NCBI RefSeq assembly: GCF_900141765.1
Contig: NZ_FSRK01000001.1
Span: forward strand, 2,170,001-2,234,000
Origin: Epilithonimonas zeae
GTDB lineage: Bacteria; Bacteroidota; Bacteroidia; Flavobacteriales; Weeksellaceae
Direction of reading: 5' to 3'
DNA: 64,000 nt
Shown: positions 1-64,000 of the stretch, in pieces
Position numbering within the stretch: position 1 is the first letter of the stretch
How the letters are laid out: each line of letters starts with the position of its first letter
The notes under the pieces: model-generated
What the model was told of the DNA's origin: nothing
The model's input: the letters and a program-made list of their open reading frames with translations, nothing else
Database searches by the model: none
Translations under genes and position numbers: made by a program

Positions 1-1
1 T

Positions 2-556
2 AGAATTGTAAAAGCATTAGCCGAATTCCAGAAAACGATAAAAAGCCAACCGAGCCGATTTGATCAGTTCATTGATGGAAAATACAATGCGCTATCTGAT
101 AAAGAAATCTATGGAATGCATATTTTCCGTACAAAAGCCCGTTGTATGAATTGTCATAATGGACAAAACCTAACTGACGAATCTTTCCACAACATCGGTT
201 TAACTTACTACAAAAGAGAATACGAAGATTTGGGACTTTACAATGTTACCAAAAAACCTGAAGATGTCGGCAAATTCAGAACGCCGCAATTGAGAGACCT
301 TAATCTTACGAGACCTTGGATGCACAATGGTTTGTTTGATGATTTGGAAGGTATTGTGAATGTTTACAACAGCGGAATGCATATGATAGATCCGAAACCA
401 GAACAAAAGCAGAAAGACCCAAATTATCCGGTTACCGATTCTATGATGCAACCATTAAAATTAACTAAAGACGAAAAGTCTGCGCTCATATCATTTTTAG
501 AATCTCTCAACGGAACAAAATACAAAATGAGAAGACCAGAGTTTCCAATTAAATAA
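2..556 (+). CDS. Cytochrome c peroxidase / MauG-like di-haem protein (5' end outside window)
   Basis: This is the C-terminal part of a periplasmic di-haem cytochrome c peroxidase, a family that reduces hydrogen peroxide with electrons from small cytochromes. The frame is open from base 2, so the start lies upstream of the window. A haem-binding CMNCH motif sits about 47 codons in. It is followed by the family's typical segments around GKFRTPQLRDL and PWMHNG and by the C-terminal pattern LTKDEKSALISFLESLNG. Only the second haem domain is visible. I cannot tell from the fragment whether it is a true peroxidase or a MauG-like paralogue. Confidence 0.85.
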   Translation, partial: RIVKALAEFQKTIKSQPSRFDQFIDGKYNALSDKEIYGMHIFRTKARCMNCHNGQNLTDESFHNIGLTYYKREYEDLGLYNVTKKPEDVGKFRTPQLRDLNLTRPWMHNGLFDDLEGIVNVYNSGMHMIDPKPEQKQKDPNYPVTDSMMQPLKLTKDEKSALISFLESLNGTKYKMRRPEFPIK

Positions 557-598
557 ATTCAGTTAGAGTAAGTGATTTTTAAAAGGCGATGAACCATA

Positions 599-1210
599 TT
601 AAATACTATTAACCAATCGAAATGTCAGATTAATTCTCTCTTTCATCGGAATAGTTGATTTGGCAATTCTATGTTCCCAATGCTCCTGAAGGTCACCTTT
701 CATAATTAATAAAGAGCCGTGAGGAAGTGGCAGGCTGTATTTGCTTTGGTGATGGTCCATCTTTCTGAAATCAAAGTTTCGCGTTTGCCCTAAACTGATA
801 GATGCAATGACAGGTCTTTTTCCATATCTGCTTTCTTTGTCTCGATGCCATGCTACGGAATCATTGTTATCCCGATAAAGATTTAATAGAACACCATTAA
901 AATGATACCCAAACTCTTTTTCAATCCTTTCTTTTAAAGCATACAGTTGTGGAGTCCATTCATTACGTTTAATAATATTATTATCAGCTGATTCATTATA
1001 TTTTGAATCACCATACCACGCAGTAAGACGTGGAGTCAGCACCATTTTGTCATACATTTTCTGAGTACGCTGCTCCCAAGGTGCAGAGTTAAGCAGCATA
1101 TCTTTCAAAAGATCAGCCTCTTCCCTACTCAGAAAATTTTCTTTGTATTCCAAAAGGTCTTTTGGAAATTCATAAAATTCTTCTGCTTCAAATAAACTTA
1201 ACTGATGCAT
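599..1210 (-). CDS. alkB: AlkB-like 2-oxoglutarate/Fe(II)-dependent DNA repair dioxygenase
   Basis: This protein of 203 residues belongs to the AlkB family, which removes alkyl groups from DNA bases by oxidation using iron, 2-oxoglutarate and oxygen. The iron ligands are visible as H122 and D124 in WHRD and H180 in EHWEHR. The arginines that bind 2-oxoglutarate are near residues 192-198 (ERINLTFR). Its length is normal for the short AlkB type. The N-terminus reads MHQLSLFEAEE, and residues 3-7 (QLSLF) match the bacterial sliding-clamp-binding consensus QL(S/D)LF. It runs in the same direction as the downstream S24 regulator and sits beside two polymerases, which suggests one DNA-damage island. 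The substrate range cannot be read from the sequence. Confidence 0.85.
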   Translation of the reverse strand: MHQLSLFEAEEFYEFPKDLLEYKENFLSREEADLLKDMLLNSAPWEQRTQKMYDKMVLTPRLTAWYGDSKYNESADNNIIKRNEWTPQLYALKERIEKEFGYHFNGVLLNLYRDNNDSVAWHRDKESRYGKRPVIASISLGQTRNFDFRKMDHHQSKYSLPLPHGSLLIMKGDLQEHWEHRIAKSTIPMKERINLTFRLVNSI

Positions 1211-1326
1211 AATCTACAATTAGTTTTTATTTATGTATTTAAAAAACTCTCTACCAGAAAGTTTTCTTACGTCTCCTCAGGAAAATTCGGACTAACGAAG
1301 TTTTAAATAAGTTATTCAAAATAAGT

Positions 1327-2103
1327 TCAATTCTTATCTCCAATTTTTTCTTTGATCTGCTTTATATCTGTTTTAATCTCTGTAATGAAATTGTGAATAT
1401 GATGTTCTGAAAATTCATCTGGTTCGTATTCTTTTGTGTTAATACTGCATGCAAACTCCCAGATTTCTTTAATTTCAGGCAATGGAATTTTATAAGGCTC
1501 ATAAAATTGATTGTCAGCTTTAACCCAAATACCATCTGCTTCGTGAAACTGAAACCTTTTGTAACTGATACCATCATTGGTTGTGATGAAAACATAAGTT
1601 CTGTCTGTTTTCAAATCCGAAAGATTTTCAACATATTTTCCTACAATGTAGGTTCCATTTTTATAGGGCGGCATAGAGTCGCCGTCAGCTGGAAATGCTC
1701 TGAACTTACCTCCTTTTAAGAAGGGTAAGGATATGGTCTCCAGACTTTCTATGTATTCCGGATCTCCATAGCCGTTCAAGTAGCCCATAGAAGCTTTTTG
1801 TGGAATGATCTCGATCTGATCGTTTCCATCCTGATCTACCCTGATAGGAAGAACGATTCTATTATCTGGAAGTTCCATAATCTCATCGACCGAAAACTTT
1901 CTAACATCTACAGTCAACAAAAGGTCAATGCTGATGTTATAGAATTTTGAAATTCTAATCAATATTTCATTCGGAGGTTCTGATCTTCCATATTCATACG
2001 CAACATATCTGGATCGGGTAAGAATTAACAAATCTGCCAGCTCTTGCTGGGTCATATTTTTCTTCCCTCTCAAAAACGTGATGTTATCAGAGAATTTTGA
2101 CAT
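1327..2103 (-). CDS. XRE-family S24 (LexA/CI-like) transcriptional regulator
   Basis: The protein has an N-terminal XRE helix-turn-helix (about residues 5-65, TQQELADLL...SRYVAYEYGRSEPP) and a C-terminal S24 peptidase domain. In the 258-residue form the catalytic pair is S143 (GDSMPP) and K182 (ISYKRF). I chose the ATG at 2103, not the upstream one at 2151. A Bacteroidetes-type promoter (TTG-N19-TATTTTTG) lies between them, so the longer form would start inside the promoter. A conserved KASMGYLNGYGDPEY segment lies where such proteins are cut, but the usual Ala-Gly is Met-Gly here. The gene is divergent from dinB and dnaE, so it probably represses them and itself and responds to damage. That role is inference. 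Confidence 0.8.
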   Translation of the reverse strand: MSKFSDNITFLRGKKNMTQQELADLLILTRSRYVAYEYGRSEPPNEILIRISKFYNISIDLLLTVDVRKFSVDEIMELPDNRIVLPIRVDQDGNDQIEIIPQKASMGYLNGYGDPEYIESLETISLPFLKGGKFRAFPADGDSMPPYKNGTYIVGKYVENLSDLKTDRTYVFITTNDGISYKRFQFHEADGIWVKADNQFYEPYKIPLPEIKEIWEFACSINTKEYEPDEFSEHHIHNFITEIKTDIKQIKEKIGDKN

Positions 2104-2121
2104 TGTTACAATTTTAGACAA

Positions 2122-2151
2122 CAAAAATACAAAATTTGTTTCAAAATGCAA
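2122..2151 (-). promoter_or_regulatory. Bacteroidetes-type promoter for the S24 regulator with overlapping inverted repeats
   Basis: On the minus strand a TTG (2151-2149) is followed after exactly 19 bases by TATTTTTG (2129-2122). This fits the Bacteroidetes vegetative consensus TTG-N19-TAnnTTTG. The inverted repeat ACAAAATTTGT (2129-2139) lies inside it, and TTGTT...AACAA arms span about 2104-2124. These are plausible sites for autoregulation by the S24 protein. On the plus strand TAAGTTTG (2153-2160) lies just before the dinB start and could be its -7 element. Confidence 0.55.
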
Positions 2152-2164
2152 CTAAGTTTGTACA

Positions 2165-3307
2165 ATGGAAAGAGCAATTGCACATATGGACCTGGACACA
2201 TTCTTTGTCTCCTGTGAGCGGCTGAAAAACTCCGTCCTGGAGAAACAGCCTGTGATCATAGGCGGTGGAGACCGTGGTGTGGTGGCATCATGCTCCTATG
2301 AGGTTCGTAAGTTTGGAGTTCGTTCGGCGATGCCGATAAAAATGGCATTGAGGCTATGCCCTGAGGCAAAGGTCATCAAAGGAGATATGGAATATTATTC
2401 CAATATGTCGCATCTGGTGACCGAGGTCATTCAGGAAAAAGTACCGGTGCTGGAGAAAGCGAGCATCGATGAATTTTATCTTGATCTCTCAGGAATGGAC
2501 CAGTTCTTCGGATGCTTTCAATGGACCAATGAGATAGCGGATGCTGTTCAAAAAAATACAGGTCTGCCGATCAGCTTTGCCCTTTCCACCAATAAGACGG
2601 TATCCAAGATCGGGACCTGTGAATCAAAACCGACAGGCAGACTTGAAGTCAGGGCTCCCCATATCCAGAATTTTTTAAATCCCCTATCCATCAAAAAGAT
2701 CCCGATGGTCGGCACAGAGACCTTCAATCTGTTCTCCAGGCTAGGCGTTAAGACGATACAAACCCTATCTGAAATGCCTGTAGAGGTCCTTCATCAACTG
2801 ATCGGAAAAAATGGGACGGTACTTTGGAAAAAAGCCCATGGCATCGATGATACACCCGTAGTGCCCTATTCTGAAAGGAAATCAATATCCACTGAAGATA
2901 CATTTTCTGAGGATACGATCGATGTTCATCAGATCAGAAGCATTTTGTCGGGAATGGTCGAAAAGCTGGCCTATCAGCTAAGGCAGGAAAAATGGTTGAC
3001 CTCTACCGTCACCGTCAAGATCAGGTATTCCAACTTCGATACAGAGACCAAACAGTGCAAAGTTCCATACACTTCTGCCGACCATACTCTGCTCAGGGCT
3101 GTTCTTGAATTGTTTCATAAAGTGTACACCCGTAGAATGCGGATCCGTCTGATAGGCATCCGCTTCACCGGTCTTGTGCACGGGAGTCATCAGATGGATC
3201 TTTTCGAAGATACCGAAGAATTGATCTCCCTTTATCAGACCATGGACAGGATCAAGAACAGATTCGGGACTTCCAGCGTCGGAAGGGCATCAGGGTTTTT
3301 AAAATAA
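2165..3307 (+). CDS. dinB: Y-family DNA polymerase IV (DinB)
   Basis: The 380-residue protein is a full-length Y-family translesion polymerase. Catalytic acidic residues are visible as D9 in AHMDLDTFF and D102-E103 in SIDEFYLDLSG. The aromatic pair F13-F14 supplies the steric gate. A little-finger domain follows in the last third. Residues 343-347 (QMDLF) form a sliding-clamp-binding motif close to the C-terminus. The gene starts 61 bases from the divergent S24 regulator and is followed 20 bases later by a stand-alone dnaE, an arrangement like the ImuB-DnaE2 mutagenesis cassettes of other bacteria. It is clearly richer in G+C than the surrounding genes, which suggests transfer. Unlike ImuB, the catalytic residues are intact. 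Confidence 0.9.
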   Translation: MERAIAHMDLDTFFVSCERLKNSVLEKQPVIIGGGDRGVVASCSYEVRKFGVRSAMPIKMALRLCPEAKVIKGDMEYYSNMSHLVTEVIQEKVPVLEKASIDEFYLDLSGMDQFFGCFQWTNEIADAVQKNTGLPISFALSTNKTVSKIGTCESKPTGRLEVRAPHIQNFLNPLSIKKIPMVGTETFNLFSRLGVKTIQTLSEMPVEVLHQLIGKNGTVLWKKAHGIDDTPVVPYSERKSISTEDTFSEDTIDVHQIRSILSGMVEKLAYQLRQEKWLTSTVTVKIRYSNFDTETKQCKVPYTSADHTLLRAVLELFHKVYTRRMRIRLIGIRFTGLVHGSHQMDLFEDTEELISLYQTMDRIKNRFGTSSVGRASGFLK

Positions 3308-3327
3308 ATCAAAATATACCATCTGCT

Positions 3328-6300
3328 ATGTTTCTCAATTGCCATTCTTATCACAGCCTTCGTTACGGCACCATTTCCATTGAGGATCTGGTACGGAAGG
3401 CTGTGGATCTGAATATCAGAACACTGGCCTTGACAGACATCAATACGGTGACCGGGATCTATGATTTTTATAAGCTCTGTGAGGAGAATCATATCAAGCC
3501 AATTGTAGGAGTTGATGTCCGTGTTGAAAATGAACAATATTACATTTGTCTCGCTAAAAATGCTAAAGGTATTGCGGAGACGAACCGGCTTTTGACAGAT
3601 CATAACTGTGAAGGAATTGAGATCCCTAAAACGAATCCTTCCCTTGAAAATACTTTTGTCATCTATCCTTTGGAGAATATTCCTGAGTGTTTATTGGAAC
3701 ATGAGTTCATCGGTATAAGAGAGAATGAATTGAACCTCTTGGTAAGACCTGAGCTGAAAAAATTGATTGACAAGATGGTCATTCTCCATCCGGTAACCTT
3801 TAATGGGACTGAGGAATATGAGCTGCACAAGATCTTAAGGGCGATCGATGGAAACACTTTGATCAGCAAGCTCTCAGACAATGACCATTGTCAAAATACC
3901 GAGATATTTGTTGATAAGAAAAAGCTTTTAAGTGCTTATAAACTTTATCCCCAGATCATTGAGAACACAAAATATCTGGTCAACAGCTGCAGTTTTGATT
4001 TTGACTTTTCCACGCCTAAGAATAAGAAGCATTTTACAGACAGCAGGGAAAATGATTTTAAGCTGTTGAAAGAATTAGCTTATGAAGGTCTTGAAAGAAG
4101 ATATCCTGACGGTGATGCTGATGCCAAGGCAAGGGTTGAAAAAGAATTGGGCGTTATTGATCAATTGAATTTCTGCGGGTATTTTCTGATTACCTGGGAC
4201 ATCATCCAATACAGCAACCGGATGGGATTTATGCACGTCGGGCGTGGAAGTGGTGCCAATTCCATTGTCAGTTACTGTATTGGAATTACGGACATATGCC
4301 CTTTGGAACTGGATCTCTATTTTGAAAGGTTCCTGAATCTTAACCGGAAGACTCCACCCGACTTTGACATAGACTGGAGCTGGCAGACCCGGGATACCAT
4401 CCTTGAGTATATCTTCCAAAGATACGGCAAAGACCATGTGGCCTTCTGTGGTACTAATGTAGAATTCAAATACAAATCTATATTCAGGGAGGTTGGAAAG
4501 GCATTCGGACTACCAAAGGAGGAATTGGATATTCTGGCAGGAAGACCAATGGATCAACATGATGATAACTCTGTATTCAGATTGGTGCATCATTACGGGA
4601 AAATGCTGGAGAAATATCCTAATCAGAGAAGCATGCATTCCTGCGGAATCCTGATCTCAGAGGAACCTATCACCAATTATTCTGCATTGGAAATGCCGCC
4701 CAAAGGCTTTCCCATCGTGCAGTTTGACATGCATACGGCGGAGGCCATCGGTTTGGAAAAATTTGACATCTTATCCCAGAGAGGTCTGGGAACGATCAAA
4801 GATACGGTCGACCTCATTAAGGAAAAAAGAGGCATCACAGTAGATATCAGGGACACTACCCTGTCGAAAAATGAGGCCAGGTGCAATGAATTCCTGAGCA
4901 TCGGCAAAACTATAGGATGCTTTTACATCGAGAGCCCGGCCATGCGCGGATTATTGAGAAGACTGAAATGCGAGAACTATAAGGTTCTTGTCGCAGCCTC
5001 CTCTATTATCCGTCCGGGTGTGGCACAGAGCGGCATGATGCGGGAATATATCTTCAGGCACAATAATCCTGATAAGTTCGAGTATTTCCACGAGGTCTTT
5101 GAAAAAGAACTGGGGGAAACTTATGGTATCATGGTCTATCAGGAAGACGTCATCAAAATTGCCTTGCACTTCGGTGGTTTGTCCGCCCCTGATGGTGATG
5201 TTCTCAGAAGAGCAATGAGCGGTAAAGGTCGTTCTCTGTCGGCTCTTCAAAAAGTGAAGGACCATTTCTTTGAATCGTGTAAGGAATTGGGGCATCCGGA
5301 ACAATTGTCCAAAGAAGTCTACAGGCAGATCGAATCGTTCGCAGGCTATTCATTTTGCAAGGCGCACTCGGCCTCATACGCTGTGGAAAGCTATCAGAGT
5401 TTATACCTGAAAGTATACTACCCCATTGAGTTTATGGTCTGTGCCATCAATAACGGTGGCGGATTCTACAGGACAGAGGTGTATGTCCATGAGGCCAGGA
5501 TGTCAGGTGCAACTATCAAAAACCCTTGTGTCAACCTTAGTGAATTACAGACCACGGTCTATGGGACCGACGTTTATCTGGGATTGATGCATATTGAAAA
5601 ACTGGAAGGAAGGATCGCACAGATGATCCCTGAAGAAAAGAAAAATAACGGTGATTATACTTCATTGGAAAATTTTGTAAAAAGGATCCCCATCGGTATT
5701 GAAACAATGCAGATCCTGATATTCATCGGAGCTTTCCGTTTTACCGGAAAACAAAAACATGAACTGCTCATAGAGGCCAGGTTTCTGATGGCAGGAAACA
5801 GACCTGACAATAGGCAGCTGACTTTACTTGAAGAACCCAAAAAAGAATATCAGCTGCCTAACATACAAAGGGATCCGTTTGAAGATGCCTTCGACGAAAT
5901 AGAGATCCTTGGCTTTCCCGTATCGTTCAGTCCATTTGATCTGTTACAGACCAGATATAGGGGAACCATTATGGCCAAAGACCTCACAAAATTCCACAAA
6001 AAACAGGTGAAGATGTTGGCCTATCTGATTTCCAGAAAGCATGTTCCTACTAAACGGGGGACTATGTTTTTCGGGACCTGGATCGACGCGGGAGGTGAGT
6101 ATTTTGATACGGCCCATTTTCCGAATTGCCTGGAAGAATATCCTTTTCAGGGCGGCGGCTGTTATCTCTTGTTGGGAACGGTCGAAGTTGATTTCCATTT
6201 CCCCACAATCACCATTCACAAAATGGCTAAAATGCCGTTCATTCCGGATCCCAGATATTCAATGGATCAATATCGATCATTGGAGACAGCAAGGCTATTG

Positions 6301-6381
6301 CAGGAAGATGTGAGTATGACGCAAAGAAAACCTTATCCGCAGGAACAGGAGATTGGTCTACCAAGGCAAAGGATGCGATGA
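3328..6381 (+). CDS. dnaE: Stand-alone DNA polymerase III alpha subunit (DnaE-type, error-prone cassette)
   Basis: At 1017 residues this is shorter than a replicative DnaE and close to the DnaE2 group that acts in translesion synthesis. It has an N-terminal PHP domain (about 1-210), then the polymerase core with catalytic D347 and D349 in PDFDID and a third Asp, D480, in EKFDIL. A helix-hairpin-helix region and an OB-like C-terminus follow. A clamp-binding motif QLTLL lies at residues 830-834. In the PHP start, NCHSYHSL stands where replicative enzymes have HxHS; the first histidine is Asn, so the PHP metal site may be incomplete. It lies 20 bases after dinB and is probably cotranscribed. I infer a damage-induced mutasome. 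Confidence 0.9.
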   Translation: MFLNCHSYHSLRYGTISIEDLVRKAVDLNIRTLALTDINTVTGIYDFYKLCEENHIKPIVGVDVRVENEQYYICLAKNAKGIAETNRLLTDHNCEGIEIPKTNPSLENTFVIYPLENIPECLLEHEFIGIRENELNLLVRPELKKLIDKMVILHPVTFNGTEEYELHKILRAIDGNTLISKLSDNDHCQNTEIFVDKKKLLSAYKLYPQIIENTKYLVNSCSFDFDFSTPKNKKHFTDSRENDFKLLKELAYEGLERRYPDGDADAKARVEKELGVIDQLNFCGYFLITWDIIQYSNRMGFMHVGRGSGANSIVSYCIGITDICPLELDLYFERFLNLNRKTPPDFDIDWSWQTRDTILEYIFQRYGKDHVAFCGTNVEFKYKSIFREVGKAFGLPKEELDILAGRPMDQHDDNSVFRLVHHYGKMLEKYPNQRSMHSCGILISEEPITNYSALEMPPKGFPIVQFDMHTAEAIGLEKFDILSQRGLGTIKDTVDLIKEKRGITVDIRDTTLSKNEARCNEFLSIGKTIGCFYIESPAMRGLLRRLKCENYKVLVAASSIIRPGVAQSGMMREYIFRHNNPDKFEYFHEVFEKELGETYGIMVYQEDVIKIALHFGGLSAPDGDVLRRAMSGKGRSLSALQKVKDHFFESCKELGHPEQLSKEVYRQIESFAGYSFCKAHSASYAVESYQSLYLKVYYPIEFMVCAINNGGGFYRTEVYVHEARMSGATIKNPCVNLSELQTTVYGTDVYLGLMHIEKLEGRIAQMIPEEKKNNGDYTSLENFVKRIPIGIETMQILIFIGAFRFTGKQKHELLIEARFLMAGNRPDNRQLTLLEEPKKEYQLPNIQRDPFEDAFDEIEILGFPVSFSPFDLLQTRYRGTIMAKDLTKFHKKQVKMLAYLISRKHVPTKRGTMFFGTWIDAGGEYFDTAHFPNCLEEYPFQGGGCYLLLGTVEVDFHFPTITIHKMAKMPFIPDPRYSMDQYRSLETARLLQEDVSMTQRKPYPQEQEIGLPRQRMR

Positions 6382-7015
6382 TAATTATTTAAAGGATAAA
6401 CAATCAGGATAAACAATGGTAATAACATACTTATATCATTCTACAATTGAGATGCTTAATTTTGATTTGTAATTGAAATTAAATATGAGTGGATGACAAT
6501 GTGTACATTAATTAAATATACAGGTTATGGGAATTAGACCATGTCCAAAAAGTTGCGGAATCTCTAAGTAAGTTAGATCAGCATCAGAGAGACAATAAAT
6601 AACAACTATACCGACTTAAACGAATTGACAAAAGCTTTGGATATGAAATATGGCATAGTGCTGCAAAACATTGTCAACAATGCCATTAGCCTTTCTAAAG
6701 TTACAATAATATTTTTAAAACTAACCCTTCATTTTTATAGAGACTTCCACAGCCCTCATTGCATCTTAAGTAAACTTTGAGCCGTCTTTGTAAAGAGAAA
6801 TAAATTTATAACTTGTAATTAAACGATTTTCTGCATTTTAAAGGCAAAACTTTTACTTTGGCTTAACACAACTTTTTTTATACACTTAAAAGTTTCTTAA
6901 GAGCATGTTTTCACTAAAGTTTAGCTAACACATAATATAAATAAAATGCAGATCACTTTATGCCTGCATTTTATTTATAGAATTATTCGAAGAAATTAGT
7001 AAGTACTTAAGAAGG
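6382..7015. other. Intergenic region without a recognisable gene
   Basis: About 630 bases separate dnaE from the NmrA-like gene. No open frame here has convincing protein-like character. A short stretch near 6620-6680 (reading ELTKALDMKYGIVLQNIVN on the plus strand) could be a decayed fragment, but I cannot assign it. This region marks the right edge of the G+C-richer polymerase island. Confidence 0.4.
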
Positions 7016-7768
7016 CTAACCTTTCATTGTAGCAAGCGCCCAATCCTCAAAAAGGATTGTACCAGGACTGAATTGACCAGCCGGAACAAGTAGTGAAGGA
7101 GGAACAACAAAATGCATATACTTATTTTCATTGTCTGAGATCACTTTTTTATCCTGACCTGTAATTTCAATGTATTTAGACACAAAATCCTTCATTTTTC
7201 CACGTCTTGGTCCCGCAATTTCAATAGTGCCATTTTTAGGTGCTTCCAAGGAAAATTGTACGATGAAATCAGCAACATCTTCAAGAGCGATAGGCTGATA
7301 GTCCAGATCAGAAACAAAAACCTCATCCCCTTCTCCCTGCACCTGTATGATTGCTTCCACATGCTGATGAAATTGTGTTGACCTAATTATCGTATAAGGT
7401 ATTCCGGAGTTTTTAATGGTGTCCTCCTGAAGTTTCTTTGCCCTCAGATAACCAATTTCCAATGCATCATCTGTTCCTACAATCGATAGGACGATATGAT
7501 GCTTTACAGTAGTATTCAATTCTGCTTTGACAAGATTTTTTCCTGCAGTTTCAAAAAATCGAAGTGCATTTTCTTCATCTGGGGAAGATGAGTTTGACAG
7601 ATCTATTACTATTTCGGTTCCGTACAATGCTTCCTTTAGCCCTTCACCAGTGAGTATATTTACACCTTGGGACGGTGAACCAATAACTACCTCATGACCA
7701 AGTTTTTCTAATTTTTTCGTTACGAGTCTTCCTGTAAGACCTGTTCCACCTATTACTAAAATTTTCAT
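7016..7768 (-). CDS. NmrA-like NAD(P)-binding oxidoreductase / atypical short-chain dehydrogenase
   Basis: The 250-residue protein begins with a Rossmann nucleotide-binding motif, MKILVIGGTGLTGRLV. The rest resembles NmrA/NAD(P)H-azoreductase-like atypical SDRs, with no clear YxxxK active site in the expected place. Such proteins act as redox sensors or reduce quinones and similar compounds. It lies 29 bases after the NTF2-like gene on the same strand, so both are probably one operon. The AraC-type regulator gene upstream also reads the same way. The substrate is unknown. Confidence 0.75.
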   Translation of the reverse strand: MKILVIGGTGLTGRLVTKKLEKLGHEVVIGSPSQGVNILTGEGLKEALYGTEIVIDLSNSSSPDEENALRFFETAGKNLVKAELNTTVKHHIVLSIVGTDDALEIGYLRAKKLQEDTIKNSGIPYTIIRSTQFHQHVEAIIQVQGEGDEVFVSDLDYQPIALEDVADFIVQFSLEAPKNGTIEIAGPRRGKMKDFVSKYIEITGQDKKVISDNENKYMHFVVPPSLLVPAGQFSPGTILFEDWALATMKG

Positions 7769-7797
7769 ATTTGATTTATTTGATATTATAAAGTTGA

Positions 7798-8223
7798 TTA
7801 AAATAAACTGCGCACCTTAACACCAAAGGGATTCTCAAACCAATATCTCCAATATCCGTCGATTCCTCTTCTTGCATAATCATTAGATGTTCCTCGCACA
7901 CATACTTTTTCACCGTTATTCGCAACACCCGTGATACTCCAGTCCAAGATTAGAGAGGCCAGATTACCATCCACATAAATATTCTTTGTAGTAATTTTCA
8001 TAGGCAATCCGAATTTAAAGAAGTATTCCAATTCTCCTGCGATCTCCATTTTTCCTCTCCGAGGCTCGCCATTGTCATTGATAAAGATTGCATCTTCTTC
8101 ATAGAAACCGAGCATAGTCTCAGTGTTGAAAGAGTTCATATGAGCCAGAAAAGAATCGACAATTCCCTCTGGAGTTTTTGACAACGAACAAACTGAGCTT
8201 TGTAAAAAATTTTGTGCAGTCAT
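7798..8223 (-). CDS. SnoaL/NTF2-like protein (DUF4440-type)
   Basis: This small protein of about 141 residues has the cone-shaped NTF2/SnoaL pattern: an N-terminal helix with VDSFLAHMNSFNTETMLGFYEEDAIFIND, then GEPRRGKMEIAGELEYFF and a C-terminal sheet. I prefer the internal ATG at 8223 (MTAQNFLQSS) to the one at 8292, because the added N-terminal 23 residues do not look conserved and the domain begins after it. These proteins are often accessory enzymes or ligand binders. It probably forms an operon with the NmrA-like gene under the neighbouring AraC regulator. Confidence 0.65.
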   Translation of the reverse strand: MTAQNFLQSSVCSLSKTPEGIVDSFLAHMNSFNTETMLGFYEEDAIFINDNGEPRRGKMEIAGELEYFFKFGLPMKITTKNIYVDGNLASLILDWSITGVANNGEKVCVRGTSNDYARRGIDGYWRYWFENPFGVKVRSLF

Positions 8224-8335
8224 AAGACTTAAATTTTCTTTAGAAGTAAATTTTTTTGTCTTACAAAATTGAGCAATTTGAGTATGCAGCACAATTCATA
8301 AATTAAGGTAAAAGGTGGACAAAAGAAGGAAAATA

Positions 8336-9211
8336 TTACTGATCTTGTATGTGGTCCAATTTTTTAGTGTATTTCTTCCGATATTCACTTGGAGAGAAAC
8401 CGGCCTTTTTACTGAAAAGTCTGATGAAATATTTTGTGTCTTGATATCCCAGATGATAGGAAATTTCCTTGATGCTTACCTCCGTATAATAAAGCAATCT
8501 TTGTGCTTCGCTCATCACTTCCTTCTGAATCAACTCGGAAGCGGATAATCCAGTCACTTTTTTAACCGTGTCACTAAGGTGTCCAACAGTAATATTAAGC
8601 TTTTCTGCGTATTCGTACGGGCGTTTAAGAGTCCGGAAATGAGATTTTACGAGATTCTTGAATTCCTTTGAGATACTAACTGAGCGTAGACTCAAATTTT
8701 CCTTAATAATAAATGTACTACGCTCATAGCATAGTATGGCCTGCTCGATGGCAGCTGAAAGCAATGGTTCTTCAACTTGGCTGCAAACACTATCATTTAG
8801 GTCTTGTAATTTGATTATTGAATCAAGGATAGTTCTAAACCACTCATACTCATGATTTGAGAGAGTAATTAGCATGGTATCATCTAACAAATTATCTAAA
8901 CTTGTGTATGCCGATTTATTAATATGACGGCTTTCAAAAGACAGATAATAACCTGTTGCACCAAAAGTACTGAGAATCTGATGTATCTGTCCGGGAGGAG
9001 AGATAAAAAGTGTCCCTGCAGGCATTGTCAAATGCTTAAAATCAAATACAACTTCAAGTTTCCCAGATTCAATTAACATACAAGTATAGTGATCATGTCT
9101 GTGCGGGCTAAGTGCTTTTATAATACCAGGGGTGGACCCGTTCCAATTCCCAACAGCAATTCCACTGCTGTAATCCATTCTATTTAATATAACTAAATCG
9201 TTTTTTTGCAT
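8336..9211 (-). CDS. AraC-family transcriptional regulator
   Basis: The protein has an N-terminal cupin-like sensor (HRHDHYTCMLIESGKLEVVFD) and a C-terminal double helix-turn-helix (about the last 100 residues, ending ISYHLGYQDTKYFIRLFSKKAGFSPSEYRKKY), which is diagnostic for AraC. I use the ATG at 9211 (MQKNDLVILNR); a start at 9229 would add six residues. It lies upstream of the NTF2-like and NmrA-like genes on the same strand and is a natural candidate for their regulator. The inducer is unknown. Confidence 0.85.
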   Translation of the reverse strand: MQKNDLVILNRMDYSSGIAVGNWNGSTPGIIKALSPHRHDHYTCMLIESGKLEVVFDFKHLTMPAGTLFISPPGQIHQILSTFGATGYYLSFESRHINKSAYTSLDNLLDDTMLITLSNHEYEWFRTILDSIIKLQDLNDSVCSQVEEPLLSAAIEQAILCYERSTFIIKENLSLRSVSISKEFKNLVKSHFRTLKRPYEYAEKLNITVGHLSDTVKKVTGLSASELIQKEVMSEAQRLLYYTEVSIKEISYHLGYQDTKYFIRLFSKKAGFSPSEYRKKYTKKLDHIQDQ

Positions 9212-9568
9212 ATCAACCTCTTTGCACATCTAATTTAGTTTTTCTTTATTTAATAGTTTATATTATTCAATACTAAAATTAAAGAAGCTGACGAAATGTG
9301 CAATTTTTTCATCCGTCACAAAATTAAAAAACATCTATTTTTAACAGTTATCTAAAATTCCAATGTTGCAAAAAGACAGAATTTATAAGTAAAAAAATTA
9401 AGTATATCGTTGCCTTGATCAGTTGGACTTTCAGTTTATGAATCAATGAATTATTTAAACTTCATTTGAATTGTTTAAATAAAAACAGGTAGTATGTAGT
9501 AACAAGCAACTTTTACTATTTCAAAAAATAACTGTTACCTTTACATCTTCTTTAAAACTAAAATAGTT
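9212..9568. other. Intergenic region between the AraC regulator and the ClC channel gene
   Basis: About 360 AT-rich bases separate these divergent genes. I see no coding frame worth calling. It should hold both promoters. The plus-strand sequence TACCTTTA, about 30 bases before the channel start, is a loose match to the TAnnTTTG -7 element. Confidence 0.4.
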
Positions 9569-10870
9569 ATGCAAGGCAATACAGCGTACAGAAAGAAAAT
9601 AATCAGATCCAGCTATGTCAAATTAATCGGGATATCTATTATCGTTAGTATTATCTGTTGTCTTATATCTTATACTTTAAAACATTTAACAGGACAGGTA
9701 CAAGAATACCTCTTTGAACAAATTATAGCCACGGAAAACAAATTGTTAATCTTTTTACCAAGTGTAGGTATTACAACAATCTACTTCCTACGTAAATATT
9801 TCTTTCAGAACAGAAAAAATAAAGGAATTAAAGAAATATATACAACCCTGGAAACAAGAAAAGATCATCTTCCTTTTTTTAAAATACCTTCTCATTGTGT
9901 TAATGGCTTTTTAACAGTGATTTTCGGAGGATCTACAGGAGTAGAAGTGTCAACAGTAGTTGCCACCGCAACAGTTGGTAATCAGGCCTACAAACATTTG
10001 CATAGTGCTTGGGCCTACAAGACGGAACTGATATGTGCAGGTATTATAGCGGGTGTAACCGTACTCTTTGGAAGTTCGCTGGGCGGTTTTTTATTTGCAT
10101 TTGAAGTTATTGCACGTAAATACAATAAAACCTTACTGATCAGTGGAATAAGTTCGATGATTGTAGCTCATCTATTTGTACATTTTTATGACTCAAATCC
10201 ACTATTTACATTTAAGGTACAGGACTGGCGTTGGCAATCCATACCTTTTGCTATGATACTAAGTTTAATCGGAGGTATATTTGCGCTTTATTTTACGAAA
10301 ATTGTCATCTACGCAAAAACATTTTTTGGTGGGATTAACAACAATTTCATCCGTGTAAATTTAGGTGCCATAACTGTTGGGGTATTTATCTTTTTTCTTC
10401 CGGCTTTATATGGTGATAGTTATCACGGACTTGGTAAAATCCTCGAATTTAGTTCGTACGACATCGTTAATCTCGCATATTTAATTCCTCTGGTTTTGCT
10501 TATCTTCATAAAGCCATTGGCGGCTTCCCTCACTCTCGGTGCAGGCGGTGACGGCGGTGTATTTGCCCCGAGTATTGTTACAGGTGCGTTTTTAGGGGTA
10601 TTTTTTGCCCAATTCTGCAACCATTATTTAGGTACCCATCTTGTGATTATTAATTTTGCGTTATTTGGAGCAGCTGCCATGCTTTCCGCAGCTATTCACG
10701 CCCCTCTTACTGCCACGTTTATTATTTCCAGTATAGTACCGTCTGGATATCTATTGCTGTTTCCTTTGTTCATCAGTAGTGTTATTTCTAAAATTCTGGC
10801 AAAGAAAATCTATCCTTACAATGTGTATACTTACAAAGAATTTTCAAGCAGCCGGAACGTAATAAATTGA
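9569..10870 (+). CDS. ClC-family chloride channel or H+/Cl- antiporter
   Basis: The 433-residue integral membrane protein has about ten hydrophobic segments and the hallmark ClC loops: GGSTGVEVS near residue 125, in place of the usual GREGP, and GGVFAPSIVTGAFLG near residue 330. The glutamate in GVEVS aligns with the gating glutamate, so transport activity is likely retained. ClC proteins move chloride or fluoride across the inner membrane. No C-terminal CBS domains are present. It stands alone, with a stretch of about 360 bases before it and about 490 after it. Confidence 0.85.
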   Translation: MQGNTAYRKKIIRSSYVKLIGISIIVSIICCLISYTLKHLTGQVQEYLFEQIIATENKLLIFLPSVGITTIYFLRKYFFQNRKNKGIKEIYTTLETRKDHLPFFKIPSHCVNGFLTVIFGGSTGVEVSTVVATATVGNQAYKHLHSAWAYKTELICAGIIAGVTVLFGSSLGGFLFAFEVIARKYNKTLLISGISSMIVAHLFVHFYDSNPLFTFKVQDWRWQSIPFAMILSLIGGIFALYFTKIVIYAKTFFGGINNNFIRVNLGAITVGVFIFFLPALYGDSYHGLGKILEFSSYDIVNLAYLIPLVLLIFIKPLAASLTLGAGGDGGVFAPSIVTGAFLGVFFAQFCNHYLGTHLVIINFALFGAAAMLSAAIHAPLTATFIISSIVPSGYLLLFPLFISSVISKILAKKIYPYNVYTYKEFSSSRNVIN

Positions 10871-10979
10871 TTAAAAGTACCGTACGATATTTAAATACAA
10901 CAATCATATCAATAACACCTTCTTTGTTTATATTGGATTATTACATTTACTAAAAAAGTAATTTGCAAAAACTCTACAA

Positions 10980-11117
10980 CTACAAGTGATTAAATATTAA
11001 AATCGGGGTTACTAATTCCTTTTTGATTTGGCTCAAACGAAGTAAATCATCGATAAAAGTGTTTGAAGATACGCTCGTCTTGATCACAATCGACCCAAAG
11101 GCTCCAAATTGAGCCAT
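10980..11117 (-). pseudogene. Short 45-codon ORF, possible gene remnant
   Basis: Inside the 470-base gap after the ClC gene, the minus strand has an ATG at 11117 followed by 45 codons beginning MAQFGAFGSIVIK and including FIDDLLRLSQIKKE. The stretch is richer in G+C than its surroundings and reads like the N-terminus of a real protein, yet it ends abruptly in two stop codons. I cannot assign a family. It may be the stub of a truncated gene. The rest of 10871-11342 shows nothing else. Confidence 0.25.
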
Positions 11118-11363
11118 TTTTTTTGATTTTGATTCCAAAATAATGCAGATTGTTGTTTCTTTAAAGTACTCATACTTTTATATAGAACTTAAGGGATCAG
11201 TTAACTTATGACATAAAAACTGATATATCAGCGGGATTAGTTTCCAAATCCCAATTCTTAATCTACTAGGATACATTACCTCTCTGTTCACTTAAAGATA
11301 TCGGCTGAAATTTGATCCAAACTATAATTTTTTCTGATCATTTTGTTTAACCTATATCAAAAA

Positions 11364-11948
11364 ATGAAAAAAATAATAAAGTTTGCACTGCTCTTTTTTG
11401 GAAGCTTTGCAATGGCACAGGTAGCAATTGGGAAAGCCACGATTTCTGTTATTCCCGCTACCAGCACACCCAATCCATCCATCTCATTGGAGTTCGGAGA
11501 TTATGTTGCGCCTAATGGCAGAGGCATTGTAGTCCCTTGGGTCACCTCAGCCGCGGGCACCACAGGTTCGGTGACAGGTACAATTATTTACGACGTTACC
11601 GATAAGATATTGAAGTACAAAAACAGCGCTACCACTTGGTTTAATTTATCAAAAAATGAAACTACCACAGTAGATGGTACTGCCAACTTCGATACCACAG
11701 GTGTTGTCAATACCAGTCTCCAGACGCCAACTACAGAGATTGCAACGGCTAAAATGAGTATTGGGACGCCATCCAGCGTACCGGGTATTTTAGTCTTGGA
11801 GGATACAACAAAGGCAATGGTATTACCAAAAGTGCCAAGTCCGCACCTCAATATTATCAATCCCGAGCCTGGTACAATGGCATATGATACCACCACCAAA
11901 CAGCTCGCGATCTACAATGGTAAAGTCTGGTCTTTCTGGAAACCATGA
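11364..11948 (+). CDS. Secreted hypothetical protein of Chryseobacterium type
   Basis: Starting at the ATG at 11364 (MKKIIKFALLFFGSFAMAQ), the 194-residue protein has a clean signal peptide cleaved after AMAQ, a typical Flavobacteriia site. The mature part is rich in Thr, Ser and Pro (VIPATSTPNPSISLEFGDYVAP) and contains two similar blocks: TGTIIYDVTDKILKYKNSATTWFNLS, and later PGTMAYDTTTKQLAIYNGKVWSFWKP. This repeated YD-T-K-L-Y-W pattern resembles the short collar or head domains found in many secreted Bacteroidetes proteins. The function is unknown. A strong terminator follows directly. Confidence 0.65.
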   Translation: MKKIIKFALLFFGSFAMAQVAIGKATISVIPATSTPNPSISLEFGDYVAPNGRGIVVPWVTSAAGTTGSVTGTIIYDVTDKILKYKNSATTWFNLSKNETTTVDGTANFDTTGVVNTSLQTPTTEIATAKMSIGTPSSVPGILVLEDTTKAMVLPKVPSPHLNIINPEPGTMAYDTTTKQLAIYNGKVWSFWKP

Positions 11949-11969
11949 TAAAAAATTTAATGATAATCT

Positions 11970-12006
11970 AAAAAATCCGTCTCACAAAAATTTGAGGCGG
12001 ATTTTT
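11970..12006 (+). terminator. Rho-independent terminator after the secreted protein gene
   Basis: The arms AAAAATCCGTCTCA and TGAGGCGGATTTTT pair over 14 positions with one G-T wobble around a short loop, and the hairpin is followed by a T-rich tail. Confidence 0.85.
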
Positions 12007-12124
12007 CTATTTATTAAAATCTTCGTTATTTTGAAAAATATAAGAACTTGCTCTAAGCAGGCAACATTGTTTCTTAGATTTTGTGCTAAAGCATGTAATC
12101 CCTAAAATAGCTTCCTGAGATTCG

Positions 12125-12149
12125 TATTTATTTATTTATTTATTTATTT
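12125..12149. repeat. TATT tetranucleotide tandem repeat
   Basis: Six consecutive TATT units plus one T occur in non-coding DNA. Such tracts can slip in length. Nothing ties it to a gene start here, since the next coding region begins about 750 bases downstream. Confidence 0.9.
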
Positions 12150-12897
12150 CCAAATTTACTAATTGACAAATCTCTCTTCTTGTGGATTTCCGTAAACAAT
12201 AAAAATCAGCAAAAATTTTCCATTCAGTATTTTCACTGAATTTTTCTATCTTTTTAACAACAAAAAATACAAATTTCTCATTGGGATTTTACGAGCAAAA
12301 CCTATTTAGAATCTCCGGGCTTATGAGATTATAAATCCGGATCTTTCGGTTTTGTTTCAAGGGTAACTCTTAGTATTTTGTATGGAGTTCAATCTGGTTT
12401 GTTAGGCTTTTGAATCTGGCTTAATAGCTTTAGTTGATTCCATAAAATAATAATTTAGTTATGAATATTAGTATTAATTCATAATCGTCACTAGATAATT
12501 ACGGAAAACCCTAACCTATAAATCTTTAATAAATTTTATTCATAATGTAAATAGTTATCTTTGCAACACTTAAATTTATATAGTAATTTGAATAAAATCA
12601 TTTAAAATCTAGCACTTCACTTTAAATTCTGTTACGGAATACGATCAAATTTTTCAATGTAAAACTGGAAGAAAAGTTGAAGTGCCTGCGGTATTATTGG
12701 GCGTCCCTTTCTCTTTGTGTTATTGCCTTTGGTAGGGCTTCTGTAACAAGTGGTGAATTTGCCACGTTTTTTTTGTGATTTTTCGTATAAATTAAATAAT
12801 TGACCAATGAATAAAATTTTTCTTCGTTTATGACCGAGTTTCATATTGGGGACTAGAGGAATCGGGATTATCTCTTAAAAACAGGGATTAAATCATA
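12150..12897. other. Non-coding region with one strong -7 promoter element
   Basis: About 750 bases hold no convincing gene. TATCTTTG at 12556-12563 on the plus strand is a good -7 element in AT-rich DNA. A transcript from it would have a leader of over 300 bases before the membrane regulator gene at 12898. An open minus-strand frame at 12632-12844 is basic and low in complexity, and I do not call it. Confidence 0.4.
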
Positions 12898-13794
12898 TTG
12901 ACCAACCAGTACCTCTTCCTGCTTGCCATTATTTATTCAGTCCAAAGCTTTTTCAGTTTTCTGTTCATAGGTTTTGGTATAACTACATACATTCTTCTCG
13001 CGGTATCCTCTCTGTTTTATATGTTTTTTACTTTTTTCAAATCACTAAGAACTAATAAATATGTAATCTCGTTTATATTTTTATTGCTGTGCAGTATTAC
13101 GAACTACTATTCTTCTTTATGCGGAATAGAAAGCGGAATCTTCCTTTTCTATTTCCCTATGCTGTCTGCCGTATTTATCTTTTTATCCATAAAGGAAAAC
13201 AAAATGTTTGTTATCTTTATCCTTTTATTTATTCTTTCCAACCTGTATCTCTCTGCAGGAAGCAACTTTACATTGATAAGAAACAGTGAAAAATATTTTG
13301 CTTTCAGAAATACTTTATTACTTCTCAACATTAGTTGTATGCTATCTATACTGATGCTGAATTCTTATTTTTTTCATGTCAAAAGAGAAGAATACTATTT
13401 TACATCTAATAGGAATCTCTACAAGCAGGAAGAAATTGAGAATTTGAAAAATGAGCTGCTTCGCGTACAGGAATTAATTAGTGCAGATGACATTACTGAG
13501 GAAAGTCTCAAGCATCTTGTAGAATCGGCTCAAATAAATGATGCGCTTTTTGTCGAAAAGTTCAATAAGTTCTTTCCGGATTTTTATAATAAAATAAACA
13601 ATACTTCTTCCGCTCCTTTAACTCTTTCTGATTTAAAATACTGTGGTATGCTAAAACTTGGTTTCACTACAAAACAGATTGCTATCTATACAAACTCATC
13701 TATAAAATCGGTGGAAAGTAAAAAATACAGATTGAGAAAAAAATTAGCAATACAAATTGACGAAAATTCAAAGGATTGGTTTTCAAATATTTAA
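12898..13794 (+). CDS. Membrane-bound LuxR-type transcriptional regulator
   Basis: The 298-residue protein has about five to six hydrophobic segments in its first 155 residues, a short coiled coil (YKQEEIENLKNELLRVQEL), and a C-terminal LuxR/GerE-like helix-turn-helix. In the latter LKLGFTTKQIAIYTNSSIKSVES is followed by KKYRLRKKLAI. The start is the TTG at 12898: the frame is closed by a stop two codons earlier, and the first membrane segment begins at once. It presumably senses an envelope signal and regulates transcription from the inner membrane. The secreted protein gene downstream reads the same way and may be its partner. The target is unknown. Confidence 0.7.
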   Translation: MTNQYLFLLAIIYSVQSFFSFLFIGFGITTYILLAVSSLFYMFFTFFKSLRTNKYVISFIFLLLCSITNYYSSLCGIESGIFLFYFPMLSAVFIFLSIKENKMFVIFILLFILSNLYLSAGSNFTLIRNSEKYFAFRNTLLLLNISCMLSILMLNSYFFHVKREEYYFTSNRNLYKQEEIENLKNELLRVQELISADDITEESLKHLVESAQINDALFVEKFNKFFPDFYNKINNTSSAPLTLSDLKYCGMLKLGFTTKQIAIYTNSSIKSVESKKYRLRKKLAIQIDENSKDWFSNI

Positions 13795-13807
13795 AAACAA
13801 GACATCC

Positions 13808-13858
13808 CCCTCGTTTTCACTCGCAAGCGTGACCGAGAGGGTTCCAGGACCTCTTTTT
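13808..13858 (+). terminator. Terminator-like inverted repeat
   Basis: CCCTC at 13808-13812 pairs with GAGGG at 13837-13841. Inside, TCAC/GTGA and CGC/GCG arms extend the hairpin. A T-run (CTCTTTTTATT) follows. It closes the membrane LuxR gene. The rest of the sequence is unusually G+C-rich for this locus and may belong to a dispersed palindromic element. Confidence 0.5.
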
Positions 13859-13872
13859 ATTCTGCCCTAAAA

Positions 13873-13880
13873 TACTTTTG
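13873..13880 (+). promoter_or_regulatory. -7 element TACTTTTG before the secreted protein gene
   Basis: TACTTTTG matches the Bacteroidetes -7 consensus TAnnTTTG and lies 33 bases before the TTG start at 13914. I see no clear TTG at the -33 position. Confidence 0.4.
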
Positions 13881-13913
13881 TATCAATCTTTATCAAAATA
13901 AAAGATTTAGAAA

Positions 13914-14573
13914 TTGATACATCAGGACGATTTTAAAAATTACAGACACCAGTTATTCTTATTTGATGCAATTAAAATTGAGAGAACTTGTGCTGTATAT
14001 ATTTTTCTGTTCTTTCTCATCTACTTTCCGGGTCAATCCCAGATTTATCAAAGGGAAAATAACGGTATCTACATTACAAAGGGGACAAAAATAATCTCTG
14101 AAAATCACCTTCATGATTCCGGCTGTTCCGATAACATCTATGTTTTAGACGGGACTACAATCACAGGATTACGAGAAAATACTAAGTCAAAAATACATTT
14201 TGCTGATTTAAGATATAAACATCTGGAGAAAAGCTTAAAACAGGTAATATCCAAGAAGGGTAAAAAGGTTGCTAACTCCAAAGCTGAAGGGGTCAATCTG
14301 AAAATTGTTTTTAAAACTAGTAGTAACAGTGATAAATTTACACTTCTTACGAACCATTTTCTGACACCTGTCGCGCCAAGCAATCCTAATTGTGATAAAC
14401 TGTCATCTGTTCTACAAATTAACACGGTTCAGTTTGCAATTGATTTTGGTGGTAAAACCGCAGCTAACCAAAATAGTACTTTAACACTGATTCGGTCCAT
14501 ATCAAATTTTCACAGCATCCGTCCTCCGCCATACGTTCTGCCAGTTCTACACCAGCAAATCCACCTCCTATGA
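13914..14573 (+). CDS. Secreted hypothetical protein, C-terminus possibly altered
   Basis: The frame begins with TTG at 13914; no ATG precedes the hydrophobic segment CAVYIFLFFLIYFPGQSQ, which looks like a signal peptide cleaved after QSQ. The mature part has no family I recognise. It contains GTKIISENHLHD, ITGLRENTKSK and a basic region. The last residues (FHSIRPPPYVLPVLHQQ) are antisense to a truncated oxidoreductase fragment at 14467-14598, so the true C-terminus may be RPPP or may have been replaced at a recombination junction. It follows the membrane LuxR gene and may be functionally linked to it. Function unknown. Confidence 0.5.
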   Translation: MIHQDDFKNYRHQLFLFDAIKIERTCAVYIFLFFLIYFPGQSQIYQRENNGIYITKGTKIISENHLHDSGCSDNIYVLDGTTITGLRENTKSKIHFADLRYKHLEKSLKQVISKKGKKVANSKAEGVNLKIVFKTSSNSDKFTLLTNHFLTPVAPSNPNCDKLSSVLQINTVQFAIDFGGKTAANQNSTLTLIRSISNFHSIRPPPYVLPVLHQQIHLL

Positions 14574-14598
14574 TGATAATATTGTTGTCATTCTGCAT
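14467..14598 (-). pseudogene. Truncated N-terminus of an FAD/NAD(P)-dependent oxidoreductase
   Basis: From the ATG at 14598 the minus strand reads MQNDNNIIIIGGGFAGVELA, a textbook dinucleotide-binding motif (GGGFAG) as in type II NADH dehydrogenases. About 25-30 residues remain before the reading frame turns into unrelated sequence and stops at 14467-14469. No further oxidoreductase sequence follows. The fragment overlaps the end of the secreted protein gene on the other strand, so a deletion or insertion probably joined the two. Confidence 0.55.
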
Positions 14599-14772
14599 TA
14601 GAAATAGTTTAAAGTTGATAAAATCTATTTAACCATTTTTAAGCCAAATAGGTTTTTATCAGTTGAATCTTTTTTATGGTTAAAACCTAGCATATCAATA
14701 ATTTAAAAAATTAAAAATTAAAAAATTGGGCATTATAATTGTTATTTCAATATTTGAAATAATCAATATATA

Positions 14773-15231
14773 ATGGAAAATTCAAAAACAATTTCAATTT
14801 TAAATGATCTTCTTCATATCATTAATGACCGTTTGGAGGGTTTTGAAAACGTTGAAGGCAAGGTGTGGGAGAAGAACCATCAACTTAAGGATCAATATGA
14901 GCATATTACTACCCAAAGTAAAATAATGAAGAATGAGATCATTAATCTGATTACTTCTTTAGGTGGTAATCCCAGTGATTCAGTTTCTTTGTCCGGAAGC
15001 CTTCACAGAGCTTGGATTGATATTAAAAATTCAGTCATTGTCAGTCATTTAGAAGAATCGACATTACAGAATGTTATCTTCGGTGAGAAGGCTGCCATAC
15101 AATCGTATCAGGAGGCATTGGACAGCGGTGATCTTGATCCTGAAAGTTCTGAAGTCATTTCTGAACAACTCAAAAAAATCAAAGATTCAAGTCATCAATT
15201 CCAAGGAATATATGATAATATTAATTCGTAA
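14773..15231 (+). CDS. PA2169-family four-helix-bundle protein (DUF2383)
   Basis: The 152-residue, mostly helical protein fits the ferritin-like DUF2383/PA2169 family: an N-terminal helix ISILNDLLHIINDRLEGFENV, then ITSLGGNPSDSVSLSGSLHRAWIDIK and VIFGEKAAIQSYQEAL. Members are common in general-stress clusters beside catalases and dehydrogenases. That matches this neighbourhood. The biochemical role is not established. It is followed by a strong bidirectional terminator shared with the convergent dehydrogenase gene. Confidence 0.8.
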   Translation: MENSKTISILNDLLHIINDRLEGFENVEGKVWEKNHQLKDQYEHITTQSKIMKNEIINLITSLGGNPSDSVSLSGSLHRAWIDIKNSVIVSHLEESTLQNVIFGEKAAIQSYQEALDSGDLDPESSEVISEQLKKIKDSSHQFQGIYDNINS

Positions 15232-15257
15232 TTCAATTTAAAATTGATACTATAATT

Positions 15258-15293
15258 AGAAAGACCATCATTGTGATGGTCTTTCTAATTTTT
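15258..15293. terminator. Bidirectional terminator between the DUF2383 and dehydrogenase genes
   Basis: The arms AGAAAGACCATCA and TGATGGTCTTTCT pair perfectly over 13 bases around TTG, and a T-rich tract follows on the plus strand. It can end both convergent genes. Confidence 0.9.
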
Positions 15294-16460
15294 TTAAATC
15301 CATGGATCCAGGACTACTTTAACACATCCATCTTCTTTTTTATGGAAAATTTCATAACCTTTGGCTACATCGTCCAAACTTAACTTATGTGTAATAATAT
15401 CATCCAATTTTACCTGACCTGTTTCCACATATTTTAGTAGTTTATCTATAATAGAATGAACTGGCGATTGTCCGGCCTTGATAGTTATTCCCTTATCAAA
15501 GATCTGACCCAACTTGAAATTATCATAACTCACAGGATAAACTCCTAACACAGAAACAAAGCCTCCTCTTCGAACACCACTCATGCAAGCTTCTAAAACT
15601 TTAATGGAGCCTTTTTCAAAATTTAAAACTGCTTTCGCTTTATCTAATAGGTTCCGCTCTGGTTCAAAACCGACGGCATCAATACATAGATCTGCACCTC
15701 TGCCATCCGTCAGATTTCTGATTTCTTCAACCGTCTGCTCTGCGCTTTCCCATAGAATCGTTTCGCAGCCAGTTAGTCTTTTGATCTGATCGAGCCTATA
15801 CTGTAATGTGTCAATTACAATGACTTTCCTGGCATTGTGAAGGATCGCACTTTTAACGGACATCGATCCTACTGGTCCCGCTCCAAAGACAGCAACAGTT
15901 TCTCCTCCTTTCAGATCTCCCCACATTACTCCTGTATAACCGGTTGGGAAAATATCCGTCAAGAATAACACCTGTTCATCAGTTAAATTTTCAGGGACTT
16001 TCCTAGGGCCAAAATTAGCATATGGAACTCTCACATATTGAGCTTGTCCCCCGCTATAACCACCATACAGATCGGTGTATCCAAACATTCCGCCACCTTT
16101 TTCCGTCAAGATTCCACCTTCCGGACCATAATGGTCGGGATTGCTGTTTTCACAGGCTCCCGGAAGATCATGCTCACAAAAATAACACCCACCGCAAGCT
16201 ATTGGAAAAGGTACTACGACCCTATCTCCCACTTTTAGATGGGTAATATTCTTCCCGACATCTTCTATTATTCCCATAAATTCATGCCCCATAACCATTG
16301 GTTTTAATTGTGGCATTCCTCCGGAATACATATGGAGATCGCTGCCGCAAATCGCCGTCGATGTTACTTTGAGTATAATGTCTTTTTGATCTTCAATTTT
16401 CGGATCTTCAACTGTGTCACAGGTAATTTTACCCGGTGCGTGAAAAACTGCTGCTTTCAT
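15294..16460 (-). CDS. Zinc-dependent alcohol dehydrogenase (formaldehyde-dehydrogenase-like, MDR family)
   Basis: The 388-residue medium-chain dehydrogenase shows catalytic-zinc residues C38, H59 and E60 (AICGSDLH, MGHEF), structural-zinc cysteines C89, C92, C95 and C103, and a Rossmann GAGPVG motif. Segments such as DHYGPEGGILTEKGGGMFGY and the extra loop near YGGYSGGQAQYVRVPYA resemble the glutathione-independent formaldehyde dehydrogenase-like group. It would oxidise an alcohol or aldehyde hydrate with NAD(P). Its gene lies 28 bases after katE on the same strand, so the two are probably one stress operon. The substrate is unproven. Confidence 0.85.
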   Translation of the reverse strand: MKAAVFHAPGKITCDTVEDPKIEDQKDIILKVTSTAICGSDLHMYSGGMPQLKPMVMGHEFMGIIEDVGKNITHLKVGDRVVVPFPIACGGCYFCEHDLPGACENSNPDHYGPEGGILTEKGGGMFGYTDLYGGYSGGQAQYVRVPYANFGPRKVPENLTDEQVLFLTDIFPTGYTGVMWGDLKGGETVAVFGAGPVGSMSVKSAILHNARKVIVIDTLQYRLDQIKRLTGCETILWESAEQTVEEIRNLTDGRGADLCIDAVGFEPERNLLDKAKAVLNFEKGSIKVLEACMSGVRRGGFVSVLGVYPVSYDNFKLGQIFDKGITIKAGQSPVHSIIDKLLKYVETGQVKLDDIITHKLSLDDVAKGYEIFHKKEDGCVKVVLDPWI

Positions 16461-16487
16461 AACTTTAATATTTTGTGATTAGATGTC

Positions 16488-18629
16488 TTATGCCGGGTTA
16501 TTTCTATCCTTCTCTAGTTCCCAAACGCGGTGATTGGCTACAGCTTTAATAAAGGCATAATCAGAATTATTATTGTCTGAGGTAATAATTGCCGGATCTT
16601 CGTGTTTTTTACTTTTAACGTTGCTTGCATTATAAATTTCATCAGTTTCTTTTCCGAAGTAGATTGCTTTACAATGCTTATAAGCCTCATTTACAAATAA
16701 AAGTGCTCCCGGTTTGTTATCTTCATTCAACAAGGTTTCTGCAGACTTTTTACCACTGGAAATATACAGAGCATCGAAGCAGACACTTGCTGTACTTGTA
16801 AGAGAATGTTTCGGCTCAAAAGTCGTTCCGTCATCCGCTTTTACAGGCGCAAGACTTCCCGCAATGACCTGTATTACAGCTCCTTCTTTTTCAAGTTTCG
16901 ATTTCAGAGTGTTTACATCTTTTGCATTTACACCATTTTCCATAATAAAACCGATAACACGGCTTTTTATAGTATTTTTAACCGTATTTTTCATACTTAA
17001 AGCATCAGAACTTTTTGTTGAAGGTTCTTTTTCAGGGCTTTGTAAGGTTTTCGAATCGGCATCTGCAGGAATACTTCCATTGGGTTGTTTTAGTTTAGTA
17101 ACATCAACACCCACTTTTTTAGCAACCAACGCCGCTAAATCTTTATTGATAAAAGCCAATTGCCCAACCACTTTTTCACGGATTGCAGGAATTGTAACTT
17201 TTGACAATTCAAAAATCAATGCATTTTGAAGGTGCATCTTTTCAGGTTCCGATTGGCTATTATAAAATAATTTTGCTTGGGAATAATGATCTACAAAACT
17301 TTGACTTCTCGCTCGTATTTTCTTTCCATCAACTCTTTCCTCTTGTGATGTAAAACCACCATCTTTCCACATCGCCTGAAAAGGACAGCCGCCGCCGATA
17401 GAGTTTGGCTCATAGCTTACTTTTCCTTTAACGATCTGTTGGCGCATATGTCCGTCACGCTGATTATTATGAACAGTATTAATGGATCTGTTAATAGGGA
17501 TCTCGTGAAAATTCGACGAACCCAATCTTGACAACTGCGTATCAGTGTAAGAAAACAATCTTCCCTGCAACAGAGGATCATTGGTAAAATCAATTCCTGG
17601 GACCAAATGGCCAGGGTGGAAAGCTATCTGTTCAGTCTCCGCAAAGAAATTATCGGGATTTCTGTTAAGCGTTAAAGTTCCGACCAATTCAACAGGAACT
17701 TCTTCTTCAGGAATCAGCTTTGTAGGATCGAGCAGATCGAAATTGAATTTATGTTCATCCTCTTCAGGAATAATTTGTACTCCAAAATCCCATTCCGGAA
17801 AAGCACCGTTTTCTATGGCCTCCCAAAGATCTCGCCTGTGAAAATCTGAATCTTTTCCCGAAATTTTAGTCGCTTCATCCCAAGCTACGGAATGAACACC
17901 TAACTTCGGTTTAAAATGAAATTTCACAAAATGTATTTTCCCTTCCTCATTAATAAATTTGAAAGTATGAACTCCAAAACCTTCCATCATTCGGTAACTT
18001 CTTGGAATCGCCCTGTCACTCATTGCCCACATAATCATATGCATACTTTCCGGCATTAAGGAAATAAAATCCCAAAATGTATCGTGTGCAGATGCAGCCT
18101 GCGGAATGGCATTATCGGGTTCAGGTTTTACAGCGTGAACCAGATCAGGAAACTTCATTGCATCTTGAATAAAAAACACTGGAATATTATTCCCTACCAG
18201 ATCATAATTTCCCTCTTCAGTGTAAAATTTGATGGCAAAACCTCGTACATCTCGCGCAAGATCTGTACTTCCCGCACTTCCTGCAACGGTAGAAAAGCGC
18301 ACAAAAACAGGTGTTTCTTTTCCTTCTTCTGATAAGAATTTTGCTTTGGTGTATTTTGCCAGACTTTTATTGATTTTAAATGTGCCGTGTGCTCCGGAGC
18401 CACGCGCGTGAACAATTCTTTCAGGTATTCTCTCGTGGTCAAAATGAGTGATTTTTTCTCTCAAGATAAAATCTTCCAATAAACTTGGTCCTCTTTCTCC
18501 CGATTTCAGAGAGTCCTGATTATTACTTATTTTTAGACCTTGATTAGTTGTAAGTGCCTGATCAGAGTTGTCAGTCTCATGCTCTTTCAATTGCTCCAGT
18601 TTGATGTCAGATAGTTTGTTTTTTTTCAT
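16488..18629 (-). CDS. katE: Large-subunit monofunctional catalase (HPII type)
   Basis: About 713 residues, as expected for clade 2 catalases, with the extra C-terminal flavodoxin/GATase-like domain (from about residue 565, KSRVIGFIMENGVNAKDV). Distal haem His is in IVHARGSGAHG, the distal Asn in GNNIPVFFIQDA, and the haem-ligand Tyr region is RLFSYTDTQLSRLG. It destroys hydrogen peroxide in the cytoplasm. I start at the ATG at 18629 (MKKNKLSD), three codons after the longest option. It leads the operon with the zinc dehydrogenase and lies near the DUF2383 gene, a general-stress grouping. The first 45 residues are a polar, likely disordered extension. Confidence 0.93.
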   Translation of the reverse strand: MKKNKLSDIKLEQLKEHETDNSDQALTTNQGLKISNNQDSLKSGERGPSLLEDFILREKITHFDHERIPERIVHARGSGAHGTFKINKSLAKYTKAKFLSEEGKETPVFVRFSTVAGSAGSTDLARDVRGFAIKFYTEEGNYDLVGNNIPVFFIQDAMKFPDLVHAVKPEPDNAIPQAASAHDTFWDFISLMPESMHMIMWAMSDRAIPRSYRMMEGFGVHTFKFINEEGKIHFVKFHFKPKLGVHSVAWDEATKISGKDSDFHRRDLWEAIENGAFPEWDFGVQIIPEEDEHKFNFDLLDPTKLIPEEEVPVELVGTLTLNRNPDNFFAETEQIAFHPGHLVPGIDFTNDPLLQGRLFSYTDTQLSRLGSSNFHEIPINRSINTVHNNQRDGHMRQQIVKGKVSYEPNSIGGGCPFQAMWKDGGFTSQEERVDGKKIRARSQSFVDHYSQAKLFYNSQSEPEKMHLQNALIFELSKVTIPAIREKVVGQLAFINKDLAALVAKKVGVDVTKLKQPNGSIPADADSKTLQSPEKEPSTKSSDALSMKNTVKNTIKSRVIGFIMENGVNAKDVNTLKSKLEKEGAVIQVIAGSLAPVKADDGTTFEPKHSLTSTASVCFDALYISSGKKSAETLLNEDNKPGALLFVNEAYKHCKAIYFGKETDEIYNASNVKSKKHEDPAIITSDNNNSDYAFIKAVANHRVWELEKDRNNPA

Positions 18630-19068
18630 AATATACAATTTGGATTTGATTATTTTTTAGTTAATAAACAAAAAGCATACCTGTAAAATGATTAAAAACA
18701 GTTTGTAATTGATAAAAATAATTATTTATGACAGAAAATTTATTTTATCGAGTTTAAGAAAAATTATTTAAAATCTCTGATCACCTATAATATCTGAGAA
18801 GCTTGAATCTCCTTAAAAATTTATCGCACTTTTTTACTTTTCATTTATCATAATTTTCGAAAAGTGGACAAAGATTATTTTTCATAGGCCGAATAGAATA
18901 AATAAGGTTACTATATACTTAAATGAACCAGACTTATTTTTACACTGAAAAATAAATTGCAATTCTCGATGTATAGTATAATTGCTATAATCTGCAAATC
19001 ATAATGTCTTTAAAAATAAAACAAAATGACAAAAAAATTTAAGAATACACTATGATTTTATAAATTAG
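18630..19068. other. Upstream region of katE up to the mobile element edge
   Basis: About 440 very AT-rich bases with no gene. It should contain the katE promoter on the minus strand. It ends at the predicted left boundary of the Mu-like element. Confidence 0.5.
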
Positions 19069-19083
19069 TGTCAAATAAAGTAA
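19069..19083 (+). repeat. Predicted fibre-side terminus of the Mu-like element
   Basis: TGTCAAATAAAGTAA begins the element. A related copy, TGTCAAAAGATGTAA, lies inverted at 19193-19207 and matches at 12 of 15 positions. The opposite end carries TGTCAAAT as an inverted copy. These are candidate transposase-binding sites. The adjoining host bases are ATTAG. Confidence 0.45.
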
Positions 19084-19383
19084 CAACCATATTTCCTTTA
19101 AAGTATTAGCTTTTCGCTGATATAGATTTTTATCTTTACCATAATTAAGTCCTGTGAATTATCACAATGTCCTCAATTGAAGCTTTTCATATTTACATCT
19201 TTTGACAATATTGAAAACCATCAATAGTCTTTAGTCCACATCAGGAAGTTTCTATGATATATAAACATTCAGAAAGCAGTGGATTGATATACTAGTTTGT
19301 TTGCCACCAGCACAATCTTATAATACTAAAATCCTAATTACATAATCTTGAGGGAGTAAAATTATTATTTGTTTCTGGATGTT

Positions 19384-20664
19384 CTATGATAAAGTTTGTA
19401 TATCAGTTAGTGTTTCATTCATTACTTCGACGGTCCATCTATAATTTTTACAAAGCACATATAACATCTCCATTGGAGATTCTGGCTTTCCATTATCTAC
19501 TCCAAGGTTGAATCCAACTAAAGGAGCTTGAAATATACCAGAAGGTCTATCATTAGCACCTGCGTAAAAATTTACCCAAGATATTAGCCAATTAACTTTT
19601 CTAAGAAGCCCTTCTATTGTTGACGAGTTTGATATTATAGCCTTAGCAACAACAATGTTATAAAAGTTAGTTACTAATGTATCCATCCTTGTTTGATTTC
19701 CTTTATATGCGCTTCTATAGTCGATTGTTTTTAAAGCAGGGCATAGCTCTATTCCCGTAGGTGGTGTTAAAGGTAAAAGTTGACCAGATGCAGCAAACAC
19801 AATTGATAATTGATTCAAATTCATACCACCGATTCCAACCCCCCAAGACGTCAGAGCTCCATTACCCATACCATTTGTCCAATTTACTTGATGTCTATAA
19901 CCAAAAGACAAATGTGTTATTTGTTTCATATCATTTATTTCTTGAGATATATTTTGAACTGGATTAGCAGCAAAAGCTAAAGTCCTTAAAGTAGAAATAT
20001 CTTTAAAATTAGATGGTATTGAAGAGGTATTAATTGAACAACTTCCTAATGACAAATTAGTTATACCTTTTATTCTAATAATTTTATCCAAATTATTATT
20101 TAGCTTATTTGACAAATTAAGTCCAGATAATGCTAATTGAAAAATCCTTGAGTTAGTTATCCAAGTTGGAATAAAACTAATAGAATTAGGTGTTATCGAA
20201 TTAAGGTTAAGCGTTTGAAAGTACCCACCTCCCAACCCAGTTGGGAACTCTTCAAAATATACTGATGAAATACTAACAGCACTAGAAAATCTATAAAACA
20301 ATAAATTCTCTGGAAATTTCCCGATTAATCTTTGTCTAGAAATTGTTATAGAATATATATTATTAGGATTAGAAAACCACATTTTTACAGTTCTTTTAGC
20401 AGCACCTGCGGGATAAGTATATGTGGGAATAGATGTATTTGTGGTAAAATTATATGATGCTATTGCGCTACCATCACCGTAATCAAAATTAACCGTATTA
20501 TTAGTACCTGGCTTAGATGATAATTGAAATACAGGACTAGCCATCCCTTGGATAGGAGGAAAAACACTTTGATTATGATCAAATTCTATAACAGGTAAAT
20601 CTGGGGATTTTAAAACTTCTCCAGATGTATTTGTCATAATGTTTCCATAAAGATCTTTTAACAT
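19384..20664 (-). CDS. Leucine-rich-repeat-like tail-associated protein (likely receptor-binding)
   Basis: The 426-residue protein is the last gene of the late tail operon. It begins VIEFDHNQSVFPPIQGMASPVFQL, then a PKD/YDG-like section (FDYGDGSAIASYNFTTNTSIPTYTYP). A long repeat-like stretch follows (INTSSIPSNFKDISTLRTLAFAANPVQNIS), typical of BspA-like or irregular LRR folds. The gene lies 2 bases after the third fibre gene. In tails this position holds receptor-binding or fibre-assembly proteins. A surface-binding role is inference from position and fold; no enzyme motif is visible. Confidence 0.55.
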   Translation of the reverse strand: MLKDLYGNIMTNTSGEVLKSPDLPVIEFDHNQSVFPPIQGMASPVFQLSSKPGTNNTVNFDYGDGSAIASYNFTTNTSIPTYTYPAGAAKRTVKMWFSNPNNIYSITISRQRLIGKFPENLLFYRFSSAVSISSVYFEEFPTGLGGGYFQTLNLNSITPNSISFIPTWITNSRIFQLALSGLNLSNKLNNNLDKIIRIKGITNLSLGSCSINTSSIPSNFKDISTLRTLAFAANPVQNISQEINDMKQITHLSFGYRHQVNWTNGMGNGALTSWGVGIGGMNLNQLSIVFAASGQLLPLTPPTGIELCPALKTIDYRSAYKGNQTRMDTLVTNFYNIVVAKAIISNSSTIEGLLRKVNWLISWVNFYAGANDRPSGIFQAPLVGFNLGVDNGKPESPMEMLYVLCKNYRWTVEVMNETLTDIQTLS

Positions 20665-20666
20665 AA

Positions 20667-22181
20667 TTATTCCGTTATAACTGTTGTTGCTTGATAAAAA
20701 TGCCAGTGTAAACCAACTTTTTTAAAAAAACCATTTAAATTTTGAGCTTGAACTTCATCCGTTCCAAATGCTTCTAGTTCATTATATGGAGGTATTGATG
20801 ATAGAATACTAATACTGCTATAACTTTTTGCATTATTCTCAGTTATATTACCTAAAGTATCTTTACCAATAACTTTACTAATGGGATTTGTCGTAACAGA
20901 CACTCGAGATAATGATCCATTATTATTAATCTGAGCTAAACCAATTCCTGTTCCTGAAACCTTATCCAATTTATTGGATAACGCAGTATTCATAGCCGCT
21001 GTAGTGACGTATCCTAATGCTGCAATTTGTGTTTTTGTATAGTAATTGTTATTCATATAAGCCGTGACATCCATCTGAACAGAGTCGCCATCTTTACTCA
21101 ACAATGGAATATAAAAATAATCCAACGTCGGTAAACTTACAATATCAATTGGTTTCGTAATTTTGCCCGCAATCTCATCATTCTTTTCGGCAGATAAGCC
21201 TAATGGGAAACCAGAGGTAGAATCTCCCTGCAAGGTTCTGTCTATAACAATATCAGAAACATTTCCTCCTAGTTTGATTACATCTAAACAATCAAGCGAA
21301 TGATCATATTTCACCAAGACATGCTCCTTGGATTTTATTGTAAATGGCTGAGAAAATCCTTTTATTAATCTTCTGCTGAGATTTGCTGAAATTTCTATTG
21401 AAGAAATCGAATTATTAAAAATCAGAAACTCTAAGTCCCTCGTAGTTTCTTCTACAAACTGAATTCCTGCCAAATAAGTTGTCCCATTTAATACTTTTGA
21501 TCCAGGGGTTAAATAAAAATTTTGCCTCTTATCTGTATATTGGATATTAAATATCGAGCCACTTATATAGGTAATTTTTTTCCAATTGTCTTCTGCCTTG
21601 TCTTTAAAACCATTCAATGTTTCAGGATCAACAACAGGTCCTTCTGGGGTCAGCAAAATTAATCTTACATGCAGTTCTCCAGGAGCAAGCGCGGGCTCCT
21701 GAGGATCATCTCCTTCGTTACCTTCTTTTAGAAAAAATAAACCAGGTTCATTTCTTGCAACAATACGAAGGAACTTATTGCCACCAGAAACTGGCATAAA
21801 TGACAAAGTTGTAGGAAAATTATTTGTTAAGATTTGACCATTGATTCTGACTTTGTTAATTCCAAATTCTGCGTTAACTCCGATAGTAACATTTCCACTG
21901 TTAATGGAAATATTTCCGATAGAGAGAACTTCATTGGAATTGACTGTGAAAGGAAGTTGAGATTCTGGAATCAAACCATTGACCAAATCTGCCTTTTTTG
22001 ATAATGCTATTGATAAACCATCAATCCCACTCATAGGTATCGGTGAACTCTTATGATAATAACTGTTCAGCAAGCCGTGAAACTGAGATTGTGTAGGCTT
22101 GGCACCTGTCACAAACCAACTTTTAAGTCTTGAAAGTTCTACTACTTCCAATTCCATAGGTATATTAGTGTTGTTTGCCAT
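20667..22181 (-). CDS. Tail fibre protein, paralogue 3
   Basis: The 504-residue protein shares its first ~55 residues with the two upstream genes (VVELSRLKSWFVTGAKPTQS, then QFHGLLNSYYHKSSPIPMSG). This module is the likely baseplate-anchoring part. Beyond it the sequence diverges completely: a beta-rich central part with SFMPVSGGNKFLRIVARNEPG, and a C-terminal part with VQMDVTAYMNNNYYTKTQIAALGYVTTAAMNTALSNKLD, a motif common in fibres of Bacteroidetes phages. The shared head and different bodies suggest separate receptor specificities. No dedicated chaperone gene is recognisable. Confidence 0.7.
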   Translation of the reverse strand: MANNTNIPMELEVVELSRLKSWFVTGAKPTQSQFHGLLNSYYHKSSPIPMSGIDGLSIALSKKADLVNGLIPESQLPFTVNSNEVLSIGNISINSGNVTIGVNAEFGINKVRINGQILTNNFPTTLSFMPVSGGNKFLRIVARNEPGLFFLKEGNEGDDPQEPALAPGELHVRLILLTPEGPVVDPETLNGFKDKAEDNWKKITYISGSIFNIQYTDKRQNFYLTPGSKVLNGTTYLAGIQFVEETTRDLEFLIFNNSISSIEISANLSRRLIKGFSQPFTIKSKEHVLVKYDHSLDCLDVIKLGGNVSDIVIDRTLQGDSTSGFPLGLSAEKNDEIAGKITKPIDIVSLPTLDYFYIPLLSKDGDSVQMDVTAYMNNNYYTKTQIAALGYVTTAAMNTALSNKLDKVSGTGIGLAQINNNGSLSRVSVTTNPISKVIGKDTLGNITENNAKSYSSISILSSIPPYNELEAFGTDEVQAQNLNGFFKKVGLHWHFYQATTVITE

Positions 22182-22298
22182 TTATTTTTGGTTTTATATG
22201 TTAAATCCATTTGTGGTGGATATTTAAATTTTATGTATCTAGTGAATTATTTAAGTGTTCTTTACTAAGAAACCAAATTTTTGAAATGATATAAAGTT

Positions 22299-23924
22299 TT
22301 AATTTAATTTGTATGCCTTTATAATATTCCAAGACAATTGTTTATTTGAAACCCCAGACGAGTGTGATATCAACTGAGTTACAAATGAATAATCTTCATT
22401 ATTACTTATAATAGTAGTAGACGTTTTACCCTCACCTGTAATTTTCAAAACATTGCCCTGTTTTAAAATAACAATAGTAGAATCTACAGTTGTAGAATAA
22501 CCAGTGGTCATTTTAAACTGATTGTTATTTAGAGTAAAATTATACGCTACAACCGTTCCTCCCGCATAGTAAAGAAATGATTGCCCATAATACACTAAGC
22601 CTAATGGAAGTAAATTATTCGCAGTTGAATTATACATTACCCCAAAAGTATTTTTTAATGTACTATTATATCCTCTCATACCGGCATCTGTCGAAATAGC
22701 ATCCGTCAATTGGATTTCAACATACCAGTCTTCACCAGCTAGAAACGCCGGAGAAGATTTCATCGAAATAAAAGTAGATAAACTGGGAACCGAAGAAACA
22801 TTTTCTTGTTTTATAATACCCGTTACGCCAGCACCTACAGATAATGTATTACTATAATTAGAATTAGTAAGGATGTTCCAACTTAAACCAGATAAATCTT
22901 TGCGCGATAATCCAACTAAAACTTGAAGAGACATTTCAGAAGTAGTATTTGCCACTCCACTCCACACTTTTATTTTATATTCACCTTCTCCTAATTCGTA
23001 GATATTTTTAGTAAAGGTTAATTCAGTTGGAGAAATCACAGTTATTTTATCTCCTTCAACTGTGAGTAAAACATTATAATTTAAATCTAAAATCTCAACT
23101 TTTCTACTAACCTGGGATAAATTCAAATTTGCTCCTGTAATAATAAATGTAGTATCATAATTTTCCAGAGGCATTACTGAAGGGTATATTGCACCAATAG
23201 ACATGGCTTCTTGCGATGCGTTATCATTCAATATTCTTACAAATTCTAACCTCTGAGCATTCGTCCAACTGTTTGCTGTATCTTTAAAAGCTGAAAATCC
23301 AACTTTTGCTATTTGTCCATCAGAGTTCTTCCCTAAGAAATCTGTGAATAGACTATCATCACTTTTATTTGGTAATTCTGTAATGGAATATGGTTCTCCA
23401 TTAGTATTCCACACCCAAGTATCACCTTCACTTTGGGTTTGGACATAACTGCCATTTGTCGTATTATTAGAATTAGTTACGTTTTTTCCAAAATCATCTA
23501 TTGCAACCGCTCTTCCGTCTATCCCTAAAACATAAGTCCCCCTTTTTCCATTATCCGGATTATCAACTTTTTTATAAGCATTACCATTTTGTGTAAACCC
23601 ATTCTCATCTACATAATCTATGGTCGCGATATTAGCTGGTAACTCTCCAACATTAAGAGCATCTTTCCAAGCTTGTGTATTGATGTTGGATGCATCTACT
23701 TTTGCATAGTACTGCAATTGTGAAGCATCTGCTTTGTTACCCAACACTGTAGACAGACCACTAATACCACTCATTGGTATTTGCGAACTCTTATGATAAT
23801 AGCTGCTCAGCAAGCCGTGGAACTGAGATTGCGTAGGTTTTGCGCCTGTTACAAACCAGCTCTTAAGTCTCGAAAGCTCTACTACTTCCGATTCCATAGG
23901 TGTATTATTGTTGTCAAGTGCCAT
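22299..23924 (-). CDS. Tail fibre protein, paralogue 2 with IPT/TIG-like domain
   Basis: The 541-residue protein shares about the first 240 residues with paralogue 1, including QAWKDALNVGELPANIATID and TYVLGIDGRAVAIDDFGKNV. It then has an Ig-like IPT/TIG section (IGAIYPSVMPLENYDTTFII, then TGANLNLSQVSRKVEIL) and a divergent C-terminal domain. IPT/TIG domains are typical spacers in surface-binding proteins. The gene is separated by 117 bases from paralogue 3 and 67 from paralogue 1, so each may have its own ribosome entry. The anchor is conserved and the tip variable. Confidence 0.7.
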   Translation of the reverse strand: MALDNNNTPMESEVVELSRLKSWFVTGAKPTQSQFHGLLSSYYHKSSQIPMSGISGLSTVLGNKADASQLQYYAKVDASNINTQAWKDALNVGELPANIATIDYVDENGFTQNGNAYKKVDNPDNGKRGTYVLGIDGRAVAIDDFGKNVTNSNNTTNGSYVQTQSEGDTWVWNTNGEPYSITELPNKSDDSLFTDFLGKNSDGQIAKVGFSAFKDTANSWTNAQRLEFVRILNDNASQEAMSIGAIYPSVMPLENYDTTFIITGANLNLSQVSRKVEILDLNYNVLLTVEGDKITVISPTELTFTKNIYELGEGEYKIKVWSGVANTTSEMSLQVLVGLSRKDLSGLSWNILTNSNYSNTLSVGAGVTGIIKQENVSSVPSLSTFISMKSSPAFLAGEDWYVEIQLTDAISTDAGMRGYNSTLKNTFGVMYNSTANNLLPLGLVYYGQSFLYYAGGTVVAYNFTLNNNQFKMTTGYSTTVDSTIVILKQGNVLKITGEGKTSTTIISNNEDYSFVTQLISHSSGVSNKQLSWNIIKAYKLN

Positions 23925-23991
23925 GTTTTGTTTTTAAATGACTAGTAATTTTAAATTAATAGAATTCTTAGTCACTGTTATTAAATATTTA

Positions 23992-25638
23992 TTATATAAT
24001 TTTAAATGCCTTAGTTATAATTAATGTTGGAGCTTCTGCCTGATTTGGGCTTTCTGTATTATTACTTCCTATACCTTTTAATTGTGCCGATAAAGCATAC
24101 CCTGAATTGTTAGATATAGTAATGAAACCCACTTGAGAACCATCAGTAATAGTAAGCAAGTTGCCTAATTTAGTAATACTTAAAACTATTGTTTTAGAAA
24201 TGGTACTCTGACCCGAATAATCAGTATTCCCCGTATTAGGATTAATGTTGGTTGACAATGTACCTCCAGCCCAAGTTTTTAAATATCTCCAAAAATGAAT
24301 AGGTATAAAAGATAAAGAATTTTGTACGTTAGAATAACATACACCTATTCTTAAAATTTCTACCGCCGTGTAGACTCCAATGCTACTGTCTATAGGTATA
24401 GCACCTGTTGTAACTTGTAATTCTACATACCAGTCATCACCTTGATCAAACATTTTTGAAGATAGAAAAGATATTACTGGCGTTGCCGTTACTTGATTTA
24501 CTTTATTTTCAATCATATTAACCTGTGCGCCTGCTCCTGTACTCATATCATTTGTAATATAGGTACTATCAACCAACTTGTTCCAAGTAATTGAAGAAAT
24601 ATCGATATTCTCTACTGAGGAAACTATCTTAAATTGTAAAGAAGTCGTTAATATTTTTGCACCACTTTTAAGCCTCAATTTATAGTCTCCTATGGATAGA
24701 GCATTATAGTTATAATAGAAAACCAAAGATAATCCATCAGCATATAAACTAATTTGAGAATTGGGTACAGTTGCTAGAACTACATTATCCGAGGCTCTTA
24801 ATATTTCTATAGACATAGAATCTGCATTAAGATACAAATTAGCCCCTCTCAAAACCAGGTACACATCATTGTCTTCTCTCTCAAACAAAGGAGGCGAAAT
24901 AGTATTTACCGACATCATACCTGCACTTCCTGCTCCCCCATTGAGTATCTGACCAAATTCCAATGCTTCTGCCTGAGACCAAGTTAGAGCAGTGGCTTTA
25001 AATGCTTGAAATCCTATTTTCCCGAATTGTCCTGCTGTATTCTTTCCTACAAAATCTGTGAATAAAGTATCATTTGATTTATCCGGCAAATTTTTCAAAA
25101 ACCAAGGATTACCGTTCGTTTCCCAAGTCCAGGAGTCTCCATCACTTTGGGTTTGGACATAACTGCCATCTGTTGTATTATCGGAATTAGTTACGTTTTT
25201 TCCAAAATCATCTATTGCAACCGCTCTTCCATCTATCCCTAAAACATAAGTTCCCCTTTCTCCATTATCCGGATTATCTACTTTTTTATAGGCATTACCA
25301 TTATGAGTAAACCCATTTTCATCTACATAATCTATAGTTCCTACATTGGGCGGCAACTCTCCAACATTAAGAGCATCTTTCCAAGCTTGAGCATTGATAT
25401 TAGACGCATCTGTTTTTGCATAATATTGCAATTGTGAAGCATCTGCTTTGTTACCCAACACTGTAGACAGACCACTAATACCACTCATTGGTATTTGTGA
25501 ACTCTTATGATAATAGCTGTTCAGCAAGCCGTGGAATTGAGATTGCGTAGGCTTTGCACCTGTCACAAACCAACTTTTAAGTGTTGTAAGAGGAATTATT
25601 ATTAATTGATCGGGATTATTACCAGTATCTAGTGCCAT
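23992..25638 (-). CDS. Tail fibre protein, paralogue 1 with IPT/TIG-like domain
   Basis: At 548 residues this is the first of three fibre genes. Its N-terminus differs slightly from the others (DNPDQ region: LIIIPLTTLKSWFVTGAKPT) but then matches paralogue 2 up to about residue 240. An Ig-like section follows (NTISPPLFEREDNDVYLVL, RGANLYLNADSMSIEIL) and a unique C-terminal domain. DNA identity with paralogue 2 is high enough over several hundred bases for recombination. Receptor binding is inferred from position directly after the collar-type fibre gene. Confidence 0.7.
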   Translation of the reverse strand: MALDTGNNPDQLIIIPLTTLKSWFVTGAKPTQSQFHGLLNSYYHKSSQIPMSGISGLSTVLGNKADASQLQYYAKTDASNINAQAWKDALNVGELPPNVGTIDYVDENGFTHNGNAYKKVDNPDNGERGTYVLGIDGRAVAIDDFGKNVTNSDNTTDGSYVQTQSDGDSWTWETNGNPWFLKNLPDKSNDTLFTDFVGKNTAGQFGKIGFQAFKATALTWSQAEALEFGQILNGGAGSAGMMSVNTISPPLFEREDNDVYLVLRGANLYLNADSMSIEILRASDNVVLATVPNSQISLYADGLSLVFYYNYNALSIGDYKLRLKSGAKILTTSLQFKIVSSVENIDISSITWNKLVDSTYITNDMSTGAGAQVNMIENKVNQVTATPVISFLSSKMFDQGDDWYVELQVTTGAIPIDSSIGVYTAVEILRIGVCYSNVQNSLSFIPIHFWRYLKTWAGGTLSTNINPNTGNTDYSGQSTISKTIVLSITKLGNLLTITDGSQVGFITISNNSGYALSAQLKGIGSNNTESPNQAEAPTLIITKAFKII

Positions 25639-25648
25639 AATTGTTATT

Positions 25649-26527
25649 TTAGTTTGTCGGACCGATATATTCTATAAATCTAACTACCCTGTAAGGTTGT
25701 AAGTTATTATGTGGTAGACCGCTACCTTCTTCAGTTGTGTATGATGTTCCGGCTGTACCATTTACTGCTATGGGAGTATTGGAACTACCTGTCCCTCTTG
25801 TGTACGAACCATATAAAAATCTATGGCTGTGTCTTGGCATTTCATCTTTTGATAATATATGAGTTCTTTCTCCACCTTCTACTTTGTAATTATCAATAGA
25901 ACCGAAATCACTATCGTTTGGCAACCAACCTACAGGTACACGTCCTTTTAAATCTGTACATTCTTGCCAATCCTTAGGAATAGCAACTGTTGAAGGCTTA
26001 TTCCAGATAGCAATCATGCCAATTGGTATTGCAGATGGTTTAATTTCTAATGCTGCAACTTTTGCCTCAAGACTAGCGATTCTCGCTTCGTGATTAGAAA
26101 GACTTGTGCTGTGATTAGCAATACTATTATCATGGCTTAGTTTAAAAGCCTCAATTTCTGTTGTCTTAAAAATTCTTTTAAAACGTGACCAAGCATAAGT
26201 ATCTTCTGGGCCTGCTGTTCCAAATCTTACTTGCCTTTTGTAAATAACATCTCTTTGTTCTGCATCCTGGAAAGTTGCTTTAACAGGTTCTACAGTAATA
26301 ATAACCGTATCTGATAAATTACCTGCCTGAAACGGTAATAGTTCACCATTTAAAAATACTGTACCATCTGTAACTGAAGATCCATTAACCTGACATCCAG
26401 AAATAATAGCAAAATCACCAGCCAAATTTCCTAATTGATTAAAAAGATTATATGAAGTTTGTAAGGCGTCTAGAATATTAGTAGAGAGTGGAAAACCACC
26501 TGTTTGATTAAAATTGATATAATTCAT
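25649..26527 (-). CDS. Phage tail collar-domain fibre protein
   Basis: The 292-residue protein has an N-terminal baseplate-facing part, a trimeric coiled coil near residues 135-165 (SNHEARIASLEAKVAALE), and a C-terminal collar/MdpB-like domain. The marks of the latter are GMIAIWNKPSTVAIPKDWQECTD, LKGRVPVGW, and H-rich EMPRHSHRF, ending in NLQPYRVVRFIEYIG. These domains form short tail fibres. The gene overlaps the gpI-like gene by 4 bases, placing it in the baseplate-fibre operon, and precedes the three large fibre paralogues. Confidence 0.75.
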   Translation of the reverse strand: MNYINFNQTGGFPLSTNILDALQTSYNLFNQLGNLAGDFAIISGCQVNGSSVTDGTVFLNGELLPFQAGNLSDTVIITVEPVKATFQDAEQRDVIYKRQVRFGTAGPEDTYAWSRFKRIFKTTEIEAFKLSHDNSIANHSTSLSNHEARIASLEAKVAALEIKPSAIPIGMIAIWNKPSTVAIPKDWQECTDLKGRVPVGWLPNDSDFGSIDNYKVEGGERTHILSKDEMPRHSHRFLYGSYTRGTGSSNTPIAVNGTAGTSYTTEEGSGLPHNNLQPYRVVRFIEYIGPTN

Positions 26528-27000
26528 ATCGTAATTATTTTGTAGCGTTTTGTCGCTAATTTGTAAAAATCTATTAAGTATTTTATTTTGTAAGCATCAT
26601 ATTCGACAGCTGATGGAACTCTAACATAAAAATCCACTCCAGTATCACCATAATCATCATCACTATAAATATATAATGTCCCAAGATTCTTAATAAGATC
26701 TAATTGACCGATGATTTGCACTTCCGGATAGATGTAAATGCGATCATGCAGATTCCCATCATCTATTTCTATTCTTCTAAGTTGTCGATCGTATTCCTCA
26801 TTCAGTACCGCTCTTAAGTAGCATTTTTGTCCATTATGGTTGACGTTGAATAAATTGTCCTCACGATTAATTATAAAGGAGTCATATAATTTAGAAATTG
26901 GAAAGATCAATGATTTGAGATAAGCTTTCATCTTTTTACCTCTAAGAAAAGTTGGTAATAGCAGCAAAGCCAGTTTATCAATATCTATATTATACCACAT
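26524..27000 (-). CDS. Baseplate wedge protein, gpI / tail protein I-like
   Basis: The 158-residue protein starts MWYNIDIDKLALLLLPTFLR followed by KKMKAYLKSLI. This resembles the N-terminus of tail protein I (Mu gp48, P2 gpI), in which LLP-x-LR precedes a basic helix. The start overlaps the end of the gpJ-like gene by 11 bases, the order found in P2 and Mu. In those tails gpI and gpJ form the baseplate wedge. The rest is poorly conserved, so the assignment leans on position. Confidence 0.6.
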   Translation of the reverse strand: MWYNIDIDKLALLLLPTFLRGKKMKAYLKSLIFPISKLYDSFIINREDNLFNVNHNGQKCYLRAVLNEEYDRQLRRIEIDDGNLHDRIYIYPEVQIIGQLDLIKNLGTLYIYSDDDYGDTGVDFYVRVPSAVEYDAYKIKYLIDFYKLATKRYKIITI

Positions 27001-27877
27001 ATTCTATAATTGTTTTATATTCTTCATTTGAGAGCGACCAGGTAAAATATCCACTTACCGGCAGGGTTTCTCCTTTGATATCTTTCAAACTTCCGTAACC
27101 ATTAGAAGCTGTATCAATCCAAGAAGTTTTTGCATATTCTAATCGTGGGTCCAATACACCTTCTACAGCCTGTAGTTTATCTACAAGGTGATTGAGAACT
27201 AACATCCCATTAAATGGTAACTCTTTCATATAGGCAGAAATAGCTTCAACTACTGGGAATTCTCCACCATCTGATTTTAGAATCTTCATCCCATTTCTGT
27301 TTAGTACCATGGGATCAATTTTAATTGTTAGTTTTAACTGAAGTCGATCTGGCACATAATTGAGAACTGTAATTTTCACACCGGCATCTTTAATCTCATT
27401 AATGTATGCATCGAAACTGAACTTTTCATCTTCACCAATTGGTTCCAAGAGTCCATTTTTTTCAGTGGCAATCTTTACAATCAATCGACTTTCAATCGAA
27501 CTTTCTGTAACAGCCGCATATTTAATAATTTTTGAAGCTGCAATCTGCTCCGCAGTGTAAGTTGCATTATTGAATTGGTCTGTATCCTCAATTAATTTAA
27601 AATCCAAGCCTACACCATATTGAAATGCCAAAGCTTTATTCCTATACCATCTCGCAGTATGAGGTTTTAATTGAGTTAATGCATCTAAAACCTCAGCTTT
27701 ATGAGTATCAAACAGAGTTTCTAACACCCAAATCGCATAAGCAACAACATAAATAAAAAGTTTCCAAATTGATGTTTTGCTATTGGTTGTTAACGAGTCC
27801 GTTAAGCCTGATAATTCGGTTTGAGTTTCTTTAGCGCTTAAGATCGAGTCCTGGATCTGCTGTAATGTTCTTGCCAT
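26990..27877 (-). CDS. Baseplate wedge protein, gpJ-like (Mu gp47)
   Basis: The 295-residue protein has the C-terminal pattern of gpJ-like baseplate proteins: PDRLQLKLTIKIDPMVLNRN, AISAYMKELPFNGMLVLNHLVDKLQAVEGV and the ending LPVSGYFTWSLSNEEYKTIIEY. The N-terminus (ARTLQQIQDSILSAKETQTE) is the type seen in Bacteroidetes Mu-like elements. It sits one base from the LysM-like gene and overlaps the gpI-like gene. It belongs to the wedge that carries the fibres. Confidence 0.65.
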   Translation of the reverse strand: MARTLQQIQDSILSAKETQTELSGLTDSLTTNSKTSIWKLFIYVVAYAIWVLETLFDTHKAEVLDALTQLKPHTARWYRNKALAFQYGVGLDFKLIEDTDQFNNATYTAEQIAASKIIKYAAVTESSIESRLIVKIATEKNGLLEPIGEDEKFSFDAYINEIKDAGVKITVLNYVPDRLQLKLTIKIDPMVLNRNGMKILKSDGGEFPVVEAISAYMKELPFNGMLVLNHLVDKLQAVEGVLDPRLEYAKTSWIDTASNGYGSLKDIKGETLPVSGYFTWSLSNEEYKTIIEYVV

Positions 27878-27878
27878 T

Positions 27879-28181
27879 TTAACTTATTTTAAAATCATAA
27901 TATATGTACCAGTAACCGATACCTTCTAATATTTCTTCTTCCGGATCAACTGTCAATGCAGTTGCAGGTTTTATGTTTTTTGCAGTATAAAAATCTAATA
28001 TTTCCTGATCTTTTACTATTGTTTCCGGAATCAGAAGAGACATTCCTACAGTTAGATCATCTGTGATGCTTATTCCGTTTGCGATTGATAAATCGAATGC
28101 GTTCAAAACGTTTCCCGTATGCTGTATAGCAAAGTCTAAAAGTGATTGATTATGTAGAACTGCTATTGTCGTTGTTGCCAT
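27879..28181 (-). CDS. Small LysM-like tail protein (gpX-like)
   Basis: The 100-residue protein begins with a LysM-like fold: IAVLHNQSLLDFAIQHTGNV, then IANGISITDDLTVGMSLLIPE. Contractile phages carry such a small LysM protein (P2 gpX) that binds the spike or hub region. It overlaps the holin gene by 32 bases at its start and abuts the gpJ-like gene. The C-terminal third is unassigned. Confidence 0.55.
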   Translation of the reverse strand: MATTTIAVLHNQSLLDFAIQHTGNVLNAFDLSIANGISITDDLTVGMSLLIPETIVKDQEILDFYTAKNIKPATALTVDPEEEILEGIGYWYIYYDFKIS

Positions 28182-28698
28182 TGGTAATTTCTTTTACAGT
28201 TGTAACCGTTTTTTTTGCTTTGCCGGTCATTTTTTTTAAATAATTCCAGATATCAAATCCTGCTTTGGGGAGATTCTCAAAAAAGATTGAATAAAACTCT
28301 ATCGCACAACTGATTGCAATTGCAACCAAAGTAAGAGTTACCTCGTGTTCTGTATATTGGTTACTCCCAAAAGATTTGATTTTGAAAATAATCTCTATCC
28401 CGTAAGTAAGAATGATAAAAAGGAAATAAGTAACACTCTTTATTATTGAAAGTCTTGTTTTTTCGCTGGTAAATCCTGTGTTCCAAAACTTTGTTGTCTT
28501 GTCTGATTTTTCCCATTGGTTCCAGGAAGCCATTATTCCTGTGACATAATCTGCAAGCATCAAAATCAATAAGAGAAAAAATGCTTTTTCAAAATTGGAT
28601 AAGCTTACTACTCCAACAGCAGGAATCAATACCGAAGGCTTTTTGATAGTCGCCAGAATTGCTACAAGATGTTGTTTATAAATTATAAATTCTTTCAT
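28150..28698 (-). CDS. Phage holin (holin_4 family-like)
   Basis: The 182-residue protein has three to four hydrophobic segments (FFLLLILMLADYVTGIMASW, SVTYFLFIILTYGIEIIF, LTLVAIAISCAIEFYSIFFENL). The ADYVTGI plus later charged linker is typical of toxin-secretion/phage-lysis holins. Holins make the inner-membrane lesion that lets lysozyme out. It lies inside the tail operon, about 7 kb from the lysozyme and spanin genes. Its C-terminal tail (KKTVTTVKEITNG) is basic and polar. Confidence 0.75.
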   Translation of the reverse strand: MKEFIIYKQHLVAILATIKKPSVLIPAVGVVSLSNFEKAFFLLLILMLADYVTGIMASWNQWEKSDKTTKFWNTGFTSEKTRLSIIKSVTYFLFIILTYGIEIIFKIKSFGSNQYTEHEVTLTLVAIAISCAIEFYSIFFENLPKAGFDIWNYLKKMTGKAKKTVTTVKEITNGNNDNSSST

Positions 28699-28700
28699 TA

Positions 28701-28898
28701 TTATTCAATACTTGTAACTGTAACTGGACCATTAGGCGCAGTTGCCATAATTGTCATTTTTTTCACTTCATTTATAATTGCGGCTGCTAATTTTGATGAA
28801 AAGTTCTTTCTTGATGATTCGGGATTGTCTGTTTCATCAGCACATTCTAACATTACATTTTCAATTTTATCTGCTAGTATTTGTTCGGACATTGGCAT
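28701..28898 (-). CDS. Small hypothetical tail-operon protein
   Basis: This gene codes for 65 residues (MPMSEQILADKIENVMLE) between the gpV-like and holin genes, 2 bases from the next start. An ATG two codons later is an alternative. It is helical and acidic with a conserved-looking SSRKNFSSKLAAAIINEVKKM segment. No family recognised. The tight operon position supports a real gene. Confidence 0.5.
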   Translation of the reverse strand: MPMSEQILADKIENVMLECADETDNPESSRKNFSSKLAAAIINEVKKMTIMATAPNGPVTVTSIE

Positions 28899-28906
28899 AT
28901 TTAAAC

Positions 28907-29389
28907 CTATTTTAAAAAGTTTTTAAATCTATTTTCAACACTTTCAAACTGAAGATCATTAACTAGTGTTATTGTACTCCCTGTATTGGTCGTGAATTTC
29001 ATCTGACGAATAGCTGTAATCAAATCAACCATCAGTTTTTTCAGCGTTTCATTTTCTTTTTTGAGCAAAAAGCCATCTTTATCAATATTGAAATTAACAT
29101 TATCAATCTTCCAATCAACTGCTTCTACTTCACTATACACTTCTACATACAACCAATTAATATCTTCTTCTATAGGCGATACCAAAACCGATGAGCCAAC
29201 AAGTGGAAAAATGAATAATTGATTTTTTTTTCCATCAACGATAGAAGAAAGCTGTACATCTTCATATTGGATTTCTCCATCATCTACCGTACAAGTGCCT
29301 GATTCTTTGTCTACACTTATAACCTCTGCAGGAAAAGTAGAAATGGACCTGGCTTTGAGTGCTGCAAATGCCTTTTGTAAATCGTTCAT
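28907..29389 (-). CDS. Baseplate spike / gpV-like protein (Mu gp45 type)
   Basis: The 160-residue protein has an OB-fold-like middle (ISTFPAEVISVDKESGTCTV, QLFIFPLVGSSVLVSPIEE) that matches phage baseplate protein V and gp45 spikes, which pierce the outer membrane. It overlaps the hub gene by one base, the usual gpD-gpV neighbourhood. A needle-like repeat C-terminus is not obvious. No separate PAAR protein is seen. Confidence 0.5.
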   Translation of the reverse strand: MNDLQKAFAALKARSISTFPAEVISVDKESGTCTVDDGEIQYEDVQLSSIVDGKKNQLFIFPLVGSSVLVSPIEEDINWLYVEVYSEVEAVDWKIDNVNFNIDKDGFLLKKENETLKKLMVDLITAIRQMKFTTNTGSTITLVNDLQFESVENRFKNFLK

Positions 29390-30360
29390 TATAATTTATT
29401 TCCTAATGTTACTTTTCTTCTGGCTCCACTGGTTCCAAATGTGGTCACTACTTTTTTTATAAAGTAGTTTCCTTCTCTGTTTTTGTGTTCAGTATCTATA
29501 ATTTCAGCTGCCATACCTCTTGTTGCAAAAGGAATCAAAAAAGAGGTTAAATCACCTGTGAATCCACCATTTTTAGCGTCTTTGAAAGCTTTCTCCGCCA
29601 TCTCTTTTATAACCGCTTCACTCACAACACCATCTATATTCATTGTATTCTCTTCTCCATCTTTATCACCGGTAGTATATGTTTTTCTTTTATTGGTTTT
29701 TTTGTCTATCCAAGTCCTTACAATCTTTATTTTTTTGTCTTCGTTAGATATAAACTGCAGATTATTTTCAACCAGATTATAGTTAAGATCATATATTACT
29801 CTCTCTCCAATATTGGTTGCCTGCTCTAATCCGCAATACAGACTGTAATCATCATCTATAAATACCGAGAGACTAACATTTGCTTTCAGTTCTTGCAGAG
29901 CCTGCGCGCCATTCTTATTTTTGACGGTATATTTTGTAATCTCATAATTCGGGATTTTTGTGGATAACTGGATTTTTGTGCCGGAAACAATTGTTTCTAA
30001 AATTGTTTTTAAGGTTGTTTTACCCCAATTACCCTTAACACTTTTTCTTCTCAACAACCACATTGCATCTTCACAATGAATCTCAACAATAGGTGTCTTT
30101 GGATTAATTTTGCTTACATATCCAACAAACTCAACTCCTTCATATTTTCCGTCATAGGCTAATATTATCTTTACAGAATCCTCAACCTTGATAACTTCTT
30201 CAATATATTTTTCCTCATTATTATCTTTGATTTTGAACTTTGTGGGAACTTTGATAACTGCTGTATCTGATAATTCTTCTACCGATTTTGTTATCTCCAC
30301 ATCATTAACCGAATCAAAGACAAAATTTCCAATTTCTATTTTTGCAGAGAGAGTATACAT
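29389..30360 (-). CDS. Tail hub protein, gpD-like
   Basis: The 323-residue protein resembles late-control protein D/gp44-like hubs: a beta-rich start (YTLSAKIEIGNFVFDSVNDV), DSVKIILAYDGKYEGVEFVGYVSKI, then a helical middle and the ending KKVVTTFGTSGARRKVTLG typical of hub proteins. The hub links the tail tube to the spike. It overlaps its upstream and downstream genes by single bases, indicating tight co-translation. Confidence 0.7.
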   Translation of the reverse strand: MYTLSAKIEIGNFVFDSVNDVEITKSVEELSDTAVIKVPTKFKIKDNNEEKYIEEVIKVEDSVKIILAYDGKYEGVEFVGYVSKINPKTPIVEIHCEDAMWLLRRKSVKGNWGKTTLKTILETIVSGTKIQLSTKIPNYEITKYTVKNKNGAQALQELKANVSLSVFIDDDYSLYCGLEQATNIGERVIYDLNYNLVENNLQFISNEDKKIKIVRTWIDKKTNKRKTYTTGDKDGEENTMNIDGVVSEAVIKEMAEKAFKDAKNGGFTGDLTSFLIPFATRGMAAEIIDTEHKNREGNYFIKKVVTTFGTSGARRKVTLGNKL

Positions 30361-30983
30361 TAGATAAGAGTTGCTAGATTAAGATTACTTACTGTATCTA
30401 TTATTTTAGATCTGTCTTTCAAATCAGCATAAAAATCCTGATCACTCACTGCACTAATACTGTATCTCTGCATTCCTGCTTCTCCTGACATCTCATCAAA
30501 CTTGATATCTGTCAAAACCATATTTCGAATCTCGAAGAGTTCCAGAAAAGGATTCGAAATAACTTCTAAAGCTTCGCTCAGATCAAACATATTCTTCAGT
30601 TCACGAACCTGTTCTGTAGGATAAGAGTCCCAATCATTTTCATTAACGCAAACACCTTTTATACTGATTTTATAATCTTCAGACGATATATATTCTTTCA
30701 CAGATCCTTTTCGTTCTTTACCTACCGTTGTAGTTTCAACAATCTTTTTATCACGTTGCAGGGAGATCAACGGTTCATTTGGAAAGACGAATTGATTTCC
30801 TTTTTTATCAGCAACTTTTAAAGTTGTAAAATACCGTCCACCTAAAAGAAGATCCTTTCCTATATTATTAAGTGATGGAAAAACAAATTTAGTTTTGTTT
30901 GTAAGCCACCAGCTCGGAAATGCCGGACCTACATAATCAAAATGTGCTCTTGCAACCAACTCTTTAAAATCAAATTCTGCCAT
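30360..30983 (-). CDS. DUF6046-like tail/baseplate protein
   Basis: The 207-residue protein lies between tape measure and hub, where Mu-like tails have their gp43-type tail/DNA circulation protein. It carries ISLQRDKKIVETTTVGKERKGSVKEYIS, a pattern I associate with DUF6046 proteins of Bacteroidetes prophages. It overlaps both neighbours by one base. A role in connecting tube and baseplate is inferred from gene order. Confidence 0.55.
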   Translation of the reverse strand: MAEFDFKELVARAHFDYVGPAFPSWWLTNKTKFVFPSLNNIGKDLLLGGRYFTTLKVADKKGNQFVFPNEPLISLQRDKKIVETTTVGKERKGSVKEYISSEDYKISIKGVCVNENDWDSYPTEQVRELKNMFDLSEALEVISNPFLELFEIRNMVLTDIKFDEMSGEAGMQRYSISAVSDQDFYADLKDRSKIIDTVSNLNLATLI

Positions 30984-32851
30984 TATCCTATTTGCATTTG
31001 GTTAACACTATTTACTGCTCTTAACAGTATTTCTTGTACTTTATCTCCTAAGTTAGACAGCCCTTGTTCTGTCTTATTAACTTGTATTACCGTCTGGTCT
31101 TGTAGCTTGCCTATATTGATTACAATATTGGTCTGTTTGTTACCCCCTTCTGTAATACCATCTCCTTGCGCTCTGTTTTTTGCAACTTGATTTGCAGGAG
31201 TTTTGGATAATTTTTTATCACCATTACCTAACAGATCTTTTATTCCATCATTATAATCTTTTGCATTACCTTTTTTATCACCAGTAGATCCTTTAAAAGC
31301 TTCGAGCGTATTGTTGAAATCATTTAATATTTTTTTTCCATTAATACTTAATCCCATTTGCCCAACTGCTTTTGCTGCATCGTGACCACGATTTAAAGTA
31401 CCTTGGACGTATGTTTTCCCATTTTTTTGAAGAGATTTTTCATTTTCCTGAAGTTTGGCTGTAAACTCAGATGTAACTTCTTTATTTAATGATTCATAAG
31501 CTCCTTTAAAATCAAAACTTAAAGCCTTCTTGACCGCTTCTCCTACATTGCTTATTTTCTGACCAATCTTATCAAATATTTCAAAAGCGGTGTACCGTAA
31601 CTTATTGAATAAATAAATTGCAATATCAATTCCCATTGTGAAATCTGCTTTCACCTGTTGCCACCAAAGTTTGATCAAACTCCCAAGCGCTGTAAAAGTT
31701 GCTCCCCAACCATCTGTATATTTAATTAACAACCCTATTACTGATATCAATGCAACAATTCCTATAATAATCCAGGTTATTGGACTAATTGCCATAACCA
31801 AGTTGAAAATCCCAAAAGCAATTGCAGCATCCAAAATATAAGGCGCCAATGGTTTTAAGAATTCTATAACAGCACTTAAACCTGTTGAAAACAAATCAAT
31901 AACTACGAGCAAACCTGAAAGCATACCTCCGAAAAGATCTGTTGGTTCTCCAATACCATTTCCAAATGCTACATCAATAAACTCTTTTATTGAATCAATA
32001 ACTGGTGATAAATATTGCATAGCCAAAGCACCGAAGACTTCAAAATAACCTCCAATTGTTACTAGAAAATTCCACCATTCTTCTTTAATATTCGCAATCT
32101 GACCTGCAGAAGTTTGGGAAAATTTTTCCATAGAGCCAGACACACCATCCATTGCGCCATAACTTGCTACAGCATCTTTAATTGCCTGTCCATTATTTGC
32201 AACTTCTTTGGTAACGCCTTTGAAAGTCATTCTGATTTTATCACCTTGTTTAGAAGCGTCGATACCCAATGCTTTCAGACCTTCGAACTGTCCTCCTTGC
32301 GCACCTAGAATAGCTCCTGATAAATCATCAAAGGATTTGCCTTGTGAGGTTGCCAAATCACCTAACTTCATCATTTCATCATAAGTAGGATATATTCCAT
32401 TTTTGGTAAGATTTGTAAAACTTCCCACGACATCGTTCAACTGATAAGGCGTATTTTTTGCAAAATCTGTGAGCATAGCCATAGCCCCCGAACCAATTTT
32501 ATCTCCTAAAGCGTTATTAAGCTCATTACTCATTTTTTTATATTCGTTTCGAGCCTCAATTGCCTTATCTATAAAATCGGACATTGATGTTATTCCTGTT
32601 AATTTTTCAAAACCAACACCTGCAATTTCACCGGCTTTCTTTCGAAAATTGCTTATTTTTTGAATATTTGCGTCCAATTTTTCTCCCATACTTATCAGCT
32701 TAGAAGAAACTTTGTCACTTAATACTATATTTTTTAATTTATCGGTAAAACCTTTCGCTTTGGTTGTAACTACACCAAAAAGATCTGCAACCTTTTTTAG
32801 TTGAGAGCTGGCTTGATCCTTAAGTGTTGCTATAAAATTGAATGCGTTCAT
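30983..32851 (-). CDS. Tail tape measure protein
   Basis: The 622-residue protein is rich in long helices (KLKNIVLSDKVSSKLISMGEK, MSDFIDKAIEARNEYKKMSN). It contains the conserved tape-measure core with GAMAMLTDFAKNTPYQLNDV and LSGAILGAQGGQFEGLKALGID, and hydrophobic segments around residues 310-385. Its length sets tail length; at the rule of about 0.15 nm per residue the tail would be roughly 90 nm. The start codon directly follows the stop of the frameshift extension of the chaperone gene, as in many phages. It is intact. Confidence 0.88.
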   Translation of the reverse strand: MNAFNFIATLKDQASSQLKKVADLFGVVTTKAKGFTDKLKNIVLSDKVSSKLISMGEKLDANIQKISNFRKKAGEIAGVGFEKLTGITSMSDFIDKAIEARNEYKKMSNELNNALGDKIGSGAMAMLTDFAKNTPYQLNDVVGSFTNLTKNGIYPTYDEMMKLGDLATSQGKSFDDLSGAILGAQGGQFEGLKALGIDASKQGDKIRMTFKGVTKEVANNGQAIKDAVASYGAMDGVSGSMEKFSQTSAGQIANIKEEWWNFLVTIGGYFEVFGALAMQYLSPVIDSIKEFIDVAFGNGIGEPTDLFGGMLSGLLVVIDLFSTGLSAVIEFLKPLAPYILDAAIAFGIFNLVMAISPITWIIIGIVALISVIGLLIKYTDGWGATFTALGSLIKLWWQQVKADFTMGIDIAIYLFNKLRYTAFEIFDKIGQKISNVGEAVKKALSFDFKGAYESLNKEVTSEFTAKLQENEKSLQKNGKTYVQGTLNRGHDAAKAVGQMGLSINGKKILNDFNNTLEAFKGSTGDKKGNAKDYNDGIKDLLGNGDKKLSKTPANQVAKNRAQGDGITEGGNKQTNIVINIGKLQDQTVIQVNKTEQGLSNLGDKVQEILLRAVNSVNQMQIG

Positions 32852-33058
32852 TTATTTAGTTTCTGATGCTTTCTTTTCCTGCTGGCGTATAAAGTGCAGG
32901 TCTTGTATTTTTTCTGCCCACTCTTCATCACTCAATAAATCAGGATTAGGAATATGCAGGTAGTAATTGATATAGGCATTGTAGAGCCTAAGATCTATGA
33001 TCTGAGAATAATCTCTTGCCGATGCGTCATCTGTATCGATAACCGCATCGTTTAAAGC
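32852..33058 (-). CDS. -1 frameshift extension of the tail assembly chaperone (gpGT-like)
   Basis: After the slippery site the -1 frame runs 68 codons, beginning ALNDAVIDTDDASARDYSQI and ending EKKASETK, with its stop immediately before the tape measure ATG. It has no start codon of its own in a sensible place. The fused product would be about 248 residues. Lambda gpG/gpGT and many other tails make this pair of proteins to load the tape measure. The reading was done by hand codon by codon. Confidence 0.75.
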   Translation of the reverse strand, partial: ALNDAVIDTDDASARDYSQIIDLRLYNAYINYYLHIPNPDLLSDEEWAEKIQDLHFIRQQEKKASETK

Positions 33059-33064
33059 TTTTTT
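33020..33064 (-). promoter_or_regulatory. Programmed -1 ribosomal frameshift site with stem-loop
   Basis: On the minus strand the heptamer A AAA AAG lies at 33064-33058 in the correct phase, three codons before the normal stop. Seven bases later, CGATGCG (33050-33044) can pair perfectly with CGCATCG (33026-33020) around a 17-base loop. A slippery heptamer plus spaced stem-loop is the standard -1 frameshift signal, and A AAA AAG is the one used by E. coli dnaX. Confidence 0.75.
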
Positions 33065-33597
33065 AAGCTTGCAATTTTTTTGTTTTGCAACTTCTCAATT
33101 GCTTGGTATAGAGGAAATCTGATTTGTGGATTATCCTTATCATTGTAAGCAGCATCTTTTGATAAAACAATTTGATCAAATAATGCTTCTTGTGTCTGGA
33201 AAGGTTTGCCAGATGGGTTTCTTTTTTCAGCCATTCTGATATCTTCCCTTGTAATCACTCTCACAGTACATTTGGAATCTTCCACAGTGATTTCGGTGCC
33301 ATTTTTCACTGTTTTAGTTACGGCATCGGGATAGTTAAAAAAGTCTACTAATTCTTTACGAGCCGGCAAGAAGTACTCGTCATTTTTACGAATTTCTTCA
33401 TCACCTTCCAACCACAAAGTATTAAGCATATCTTCTCCAAAAGCAATATCGCCACCTTTTTGCATGGCTGTAAAAGCTCTTTTAAAATCTGGCATTCTCG
33501 GTTCTCTTAGAAATACAGATTTGTCCTCAATAGGTAGTTCATACACACCTCCGTATTTTTCTTTCCATTCTTGAATTTGTTCTGCTGTTACTGTCAT
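33052..33597 (-). CDS. Tail assembly chaperone (gpG-like)
   Basis: The 181-residue protein sits between the tube and the tape measure, the invariant position of tail assembly chaperones. It includes GGVYELPIEDKSVFLREPRM, similar to gp41/DUF-type chaperones of Mu-like elements. The unextended product ends ASLKKL. A fraction of ribosomes is expected to slip at the A AAA AAG site and make the longer form. A hairpin between this gene and the tube gene probably lowers its expression. Confidence 0.7.
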   Translation of the reverse strand: MTVTAEQIQEWKEKYGGVYELPIEDKSVFLREPRMPDFKRAFTAMQKGGDIAFGEDMLNTLWLEGDEEIRKNDEYFLPARKELVDFFNYPDAVTKTVKNGTEITVEDSKCTVRVITREDIRMAEKRNPSGKPFQTQEALFDQIVLSKDAAYNDKDNPQIRFPLYQAIEKLQNKKIASLKKL

Positions 33598-33616
33598 TGT
33601 TTTGTTTGTTTTTTTA

Positions 33617-33648
33617 AATAAAGACCCGCCTTGTGACAGGTCTTTATT
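33617..33648 (-). terminator. Attenuator-like hairpin between tube and chaperone genes
   Basis: AATAAAGACC (33648-33639 on the minus strand) pairs with GGTCTTTATT (33626-33617) over 10 bases around a 12-base loop. It lies between the gene for the abundant tube protein and that for the low-demand chaperone, so partial termination would fit. Confidence 0.55.
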
Positions 33649-33669
33649 CGAGTTAGAATTTATATAGAG

Positions 33670-34089
33670 TTAGGATTGTGGTTTCACATCAAGGAAGATG
33701 ATTGGCAATTCAACCGACATATTTTTGTCTCCTTGAGCCATTCCTTTTTTCACCTCGGTAAATTCACATCCTTTCAAGATATCAACAACCGTTTGTCCTC
33801 CATCCTCTGGTACATAAGAAACCACTAGATCAAAGTTCAGTTTCAAGATATCCTTATCTTTAGCATCTCTGATCATAGCTTCTAGCTCAGATTGCCATAG
33901 AGTCAGCTTTCCTTCGCAAGATCTATTACCACGGGTAATTTTATGTGGCGTGTTTCCTCTACCGTATAACAATTCTTTCTCTTGTTTTTTTGTGTATTCT
34001 ACGGCTGTTGCTCCTGTTACGATTCTCCCACCCATTACGATAGAGAGATCAGACCAACTGTATTGTTTTGAATCAAAAGTATTTGGCAT
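33670..34089 (-). CDS. Phage tail tube protein
   Basis: The 139-residue protein directly follows the sheath gene and matches the short tail tube type: TGATAVEYTKKQEKELLYGRGNTPHKIT, then NRSCEGKLTLWQSELEAMI and a beta-rich end. Tube proteins form the inner channel of contractile tails. The gap to the sheath gene is 2 bases. Assignment rests on this pattern and on gene order. Confidence 0.75.
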   Translation of the reverse strand: MPNTFDSKQYSWSDLSIVMGGRIVTGATAVEYTKKQEKELLYGRGNTPHKITRGNRSCEGKLTLWQSELEAMIRDAKDKDILKLNFDLVVSYVPEDGGQTVVDILKGCEFTEVKKGMAQGDKNMSVELPIIFLDVKPQS

Positions 34090-34091
34090 AA

Positions 34092-35264
34092 TTATTCAGC
34101 GTTAGTTGTAAATCCAATATTTACGGTTATATATTTTGCGTATCCGACTGGCAATAGTGCAACCTGCATTACAACTTCACCTGTTGAAACTACATTTTGA
34201 TTAGGGTTAATATTTACATTAACATCACTTAGATTACCAGGTTCAACCATTAAAGATCTAATTTGAGTATCTACTGCAGATTGCCAAGACTTAATAATAG
34301 AAGGGTGAATAGTTCCGTCTGTATTTACAGGAACCTCGTCTTTTAAAAACTCCAACAACATATCATAAGCAATAAGCATTGCTTTATCCATAACAAAACC
34401 ATTTGCTAAAGATTTAAAATCATCTGTTGGTTTGGTAAGAGTAACATCATCAGAAAAATAGAATCCGCTTCTTCCTGCATAATTTTGCAAGAAAATATAG
34501 CCTTTTCCGTCGATAGAACTCCATTGAGTTGATAGAGATTCTACTTTGCTACCATCTGTAAAATAAGCAGAGTTATTTTCTACAGCACCATCTCTTACAC
34601 GTCCGATGTTTCTCTGAACAGGCGTACTTGCCAACCTACCTAGAGCTAAACCAACAGAAGCATCTTTTTGGCCATCTGTATTACTTAACAAGATAGAAAC
34701 ACGATTGTAATTAGATAAAGAATAATTTTTAAGAGTCGTGAAATTACCTGTAAAAGCATTTCCGGAAAGCACAACTCTGAATGGCATATACTTACCTGTA
34801 AAATAATCAGCTAATTCCTGCGCTTTTTCCACCGCATCAATAACATCTTTATCTAAACTTTCTAAGGGAGTTACTGTTCCTTCAAATTTCTTGACAACAC
34901 CTAGTACGCGTATTTTGCCGGCTGCATCAGAAATTAATTTTTTTGCAAAATTTGGCTCTATGTCCTTGTCCAAGGCATCTTTCATAGTAGATGTAATCAG
35001 CATAAACCATAACTCTGCATTTTCTCCCGCATAGTCATAAAATGCTTTGATATGCTTGTAAGCAAATGAATTTACTCCTGATGCTTCGATACCTAAATCT
35101 TTAGCTTCTTGCAAAGAAAAAATTTGGTATGATTCACCAGCAAATACTTTATCATCTCCAGTTACAGTTACACCTGTAACAAGTAGTCCTGGTGTTTTTT
35201 GGATGTCGGCCTGACTTTGGCCAAGTCCATTTGTTGAAATATTAAACTTTATGTATGGTAACAT
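34092..35264 (-). CDS. Contractile tail sheath protein (DUF2586-like)
   Basis: The 390-residue protein resembles the DUF2586 sheaths of Bacteroidetes Mu-like phages. It starts with GLGQSQADIQKTPGLLVTGV and contains VSILLSNTDGQKDASVGLALGRLASTPVQRNIGRV, WSSIDGKGYIFLQNYAGRSG and a C-terminal handshake segment MQVALLPVGYAKYITVNI. A sheath gene means the particle is contractile (myovirus or R-type). It overlaps the spanin-like gene start-to-end by 23 bases. Confidence 0.82.
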   Translation of the reverse strand: MLPYIKFNISTNGLGQSQADIQKTPGLLVTGVTVTGDDKVFAGESYQIFSLQEAKDLGIEASGVNSFAYKHIKAFYDYAGENAELWFMLITSTMKDALDKDIEPNFAKKLISDAAGKIRVLGVVKKFEGTVTPLESLDKDVIDAVEKAQELADYFTGKYMPFRVVLSGNAFTGNFTTLKNYSLSNYNRVSILLSNTDGQKDASVGLALGRLASTPVQRNIGRVRDGAVENNSAYFTDGSKVESLSTQWSSIDGKGYIFLQNYAGRSGFYFSDDVTLTKPTDDFKSLANGFVMDKAMLIAYDMLLEFLKDEVPVNTDGTIHPSIIKSWQSAVDTQIRSLMVEPGNLSDVNVNINPNQNVVSTGEVVMQVALLPVGYAKYITVNIGFTTNAE

Positions 35265-35757
35265 TTAAAAAAAATTTTATAATTAATAAAATGATAAAAC
35301 AAACCAATATACCTAGTCCAAAAGCTTTTACTAAATCCCAAAATGTATAGCCAGTATCGGTTGTTACATTTTTATTATTGATTTTAGTATCCGTTTTTTG
35401 GCTTTCAAAATCCTGTCTGATGTTTGCTGTCAAGGCTAAACTGTCACACTCTGCACTTACTCGTATGGTGTCGTGAAGTATCTTCAAAACGACCTTCGCA
35501 TTTCCATTTTTTTGGATCATAGTGTTAGACATTCTAGTAATAACATCTCCATCTTCACATTTTGAAATAGCATTTAAAGGGATTTGTAAACTTGTTGAAG
35601 CCTTAGGAGTAAACAAGATTGTATCACGATATTTTGTAATCTTAACAGAACTAGTTCCTGTTACAATTTCGCTGGTTTGGGTTACCTGCCGATTGGTACG
35701 GCAGGCACTCAAAACAAGTAACATCATGAGACAAGATATGGTACTATATATTTTCAT
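35242..35757 (-). CDS. Probable unimolecular spanin (u-spanin)
   Basis: The 171-residue protein has a lipoprotein signal peptide with lipobox LVLSAC (Cys at residue 19) and a single C-terminal membrane helix (WDLVKAFGLGILVCFIILLI, residues about 140-165). An outer-membrane lipid anchor plus a C-terminal inner-membrane helix is the topology of u-spanins such as T1 gp11, which fuse the two membranes in the last step of lysis. The start overlaps the lysozyme stop in an ATGA, so the two are translationally coupled. There is no sequence family I recognise; the call is from topology and position. Confidence 0.65.
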   Translation of the reverse strand: MKIYSTISCLMMLLVLSACRTNRQVTQTSEIVTGTSSVKITKYRDTILFTPKASTSLQIPLNAISKCEDGDVITRMSNTMIQKNGNAKVVLKILHDTIRVSAECDSLALTANIRQDFESQKTDTKINNKNVTTDTGYTFWDLVKAFGLGILVCFIILLIIKFFLNVTIHKV

Positions 35758-36257
35758 ATTGTGTTTAAAAAATATAAATCGGCTTCTTTTTTTCTACGGT
35801 TTTTGAGACCGAGAATTGGTTTTCCGTTATCGTAAATCCATCTCATAAATTGGGCTCTTATTTCCTTATCGTTCGGATTAATATTGACCTTCTTCAAGAG
35901 TGTAGATTTGTTAAACGCGCCTATTCCTACATTGTAACAAAAAGACACCAAAGCGTTGAACTGATTTTGCTTAAGGCTAATTTTTACATTTTTATTGACG
36001 TTATCGACATATCCCTGCAGCGTATTCATAAAGAGTTTTTGCTCTCTTTCTTTTGTAATTGTATCGCCGGGCTGTACTTTTTTTCCGTCTTCATACCTGA
36101 TGATTCCTCGTCCAATCGTCCAAACTCCTCCTGTGTCTTTGTAAGAGGTATATCTAACGCCTTCTAAATCGGAAAGAAATTTCTGGCCTGATAAATCAAA
36201 CATTTTTTTACTTTCCTCTTCTTGAATTAGTTGAATACCAAAGTTGTTTACAATCAT
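35754..36257 (-). CDS. Endolysin, T4-type lysozyme (GH24)
   Basis: The 167-residue protein has the GH24 catalytic triad E32-(8 residues)-D41-(5 residues)-T47 in LEGVRYTSYKDTGGVWTIGRG, then the family's QNQFNALVSFCYNVGIGAF and FMRWIYDNGKPILGLKNRR. It cuts the glycan strands of peptidoglycan. No signal peptide is visible, so it needs the holin for release. It is the first gene of the minus-strand late block and lies divergent from the plus-strand baseplate genes. Confidence 0.9.
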   Translation of the reverse strand: MIVNNFGIQLIQEEESKKMFDLSGQKFLSDLEGVRYTSYKDTGGVWTIGRGIIRYEDGKKVQPGDTITKEREQKLFMNTLQGYVDNVNKNVKISLKQNQFNALVSFCYNVGIGAFNKSTLLKKVNINPNDKEIRAQFMRWIYDNGKPILGLKNRRKKEADLYFLNTI

Positions 36258-36363
36258 TTTTAAGCTTTAATTTGATGTTTAAATAGGCAACCAAATCATG
36301 TTTATAAGCATTCGTCCTTTTTATAAATAAATAACCATTGACAGAATAATTGCCATTCAAAAA
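36258..36363. promoter_or_regulatory. Divergent late promoter region with 18-bp-spaced CCATT repeats
   Basis: This short gap must hold promoters for the leftward late operon and the rightward block. CCATT occurs at 36335, 36353 and (just past the gap) 36371, spaced exactly 18 bases each time. Direct repeats with this spacing are plausible activator sites, but the DNA is AT-rich and chance is possible. Confidence 0.35.
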
Positions 36364-36567
36364 ATGTTTACCATTCTTTTGTCTGATATCACATTATCTA
36401 TTAAAAGTTTTAGAAGAATAACTGATAACTTCGTCACCGGTGACTATGATTTCATATTCTACTGCCTAAATCTTCGATACAAAATTGCCGGATTTTATTA
36501 TCGAAAAGAAATCGCCAAACAATGGTTGCCAATATTCTGGAAAAAGCAGTTCAGTTTTTGGAAATGA
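36364..36567 (+). CDS. Small hypothetical protein upstream of the gpW-like gene
   Basis: This frame encodes 67 residues, rich in aromatics (NFVTGDYDFIFYCLNLRYKI, EIAKQWLPIFWKKQFSFWK), 48 bases before the gpW-like start and on the same strand. The composition looks protein-like, and the N-terminus includes LSDITLSIKSF. No family recognised. It may be a third gene of the plus-strand block or a non-coding leader. Confidence 0.4.
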   Translation: MFTILLSDITLSIKSFRRITDNFVTGDYDFIFYCLNLRYKIAGFYYRKEIAKQWLPIFWKKQFSFWK

Positions 36568-36615
36568 GCGTTTCAAAGGTTTCATACAAATTGTAGAGAA
36601 ACGAATTTTGTGTCA

Positions 36616-36906
36616 ATGAAAGACTTTTTATTTACAGACGATTTAGTTATTAAAAATGGTGATTTTGCTGTTGATTATTCCGACAACCAACATCAGAAAC
36701 ACATTTTAGTAGCTTACAAGGGAGAATACAAGCAATCACCTGAACTAGGTGTGGGCATAGAGCAAATGTTAAAAGACGATGACATTACTCCGGTATTGAT
36801 TGAAGCGAAGAAAAACCTTCAGTATGATGGTGTGGATGTGAAGAACATCTATTTCACAGATGAGGGAAGGTTGGTTATTGATGGGAATTACAAAAAAAAT
36901 AATTAA
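36616..36906 (+). CDS. Baseplate wedge protein, gpW / gp25-like (Mu gp46)
   Basis: The 96-residue protein starts at ATG 36616 (MKDFLFTDDLVIKNGDF); a GTG two codons earlier is possible. Segments QHQKHILVAYKGEYKQSPELGVGIEQML and IEAKKNLQYDGVDVKNIYF match small gp46/gpW-like baseplate proteins of Bacteroidetes Mu-like elements. In P2 and Mu this gene lies next to gpJ. Here it is about 9 kb away and on the opposite strand, a striking rearrangement. Confidence 0.65.
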   Translation: MKDFLFTDDLVIKNGDFAVDYSDNQHQKHILVAYKGEYKQSPELGVGIEQMLKDDDITPVLIEAKKNLQYDGVDVKNIYFTDEGRLVIDGNYKKNN

Positions 36907-36919
36907 CAAGATAGAAATT

Positions 36920-37405
36920 ATGACACCTAGAAAAGAATTATTTTTAGCAGTAAAAGATGCACTAAACGGCATTGAGGGAATAGAGTATGTTGACATTTTT
37001 CGAAAACAGTTTAATTATCCAAATGAGACGGTATTAAATTATTGGACTTCTGCGCTTATCAGATTTCGTTCTATTGAATATGAAACTATGACAGAACAAT
37101 TTCTGGAAGGAGAAGTAAAATTGGATGTGATTCTATATTGTAAAGAAGGATGGATCGAGCAATATAATAATGAACTTATGGAAATTGATTTATTGGATGC
37201 TATTGCAGAAAAGTTGCAGTTTTTAAAAGGTATTCAATTTAAACCAATCCAATTATTGAGAGAAGGTATTGAAGATGAGTCTTGGGATAACACCGAAATA
37301 AAACTTACAGAGTCGGTTGTTGCGTATCATCAATTATTCAGTACAACTATTTATCATCAATTAAAACAGAGATATCAGTATCAGAGTTTAAAGAATATTA
37401 ATTAA
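36920..37405 (+). CDS. Putative tail terminator-like protein
   Basis: This 161-residue protein (ATG at 36920, MTPRKELFLAVKDAL) follows the gpW-like gene by 13 bases. It is mixed alpha/beta with IDLLDAIAEKLQFLKGIQ and SVVAYHQLFSTTIYHQL. The size and style fit tail terminator or completion proteins, which cap the tube and sheath at the head-facing end. I do not recognise the family for certain. A terminator is kept in headless tailocins because the tail needs a cap. Confidence 0.4.
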   Translation: MTPRKELFLAVKDALNGIEGIEYVDIFRKQFNYPNETVLNYWTSALIRFRSIEYETMTEQFLEGEVKLDVILYCKEGWIEQYNNELMEIDLLDAIAEKLQFLKGIQFKPIQLLREGIEDESWDNTEIKLTESVVAYHQLFSTTIYHQLKQRYQYQSLKNIN

Positions 37406-37408
37406 TAA

Positions 37409-37443
37409 TAAAAAAGACCAAAATAATTTATATTTTGGTCTTT
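37409..37443. terminator. Bidirectional terminator between the late plus block and the early operon
   Basis: AAAAAGACCAAAATA pairs with TATTTTGGTCTTTTT over 15 bases around ATTTA. It ends the plus-strand block and the convergent early operon. Confidence 0.9.
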
Positions 37444-37452
37444 TTGTTAAGA

Positions 37453-37641
37453 TTAAGTTTCGGAAGAATAGATACCTGTACCTTTTATGATTGCTCTAAC
37501 TGTCCTTTCACTAATAAAAAAATGATCAGCTGTTTCTTTTTCTAGGGCACTAATCCTCCATTGTGGATTTTTTTTCTCCAACTCAGTAAAGAATGTTCTT
37601 ACTTTTACATTACGCTTTAAAAATCTATGATTATCAGACAT
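37453..37641 (-). CDS. Small HTH protein at the end of the early operon (candidate late activator)
   Basis: The 62-residue protein (MSDNHRFLKRNVKVRTFFTE) is basic and has a helix-turn-helix-like segment (ISALEKETADHFFISERTVRAIIKG). In Mu the activators of middle and late genes (Mor, C) lie at the end of the early region, the same place as here. It is much shorter than Mor or C, so the role is inference from position. It would act on the divergent promoter region around 36.3 kb. Confidence 0.5.
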   Translation of the reverse strand: MSDNHRFLKRNVKVRTFFTELEKKNPQWRISALEKETADHFFISERTVRAIIKGTGIYSSET

Positions 37642-37699
37642 TAATACAAAAATAAAAAGTTATTTTCTTTTTCACAAGTTGGGTTTTCATACTAACTCT

Positions 37700-37918
37700 T
37701 TAAACTAATTTTGGTTTAACATCAAACTCTTTTAGAGCAACGCTTTTTATTGTGTTCAAGCAATTGGCATCTTCATAATCCTTAAGCGCATATGTCTCGT
37801 AAAGAGGATAATCTCTAGCACTTGTGCTAATCTCCAAAGTCAAAATGGTATAGCCCTTTTTTTCTAATGCAGATTTGAGCTCATCAAGTGAGTACCAATA
37901 TGAATTAATTTTCATCAT
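37700..37918 (-). CDS. Hypothetical early protein
   Basis: A 72-residue protein (MMKINSYWYSLDELKSALEK) with an alpha/beta pattern, LKSALEKKGYTILTLEIS. No family recognised. It is read with the early operon, 33 bases before the small membrane peptide's stop in transcript order. Confidence 0.45.
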   Translation of the reverse strand: MMKINSYWYSLDELKSALEKKGYTILTLEISTSARDYPLYETYALKDYEDANCLNTIKSVALKEFDVKPKLV

Positions 37919-37951
37919 CTTTTTATTTGTTAGAATATAGCTGGTACAGTC

Positions 37952-38062
37952 TTACGGTTTTCTGATTGTTATATTGTAAACAATTATACCTACAGAAACT
38001 CCAAAGATGAAACAAACACCTGATATCAAAACAACTATATCTAATTGTGAATTTGTCATCAT
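37952..38062 (-). CDS. 36-residue membrane peptide coupled to the DUF3164 gene
   Basis: Starting at 38062, the minus strand encodes 36 residues (MMTNSQLDIVVLISGVCFIF and GVSVGIIVYNITIRKP) with one membrane helix and a basic C-terminus. Its ATG overlaps the DUF3164 stop codon as ATGA, a strong sign of translational coupling. Function unknown; candidates are an antiholin-like or superinfection peptide, but nothing shows it. Confidence 0.5.
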   Translation of the reverse strand: MMTNSQLDIVVLISGVCFIFGVSVGIIVYNITIRKP

Positions 38063-38724
38063 ATTGTAAATCTAAATTCCAATTTTCTTGGCACCGAATC
38101 TATCTCTATAAACTTCCAGCCACTGATATACATACTGTTTTGTCTTCTCTGTTGTGCATCAAAGATAATCTTCAGCCCTTCATCAAATCTTTTGTCATTA
38201 AACTGATCTTTTAATTTGGATAACTCAATAATCTTGGCTGGATTTAGCATTCCTGTTTTAAAATTAGGTTTCAGGAAAGTATTAACTGCAGCAGATAATT
38301 TCTTATTATTATCATCACCTGTTGATAAGGAGTTGATAAACTCTTTTATTTTCTCGACACCTTGGCTTTCTGTACCATCAAATCCTATAGTAACGTTGTA
38401 TCCAATGGTAATACTTGCACTGCCATCTTCTAATGTTGATGTATGGCTGTCTTGTTGATGTACTTTTGTACCATAAACAGAAGCTTTCAAAGCTTGTAGA
38501 GGTTTATAATCGTTCCATAGTTTTTTTATTAAACTATCCGTGATATTATGATGTAAAACCAAATCATCAATATTACTGTTTACAAACTCGGAAGAAAGTT
38601 CTTTATAAGTCTGTATATTCTTACTTCTGTTTTCTCTCTCTATTTTATCTAATTCTCTAGCATCCTGAATTATTTTTTTGCGTTCTTCTGCTGATAAAGA
38701 TTTGATATCAATTACTGTTTCCAT
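38059..38724 (-). CDS. DUF3164 phage protein
   Basis: The 221-residue protein fits DUF3164, an early protein of Mu-like phages with unknown role. Its N-terminus is a charged helix (SAEERKKIIQDARELDKIER), followed by KASVYGTKVHQQDSHTSTLEDGSASITIGYN and FDAQQRRQNSMYISGWKFIEI. Its presence marks the element as a genuine Mu-type relative. It overlaps the genes on both sides. Confidence 0.75.
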   Translation of the reverse strand: METVIDIKSLSAEERKKIIQDARELDKIERENRSKNIQTYKELSSEFVNSNIDDLVLHHNITDSLIKKLWNDYKPLQALKASVYGTKVHQQDSHTSTLEDGSASITIGYNVTIGFDGTESQGVEKIKEFINSLSTGDDNNKKLSAAVNTFLKPNFKTGMLNPAKIIELSKLKDQFNDKRFDEGLKIIFDAQQRRQNSMYISGWKFIEIDSVPRKLEFRFTI

Positions 38725-38872
38725 TTTGTATGTTTTTTAATTTTCTTTTTATTTTATATAAGTCTATCATTAATAAGTTTCTCTCTTCATTATCATCACA
38801 TTCTTCTATTTTGCTTTCCAGATTTACTACTGTTTCTTTCAACTCGGCTTCTATCTCAATATTCGGTTTCAT
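38708..38872 (-). CDS. Small coiled-coil early protein
   Basis: From ATG 38872 (MKPNIEIEAELKETVVNLES) this encodes 54 residues, mostly heptad-like helix with EERNLLMIDLYKIKRKLKNI. An upstream start at 38911 would overlap the previous gene more deeply. It overlaps both neighbours by 17 bases. Function unknown. Confidence 0.4.
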   Translation of the reverse strand: MKPNIEIEAELKETVVNLESKIEECDDNEERNLLMIDLYKIKRKLKNIQNGNSN

Positions 38873-39047
38873 TTTTATTGATGATTTTATGTTCTTTGAA
38901 AAAATAAGCATTCAATCTTGGGTCATATACATATTTACCAATTTTCTGTGATTGTTGTTTCTTTGCTATAGCTAGAGTATCTATTGCTCTATTCAGTTCT
39001 ATTTGTTTCTGTTCATTGGTTGTTAATTTTCTTCCGTCTTCACTCAT
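38856..39047 (-). CDS. Small hypothetical early protein
   Basis: A 63-residue protein (MSEDGRKLTTNEQKQIELNR) with a helical start and a basic end (KIGKYVYDPRLNAYFFKEHK). It lies 5 bases after the preceding early gene. No family recognised. Confidence 0.4.
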   Translation of the reverse strand: MSEDGRKLTTNEQKQIELNRAIDTLAIAKKQQSQKIGKYVYDPRLNAYFFKEHKIINKNETEY

Positions 39048-39052
39048 GTTAT

Positions 39053-39343
39053 TTATTTTAATTGATTTAATGCTTTTTCAATCTCGGGATTATATTTTTT
39101 ATAGTTTTCCAGAGGTTCCCATATTTCATTTTTTAAGAAATACTGTAATCTGTCATCTCCATATTTCATTGTTGGTGATTCCCAATTGTTTGTAAGAATC
39201 CACTCATAGATGTCAAAAATCTTAGAAGTGGTACTTTTTTCTTTTCCGGCAATGTAAATATGGATTGCTACTCGTTCCGCCCAATCCAGAACTTCAAAAA
39301 TGCTGTCTAGCTGTAATACTTTGAAAAGTACGTCTTTGTTCAT
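39053..39343 (-). CDS. Hypothetical early protein
   Basis: A 96-residue, mostly helical protein (MNKDVLFKVLQLDSIFEVLD, WAERVAIHIYIAGKEKS). It starts 15 bases after the ATPase gene. No family recognised; tight operon spacing supports it being real. Confidence 0.45.
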   Translation of the reverse strand: MNKDVLFKVLQLDSIFEVLDWAERVAIHIYIAGKEKSTTSKIFDIYEWILTNNWESPTMKYGDDRLQYFLKNEIWEPLENYKKYNPEIEKALNQLK

Positions 39344-39358
39344 GTTGTATTTGATATT

Positions 39359-39988
39359 TTAATTGTTTGTTGATTGTCCCCAGTATTTTATTGCACCTTC
39401 TTTCCATATGATATATCCTTTTTCCCATTCTGGTCCCAGATAACGTCCTTTTGAAAATGCTTTGAACCCTTCTACCCAGATTTTCAAGTCTGCGTCGTAT
39501 TGCACTCTGAGAGCTGTTTTCCCCATTGGCTTGCTACCATCCATCTGACTATTGAAAATGAAAAGCTTATTATGGTATTTTCTTTTTAGTAGGAGGTATC
39601 TTTCCCAGTTGAGGTCTGTATATTGCCAGCTGTCTATGATAATAATATCCGGGCTTTGTCTTTTATCCAATCTTATTTCAAGCTCCGATATACTTTCATT
39701 AATCAATTGAATTCTTCTGCCGCATTCTGCTACATTTTGTTGTTTCCAGGCTTCCTGCATTGTAAGAGAATTGCCTTCTTCCAAAGAATTATACAAGACT
39801 CGTCCGTATTTTGATAAAGCTTTTGCTAATTGTAACATAAAAGCCGTTTTACCATTACCCGAATTACCTGAAATAAACCATACCCCTCTAGACTCTGGGT
39901 GTTTAAAATTGTCGTACCAGCTGCCGTCCCATTTTATCAGATTATATTTTTTTGTAAGGATATCTGTTGATGATAATGCTTTTTTCAT
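39359..39988 (-). CDS. RecA-fold P-loop ATPase next to the MuB gene
   Basis: The 209-residue protein has a Walker A motif GNSGNGKT (residues 41-48) and a Walker B strand PDIIIIDSWQY (about 110-120), followed by a sensor-like FNSQMDGSKPMGKTALR segment. This is a RecA/DnaB-like core lacking other domains. It overlaps the MuB-like gene by 4 bases, so the two proteins are made together. It may help target-site choice, replication or unwinding. Classical Mu has no such second ATPase. Confidence 0.65.
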   Translation of the reverse strand: MKKALSSTDILTKKYNLIKWDGSWYDNFKHPESRGVWFISGNSGNGKTAFMLQLAKALSKYGRVLYNSLEEGNSLTMQEAWKQQNVAECGRRIQLINESISELEIRLDKRQSPDIIIIDSWQYTDLNWERYLLLKRKYHNKLFIFNSQMDGSKPMGKTALRVQYDADLKIWVEGFKAFSKGRYLGPEWEKGYIIWKEGAIKYWGQSTNN

Positions 39989-40935
39989 AATGGTGGAAGA
40001 TTTAAAACTTTTCTTACCAGGTTCTCTGTTAATGGTTCTCGCAGCCTATCTGCTTCTCGCATAGCCGGAACTAAAACATCATGCAACTCTCTATAACTTG
40101 TGCAATAATTCTGAAGAAATTTGACTAAGTCTTTATCTTGAAAACCGCCAACAAATTCTGAAAAATTGGTATCAATTGATTTCAAATATCTAATCCCGAA
40201 TTTGATTCGGCTATAAAATTGCGGCATCCCATCCTTATTTTTTTTCCTTAATTGTTCTAATTTTTTGATTAATTGATCGGTTCCAATTAGAATAAGCCCA
40301 CAGTGTTGATTTAGATGATCGTGTAGTTCTTTCATATTACAAAGTGTGGATTGTTTTAGATATTCTGCTTCATCAAAAATTAAAATAGGTTCATATCCTT
40401 CAAGTTTTAGACTCGTAAGCTTTTTGATGATATCCTTAATTCTTTTTGATTTACTTGTTCCTGATTGGATTTTTAATGATTCACAAATCTTATCTAACAA
40501 ATCAGAAATAGTATCCATAGATCCTACTGTTATTTTGAAGGCATCTTTGATATAGCTCTTCACAAAAAGATCAGACAAATAGCTCTTTCCACATCCGGTT
40601 TCTCCGATAATGATATTTGTATATCCGAATTCTTTAGCATCTTCCAAGACTCCTAAAATTTGATTAAACTGAGGTGTAACCTTTGTTCTCCAATATTCTT
40701 TTTCCATTTTAAAGCCTATGCTTTTTGCGATTTGTCGGTAATATTTGGGGTGTATCATCACTTTTTTATCTTCACCTGCCATCACAAAATCTTTCCCATT
40801 TCTTATTTGGCTGATATAATTTGAAGGAATATTGTAAGAATCGGAAAACTCATTGGCAGACATCTCATTTTTTTTCAAATAATCTTCAAGTTTTTCTGTT
40901 ATATTTAACTTTAAATCTTTATTCATTTTCTTCAT
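39985..40935 (-). CDS. MuB-like transposition ATPase
   Basis: The 316-residue protein has an N-terminal XRE-like helix-turn-helix (MSANEFSDSYNIPSNYISQIRNG), then an AAA+ core with Walker A IGETGCGKSY near residue 113, Walker B EPILIFDEAEYL, and a sensor segment LILIGTDQL. This is the MuB/TnsC-like layout. MuB binds target DNA and activates the transposase. It overlaps the MuA-like gene by 17 bases. An alternative start three codons downstream is possible. Confidence 0.85.
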   Translation of the reverse strand: MKKMNKDLKLNITEKLEDYLKKNEMSANEFSDSYNIPSNYISQIRNGKDFVMAGEDKKVMIHPKYYRQIAKSIGFKMEKEYWRTKVTPQFNQILGVLEDAKEFGYTNIIIGETGCGKSYLSDLFVKSYIKDAFKITVGSMDTISDLLDKICESLKIQSGTSKSKRIKDIIKKLTSLKLEGYEPILIFDEAEYLKQSTLCNMKELHDHLNQHCGLILIGTDQLIKKLEQLRKKNKDGMPQFYSRIKFGIRYLKSIDTNFSEFVGGFQDKDLVKFLQNYCTSYRELHDVLVPAMREADRLREPLTENLVRKVLNLPPL

Positions 40936-42973
40936 TAATGTATTTGTTGATATCTACTTTGTTAGACCAATAATCCTTTTGATCATTTTGCCACGTTTTG
41001 TCTTTTTTCTTTTCAATCACTTTATTTTGGGTTTCCAATTTTTTTCTGGCATTTAGTATTTTTTCTTCATTTAACCTGTTCTTATGTTGTCCCTTGCTGT
41101 CCATAATCAGCATTTTCGCTAATGTGTTGTCCAGATTAGGATTACTAATAAATAACTGATTAACTGTGTTGTAATCCTTAAGTTGATTTTCCAAAATGAA
41201 GTTTTTTGTGTTTCTGTTGAACTGGTTAATTTTATTTAATTCCTCAGTGTCTCCTTTTTTACGATCATACAAAGCCATAGGCTGTATATGTTTTTGTAAA
41301 AGAATAAAGTTTAAGTTTTGATCCTCATTGTACGCTAACACTTCACTTAAATCATTTGAGTCAAATTTGATTATCCAATCCAGATGAGAGTGCATTCTAA
41401 AATTGATATCAAAACTGTCATATTCTCTCTTTCTACCATTAATAGATATATGAAGACCATTGTGACTAACCTTATTTGTAAATCCTGTTGTCTCACCAAA
41501 ATGCATTAGATATTCCTTTTTGTTAAATAGCCTTTTTGCATTTTCAGGTAATCTGCCATATCCTTCTAAATATTTTTCTCTGAGTTTGTTTCTATCGGTT
41601 TCTATCATTTGGATTAGCTGTTTCTCACACTCATTTTGACTTGGAAATGAGTGACGTATTTTATTTAAATATTCGCCATTAGGTTGAGTTCTTGACTTTA
41701 TTCCTTGACCGCTCCAGTTTGGGGATAATTGACAATATGTTTTATTAAAATATTTAAACCAAGGTTCAATAACTTTCGACTTTGCATTACCCACTTTTGC
41801 AGGCGTAAATTTTTCTGAGACTATTTCATAAAAAGATGTCATTTCTTTTTTTGCGTAGTTATCTGCCTGTATTTGTAGAACTTTGTGTTTTTCTCCAAAT
41901 AGTTCTTCTGTGTGTTGTACGGCATTTCTCAAAGCTGCTTTTATTAATGTTGCATTTTCTTGTGTTCCAATTGCATAACCCACAGGATATTTGATAAAGG
42001 GATCTAGCACAACAACCATTGTTAATCTATTATGATATGTTGTAACAGACTGGCCTCTTAATCCATTTCCTGTCTTCTGATAAAGAAGTTCAGCATTCCA
42101 TCCATCGATAGTCCAATAAATAAGGGGCAGGGATGGTGTCTCTCGTTTTACCTGCATTGATATTTTGTTATCAAATCTTTTTTCACCGTTGGTTGCTGCA
42201 AAAGTTAAAAGACTCCATTTCGTTCTATAATTACCAATTGTACTCGCAGAAAGCTCTGCCCAATCTTGGATTTTGGCAACCGAATTATAAATAGTCACAA
42301 TCTGTTCATTATCTAAGTTCCTATGATCCCTAAGTAATTGTCTTAAAACAGCTTCTTGTTTATGATCTTTTATTTTAGCAGCTTTTTTATTTCCAAAATT
42401 TTCTGAAACCAAGCTTTTATAACCTTCAACCTTATAAACATCCAGTTTTTCTTTTAATCGTCTTATCGATTTTGGTAATGTATGTCCTATTTCATTTTTC
42501 ACATCTTCACTAGCTTTTGCTGCATCTTGCCAAACCATTGTTAACATTGCTTTCCCGCCTCTGCTTTTTCGGAATGTTATCATTTCTAAAATATAGATAT
42601 CCAAAGCATTTAACATTTGAGCATTTATTGAATATTCATCCTGTTTTTCTTTTGATAATGATTTATAATCATCTAATAAATAATTGGTAAAAAACTCTTG
42701 GGCATCATAATCATCTTTGTAATAATTAAAAATTTGATTTTTAACTTTAGGTTTACTCGGATAACCTATCTTTTTAATAATTTTTGTTCTGAATTTTTCT
42801 GGTATACTTTCGAATTCTATTAAAGCAGTATTATTCAAACCTTTTCCCATTCTCACCCGATTGAACTTATTCAAACGACAATGTTTATCATAATTAGACT
42901 TAGTCATAATATTCAAACCATCATACAAAGCACGTCCTGGTATTGTTAAAATATTATTATAGAATTGATACAT
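40919..42973 (-). CDS. MuA-like DDE transposase
   Basis: The 684-residue protein is a full-length Mu-type transposase. N-terminal DNA-binding helices (MYQFYNNILTIPGRALYDGL) come first, then a DDE catalytic core with D290 (YWTIDGWNAEL), D371 (LQIQADNYAKKE) and E403 (KSKVIEPWFKYFNKTYC), a beta-barrel region and a basic C-terminal tail that would contact MuB. All three catalytic acids are present and the frame is intact, so transposition may still be possible. It starts 16 bases after the small 42-residue ORF. Confidence 0.92.
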   Translation of the reverse strand: MYQFYNNILTIPGRALYDGLNIMTKSNYDKHCRLNKFNRVRMGKGLNNTALIEFESIPEKFRTKIIKKIGYPSKPKVKNQIFNYYKDDYDAQEFFTNYLLDDYKSLSKEKQDEYSINAQMLNALDIYILEMITFRKSRGGKAMLTMVWQDAAKASEDVKNEIGHTLPKSIRRLKEKLDVYKVEGYKSLVSENFGNKKAAKIKDHKQEAVLRQLLRDHRNLDNEQIVTIYNSVAKIQDWAELSASTIGNYRTKWSLLTFAATNGEKRFDNKISMQVKRETPSLPLIYWTIDGWNAELLYQKTGNGLRGQSVTTYHNRLTMVVVLDPFIKYPVGYAIGTQENATLIKAALRNAVQHTEELFGEKHKVLQIQADNYAKKEMTSFYEIVSEKFTPAKVGNAKSKVIEPWFKYFNKTYCQLSPNWSGQGIKSRTQPNGEYLNKIRHSFPSQNECEKQLIQMIETDRNKLREKYLEGYGRLPENAKRLFNKKEYLMHFGETTGFTNKVSHNGLHISINGRKREYDSFDINFRMHSHLDWIIKFDSNDLSEVLAYNEDQNLNFILLQKHIQPMALYDRKKGDTEELNKINQFNRNTKNFILENQLKDYNTVNQLFISNPNLDNTLAKMLIMDSKGQHKNRLNEEKILNARKKLETQNKVIEKKKDKTWQNDQKDYWSNKVDINKYINEENE

Positions 42974-42988
42974 AGTTAAGCGTTGATA

Positions 42989-43117
42989 TCATTTATAAAT
43001 TATTTTATAAGGCAGTCCAAAAAACAGAATGTATTTTGCTTGTTGCTTGTTACCCGTTTTTGGATCTATAACATCTATTTTTTTGTAACAAAAAAAATAA
43101 TGGATAAACTTTCTCAT
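42989..43117 (-). CDS. 42-residue ORF between the ner-like and transposase genes
   Basis: It starts at 43117, one base after the ner-like stop, and encodes MRKFIHYFFCYKKIDVIDPK followed by TGNKQQAKYILFFGLPYKII. It is basic and aromatic. Tight spacing favours a gene, but short length leaves doubt. No family recognised. Confidence 0.35.
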   Translation of the reverse strand: MRKFIHYFFCYKKIDVIDPKTGNKQQAKYILFFGLPYKIIYK

Positions 43118-43118
43118 G

Positions 43119-43325
43119 TCATTGTTTATTTATTTCGTTTTCTAAAGTTGTTCTCATTTTCAATTCGATAGCTTTATATTCTGCTTTTATTTTATCTGGA
43201 AAAATTCCTACTCTGTCTCCAGTAATGCATTGCCGTACATATCTAGGAGTTATTGCATACTTTTTGCCTATCTCATTCAGAACAGCAGTATTATACTTGT
43301 TCCTTTTTTGTGTAATTTTGTTCAT
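43119..43325 (-). CDS. Ner-like small HTH DNA-binding protein
   Basis: The 68-residue protein (MNKITQKRNKYNTAVLNEIGKK) has an HTH-like core with YAITPRYVRQCITGDRVG. It is divergent from the repressor and first in the early operon, the place of ner in Mu and cro in lambda. It probably limits early transcription by binding the intergenic operators. Confidence 0.6.
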   Translation of the reverse strand: MNKITQKRNKYNTAVLNEIGKKYAITPRYVRQCITGDRVGIFPDKIKAEYKAIELKMRTTLENEINKQ

Positions 43326-43334
43326 CTGTTCAAT

Positions 43335-43383
43335 TTGTTCCTATTGTGTGAACAAATATAAACACAATTTGTGAATATATTCA
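43335..43383. promoter_or_regulatory. Repressor/ner operator region with three inverted repeats
   Basis: Between the divergent repressor and ner-like genes lie TTGTTC-N9-GAACAA (43335-43355), CACAATTTGTG (43363-43373) and TGAATATATTCA (43372-43383). They share TTGTG/CACAA- and GAA-type half-sites. Three spaced palindromes are typical of a phage immunity operator. Confidence 0.6.
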
Positions 43384-43398
43384 AAAAAAATAAAAGAT

Positions 43399-44208
43399 AT
43401 GGAGTCTAAAATTGATAAAATACTAATACTCAATAAAATAAAATCACATTACGGTTTTAATACCGATGCCGATTTTGCACGATTTCTCGATATCAAACCT
43501 AATACTTTATCCAATTGGTACATTAGAAACACATTTGACCCAGAAAGAATATTCACAAAATGTGAAGATATAGATGGTAATTTCATTATATCTGGAGAAG
43601 AACCTATGTTGAAGGTAAATTCAGCTTTTGAAGCGAAGAAAGGAACTAATAAAAACAACCATTTACCTCAAGTCATTGTAGTAGACTCAAATAATGATGA
43701 AAACATCCCGCTAGTTCCTGTTAAAGCAAGAGCTGGATATCTAGACGGTTATTATAAACCAAAATTTATGCGAACATTACCTACATACAGAGTACCTGGA
43801 TTAAATAATGGCACATTTCGTATGTTTGAGAATAAAGGAAATTCTATGCACCCAACATTACCCAATAGAAGTATTGCAGTTGGAGAATGGGTGGAAAACT
43901 GGAAAGACGATATAAGAGATGGAAGAATATATATTATCGTTCATGACGACTGGGAAGAATCTGAAGACGGTGTTCTTATTAAAAGATGTTTAAATAGAAT
44001 TTCAAAATACAACAATTTACTCTGTAAGTCTGATAATATAGATAGAGTTAGTTACCCCAATATTAATCTTAATCCTATATATATAAAAGAAGTATGGGAG
44101 CTAAAAGGTGCTTTTACATTTGAATTTCCGGATCCATCTAATTTATTTAGTCGATTAGATGATCTTGAGGCAGAAATGGAACAACTTAAAAGAAACTTAC
44201 TCAAATAA
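43399..44208 (+). CDS. CI-type repressor with S24 self-cleavage domain
   Basis: The 269-residue protein has an N-terminal HTH (about 10-50, TDADFARFLDIKPNTLSNWY) and a C-terminal S24 peptidase with S149 (GNSMHP) and K195 (VLIKR). A112-G113 in KARAGYLDGY is the expected self-cleavage bond. It reads toward the element's own end, as Mu c does. It should keep the element silent and be inactivated by RecA-stimulated cleavage after DNA damage. A C-terminal coiled coil (LDDLEAEMEQLKRNL) is unusual. Confidence 0.85.
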   Translation: MESKIDKILILNKIKSHYGFNTDADFARFLDIKPNTLSNWYIRNTFDPERIFTKCEDIDGNFIISGEEPMLKVNSAFEAKKGTNKNNHLPQVIVVDSNNDENIPLVPVKARAGYLDGYYKPKFMRTLPTYRVPGLNNGTFRMFENKGNSMHPTLPNRSIAVGEWVENWKDDIRDGRIYIIVHDDWEESEDGVLIKRCLNRISKYNNLLCKSDNIDRVSYPNINLNPIYIKEVWELKGAFTFEFPDPSNLFSRLDDLEAEMEQLKRNLLK

Positions 44209-44461
44209 CATCATTTAACTAAAACTCAACTAATTAGTGAAGCACTATAAAAATAAATAGGGGGTTCAGTTTATAAATTTAGTACCATTTTGTTAATTAT
44301 ATAATCAGTATACGTATACTAGAATATATTATTTAAATTAATAAAAGTAAGTCTTAAGGTCTATCTAAAGGGATGCGTAAATCCATTATGCTATCAATTA
44401 TATCTCCGTGACAGATACATATAGAGTATTTGTTTTCTTTTGAACTCATAAAAATTTGACA
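44209..44461. repeat. Repressor-side end of the Mu-like element
   Basis: The last 8 bases, ATTTGACA (44454-44461), are the inverse of the TGTCAAAT at 19069. Flanking host DNA begins TTTAG, versus ATTAG on the other side, a possible 5-base target duplication with one mismatch. A perfect 14-base palindrome, AGTATACGTATACT, lies at 44307-44320. No gene is seen here. Confidence 0.45.
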
Positions 44462-44624
44462 TTTAGTTATTTTATCAGAAATTAAAACAAACTAAAAATC
44501 ACCATTTTAAACATCTTATTATTCGACTTTTTGTTTTTAATCATATAAACTAAAACTATTTAAGTATTAATACTGAATCCCAATTCCCCCTTTAAAACTA
44601 GTTTTGCCACACTAAAAAGTATTT

Positions 44625-44841
44625 ATGTTTGGCGACTACGACAATTATATTATTATTTCGCTTGTAATAATTAATCTAATTCTGTTATTTCTTAACCTTA
44701 AAAAGAGATATCAATAAATTGGGTAGATTATTATTTTTTCTATTAGATGCAAAGCACGATACATCTTCCAACTACTTTGGTTTATTAGCTATTGTTGTTT
44801 TAGGCCTTGCACTTTTATCAACATCCAACAGAAGAGATTAA
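44625..44841 (+). pseudogene. Small membrane-peptide ORFs, possibly one frameshifted gene
   Basis: An ATG at 44625 opens 30 codons (MFGDYDNYIIISLVIINLIL) with one membrane helix. In the next frame a second stretch (44719-44841, TTG start) reads LGRLLFFLLDAKHDTSSNYF then GLLAIVVLGLALLSTSNRRD. Both look like membrane peptides and could be one gene split by a frameshift. They lie just outside the element and before the response regulator. Function unknown. Confidence 0.35.
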
Positions 44842-44880
44842 TTATACTCCAGCAAAGTTTTTCTAATAACCGTAATTTTA

Positions 44881-44888
44881 TATTTTTG
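44881..44888 (+). promoter_or_regulatory. -7 element TATTTTTG before the response regulator
   Basis: TATTTTTG matches TAnnTTTG and ends 11 bases before the ATG at 44900, implying a very short leader. Confidence 0.4.
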
Positions 44889-44899
44889 TAGAATTAGTT

Positions 44900-45601
44900 A
44901 TGAAAAAAATTATTCTGATAGAAGACGAATCCAGTGTTGTTTCCTTTATCAAAAAAGGACTGCAAGAATTGGATTATGAGATTTCCGTAGCTTTGGACGG
45001 CTCCACAGGTATCAAATTGGTCGAAGACAACGATTTTGATCTGATCATTTTGGATATTATGTTGCCTGATATCAACGGCTTGGAAGTCTGTAAAGAAATC
45101 CGAAAAAAGAATAAAACCGTTCCTATTCTATTTTTAACCGCTTTGGATTCTTCCGAGAATATTGTTCTTGGACTAGAAAGTGGTGGCGATGATTACCTTG
45201 TGAAGCCTTTCAAATTCATAGAATTGGTGGCAAGAATCAAATCTCTCTTAAGAAGAAGTGGACATAGCAACGGAACTGAATCTAACGAAATCGATGATGA
45301 AAATACTTATCAATTTTCAGATTTAACCGTTAACGATTACACCAAAAAAGTAACCCGCGCTGGAGCAGAAATTTCATTAACCTCAACAGAATATAAGCTT
45401 CTACTCTATTTTCTGAATAATCCGGAAAAAGTAATTTCCAGAGCAGAAATACTGGAAGCAGTTTGGGGAGTGAACTATGAACTGGGAACCAATGTTGTGG
45501 ATGTTTACGTTAATTATCTCAGAAAAAAACTCGATAATCAGGATGATGACAAATTGATCCACACTGTCATAGGAATGGGCTATGTTCTAAAAAAATCTTA
45601 A
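44900..45601 (+). CDS. OmpR/PhoB-family response regulator
   Basis: The 233-residue protein has a receiver domain with phospho-acceptor D52 (LIILDIMLPD), acidic pocket E8-D9, T/S in FLTALDS and K102 in VKPF. A winged-helix DNA-binding domain (about 130-233, ending LIHTVIGMGYVLKKS) follows. It is followed 3 bases later by its histidine kinase. Targets may include the Usp-like and DUF1275 genes downstream, but that is only proximity. Confidence 0.92.
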   Translation: MKKIILIEDESSVVSFIKKGLQELDYEISVALDGSTGIKLVEDNDFDLIILDIMLPDINGLEVCKEIRKKNKTVPILFLTALDSSENIVLGLESGGDDYLVKPFKFIELVARIKSLLRRSGHSNGTESNEIDDENTYQFSDLTVNDYTKKVTRAGAEISLTSTEYKLLLYFLNNPEKVISRAEILEAVWGVNYELGTNVVDVYVNYLRKKLDNQDDDKLIHTVIGMGYVLKKS

Positions 45602-45604
45602 AAA

Positions 45605-46996
45605 ATGCTGAAAGGAAATCCTACCAACCAAACGAAAACAATGCTTCTTCTTATGCTGGTTTTTACAGTTGTAATTCTGCTGTTCAGTGGATTGGTATAT
45701 TTTTCCATTGTTAATTTTTCGCATCAACGGTTTTACGAATTACTGAAAATCAGAGCTACAACAATTGTCCAAATTGAGAAAAGTAAAGAACATCTTGATA
45801 TTCCTGAAAATCATATTCTGAATAGCTTGAATGACGAAGAACTCCCGATGGAAAAAGATTATGTTTTCGAGGTTCCGAAGGATTCTAATTACAGCCAGAT
45901 TTCGAATCAAATTCATATTCCTGATACTTTTTTCAAAAGCATTGTAAAAAAAGGTGAAGCTAATTTTAACGATAAAGAGTTCTATTATATAGGACAATCT
46001 TTCACCTCAAACAACAAAACTTACATAGCAATAGCCTCTGCGCAAAACCATTATGTAGTTTATTATTTGGGCTACCTGAAAAGGACTTTGATTACTTGTA
46101 TGGTTTTAGCATTATTCTTTTCGATGATCTTCTCTTTCTATTTATCGAAGACTTTATTCCGCCCGATTCTTAAAATTACGGGTAAAGTAAAAGAAATAAG
46201 TTCAGAAAATCTGCATCTTAGACTGGAGCCTCAGCCAGGAAATACTGAACTGAATGAATTGGTTGATACCTTCAATGATATGTTGAATAGAATTGAAACG
46301 TCTTTTGAAACACAAAACCACTTGATTGGGAATGTTTCTCACGAATTGAGAACACCTTTGACCTCGATTATGGGTGAAGCGGATGTTGCACTTTCAATCA
46401 GAAGATCGGAGGAACATTATCAGGAAACACTTCAGATTATTCTGAATGAAGCCGAAAAACTGGATAAGAAAATCAAGGCTTTACTGATGATAGCCCAAAC
46501 GGGTTTTGATGGTAAAATCCAGAAAATGGATAAAGTAAGGATGGATCAGTTGCTTTGGGATGTTATCGAAACTGCGACAAGAATTAATTCTAAGAATAAT
46601 GTTTTTATGGATATCAGTATGTTGCCCGAAAATCCTAAAAAACTGAAAGTCCAAGGTAACGAGCAGCTTCTGCACCTCGCAATGGCGAACATCATCAATA
46701 ATGGTTGCAAATACTCTAATTTTCAACAGGTTAAAGTTTCTCTTGGTGCAACAGATGATCACGTTTATGTGATTATAAAAGATAAGGGAATCGGGATTCC
46801 GGATTCTGAGATGGATAAAATTTACGACCCCTTTTTCCGGGCTTCTAATACGAAAAACTATGAAGGTTACGGAATTGGTTTACCTTTGGCCAGAAACATT
46901 ATCAGAATCCATAATGGTGAACTGATTGTGAATTCTAAAGAAAATGTTGGCACCACGGTTCAAATTCGTTTTCCTATTTATGTTCCCACGGAATAA
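45605..46996 (+). CDS. Sensor histidine kinase
   Basis: The 463-residue kinase has two membrane helices (about 13-36 and 160-180) around a periplasmic sensor, a HAMP linker, the phospho-acceptor H246 (GNVSHELRTPL), and an ATPase domain with N box (IINNGCKYS), G1 (IKDKGIGIP), F box and G2 (GYGIGLPLARNI). It is the partner of the response regulator at 44900. The signal is unknown. Confidence 0.92.
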   Translation: MLKGNPTNQTKTMLLLMLVFTVVILLFSGLVYFSIVNFSHQRFYELLKIRATTIVQIEKSKEHLDIPENHILNSLNDEELPMEKDYVFEVPKDSNYSQISNQIHIPDTFFKSIVKKGEANFNDKEFYYIGQSFTSNNKTYIAIASAQNHYVVYYLGYLKRTLITCMVLALFFSMIFSFYLSKTLFRPILKITGKVKEISSENLHLRLEPQPGNTELNELVDTFNDMLNRIETSFETQNHLIGNVSHELRTPLTSIMGEADVALSIRRSEEHYQETLQIILNEAEKLDKKIKALLMIAQTGFDGKIQKMDKVRMDQLLWDVIETATRINSKNNVFMDISMLPENPKKLKVQGNEQLLHLAMANIINNGCKYSNFQQVKVSLGATDDHVYVIIKDKGIGIPDSEMDKIYDPFFRASNTKNYEGYGIGLPLARNIIRIHNGELIVNSKENVGTTVQIRFPIYVPTE

Positions 46997-47011
46997 AACG
47001 TTGAATCACTC

Positions 47012-47115
47012 GCAGCCCGACTTGAGCGGAAATCCTTTTTTGCTTGTACTAAAGTTCTATTAAGAGAAAAAGCTTCTGCAAAAAAGATTGGGAGCGGAAG
47101 GCGGAAAAGCTGCCC
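47012..47115 (+). repeat. Dispersed ~105-bp intergenic repeat, copy 1
   Basis: It begins GCAGCCCGACTTGAGCGGAA and ends with GGAGCGGAAGGCGG and GCTGCCC. The reverse complement of 63109-63215 matches it along its length with scattered changes. It lies just after the histidine kinase gene. It contains no coding frame. Confidence 0.8.
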
Positions 47116-47304
47116 AAATCATTATTTACCTTAGATAGTTATTTATTTAAATTAGATTTTGTTCCAAAATTAATTTCCTTAAATAAAATTCTAATCTCAT
47201 TTTAATCTCTTTAATTACATTTTAATTTCGTTCCAAAGACTTTTTAATTTGGTGAGTATAGTTTTGTATTATCAAAAAATAACAACTCACAAAATTATAT
47301 AGTT

Positions 47305-47796
47305 ATGATCAAAACCATTTTAATTGCTACGGATTTTTCTTTAGAGTCTCTAGACGTATTGAAAAAAGTTTTAAAAAATAAAACGGAACAGAATGATGAG
47401 AACCAATATCATATCCTTTTCGTTTCGGGATATGATATGGGCGACTCTATCAGAGATCTTTTGTTCACGACCAAAAGTACAATTTTTGGAAAAATAAGAT
47501 CTCAGGAGTTTTGCGATGCCTACAGCATTATCAACAACAAATATCCAAACCTGATCAACAAAATCACTTGTGACATTTTCACAGGAAGCTTCCAGAGAAC
47601 TTTCAACAGTTATATCGAAACTGCTGCGATAGACGAGGCTTACTTCTCTTCTGTGAAAAGTAAAAATCTCAGCAAAGGACAATTTGATTTGACGCCTTAT
47701 CTGAAAAAGTGCAAAAACATCAATGCTATCGAAGTTCTAACTCAAACGCCAGAATTTGTTCCTGAAAAAGGAAGATTGGCTGAAGTTTTCTTGTAA
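47305..47796 (+). CDS. UspA-like nucleotide-binding fold protein
   Basis: The 163-residue protein begins MIKTILIATDFSLESLDVLK, the start of a universal-stress-protein fold, but lacks a clear C-terminal GxxGxxxxG ATP motif. It is likely a divergent UspA-like protein. TAGTTTTG at 47259-47266 is a possible -7 element. It precedes the DUF1275 gene by 47 bases, and both follow the two-component system. Confidence 0.55.
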   Translation: MIKTILIATDFSLESLDVLKKVLKNKTEQNDENQYHILFVSGYDMGDSIRDLLFTTKSTIFGKIRSQEFCDAYSIINNKYPNLINKITCDIFTGSFQRTFNSYIETAAIDEAYFSSVKSKNLSKGQFDLTPYLKKCKNINAIEVLTQTPEFVPEKGRLAEVFL

Positions 47797-47843
47797 AAAA
47801 ACATACTCAAAAAACACATCAAATCAATTTTAAATAATAAATT

Positions 47844-48692
47844 ATGTTAAGGAATTATAGTAACAGCAGAACGTTGGGAGACAACATTAGACTGGGGACG
47901 CTGACTGCATTCACTGCAGGGACTATAAATATAGCATCTCTATTGATATTTCTCTCATTTACGTCCAACGTAACAGGACATTATGCGATTTTTGCAGCAG
48001 AAATTAGCCAAGGAAACTGGGCACAGGTTGCTGTAGTTGCAGGATGGATTTTCCTATTCTTCTTTGGAGGATTTGTAGCCAACTTAAGTGTTATCAATTT
48101 TAATAAGAAAAGTAAATATTTCGCTCATGCCTTTCCAATTATACTAGAAATACTCTGTCTTTTAGCAGTGGGAATCTATGGACAATTTTATTATAAAAAA
48201 ACATTGGGAGAAACCGAAGTTTTGGTAGCACTGATGTTATTTGCAACTGGTTTGCAAAACGGTTTAACAGCGAGTATCTCGAACTTCTCTGTAAAAACAA
48301 CGCACCTTACAGGAACAACTACAGATTTGGGAATTTTGGCATCGATGTTTACTCAGAAAAAATTCAGAAAAAACCCTGAATTAATGGGTAAAGCGAAACT
48401 TTTACTAAGCATTATGACGGCTTATGTTCTTGGTGCTGTGTTCTCTGGATTGACCTATTATCATCTGGAATTCCGAGTTTTTTATGTGATAAGCATTTGT
48501 CTTTTGGTTGTAATCGGTTATGATTTCTACAAAATTAACCTCAGACATTTCCATACAGAATATAGATATTATAAAATCTATCACAAGCCAACCTTCATCG
48601 CATTTCTGTACTACAAAATTCACAATAAAGACGAGAAAAGAACTGTAAGTAGACCTAATACTAATGCAAAATTGGCCTTTAGCGACAAGTAA
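47844..48692 (+). CDS. DUF1275 (YoaK-like) membrane protein
   Basis: The 282-residue protein has about six membrane segments and the DUF1275 features TAFTAGTINIASLLIFLSFTSNVTGH and LQNGLTASISNFSVKTTHLTGTTTDLGI. The family's role is unknown; transport is suspected. A hairpin terminator follows at 48749-48783. It may be cotranscribed with the Usp-like gene. Confidence 0.8.
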   Translation: MLRNYSNSRTLGDNIRLGTLTAFTAGTINIASLLIFLSFTSNVTGHYAIFAAEISQGNWAQVAVVAGWIFLFFFGGFVANLSVINFNKKSKYFAHAFPIILEILCLLAVGIYGQFYYKKTLGETEVLVALMLFATGLQNGLTASISNFSVKTTHLTGTTTDLGILASMFTQKKFRKNPELMGKAKLLLSIMTAYVLGAVFSGLTYYHLEFRVFYVISICLLVVIGYDFYKINLRHFHTEYRYYKIYHKPTFIAFLYYKIHNKDEKRTVSRPNTNAKLAFSDK

Positions 48693-48748
48693 TTATTCCT
48701 CTAAAAACACTTCATCATAAATCAATTTTTTGTAATAGTTCTTTATTA

Positions 48749-48783
48749 AAAACCGCCGGAGAAATGCTTCAGCGGTTTTGATT
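48749..48783 (+). terminator. Terminator after the DUF1275 gene
   Basis: AAAACCGC pairs with GCGGTTTT and is followed by TGATTTG. Inner bases can extend the stem. It lies between convergent genes. Confidence 0.65.
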
Positions 48784-48799
48784 TGTGATATAACTTCTA

Positions 48800-49766
48800 T
48801 TACATTGGAGGCGAAGGTTGTTTTTGAACAAAGATTTTGGATTTCAGCTCGACCTGTATTTTTTCTTTTTTATTCTCATTGTAAAAGATGAGGAATAATC
48901 TCTCTGGAAGCATTCTGTCATCTTCGCTCATTCCAAAATAAATGATCCTTTGTGGTAAACCGTCGGTATTATAAAACGTTTGCTCTTTTGCAACCAAAAA
49001 TCTTGAATCGCTGAATCTATATCGCTGATGTTCCATTGTATTTTTTTTATCATCATAGATATACAGATTCTCAAAATTAGGTTTGCCATCATCAGTGAAT
49101 GCGACTTCTTGTATCAATCTATTTTTGTTATCATAAACATATTCTATCCCAAGTATTTTATTGGTGATTTTTCCATTTTCAATGAGATAAGTTGTACAAG
49201 ATTCAAATGATTTTGGAGTTCTTGTGTCACTATACTCTTCTACACAAACCATTACATCATCCTTATTATATTTGTAAGTTTCAATAATCTTCAAATCACC
49301 ATTTTTATTATGGGACATCGATATTTTTTGAAATATTCTTCCTTGTACATCAAAGTTTTTTTCAACCAATTCATTCCCTGATTCTTTACCGTTTTTCAAA
49401 AATGTTGACACGATTTTTTCATATCCATCTGAATACGAATATTTTGATTCACTACGTAATGATAAAAATTTTAGTATCATCTTCAAAATAAGAATCAAAA
49501 TATCGAACCAGCTGTAGTTTATTATCGTTGTAAGAGTAAATTCTTTTACTCGACAGAAAGAAATCGCTGTTATAATGAGAAATTACATTTCGGTTTTGAG
49601 AAGAATCTATTTTCTTTATGTATTGTAATTCAAAATTTTTATCATTACTCAATGCTTTAGTGATTAATTTTTGGTCTTCTTTAGGGAGCTTAGTTACTTT
49701 TTCTTGCGCTTTGAATTCACAAAATTGAATTACTATTAAAGTAAACAAGATTGAAATCAGTTTCAT
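48800..49766 (-). pseudogene. Secreted RHS/YD-type hypothetical protein, broken by a frameshift
   Basis: The first part (49766-49452) encodes a signal peptide (MKLISILFTLIVIQFCEFKA) and a domain ending DSYFEDDTKIF. The second part (to 48800) continues in another frame as LSLRSESKYSYSDGYEKI and a repeat-like tail (YDNKNRLIQEVAFTDDGKPN, DDKKNTMEHQRYRF). Joining them needs one T fewer in the ATTTTTA run near 49470. The tail has an RHS-like YD pattern. It is either a recent frameshift mutation or a sequencing error. Function unknown. Confidence 0.6.
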
Positions 49767-49851
49767 TAGTTGTGTTTTTAAGAATACAATTTTAAGTTAA
49801 TTCTACTTTTAATCAAATAAGAATCATCTCTAATTTAAATATTATAACAAA

Positions 49852-49881
49852 AAAAACACCGAGAGGTATCCCGATGTTTTT
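49852..49881 (-). terminator. Terminator after trxB
   Basis: On the minus strand the arms around ACATCGGGA and TCTCGGTGT pair with G-T wobbles and are followed by a T-run. Confidence 0.7.
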
Positions 49882-49902
49882 ATGTTATGTTAAGTTCAAC
49901 AA

Positions 49903-50871
49903 TTATTGTTCAACCCAAGTATGGTTTTCTCCAGCCAATTCACCAAGATATTTCTCTGCATCCATTGCCGCCATACAACCGCTTCCTGCAGCCGTAATCG
50001 CTTGTCTGTAATGATGATCCTGAACATCGCCTGCCGCGAAAACTCCAGGAAGATTTGTTCTTGCAGATTTACCTTCTGTAATGATATATTCGTTTTCGTC
50101 CAAGTCGATTTGCCCTTTGAAGATTCCTGTGTTTGGTTTGTGACCAATGGCGATAAAAATTCCGTGAACATCAATTGTAGAAATTTCGTCTGTCAAATTA
50201 TTAACCACTTTAGCTCTTTCAACCAAGGAGTTTTCACCTTCGATTCCGATGAGTTCGTGGTTATATTTTACTTCGATGTTAGAAGTGCTTAGAACTCTGT
50301 CCACCATCACTTTTGAAGCACGGAAATGGTCTTTTCTTACCAACAAAGTTACTTTGTTACAGATTTTGGAAAGATAAGTCGCTTCTTCTGCCGCTGTATC
50401 TCCTGCTCCCACAACGATTACATCTTTTCCTCTGTAGAAAAATCCGTCACAAGTTGCACAAGCCGAAACACCACCACCAGCATATTTTTTCTCATCTGCC
50501 AAACCCAAATATTTTGCAGCTGCACCTGTAGAAATAATCACACTTTTCGCCAAAATCTCACGAGAACCTGTACTCAATTTATGAATCCCGCCTCTTACTT
50601 TGGAAAACTCAACTTTGGAAATCATTTCATAATGAACCTTAGTCTCGAAACGTTCCGCTTGTTTTTGAAGGTGAAGCATCATTTCCGGTCCGGTAATTCC
50701 ATCTGGATAACCAGGAAAATTTTCTACTTCCGTTGTTGTTGTTAATTGTCCTCCGGGTTCTAGTCCTGTAAAAAGTTCAGGTTTAAGACTTGCTCTTGCT
50801 GCATAAATTGCTGCTGTAAAACCAGCTGGTCCAGAACCTACAATCACACAGTCTAAGATATTGTTCTCCAT
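49903..50871 (-). CDS. trxB: Thioredoxin-disulfide reductase
   Basis: The 322-residue protein has the FAD-binding GSGPAG motif (residues 12-17), the redox-active CATC (C138, C141), the NADPH-binding GAGDTAAEEA, and the C-terminal FAAGDVQDHHYRQAITAAGSG. It reduces thioredoxin with NADPH in the cytoplasm. Length is normal. It is followed by a clear terminator and stands alone. Confidence 0.95.
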   Translation of the reverse strand: MENNILDCVIVGSGPAGFTAAIYAARASLKPELFTGLEPGGQLTTTTEVENFPGYPDGITGPEMMLHLQKQAERFETKVHYEMISKVEFSKVRGGIHKLSTGSREILAKSVIISTGAAAKYLGLADEKKYAGGGVSACATCDGFFYRGKDVIVVGAGDTAAEEATYLSKICNKVTLLVRKDHFRASKVMVDRVLSTSNIEVKYNHELIGIEGENSLVERAKVVNNLTDEISTIDVHGIFIAIGHKPNTGIFKGQIDLDENEYIITEGKSARTNLPGVFAAGDVQDHHYRQAITAAGSGCMAAMDAEKYLGELAGENHTWVEQ

Positions 50872-51035
50872 TTCTATTATTAAATTATTTTATTTTAAGG
50901 AATAAATGCCATTTTCTTTCAAAATTGGAATTTTCAAATATAATTCTTTGTTTGAAAAATCGAGTACAAATTTCGGGAATTAATTATTCAGAACCTATCT
51001 AAACTGTCAATGTGAAATATATGAATGGTAAATAA

Positions 51036-51731
51036 TTAATGTTTATTGAAAACAAAAGCCAGAATAATCAACACAATATCAATGGCTACCAATATCCAAA
51101 CTAATTTGAGGTCTGGTTCTGCAAAACCTTCTATGAATTGTCTTATTTTAAAAGATAAAATACTGCTCAGATTGGTATTCGGATTTTTAAAATCCACATC
51201 ATCCATTTTGATTTTTTTCAGAATAAATTTGATTATTCTCTTCTGTAGCTTAGGCGTTTGCGAATCATTATTAATTGTATCCAGCAGTTTTACTTTTACA
51301 ACGCTCCAATCTGTAATATTCTTTAGAAAATCTGGTTGTTTCTGAAGAATTTTATCAACATAAAACTCAATTTTAGGTTCCACAAAATCAGCAATTTTGA
51401 ATTTCCAGACATTATAAATAGCGGAAGCAATTGCATTTTTATTAGCTAAAATAATAAACAGAACTGGTGCGAGAATTCCGACCGTTAATAACAAAGCCGA
51501 CCAAAACTCGACCATAAAAAGAAAAAAAAATCCTAAAATCGCACCTAAAATTCCCGCATGTCCCGCAGCCGGAAAACCGCCACCTGGATTATCACTAAAT
51601 AAAATGACAGCAATTGTAATATTGGTAATCATAATCAAAACCCCAATAAAAGCGACTTTTATCCAAGCAAATAATGATTTTGCTGTAATTTTTCCGAACA
51701 ATTTGATGTTACTTGATGCTTCGTTTTTCAT
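51036..51731 (-). CDS. Hypothetical membrane protein
   Basis: The 231-residue protein has three membrane segments in the first half (AWIKVAFIGVLIMITNITIA, FFFLFMVEFWSALLLTVGIL) and one at the end (VWILVAIDIVLIILAFVF), with a helical basic region between. It lies 30 bases after holA on the same strand. No family recognised. Confidence 0.65.
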   Translation of the reverse strand: MKNEASSNIKLFGKITAKSLFAWIKVAFIGVLIMITNITIAVILFSDNPGGGFPAAGHAGILGAILGFFFLFMVEFWSALLLTVGILAPVLFIILANKNAIASAIYNVWKFKIADFVEPKIEFYVDKILQKQPDFLKNITDWSVVKVKLLDTINNDSQTPKLQKRIIKFILKKIKMDDVDFKNPNTNLSSILSFKIRQFIEGFAEPDLKLVWILVAIDIVLIILAFVFNKH

Positions 51732-51761
51732 TCGTTTTGTGTTTTAGTTTTATAATTTAGT

Positions 51762-52799
51762 TTAAACCTTCATTTTCAGTTCATCAATTTTTATAATTTT
51801 GTAAACAAGCTCTTTATAAATTTCTTCATCCTCCATTTGTCTTACGCCAAGACCTTTGGATTTCAAATCCATCTCACGAAGAACGGAAATCACTCTTGTA
51901 GCGTGCTTCAATGGGTAAAATCTTGCCGCTTCCGAATAATCTTTAATTGCATAAGGATTTACACCCATCGTAGAAGCAATTGTTTGAGGCGATTGTCCTG
52001 ATAAAGTATGATAAATAACGATATTGGAAAAGAAGTTGTAAAGCGCACCAAAAGCCATTTGCACAGGATTGGATTTTTTGTTCTTTCCCATATAATAAGC
52101 AATACTGAAGGCTTTTGCCTGGTCTTTTGTTGCTAATGCTTTCTGCAATTCGAAGATGTTGAAATCTTTACTGATTCCGATATGTTCTTCGATGATTTTT
52201 CCATCCAGAATAGCGCCATCTTTTAGAACAATTTTTAATTTGTTAAGTTCGTTCGCAATTCTGGAAAGATCGTTGCCGAGATATTCTGCCAAAAGGTGGC
52301 TGATATTGGGAGCAGATTTGATTCCCATTATAGTCATTTCCCCTTGAATCCAAGTCGGGAGTTGATAATCTTTCATCTTCTCGCTGGTGAAAAGCATTCC
52401 GGATTTAGCCAGAGTTTTCGCGGCCTTTTTTCTGGCGTCCAACTTTTTATGTTTATGAGCAAAAACCAAAATGGTAGAAGGAACAGGATTTTCCAGATAA
52501 GTTTCCAAAGCTTTGGATTCTTCTTCATTCAACTTCATATCCTGCGCTTCTTTCACAATGATGAGCTGTTTGTCTCCCATCATCGGATATTGTCTCGCCA
52601 GAGAAAGAACTTCGAGATAGTTGGTATCACGACCGTAAGCAACCGTTTGGTTGAAGGCTTTCTCGTCTTCTTCCAAAACATCCTGCTCAAAATGCTTGAC
52701 TGCCAAATCAATATAAAAAGCCTCGTCACCCTGAAAAAAATAAACCGGTAAGAGTTCTTTATTTTTAATATTTTTGAGGATAATATCTATTTCTTTCAT
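51762..52799 (-). CDS. holA: DNA polymerase III delta subunit
   Basis: The 345-residue protein matches clamp-loader delta: PVYFFQGDEAFYIDLAVKHF, ARQYPMMGDKQLIIVKEAQ, LAEYLGNDLSRIANELNKL, and the C-terminal collar region with AFGALYNFFSNIVIYH. It opens the sliding clamp during loading. The start is 8 bases from the divergent HsdR-N-like gene. Confidence 0.9.
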   Translation of the reverse strand: MKEIDIILKNIKNKELLPVYFFQGDEAFYIDLAVKHFEQDVLEEDEKAFNQTVAYGRDTNYLEVLSLARQYPMMGDKQLIIVKEAQDMKLNEEESKALETYLENPVPSTILVFAHKHKKLDARKKAAKTLAKSGMLFTSEKMKDYQLPTWIQGEMTIMGIKSAPNISHLLAEYLGNDLSRIANELNKLKIVLKDGAILDGKIIEEHIGISKDFNIFELQKALATKDQAKAFSIAYYMGKNKKSNPVQMAFGALYNFFSNIVIYHTLSGQSPQTIASTMGVNPYAIKDYSEAARFYPLKHATRVISVLREMDLKSKGLGVRQMEDEEIYKELVYKIIKIDELKMKV

Positions 52800-52807
52800 C
52801 TTAAAGT

Positions 52808-53242
52808 ATGCAGGTTCCGAAGCTAAATTTTGATAACACGTTCGATTTTCAAATCAAACAAGACAAAGATACATTTTTTATCTATGATTTGGTTCGGAAA
52901 AGCTGGCTTGTACTCACGCCGGAAGAATGGGTGAGACAGCATTGGTTGCATTATTTTCGGTTTGTGAAGAAGAAAAATTTGTCCTCACTAATCCTTGAAC
53001 AAAAGCTGGAACTGAATGGAACAACGAAACGAATTGACCTTCTCATCACGGAAAAAACTAAACCAAAAATCCTCATCGAATGTAAAGCGCCGAATGTTCC
53101 TTTGAAGCAAATTCATTTTGAGCAAATCGCGCGTTACAACAGTTTGCTTGGAGCGGAACAAATCATCATTAGCAACGGTTTGCATCATATTTTCGCAGAG
53201 TATACTGAAAACGGTTACAAGTTCCGAAAAGAGATGGAATAA
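52808..53242 (+). CDS. Stand-alone HsdR N-terminal-like (PD-(D/E)xK) protein
   Basis: The 144-residue protein has the restriction-endonuclease-like core of HsdR_N: TPEEWVRQHWLHYF, then RIDLLI and LIECKAP, supplying D-...-E-x-K, and a final helix-strand. It lacks helicase domains and methylase partners. Flavobacteria commonly place this gene beside holA, so it may have a conserved housekeeping role. The function is unproven; nuclease activity is inferred only. Confidence 0.75.
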   Translation: MQVPKLNFDNTFDFQIKQDKDTFFIYDLVRKSWLVLTPEEWVRQHWLHYFRFVKKKNLSSLILEQKLELNGTTKRIDLLITEKTKPKILIECKAPNVPLKQIHFEQIARYNSLLGAEQIIISNGLHHIFAEYTENGYKFRKEME

Positions 53243-53321
53243 TCTAAACAATAATGATTTATAATTTTGGAATAAGTATTGATAATGACTAATTTGCATA
53301 TAATTCTTAATCCAAAAAAGA

Positions 53322-55808
53322 ATGATTGAAAAAACTACCAAACCATCTAAACTGAAAAAAAAATTGATGATTATCGCCGGCATTATTCTTTTAATGTTGT
53401 TAATTTTTCCTTTTGCGCTGGACTTTTACCTGAAAAGAAAATTACCTGACCTCATCAATGATAAAACTGCTTACAACTTAAAATTAGACAATTTTAATCT
53501 GAGTTTATTTTCAGGTGATTTAACGGCTAACAATATTTTCATTAATAATAAAAACGCTAAAGATTCTACGGTCACCCAAATTAATGGAACTGTGAAAGAA
53601 TTGAAAATCGAGGATTTTAGTATTTGGAAAGCGATTTTCAGTAAAACTTATAAAGCCCAAGATGTGGTTTTGAGTGACCCAAATATCGCCATTGTTTTCG
53701 CTCCGAAAAAGGATAAAAAAAATAAGAAGAAGAAAAAATTGGATATTGCTTTGGAAAATATTATTGTTTCAAATGGCAATGTACAAATTCAGAATGAGAA
53801 CAGAAAAACCTTATTCAACGGACAAAATGTGAATATCAAACTCACAGATATTCAGCAAAGTGAAGATGATTCTAAAATCCCGATTGCTTTCAAAGAATTC
53901 AAAATCGATGCGCAAAATGTAATCATCACAGCTAACGATTTTTATCAAATCAATGCCGAAAAAATCTCAGCTAAAAATAAAACGCTGGAGATTCTGGGAT
54001 TTCATCTTAATCCAATTGAGGATGCTAAAAATTATAACGCCAAGAATATTTTTGATTTTGCTTCTGAGAAACTTTCTGCTAAGAATTTTGTCATCAACCA
54101 AGATTCTTTGATTGTTGATGAAATCGATTTTGTGAAACCTGACTTGAAAGTCACTTCTACCGGAAAAAAAACAGTTGAGGAAAAAGCAGATAAGAAAAAA
54201 GAAATGAATCTGAAAATCGGCTTGAAAAACATCAATTTCAATCAAGGTAAAATACTCGTTTTACAATCTGATTTGCAGAAAACGGCTTCTATTGATAACT
54301 TCAATTTCAAACTCAGTGATATTGTTTTTGATAAAAAGACAGTGAAGGAAAAAATCCCGTTCAGGTTCACAAATCATAATATCGAAGCAGAAAATATTTA
54401 TCTTAAAGCGAACCAATTTCAGGCTTTGCAAATAGAAAAAATCAAGTCTGAAAATCAAGATATTACGATTGATAAATTTCAGATGATTCCTTTGGGGAAA
54501 AGTATTCACAAAGATATTCTTGATATCAAAACCGATAAAATTTTAATCACAAAAAATCAATCCAAATATATTGGTCAAAAACTGAATCTCAATTTTGCAG
54601 GAATCGATGTTGTGAATCCGGAAATCATAATTCATTCTTCTAAATATAAATCAATTGAAAAAAAGAAAGCAGAAGCAACACCAGATTTCCAGGCTTTGAT
54701 TGGGAAATTCAATATCATCAATGGGCAATTCCGACAATATTCTGATGGGAAAGAAAAATTGTCTGTGGCAAAATTTGACGTGAATTTGAATCAAATAAAA
54801 TCAGATAAAAACATCCTCAAACAAGATATTCCGTTCGAAATCAAAAGCCGACTGATTACAGCAAAAAACATCAATCTGGATGCGGGAAAACATTACCGTC
54901 TGAAAGTGGCTTCTTTTAAAAATCATAGCAAACAAACCGATTTACAGAATTTCGAATTTCTTCCAAAATATTCCAGAAAGGCTTTCAGTAAAGTGATTGC
55001 GAAGGAAGAAGATCTTTACACCATCCGAACAAAACATATTGCGATTACGGACAAAGATTCTAAAATTGGGGAAAATACGGTGATTAATCTGGATAAAATC
55101 ATCATCAATCATCTGGATTGCAACATCTACCACGACCTGGCGCCACCCGATGATAATGCTGTGAGATATATGTTTAGCAAAAAATTAAGAGATGTGAAAT
55201 TTCCTCTTTTTGTGAATCAAATTCAGATTCGAAATTCGGATTTGACTTATGAAGAAGACGCTGAAAATGCGAATAAACCGGGGAAATTGACTTTTGACAA
55301 CTTCAATGCCACCATCAAAAATGTGAATAATACAAAAATCAAAGGTTTGCCAACCTTAATCACGGTTGATTCTGATTTCAAATTTTATGGAACTGCGCCA
55401 ACGATTGTGACTTGGAAATTTGATGTAAAAGATTTGGATGATAAATTTACGATTGTTGGGAATATTCAGAAGTTATCGGCTGATAACGTGAATCTTTTTG
55501 TACGACCTTATCTGAATGTGACTTTGGATGGAAAAATAGACTATGTAAAGTTTGATTATTATGGTTCTAGCGCAGGAATTGCGGGAAAATTTTATTTTAA
55601 ATACAAAGATATGTACGTGAATTTCCTCAACAAAAAAAATGGAAAAGAACGAAAAGTTCTAACCACTGTTGCCAATTGGTTTGTAAGAAACGAATCGACC
55701 GGCGAACCAGAACACGTGAATATCGAAAAGAAACGTGACCCGGAAAGAAGCTTTTTCAATATGCTTTGGCAAGGGATTATGGAAGGCTTGAAGAAGTATG
55801 TGATTTAG
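53322..55808 (+). CDS. AsmA-like / DUF748-type envelope protein
   Basis: The 828-residue protein has one N-terminal membrane helix (LMIIAGIILLMLLIFPFALD, residues 17-36) and a long, repetitive, beta-rich periplasmic body (LKLDNFNLSLFSGDLTANNIFINN). This is the layout of AsmA-like proteins, thought to bridge membranes for lipid transfer. A basic KKDKKNKKKKK patch near residue 128 is notable. The last part (LDGKIDYVKFDYYGSSAGIAGKFYFKYKDM) fits the conserved C-terminus. It is convergent with the Bat operon. Confidence 0.7.
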   Translation: MIEKTTKPSKLKKKLMIIAGIILLMLLIFPFALDFYLKRKLPDLINDKTAYNLKLDNFNLSLFSGDLTANNIFINNKNAKDSTVTQINGTVKELKIEDFSIWKAIFSKTYKAQDVVLSDPNIAIVFAPKKDKKNKKKKKLDIALENIIVSNGNVQIQNENRKTLFNGQNVNIKLTDIQQSEDDSKIPIAFKEFKIDAQNVIITANDFYQINAEKISAKNKTLEILGFHLNPIEDAKNYNAKNIFDFASEKLSAKNFVINQDSLIVDEIDFVKPDLKVTSTGKKTVEEKADKKKEMNLKIGLKNINFNQGKILVLQSDLQKTASIDNFNFKLSDIVFDKKTVKEKIPFRFTNHNIEAENIYLKANQFQALQIEKIKSENQDITIDKFQMIPLGKSIHKDILDIKTDKILITKNQSKYIGQKLNLNFAGIDVVNPEIIIHSSKYKSIEKKKAEATPDFQALIGKFNIINGQFRQYSDGKEKLSVAKFDVNLNQIKSDKNILKQDIPFEIKSRLITAKNINLDAGKHYRLKVASFKNHSKQTDLQNFEFLPKYSRKAFSKVIAKEEDLYTIRTKHIAITDKDSKIGENTVINLDKIIINHLDCNIYHDLAPPDDNAVRYMFSKKLRDVKFPLFVNQIQIRNSDLTYEEDAENANKPGKLTFDNFNATIKNVNNTKIKGLPTLITVDSDFKFYGTAPTIVTWKFDVKDLDDKFTIVGNIQKLSADNVNLFVRPYLNVTLDGKIDYVKFDYYGSSAGIAGKFYFKYKDMYVNFLNKKNGKERKVLTTVANWFVRNESTGEPEHVNIEKKRDPERSFFNMLWQGIMEGLKKYVI

Positions 55809-55840
55809 TTTTTTTTGAACCTTACCCACAAAATATTTAC

Positions 55841-56848
55841 TTAAAGATTAAAATCTTTCTTCGGATTAAATAGGAAAATCAAAAAGAAAAAGAATACAGA
55901 AACCGCTAAGAAATATTGGTAGTAATGAACCGCAGACTGCGAACTAATTGTTGTAGAAGTAGAACTTGTGGATTTGTGAAGTTCGTTTACCAGATTGCTT
56001 ATCACATTGTCCAGATTATTCCCGTCAAGATAATTTCCTCCGGTTGATGAAGCAATATTCTTAAGTGCTTTTGTTTGTAATTTTGACACTACAGTTTCGC
56101 CATAAATATCGGATTTGTAACCCATCAATTGACCAAAATAATACTCTGGAATTGGTGCACCTTCCTCTGTTCCGACACCAATCGTCGTCACTCTTATTCC
56201 TTCTTTTTTCGCCAAATTAATCGCTTCATCTTCGTGACCTTCATTATCCTCACCATCACTTATTAATACGATATTTCGGGAACCTTTTGTAATATTTTTA
56301 AATTTCTGAGCTGCGATTTGAATTGGTTTAAGGAAATCCGTTCCTTGGTTTTGAACAACGCTCGTTTCAATTCCCAAAAGATAATTTTCCGCCGCCGAAT
56401 AATCACTGGACAAAGGCATCACAGAATAAGAATCTCCTGCAAAAACAATAATTCCTACTCTATCGTTAGTGAGTTTTTGAAGTGAATTGATGATAATATT
56501 CTTAGCTTCTTCCAATCGGCTTGGCTGAACGTCTTGGGCATTCATAGAATTGGAGACATCCAGAACGAAAATCGTACTGCTTACATTTTGTTTCACGCTG
56601 ATTTCTTCTTTCCCAGCTAAAAGGTCAACAATTGAAAATATCAGAAATAAAAAACCAAGCAAGTACAACAACGGAAATAATTTGGCGAACCAAGACGTTT
56701 TTTCAAACAAAACATCCTGAAATCTACCTTCTGCAAAAAGATCACGCTTTCGGTTTTTCCAACGCACATAATGGATGATAAAGTAACCAATGACAGGCAA
56801 CAAAAGAAGTAAAAAAAGATACCAGTAATTTCCTAAATACCAATTCAT
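55841..56848 (-). CDS. batB: Aerotolerance protein BatB-like (VWA domain)
   Basis: The 335-residue protein has N-terminal membrane helices, a von Willebrand A domain with MIDAS FVLDVSNSM and LISDGEDNEG, and a C-terminal helix (HYYQYFLAVSVFFFFLIFLF). It lies 4 bases after the BatA-like gene. In Bacteroides the Bat operon supports tolerance of oxygen and envelope stress. Confidence 0.85.
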   Translation of the reverse strand: MNWYLGNYWYLFLLLLLPVIGYFIIHYVRWKNRKRDLFAEGRFQDVLFEKTSWFAKLFPLLYLLGFLFLIFSIVDLLAGKEEISVKQNVSSTIFVLDVSNSMNAQDVQPSRLEEAKNIIINSLQKLTNDRVGIIVFAGDSYSVMPLSSDYSAAENYLLGIETSVVQNQGTDFLKPIQIAAQKFKNITKGSRNIVLISDGEDNEGHEDEAINLAKKEGIRVTTIGVGTEEGAPIPEYYFGQLMGYKSDIYGETVVSKLQTKALKNIASSTGGNYLDGNNLDNVISNLVNELHKSTSSTSTTISSQSAVHYYQYFLAVSVFFFFLIFLFNPKKDFNL

Positions 56849-56852
56849 CTGC

Positions 56853-57842
56853 TTAATTCAAAATTTTAAAAATTACCCATCTCAATAACGCATCCAACAA
56901 CAAGAATCCTAATGCTACCCAAAGAAATATCCTGAAATATTCTTCATAATTATATAATTTGGAAGTTTTGACTTCGGATTTTTCTAATTGGTTGATTTCG
57001 TCATAAACCGTTTGCAAACTGCTGTTAGAAGTCGCTCGGAAGTATTTTCCGCCAGTTAGTTGTGCGATATCCATCAACGTATTTTCATCAATCTGAGTTT
57101 TAGTTTCCGTGAAAACCAATTCACCAAAAATGTTGGTCGCCGTTGGCATTGCTGCATATCCATTACTCCCGATTCCCACAGTATAAACTTTGATACTGTT
57201 ATTTTTCGCCAATTCTGCAGCGATTTGTGGTGGCATTGCATTTATAACGGTATTCACACCATCGGTCATCAAAATGATGATTTTACTCTTGGCCTTGCTC
57301 TTTTTAAGGTGATTCACAGCTACAGAAAGTCCTTCTCCGATTGCAGTTCCAGGCTGTAATTCCAGAGGATTTAATTGATTCAATTCATCTACAACAACTT
57401 GATGATCGGTTGTCAAAGGGACTTTAGTATAAGCTTCTCCCGAATAGGCGACCAATCCAATCCTGTCATTTTCTCTTTTATTAACGAAATCTATGGCGAT
57501 TTTCTTCAAAGCCTCGAGTCTGTCCGGATCCAAATCTTTGGACAACATACTGAGTGAAACGTCCACGGAAAGCATAATATCAATTCCCTTGGTTTCGTCT
57601 CTGTCCTGTGAAACCGTGTAAGTTCTTGGTCTTGCCAAAGCAATAATTAACGCTGTAAGAATGAAATATTTTGAGACTTTCAGAAACTTCATCACCAACG
57701 AAATATTTCCGCTTGGTCGCATATTACTCACAGAAGGCACGGCAATTCCTCTACTCTTTTTCTTGCCAGAATCCAATATCAACAAAGGAATGAACAAAAT
57801 AAAAAGCAATAAAAACCACGGACTGTAAAACTCGAAATTCAC
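56853..57842 (-). CDS. batA: Aerotolerance protein BatA-like (VWA domain)
   Basis: The 329-residue protein has a VWA domain with MIDAS SVDVSLSM, LTTDHQVV and ILMTDGVNTV, between an N-terminal membrane segment (WFLLLFILFIPLLIL) and a C-terminal one. It follows the BatD-like gene by 32 bases. BatA and BatB probably form a membrane complex controlled by MoxR. Confidence 0.87.
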   Translation of the reverse strand: MNFEFYSPWFLLLFILFIPLLILDSGKKKSRGIAVPSVSNMRPSGNISLVMKFLKVSKYFILTALIIALARPRTYTVSQDRDETKGIDIMLSVDVSLSMLSKDLDPDRLEALKKIAIDFVNKRENDRIGLVAYSGEAYTKVPLTTDHQVVVDELNQLNPLELQPGTAIGEGLSVAVNHLKKSKAKSKIIILMTDGVNTVINAMPPQIAAELAKNNSIKVYTVGIGSNGYAAMPTATNIFGELVFTETKTQIDENTLMDIAQLTGGKYFRATSNSSLQTVYDEINQLEKSEVKTSKLYNYEEYFRIFLWVALGFLLLDALLRWVIFKILN

Positions 57843-57874
57843 GGATTGATTATAAATGATGGTTGATAAATGAT

Positions 57875-58819
57875 TTATTTGAGCTTTCTAATTTTGGATT
57901 TATCTGATTCTGAAAGTTCTTCAACAGAAACATTCCGAAGATTCTCGGCCTCTACATCTTTGGTAGAACGTTTTACAAAATCTCTGATTTCTGTGAAGTC
58001 TTTTGACATTATTTCTTTTGTAGGAATGGTTTTCGCAAACTTAACCAAATCACTTCGTAAGAAAATATCTTCCACTATTTTTTCATTTTCCTGAGAAATC
58101 GCATTGGTATTTTTCATATAATCCACCAAATCATCTGTCAACAAAACATCTGCAGGAATCTGATATTGTTTAGTGATAAATCCTCTGGTAATCTCAATTA
58201 ACTCCACATAGAAAGCACGGAAATTTTCGTTTTCGATATAGTTTTTCTTTCTTAGTTTTTCTAAATCTTTCAAAGTCTGATTGGTTGTCACCGCAGGACT
58301 ATCTTTGCGTTTTCTTCCCCATTTTACGATACCGATGATTAAAATAATGATTGCAATAATGAGGAGAGCTAAAAGAACATAGAATTTATACATTTCCCAG
58401 TAATCCTGGACATTCAGTTCCACTTCTTTGTTCTTCATAATGTCATTTATCTGGTCGCCTTTTTTGGCTGTATTAATGACTTCAACTTCGTATGGAATGG
58501 TTTTTAGGATTTCATCACCAACTTTAATTTCGATTTCCGGAATTGTAAATTTACCTTCCTGAAAAACTGCAAATTTTACAGAACGCAGATAAATATCTTT
58601 CTGAACCGCAATACTGTCATTCACCATCTCAAAATGAAAAGGCAGTAACTCATTTCGTGGTGCAATCTGAACATTCTTCCCATCCAAATCCAAAATCTGA
58701 ATCTTGAAAACCGCAACCTCGCCCAAAGCCAAAGTGGTTTTATCAAGACTTGAAGTTAAAGTCTGACTAAATCCAAAAGTAGAAATGAAAATGAAAAGTG
58801 AAAGAAGATATTTAAACAT
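57875..58819 (-). CDS. BatD-like / DUF4381-type membrane protein
   Basis: The 314-residue protein has a signal peptide (ending FGFSQ), an Ig-like periplasmic domain (ALGEVAVFKIQILDLDGKNV), one membrane helix (FYVLLALLIIAIIILIIGIV, about 146-165) and a cytoplasmic helical tail. That matches short BatD-related proteins encoded between DUF58 and BatA genes. It probably links the MoxR/DUF58 pair with the VWA proteins. Confidence 0.7.
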   Translation of the reverse strand: MFKYLLSLFIFISTFGFSQTLTSSLDKTTLALGEVAVFKIQILDLDGKNVQIAPRNELLPFHFEMVNDSIAVQKDIYLRSVKFAVFQEGKFTIPEIEIKVGDEILKTIPYEVEVINTAKKGDQINDIMKNKEVELNVQDYWEMYKFYVLLALLIIAIIILIIGIVKWGRKRKDSPAVTTNQTLKDLEKLRKKNYIENENFRAFYVELIEITRGFITKQYQIPADVLLTDDLVDYMKNTNAISQENEKIVEDIFLRSDLVKFAKTIPTKEIMSKDFTEIRDFVKRSTKDVEAENLRNVSVEELSESDKSKIRKLK

Positions 58820-58875
58820 TATTGTTTTTAGTTGATAGTATTTTGTGTTTTGATTTTTTGACTTGATTCTAAAAT

Positions 58876-59736
58876 CTATTTCCTAAAATATTGATACAAA
58901 GATTTGCTGTAATCATCAGACGTTTTGATATCTAAAAAATGAGCCGAAGAATTCTCGAATTCATCTTTCACCTGTCGCATTTTTTGCTTTTGTTGCTCTG
59001 CATAATTATAACGCCACCTTGCGCTGGAAGTATTGGCCCAGATTTCTTTTCCGGTTTCTGAGTCCCGAAAAAGCGCATAACCGATGTCTGGAATCTCCAT
59101 ATCTTTTTCGTCGTAAATCCTTAACCCTAACAATTGGTGCTTTCTGGCAGTTACATTCAGGATTTTTTGGTCAAATTCATCTTCGAAATCAGAGAAAAGG
59201 AAAACCAGAGATTTCCTTTTGAAAACACTCATCATATAATTGAAAGCGACATCCAAATTAGATTTTGAAGGAACATAATCTGCGGACAAAATATTGCTGA
59301 TAATCGACAAAACGTGTTTTCTGCCTTTCTGTGGCGGAACTACTTTCAGAACTTTGTCAGCGTATAAAATCAGTCCAACTTTATCGTTGTTTCCAGCTGC
59401 CGAAAATCCTAGAGATGCGCAAACTTCGGCAACATATTCTCTTTTCAGCTGGGTTTTGGTTCCATAATCCATCGATGCGGAAATATCGACAACCAACATC
59501 ATTGTCAGTTCGCGTTCCTCCTCCATTACTTTGACGAATGGTTCGCGAAAACGTGCTGTTTTGTTCCAATCGATTCGTCTTGTATCGTCTCCGAATTGAT
59601 ATTGTCGCACTTCTGAAAACGTCATTCCCTGACCTTTGAAAGCACTGTGATATTGTCCCATAAGCGATGCTTCCGTTTTCTTTCGAGTTCGGATTTCTAT
59701 CTGCTTTACTTTTTTGACAATGTCTTTTATTTGCAA
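58876..59736 (-). CDS. DUF58 protein
   Basis: The 286-residue protein has the DUF58 hallmark GQGMTFSEVRQYQFGDDTRRIDWNKTAR and a VWA-like fold with VVDISASMDYG. It lacks membrane helices. DUF58 proteins work with MoxR ATPases encoded just upstream, as here. Confidence 0.88.
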   Translation of the reverse strand: MQIKDIVKKVKQIEIRTRKKTEASLMGQYHSAFKGQGMTFSEVRQYQFGDDTRRIDWNKTARFREPFVKVMEEERELTMMLVVDISASMDYGTKTQLKREYVAEVCASLGFSAAGNNDKVGLILYADKVLKVVPPQKGRKHVLSIISNILSADYVPSKSNLDVAFNYMMSVFKRKSLVFLFSDFEDEFDQKILNVTARKHQLLGLRIYDEKDMEIPDIGYALFRDSETGKEIWANTSSARWRYNYAEQQKQKMRQVKDEFENSSAHFLDIKTSDDYSKSLYQYFRK

Positions 59737-60001
59737 TTTAAATTGATATTTTTTAGTTGGAATGCTTTGGCGGTCATCGGTTGATAGTTTTCAGACATCT
59801 CATCTATAAAAGAATTCGACGAGTGACCACTATCAACAGATTAACCAGATTTCAAAACAAAATTTGTCCTAAATTATTTTTTACATTTCCAAGTTCGACT
59901 CCTACGGAGCCGTCTCGAGGAATTATAGTCTCTACAAACATTTCGTTCCTACGGAACTTCTTATTTCTCAAACTCAAAAATTCTCAGACCCTCCAACTCA
60001 T
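59737..60001. repeat. Intergenic gap in the Bat operon with two short palindromes
   Basis: CTCCTACGGAG (59899-59909) and GTTCCTACGGAAC (59945-59957) share a TCCTACGGA core. Similar short palindromes are often dispersed in Flavobacteriia intergenic DNA. They may form hairpins in the operon transcript between moxR and the DUF58 gene. Confidence 0.5.
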
Positions 60002-61006
60002 TTAGGGAGCTTGTATTTTCCCTAAAATTTTATTGACGATATCATCTTGAGAAACTTCCTCAGCTTCAGCTTCAAAGCTCAATCCTATTCTGTGTCTCAA
60101 AACATCTTTTGCAATTTCTTTCACATCTTCCGGAATCACAAACGCTCTTCCTTTGATGAAAGCATACGCTCTGGATGCGATTGCCAAATTGATACTTGCT
60201 CTTGGCGACGCTCCAAAGCTGATATAATTTTTGATGTCTGACAATCCATATTTTTCAGGATAACGGGTTGCAAAAACCATATCCAGAATATATTTTTCGA
60301 TTTTTTCATCAAGGTAAATTTGATTGATGAGTTTCTTGGCTTCAACAATTTGATTCAAATCCACCACTTTTCTGATTTGCGGAATATCCTGCGTAGAAAT
60401 CATTCGCATTACTTTTCTCTCGTCCTCAAACTCAGGATAATCGATTTTACACTTCAGCATAAAACGATCAGTTTGCGCTTCCGGCAAAAGATAAGTTCCT
60501 TCTTGGTCAATTGGGTTTTGAGTCGCTAAAACTAAGAATGGTTTTGGCAAAAGCATTGTCTCATCACCTATTGTCACTTGCTTTTCCTGCATCACTTCAA
60601 GCAAAGCAGACTGAACTTTCGCTGGCGCACGATTAATCTCATCTGCCAAAACGAAATTGGCGAAAACAGGTCCTTTTTTTATGGAGAAATCGTTATCTTT
60701 AACATTATAAATCATTGTTCCCACAACATCTGCAGGCAACAAATCCGGCGTGAACTGAATCCTGGAAAACTCACCGTCAACAGCTTCTGACAAAGTTTTG
60801 ATTGCTAAAGTTTTAGCCAATCCTGGAACACCTTCCAAAAGAACGTGACCATTGCCCAAAAGTCCTATCAAGAGACGATCAATCATATATTCCTGACCAA
60901 TAATAGCGCGGTTGATTTCTTGTTTTAAAATAGAAAAAAAGTAATTCTGTTCTTTTACTTTTTCGGTAAGTTGTCTGATATCTTCTGCTTGATTCAATTC
61001 TGACAT
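60002..61006 (-). CDS. moxR: MoxR-family AAA+ ATPase
   Basis: The 334-residue protein has Walker A EGVPGLAKT, Walker B VLADEINRAP, sensor I LATQNPIDQEGTY, and a C-terminal lid ending ISFGASPRASINLAI. It acts as a chaperone-like ATPase for VWA/DUF58 partners. It leads the Bat operon, with a 265-base gap to the next gene. Confidence 0.92.
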   Translation of the reverse strand: MSELNQAEDIRQLTEKVKEQNYFFSILKQEINRAIIGQEYMIDRLLIGLLGNGHVLLEGVPGLAKTLAIKTLSEAVDGEFSRIQFTPDLLPADVVGTMIYNVKDNDFSIKKGPVFANFVLADEINRAPAKVQSALLEVMQEKQVTIGDETMLLPKPFLVLATQNPIDQEGTYLLPEAQTDRFMLKCKIDYPEFEDERKVMRMISTQDIPQIRKVVDLNQIVEAKKLINQIYLDEKIEKYILDMVFATRYPEKYGLSDIKNYISFGASPRASINLAIASRAYAFIKGRAFVIPEDVKEIAKDVLRHRIGLSFEAEAEEVSQDDIVNKILGKIQAP

Positions 61007-61194
61007 AGTAAATCTTAAAAATATAATTGGTAAATTTCATATAAAAACCCGCAACAGCAAACACAATAATTGCTAATCTTGCGTTAAATATTTGTTAAAA
61101 CACAAATTGATGTAAAAAATCCACAAAAACACGTTAATAAAATAGTGTTACACACATTTTTCTTACATTTATCAATTAATATCAAAATTCAAAA

Positions 61195-61671
61195 ATGAAT
61201 TATCATTTTGCCAATCATAGACAAGTCAGAAAAAACTTGTTAGACATTTTACAAAGCACATCCGAAAAAGATTTGTTGGCGATTCCCGACGGATTTAACA
61301 ATAATATTTACTGGAACATTGCGCATTGCATTGCTCAACAGCAATTGCTTTGTTATTATCTGAGCGGAAACCAATTCCGAATCGACAAATATTGGGTGGA
61401 AACTTACAAAAAAGGAACTTTCGCTAACGTGGATGTGAAATCTTCTGAAATGGAGGATTTGGCCTATCTCTTAATTGAAACCTCAAAGATTTTGATGAAA
61501 GATTTTGATAATGATTTTTTCCCAGATTACACACCTTATTCCACAAGTTTCGGAATTGATTTAAAGAATATTCAGGATGCGATCATTTTTAATAATATGC
61601 ACGAAAGTATCCATTACGGTTATATTTTGGCTCAGAAACGAGCTTTGATTGGAGAAGGTTTGAGCTTGTAA
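61195..61671 (+). CDS. DinB/DfsB-fold metal-binding protein
   Basis: The 158-residue protein fits the DinB-like four-helix fold (unrelated to polymerase IV): GFNNNIYWNIAHCIAQQQLL, with a histidine, and NNMHESIHYGYILAQKRAL with two more. These three histidines are likely metal ligands. Family members are often damage-inducible hydrolases or transferases. The function is unknown. Confidence 0.75.
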   Translation: MNYHFANHRQVRKNLLDILQSTSEKDLLAIPDGFNNNIYWNIAHCIAQQQLLCYYLSGNQFRIDKYWVETYKKGTFANVDVKSSEMEDLAYLLIETSKILMKDFDNDFFPDYTPYSTSFGIDLKNIQDAIIFNNMHESIHYGYILAQKRALIGEGLSL

Positions 61672-61687
61672 TTGATAGATGATTTCA

Positions 61688-62122
61688 ATGAATCTGCGAT
61701 ATATTTTTCCGATTTTAATTTTAATGATTTTATCATTTTCAAAATCCGAAAATGAGCGATTCAAATATTATCAGCCAATCAGTAAGACTCAGGAAATCGA
61801 AGTTTTATATCTGACTTGGGATGATACTTCTCTTCCAAACTTTATAAAAGTTTCCGATTATCAAAAATATGTGGACAAAGCAGAGTTGTTTGAATATTGT
61901 TTTTATGTTGATTCCAAAGATCCGGAAAAAAGAAAGTTCAAAATTCCGGTTACGACAGATAAATTGATTAAGAAAATTCCACTCACATTAAAAGGAAAAT
62001 TCTACAAAACCAAACAGTTTGACGACACTTTCCCTACACCACTTTTCGAAGATTTAAGAAAAACCGGTGATTTGAAATTCAAAACTGAGAATGATGAGTT
62101 TCTGGTTTTTGTTCTGGAGTGA
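61688..62122 (+). CDS. Exported hypothetical protein
   Basis: From ATG 61688 (MNLRYIFPILILMILSFSKS) the 144-residue protein has a signal peptide or membrane anchor and a basic, beta-rich body (EIEVLYLTWDDTSLPNFIKV). An ATG three codons earlier is possible. It lies 16 bases after the DinB-fold gene. No family recognised. Confidence 0.6.
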   Translation: MNLRYIFPILILMILSFSKSENERFKYYQPISKTQEIEVLYLTWDDTSLPNFIKVSDYQKYVDKAELFEYCFYVDSKDPEKRKFKIPVTTDKLIKKIPLTLKGKFYKTKQFDDTFPTPLFEDLRKTGDLKFKTENDEFLVFVLE

Positions 62123-62127
62123 ATTAG

Positions 62128-62270
62128 AACCACAAAAATTTTTAACACAAAGTCCACAAAGTTTTTTTTAAAATTCAAATGTTTTAAGGTCACAAGGTTT
62201 ATACTTCGCAACTATATTTACTATATAATTATTTGTGACCTTTGCGAAAATCATTGTAAACTTTGTGGTT
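62128..62270. repeat. ACCACAAAG-type intergenic inverted repeat
   Basis: AACCACAAA (62128-62136) pairs with CTTTGTGGTT (62261-62270), and similar CACAAAG/CTTTGTG words occur between. Such repeats are common in flavobacterial intergenic regions. Confidence 0.45.
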
Positions 62271-62318
62271 AGTCAGAACTTTACAATTTTCTTAAGATAA
62301 AACTAATCTCAAAAACCT

Positions 62319-62326
62319 TACTTTTG
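62319..62326 (+). promoter_or_regulatory. -7 element TACTTTTG before rlmB
   Basis: TACTTTTG matches TAnnTTTG and lies 18 bases before the ATG at 62345. Confidence 0.45.
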
Positions 62327-62344
62327 CAAAACAAATTTTTATAA

Positions 62345-63097
62345 ATGAACGAACAGAAAAAAGATGATTTCATCTTCGGATTAAGACCTGTAATGGAAGC
62401 TTTGGAAGCTGGAAAAACAGTGGATAAAATCTTTGTCCAAAATGCTTTGCAAGGCGAAATCTATATAGAACTGAAACAACTTCTTGCCAAACACAACCTG
62501 CGTCCAAACTATGTTCCTGTAGAAAAACTCAACCGTTTTACAAGAAAAAACCATCAAGGTGTGGTTGCTTTCATTTCTGACGTTCCTTTTTATAAAATTG
62601 AAGATGTCCTGCCTCAACTTTTCGAAGAAGGAAAAACGCCTTTCATCCTGATTCTTGACAGATTGACCGATGTCAGAAACTTTGGAGCCATTTGTAGAAC
62701 TGCAGAATGTGTTGGAATCGATGCAATTCTGATTCCTGAAAAAGGTGGTGCTCCAATCAACTCAGACGCGATTAAAACTTCGGCTGGAGCCATTTATAAC
62801 ATTAAGATTTGTAAAGAAAAAAATCTCGCTCATTCGGTGGATTTTTTACAACAAAGTGGCATCAAAGTGTTTTCTGCAACAGAAAAGGCGCAGAAATTGA
62901 TATACGATGCAGACTTCACAGAACCGTGCGCAATCGTGATGGGAAATGAGGAAACGGGGATTTCGAAAGAAGTACTTCATCATTCGGATGAGAAAATAAA
63001 ACTTCCGATAGAAGGTAAAACCCAATCTCTGAACGTCTCTGTAGCGTGTGGTGCAATTCTTTATGAAGCCGTAAGACAGAAAATTATTAATAACTAA
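62345..63097 (+). CDS. rlmB: 23S rRNA 2'-O-methyltransferase RlmB (SpoU/TrmH family)
   Basis: The 250-residue protein has an N-terminal substrate-binding domain (FIFGLRPVMEALEAGKTVDK) and the SPOUT domain with motif 1 DRLTDVRNFGAICRTAE, motif 2 IVMGNEETGIS and motif 3 LNVSVACGAILYEAVRQ. RlmB methylates G2251 of 23S rRNA. TrmH-like substrates are possible, but the length and N-domain favour RlmB. Confidence 0.88.
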   Translation: MNEQKKDDFIFGLRPVMEALEAGKTVDKIFVQNALQGEIYIELKQLLAKHNLRPNYVPVEKLNRFTRKNHQGVVAFISDVPFYKIEDVLPQLFEEGKTPFILILDRLTDVRNFGAICRTAECVGIDAILIPEKGGAPINSDAIKTSAGAIYNIKICKEKNLAHSVDFLQQSGIKVFSATEKAQKLIYDADFTEPCAIVMGNEETGISKEVLHHSDEKIKLPIEGKTQSLNVSVACGAILYEAVRQKIINN

Positions 63098-63108
63098 AAG
63101 ATTTATTT

Positions 63109-63215
63109 GGGCAACTTATCCGCCTTCCGCTCCAAATATTTTTTGCAGAAAATTTCAAATTCAATAGAACTTGAGAACAAGCAAAAAAGGATTTCCGCTC
63201 AAGTCGGGTTGCTGC
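63109..63215 (-). repeat. Dispersed ~105-bp intergenic repeat, copy 2
   Basis: This is inverted relative to the copy at 47012-47115. The outer parts (GACTTGAGCGGAAATCC, GGAGCGGAAGGCGG) are nearly identical and the centre varies. It lies after rlmB. Confidence 0.8.
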
Positions 63216-63256
63216 AATTCAGTGTTCCAATAAAAATCTTTTATCAAACATCAATT

Positions 63257-64000
63257 ATGAAAAAAATAACAGCGCTTGCGCTAATTGCGATAACATTAGT
63301 AGCTTGTAAAAAAGAAACAAAAACCGTTACAAGAGTTGACCCAAAAACAGGAAAAACAGAAACTGTAACTGTAGAAGTTTCTCCGGAAGAAGCTGCAAAA
63401 CCAAAAGCTATTGCTGACAGCAGTGGCATTTACAAACAAAAATTCATTTTGGAAAAAGGAACTACTTATCCTTTAGTTTCTTACCAGAGAGAAATTCAGC
63501 AACTCACTTCGCCTGATGGAAAAACAGTATCCGGAACAAGCGAATCTACAGACGAAATGTCCATTACCGTCAATGATTTCAAGGACAACATTTACGACCT
63601 GACTCTTAATATGGTTGGGAAAAGAATGTCAAGTTCAGCCAACGGAAAAACAATGGTTATTGACACCAAACAAGCTGCTCCAAAAGAGGAAGGTTTGAAA
63701 ATGGAATATATGATCAGCAAAGGTCTTGCAGGCAATAAACTGAATGTAAAAATGGACGCTTTTGGAAACATCAAATCCGTAACCGGTTTTGAAACTGTTC
63801 ATAATAATCTAAGAAAAGCCATCGCAGGAACAATCAAAGACAAAAAACAACAAGACGCCATTATTGAGAACTTCAAAGCTGGTTTCAATGAGGAAATGAT
63901 GAAGGAGCAATTAGGTAAAAACCTTAAATTGATACCTTCAAAAGGTGCTAAAATTGGAGAAAAATGGTCAACTTCCGAAGATATTGACCCAAGTGGAAAA
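63257..64000 (+). CDS. Lipoprotein of DUF6263-like type (3' end outside window)
   Basis: From ATG 63257 (MKKITALALIAITLVACKKE) the frame stays open for 248 codons to the window end. The lipobox LVAC and a charged KKE after it mark a lipoprotein. The body (EKGTTYPLVSYQREIQQLTS, KGLAGNKLNVKMDAFGNIKS) resembles DUF6263 proteins of Flavobacteriia, an assignment from memory. Function unknown. Confidence 0.7.
   Translation, partial: MKKITALALIAITLVACKKETKTVTRVDPKTGKTETVTVEVSPEEAAKPKAIADSSGIYKQKFILEKGTTYPLVSYQREIQQLTSPDGKTVSGTSESTDEMSITVNDFKDNIYDLTLNMVGKRMSSSANGKTMVIDTKQAAPKEEGLKMEYMISKGLAGNKLNVKMDAFGNIKSVTGFETVHNNLRKAIAGTIKDKKQQDAIIENFKAGFNEEMMKEQLGKNLKLIPSKGAKIGEKWSTSEDIDPSGK

What the first reader, a model, noticed from the sequence alone, without database searches (positions are those of the whole stretch)
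19069..44461. A Mu-type transposable element with a full contractile tail and lysis set but no head or packaging genes
Reading every open frame across the element shows sheath, tube, chaperone, tape measure, hub, gpV-, gpW-, gpJ- and gpI-like proteins, fibres, lysozyme, spanin and holin. It also shows an intact MuA (D290, D371, E403), MuB, DUF3164 and a cleavable repressor. No terminase, portal, gpF, head protease or capsid is visible, and the site between lysozyme and sheath where they normally lie is only the spanin gene. Known R-type tailocins are headless tails, but they usually lack transposition genes. This could be a transposable tailocin, or a deletion remnant.
Basis: partly seen in the sequence, partly recalled or inferred. 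Interest (0 to 1): 0.88.

Follow-up and report, generated by a model that had tools for sequence, protein, structure and literature searches.

The report
Jumping gene carrying a phage tail
A relative of phage Mu has shed its head genes but kept a contractile tail, lysis genes and its jumping machinery, and relatives in the same bacterial family seem to have done this about six separate times, which suggests a phage that turns into a mobile bacterial weapon.

Summary
The element, about 18.69-44.54 kb, carries a contractile tail, lysis genes, a CI-type repressor, MuA with an intact DDE triad, MuB and DUF3164. No head or packaging gene was detected, even in a lax six-frame search.

Against the closest relative (G218, a complete Mu-type prophage) three separate stretches are missing: capsid/protease, terminase, and adaptor/neck/portal/gpF. 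The two tail genes lying among them, gpW and a tail-terminator-like protein, are kept. One deletion cannot do that.

It is not a lone remnant. Among 81 sheath loci from 320 genomes of the family, 17 are headless and fall in six groups nested among head-bearing phages (one placement weak). MuA was detected in 10 of the 17. In a seven-genome Chryseobacterium lineage MuA, MuB and tail genes are under purifying selection and lie in at least four settings. Headless elements carry 2-3 fibre genes in 14 of 15 cases; head-bearing ones one in 14 of 14.

Best reading: an R-type tailocin that is still a Mu-type transposable element. Mu-derived tailocins are known; I found none in print that keeps transposition genes. 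Killing and transposition are untested.

The parts
18689..44543 (.). whole element, best candidate termini (12-bp perfect inverted repeat, 4/5 target duplication)
   Evidence: bracketed by host homology
19384..20664 (-). LRR-like protein at the fibre end (LRR_14 E 0.013, below cut-off); relative in G218 at 57%
20667..22181 (-). fibre gene sharing its first ~65 residues with the next two
22299..23924 (-). fibre gene
23992..25638 (-). fibre gene, 53% identical to its neighbour over 529 columns
25649..26527 (-). Gp10_C baseplate/fibre protein
26524..27000 (-). gpI-like (label not from a call; conserved in relatives)
26990..27877 (-). gpJ-like (phrog_38413, function unknown)
27879..28181 (-). LysM-like small tail protein (label from gene order)
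28150..28698 (-). holin (PF05105)
28907..29389 (-). gpV-like (phrog_5275, function unknown)
29389..30360 (-). baseplate hub (phrog_4930)
30360..30983 (-). baseplate hub type protein (phrog_5233, DUF6046)
30983..32851 (-). tape measure protein
33052..33597 (-). tail chaperone by position (phrog_19076, function unknown)
33670..34089 (-). tail tube (phrog_4579; also hits the misnamed phrog_9206)
34092..35264 (-). tail sheath (DUF2586)
35242..35757 (-). probable spanin (weak)
35754..36257 (-). lysozyme/endolysin
36258..36609 (.). junction 1: 119-aa gene, capsid and protease of relatives absent here
36610..36906 (+). gpW-type baseplate protein
36907..36919 (.). junction 2: TerS and TerL of relatives absent here
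36920..37405 (+). tail terminator/collar-like protein (phrog_6911)
37406..37452 (.). junction 3: adaptor, neck, portal and gpF of relatives absent; terminator-like hairpin at 37411-37445
37453..37641 (-). 62-aa protein kept in head-bearing relatives (weak HTH match, E 0.03)
37700..37918 (-). 72-aa protein, 64-68% identical in four lineage-2 elements
38059..38724 (-). DUF3164 early protein
39359..39988 (-). ATPase (phrog_6891)
39985..40935 (-). MuB
40919..42973 (-). MuA transposase, D290 D371 E403
43119..43325 (-). Ner-position small protein, kept in relatives
43399..44208 (+). CI-type repressor

Best explanation
The element is an R-type tailocin carried by, and still organised as, a Mu-type transposable element. 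Shown by sequence: tail, baseplate, terminator and lysis genes plus MuA, MuB and a repressor, with no detectable head or packaging gene. Inferred: when the repressor is relieved, probably after DNA damage, the cell makes headless contractile tails capped by the retained terminator/collar protein and lyses through holin, lysozyme and spanin; the tails bind related bacteria through one of several fibres and kill them by puncturing the envelope. The element cannot package itself. It persists because sister cells that carry it benefit, and it moves by MuA/MuB transposition, entering new cells by routes other than its own particle (transformation, plasmids, other phages). Head loss freed it from phage constraints and favoured several fibres in place of one.
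For: Three separate head-gene losses that spare gpW and the terminator gene. The terminator model resembles collar/cap proteins of pyocin R2, diffocin and monocin and the Mu and lambda terminators. A phrog_6911-type gene was found in five of the six headless groups, not in G213. Six nested headless groups. Median pairwise dN/dS in the seven-genome lineage: MuA 0.039, MuB 0.033, sheath 0.126, tube 0.089, terminator 0.117. At least four genomic settings among the seven. 2-3 fibre genes in 14 of 15 headless elements against 1 in 14 of 14 head-bearing. Window tail, lysis and terminator genes show no clear decay: 158 window-specific against 140 G218-specific changes over 13 genes. No related terminase anywhere in 12 headless genomes with two queries; the first query found one in 12 of 12 head-bearing control genomes.
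Against: This exact element is known from one genome. Target duplication only 4 of 5 here, and none found in the four lineage-2 elements scanned. Over all 16 genes tested the window changed somewhat faster than G218 (247 against 195, p 0.015), with MuA 56 against 20, which may mean relaxed selection on MuA here, though a different MuA history would give it too. Three lineage-2 elements share a flank, so part of the spread is vertical. MuA was not detected in 7 of the 17 headless loci. G008 has only one fibre gene. No induction, killing or transposition data.
Confidence: 0.72

Rival explanations
1. A defective prophage: a Mu phage that lost its head genes by deletion and is decaying, with no function.
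For: The exact element is seen in one genome only; the target duplication is imperfect; MuA changed faster than in G218.
Against: Three separate losses sparing interleaved tail genes; open frames kept; tail genes not clearly faster than in the head-bearing sister; the same outcome in other lineages under purifying selection.
Confidence: 0.12
2. A domesticated, no longer mobile tailocin in which MuA/MuB are kept for another reason, such as regulation or replication of the locus at induction.
For: No target duplication found in lineage 2; G162 and G182 share both flanks and G067 one flank gene with G162; G213 and G216 lack a detected MuA.
Against: At least four settings among seven related elements; MuA and MuB strongly conserved; DDE residues kept in the window.
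Confidence: 0.3
3. A satellite that supplies its own tail and takes heads from a helper phage.
For: Mobile element with a full tail; the terminator, which in a phage joins the neck, is kept.
Against: Adaptor and neck genes are lost; no related terminase in 12 headless genomes (control 99), which excludes a resident helper of that kind only; the terminator changed faster than in G218 (15 against 1), as if the head interface no longer mattered.
Confidence: 0.06
4. An extracellular contractile injection system delivering effectors to eukaryotic cells.
For: Headless contractile tail in an environmental bacterial family; one headless group carries a patatin-like phospholipase beside the tail.
Against: Mu early genes, repressor, holin and lysozyme instead of an eCIS layout (eCIS markers themselves were not searched for).
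Confidence: 0.04

Closest known systems
Mu-derived R-type tailocin of Pseudomonas syringae (Hockett 2015: paper not held; known here from a passage of the review PMC12090994, and from recall)
   Same: Contractile tail taken from a Mu-type phage, head absent.
   Different: That tailocin sits at a fixed locus without Mu transposition genes (recalled, not checked); here MuA, MuB, repressor and DUF3164 remain, and in one lineage the element lies in several settings.
BceTMilo and R-type pyocins (passages of PMC5411513)
   Same: Contractile tail and lysis genes, no head; the pyocin R2 collar is among the fold matches of the terminator.
   Different: P2-like; BceTMilo carries a tyrosine integrase and lost the head genes next to the tail block.
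G218-type Mu prophages and Elizabethkingia phage TCUEAP3
   Same: MuA 69% and 62.5% identical; same order of the main early genes.
   Different: They encode terminase, portal, protease and capsid; TCUEAP3 is not among the sheath matches.
Extracellular contractile injection systems
   Same: Headless contractile tail.
   Different: Mu early genes and phage lysis genes here; eCIS markers not searched for.

Membership tests
R-type tailocin | contractile tail and baseplate genes | tested here: met
   some baseplate labels rest on gene order
R-type tailocin | no capsid, portal or terminase genes | tested here: met
   G218 as positive comparison
R-type tailocin | own lysis genes | tested here: met
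   holin, endolysin; spanin weak
R-type tailocin | bactericidal headless particles | not testable with these tools
   needs induction, microscopy and spot tests
Mu-type transposable phage | MuA with DDE triad, and MuB | tested here: met
Mu-type transposable phage | TG..CA inverted ends with 5-bp target duplication | tested here: inconclusive
   12-bp inverted repeat, 4 of 5 duplication, control 1 of 300
Mu-type transposable phage | head and packaging genes | tested here: not met
   derived from such a phage, not one itself
P. syringae type Mu-derived tailocin | transposition genes lost (recalled definition) | tested here: not met
   MuA and MuB present
eCIS | eCIS ATPase and effector genes in the cluster | not tested
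   no dedicated search was made
tail-forming satellite | mobilised in helper heads | not testable with these tools
   no related terminase in 12 headless genomes (control 99)

The most novel reading that the evidence does not exclude
A standing class of 'tailocin transposons': Mu-type phages repeatedly shed the head (about six times in one bacterial family), keep the tail terminator as the cap, multiply their fibres, and go on as transposons whose cargo is a bacteriocin, spreading without ever packaging themselves. Some later lose MuA and become fixed tailocins, so living lineages show the steps from phage to domesticated weapon.
Probability: 0.5. Interest if true: 0.85.

Novelty: new variant of a known kind. 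Interest (0 to 1): 0.78.

Why it matters
How phages become tailocins is mostly inferred from fixed end points. Here head-bearing phages, headless elements that still carry a transposase, and headless elements with none detected lie in one tree, so the steps can be ordered and tested. It raises the question of why a transposase stays under selection in an element that cannot package itself. The link between head loss and several fibre genes is a simple, checkable sign of selection for killing range.

Tried and rejected
Target duplications for lineage 2: none convincing for the four elements scanned at both ends; the right ends of G162 and G186 were looked at afterwards only in an alignment. Empty site of the window: not found. 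The catalase gene on the low side and the two-component genes on the high side are conserved in the genus, but not next to each other in the relatives fetched, so the site was rearranged. End motif from a phage with two copies in G199 (TATACCCC..GATTATA): a 4-bp duplication fits copy 2 and G218 but not copy 1; not carried over to the window. dN/dS of window against G218: no dS value for 10 of 20 genes (saturated) and high dS in most others, so unused. The Asp-to-Glu change at the second catalytic position of lineage-2 MuA was suspected to inactivate it and rejected: head-bearing phages of that MuA subfamily have Glu too (the G182 row there was a wrong ORF and was dropped; its MuA is). The PHROG name 'major head protein' for the tube was judged a misname. 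Padloc search of 8 small or unknown proteins: nothing. Pfam has no hit for the window MuA; PHROGs has. The Pfam sheath family PF04984 gave nothing in the own genome; the sheath belongs to DUF2586. Literature: ten searches; listings seen, passages read only in PMC5411513, PMC12090994 and PMC8705779. No listing named a headless element with Mu transposition genes, but only openly licensed papers are held.

Full report
What is there. The window lies on contig 1 of a 4.08-Mb genome. The window's own genus was not named by any tool. Between a catalase gene (16488-18638) and a response regulator (44900) lies one element of about 26 kb. Reading leftwards on the minus strand: MuA, MuB, an ATPase, small early genes, DUF3164, lysozyme, a probable spanin, sheath, tube, a chaperone-position gene, tape measure, two hub-type proteins, a gpV-like protein, holin, a LysM-like protein, gpJ- and gpI-like proteins, a Gp10_C protein, three fibre genes and an LRR-like protein. 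On the plus strand are the repressor and, in the middle, a divergent pair: gpW and a tail-terminator-like protein.

No head genes. The complete prophage G218, from the same genus, has a sheath 72% and a MuA 69% identical. It shows what is missing: on the minus strand a 119-aa gene, major capsid (phrog_267) and protease; on the plus strand TerS, TerL (phrog_38), head-tail adaptor, neck, portal (phrog_113) and a gpF-like head protein. HMMs grown from these families over the fetched loci find none of them in the window, and an unfiltered search of 477 stop-to-stop frames found nothing beyond noise.

Three losses, not one. In G218 the order is lysozyme, [119 aa, capsid, protease], gpW, [TerS, TerL], terminator, [adaptor, neck, portal, gpF], h62. 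In the window each bracket is gone and what lies between is kept. gpW ends at 36906 and the conserved terminator start (MTPRKELF) is at 36920; after the terminator gene comes a terminator-like hairpin (37411-37445) and then h62. I saw no remnant of the lost genes.

The retained gene of the head block is probably a tail cap. It belongs to phrog_6911, function unknown. An AlphaFold model from ten relatives is of moderate quality (mean pLDDT 69.9, pTM 0.60). Its best match in the PDB is a Salmonella protein of unknown function; next come a siphophage stopper-terminator complex, a cyanophage terminator, the Mu terminator, the monocin cap and T5 p142, and further down lambda gpU, the diffocin collar and the pyocin R2 collar (E 1e-4 to 2e-3, TM mostly 0.4-0.67). 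This is fold-level evidence. The same family lies divergently placed in lineage 2 and in G008, by HMM in G206, G216 and the G117 group, and in the head block of head-bearing G045. None was found in G213.

It recurs. The sheath found 69 of 320 family genomes, MuA 49 of 320. I fetched sequence at 81 sheath loci and scanned it. Nineteen had no terminase, portal or capsid hit; two of these (G246, G279b) are pieces under 5 kb and were set aside as undetermined, with G295 (4.4 kb, a capsid hit only). That leaves 17 headless (G150 on a 6.3-kb piece only) and 61 head-bearing. On a maximum-likelihood tree of sheath+tube the 17 fall in six groups: the window (sister to G218), seven genomes of the Chryseobacterium genus (support 100), G008 (sister to head-bearing G005a, 100), G206+G216 (84), G213 (weakly placed, 42), and G117/G078/G134/G171/G150 (100). 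I call the seven lineage 2. MuA was found in 10 of the 17: window, G008, the seven and G206. It was not detected in the fetched sequence of the other seven; G213 still has a repressor and a DUF3164 protein, and G216 a repressor-like protein.

Selection and movement. In lineage 2 the median pairwise dN/dS was 0.039 for MuA (13 of 21 pairs usable), 0.033 for MuB (six of seven genomes, 11 of 15 pairs), 0.126 sheath, 0.089 tube, 0.058 hub, 0.117 terminator, 0.039 lysozyme, 0.175 tape measure. Synonymous sites are near saturation, so these are rough. Flank proteins (the right flank of G067 was not reached) show G162 and G182 at one locus, G067 sharing one flank gene with G162, G016 and G075 sharing neighbours at opposite ends of the element, and G019 and G186 sharing nothing: at least four settings, with some vertical inheritance. 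No target duplication was found for this lineage. For the window, 13 tail, lysis and terminator genes show 158 changes unique to the window against 140 unique to G218; all 16 genes tested, early genes included, give 247 against 195 (p 0.015); holin and lysozyme dropped out for lack of outgroups. The terminator (15 against 1) and MuA (56 against 20) changed faster in the window, gpV (4 against 15) and the ATPase (4 against 16) slower. The terminator result fits loss of the head interface; the MuA result counts against a fully constrained transposase here, or reflects a different MuA history.

More fibres. An HMM of the fibre attachment domain finds three fibre genes in the window, two or three in the other headless elements counted except G008 (one long gene), and one in each head-bearing element counted: 14 of 15 against 0 of 14 with two or more (Fisher p 2e-7 by element, 4e-4 if six headless groups are set against the 14; neither corrects fully for relatedness). 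In G171 a third hit lies outside the tandem. G067 and G150 were not counted.

No helper in residence. G218 TerL found a match in 12 of 12 head-bearing control genomes, down to 25% identity, and in none of 12 headless genomes; a second TerL also found none there. This speaks against a resident helper of the same kind, not against unrelated phages.

Known or new. Tailocins derived from Mu are known from Pseudomonas syringae (review passage), and one with an integrase from Burkholderia (passages). A headless Mu-type element that keeps its transposition genes, arising repeatedly, was not met in ten searches of an openly licensed library. I file it as a new variant of a known kind. The killing particle and live transposition remain inference.

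Noticed in passing
L195, L200, L204, L206 (genomes G117, G078, G134, G171): A headless tail cluster without detected MuA has, divergent from the sheath, a block with a patatin-like phospholipase (345 aa in G134, PF01734 E 6.8e-26) and a ~1217-aa protein without a Pfam hit.
   Followed up: partly
L175-L178 (genome G199): Two copies of a TCUEAP3-like Mu phage in one genome point to ends TATACCCC..GATTATA; one copy shows a 4-bp target repeat, the other none.
   Followed up: partly
window 33670-34089; L101:1362-1778: PHROG 9206, named 'major head protein', is the best hit of the tail tube; the name looks wrong and would mislead head-gene searches.
   Followed up: partly
window 18640-19050 and 44461-44558: Host genes on the two sides are each conserved in the genus but not next to each other in the relatives fetched, so the site was rearranged.
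   Followed up: partly
window 37700-37918: A 72-aa protein is 64-68% identical to that of four distant lineage-2 elements although their MuA and MuB are only 20-28% identical, hinting at exchange of this gene.
   Followed up: no
L230 (genome G043): A MuA matching the lineage-2 profile strongly lies about 26 kb from the sheath of a head-bearing locus, so MuA types may be exchanged between phages.
   Followed up: no
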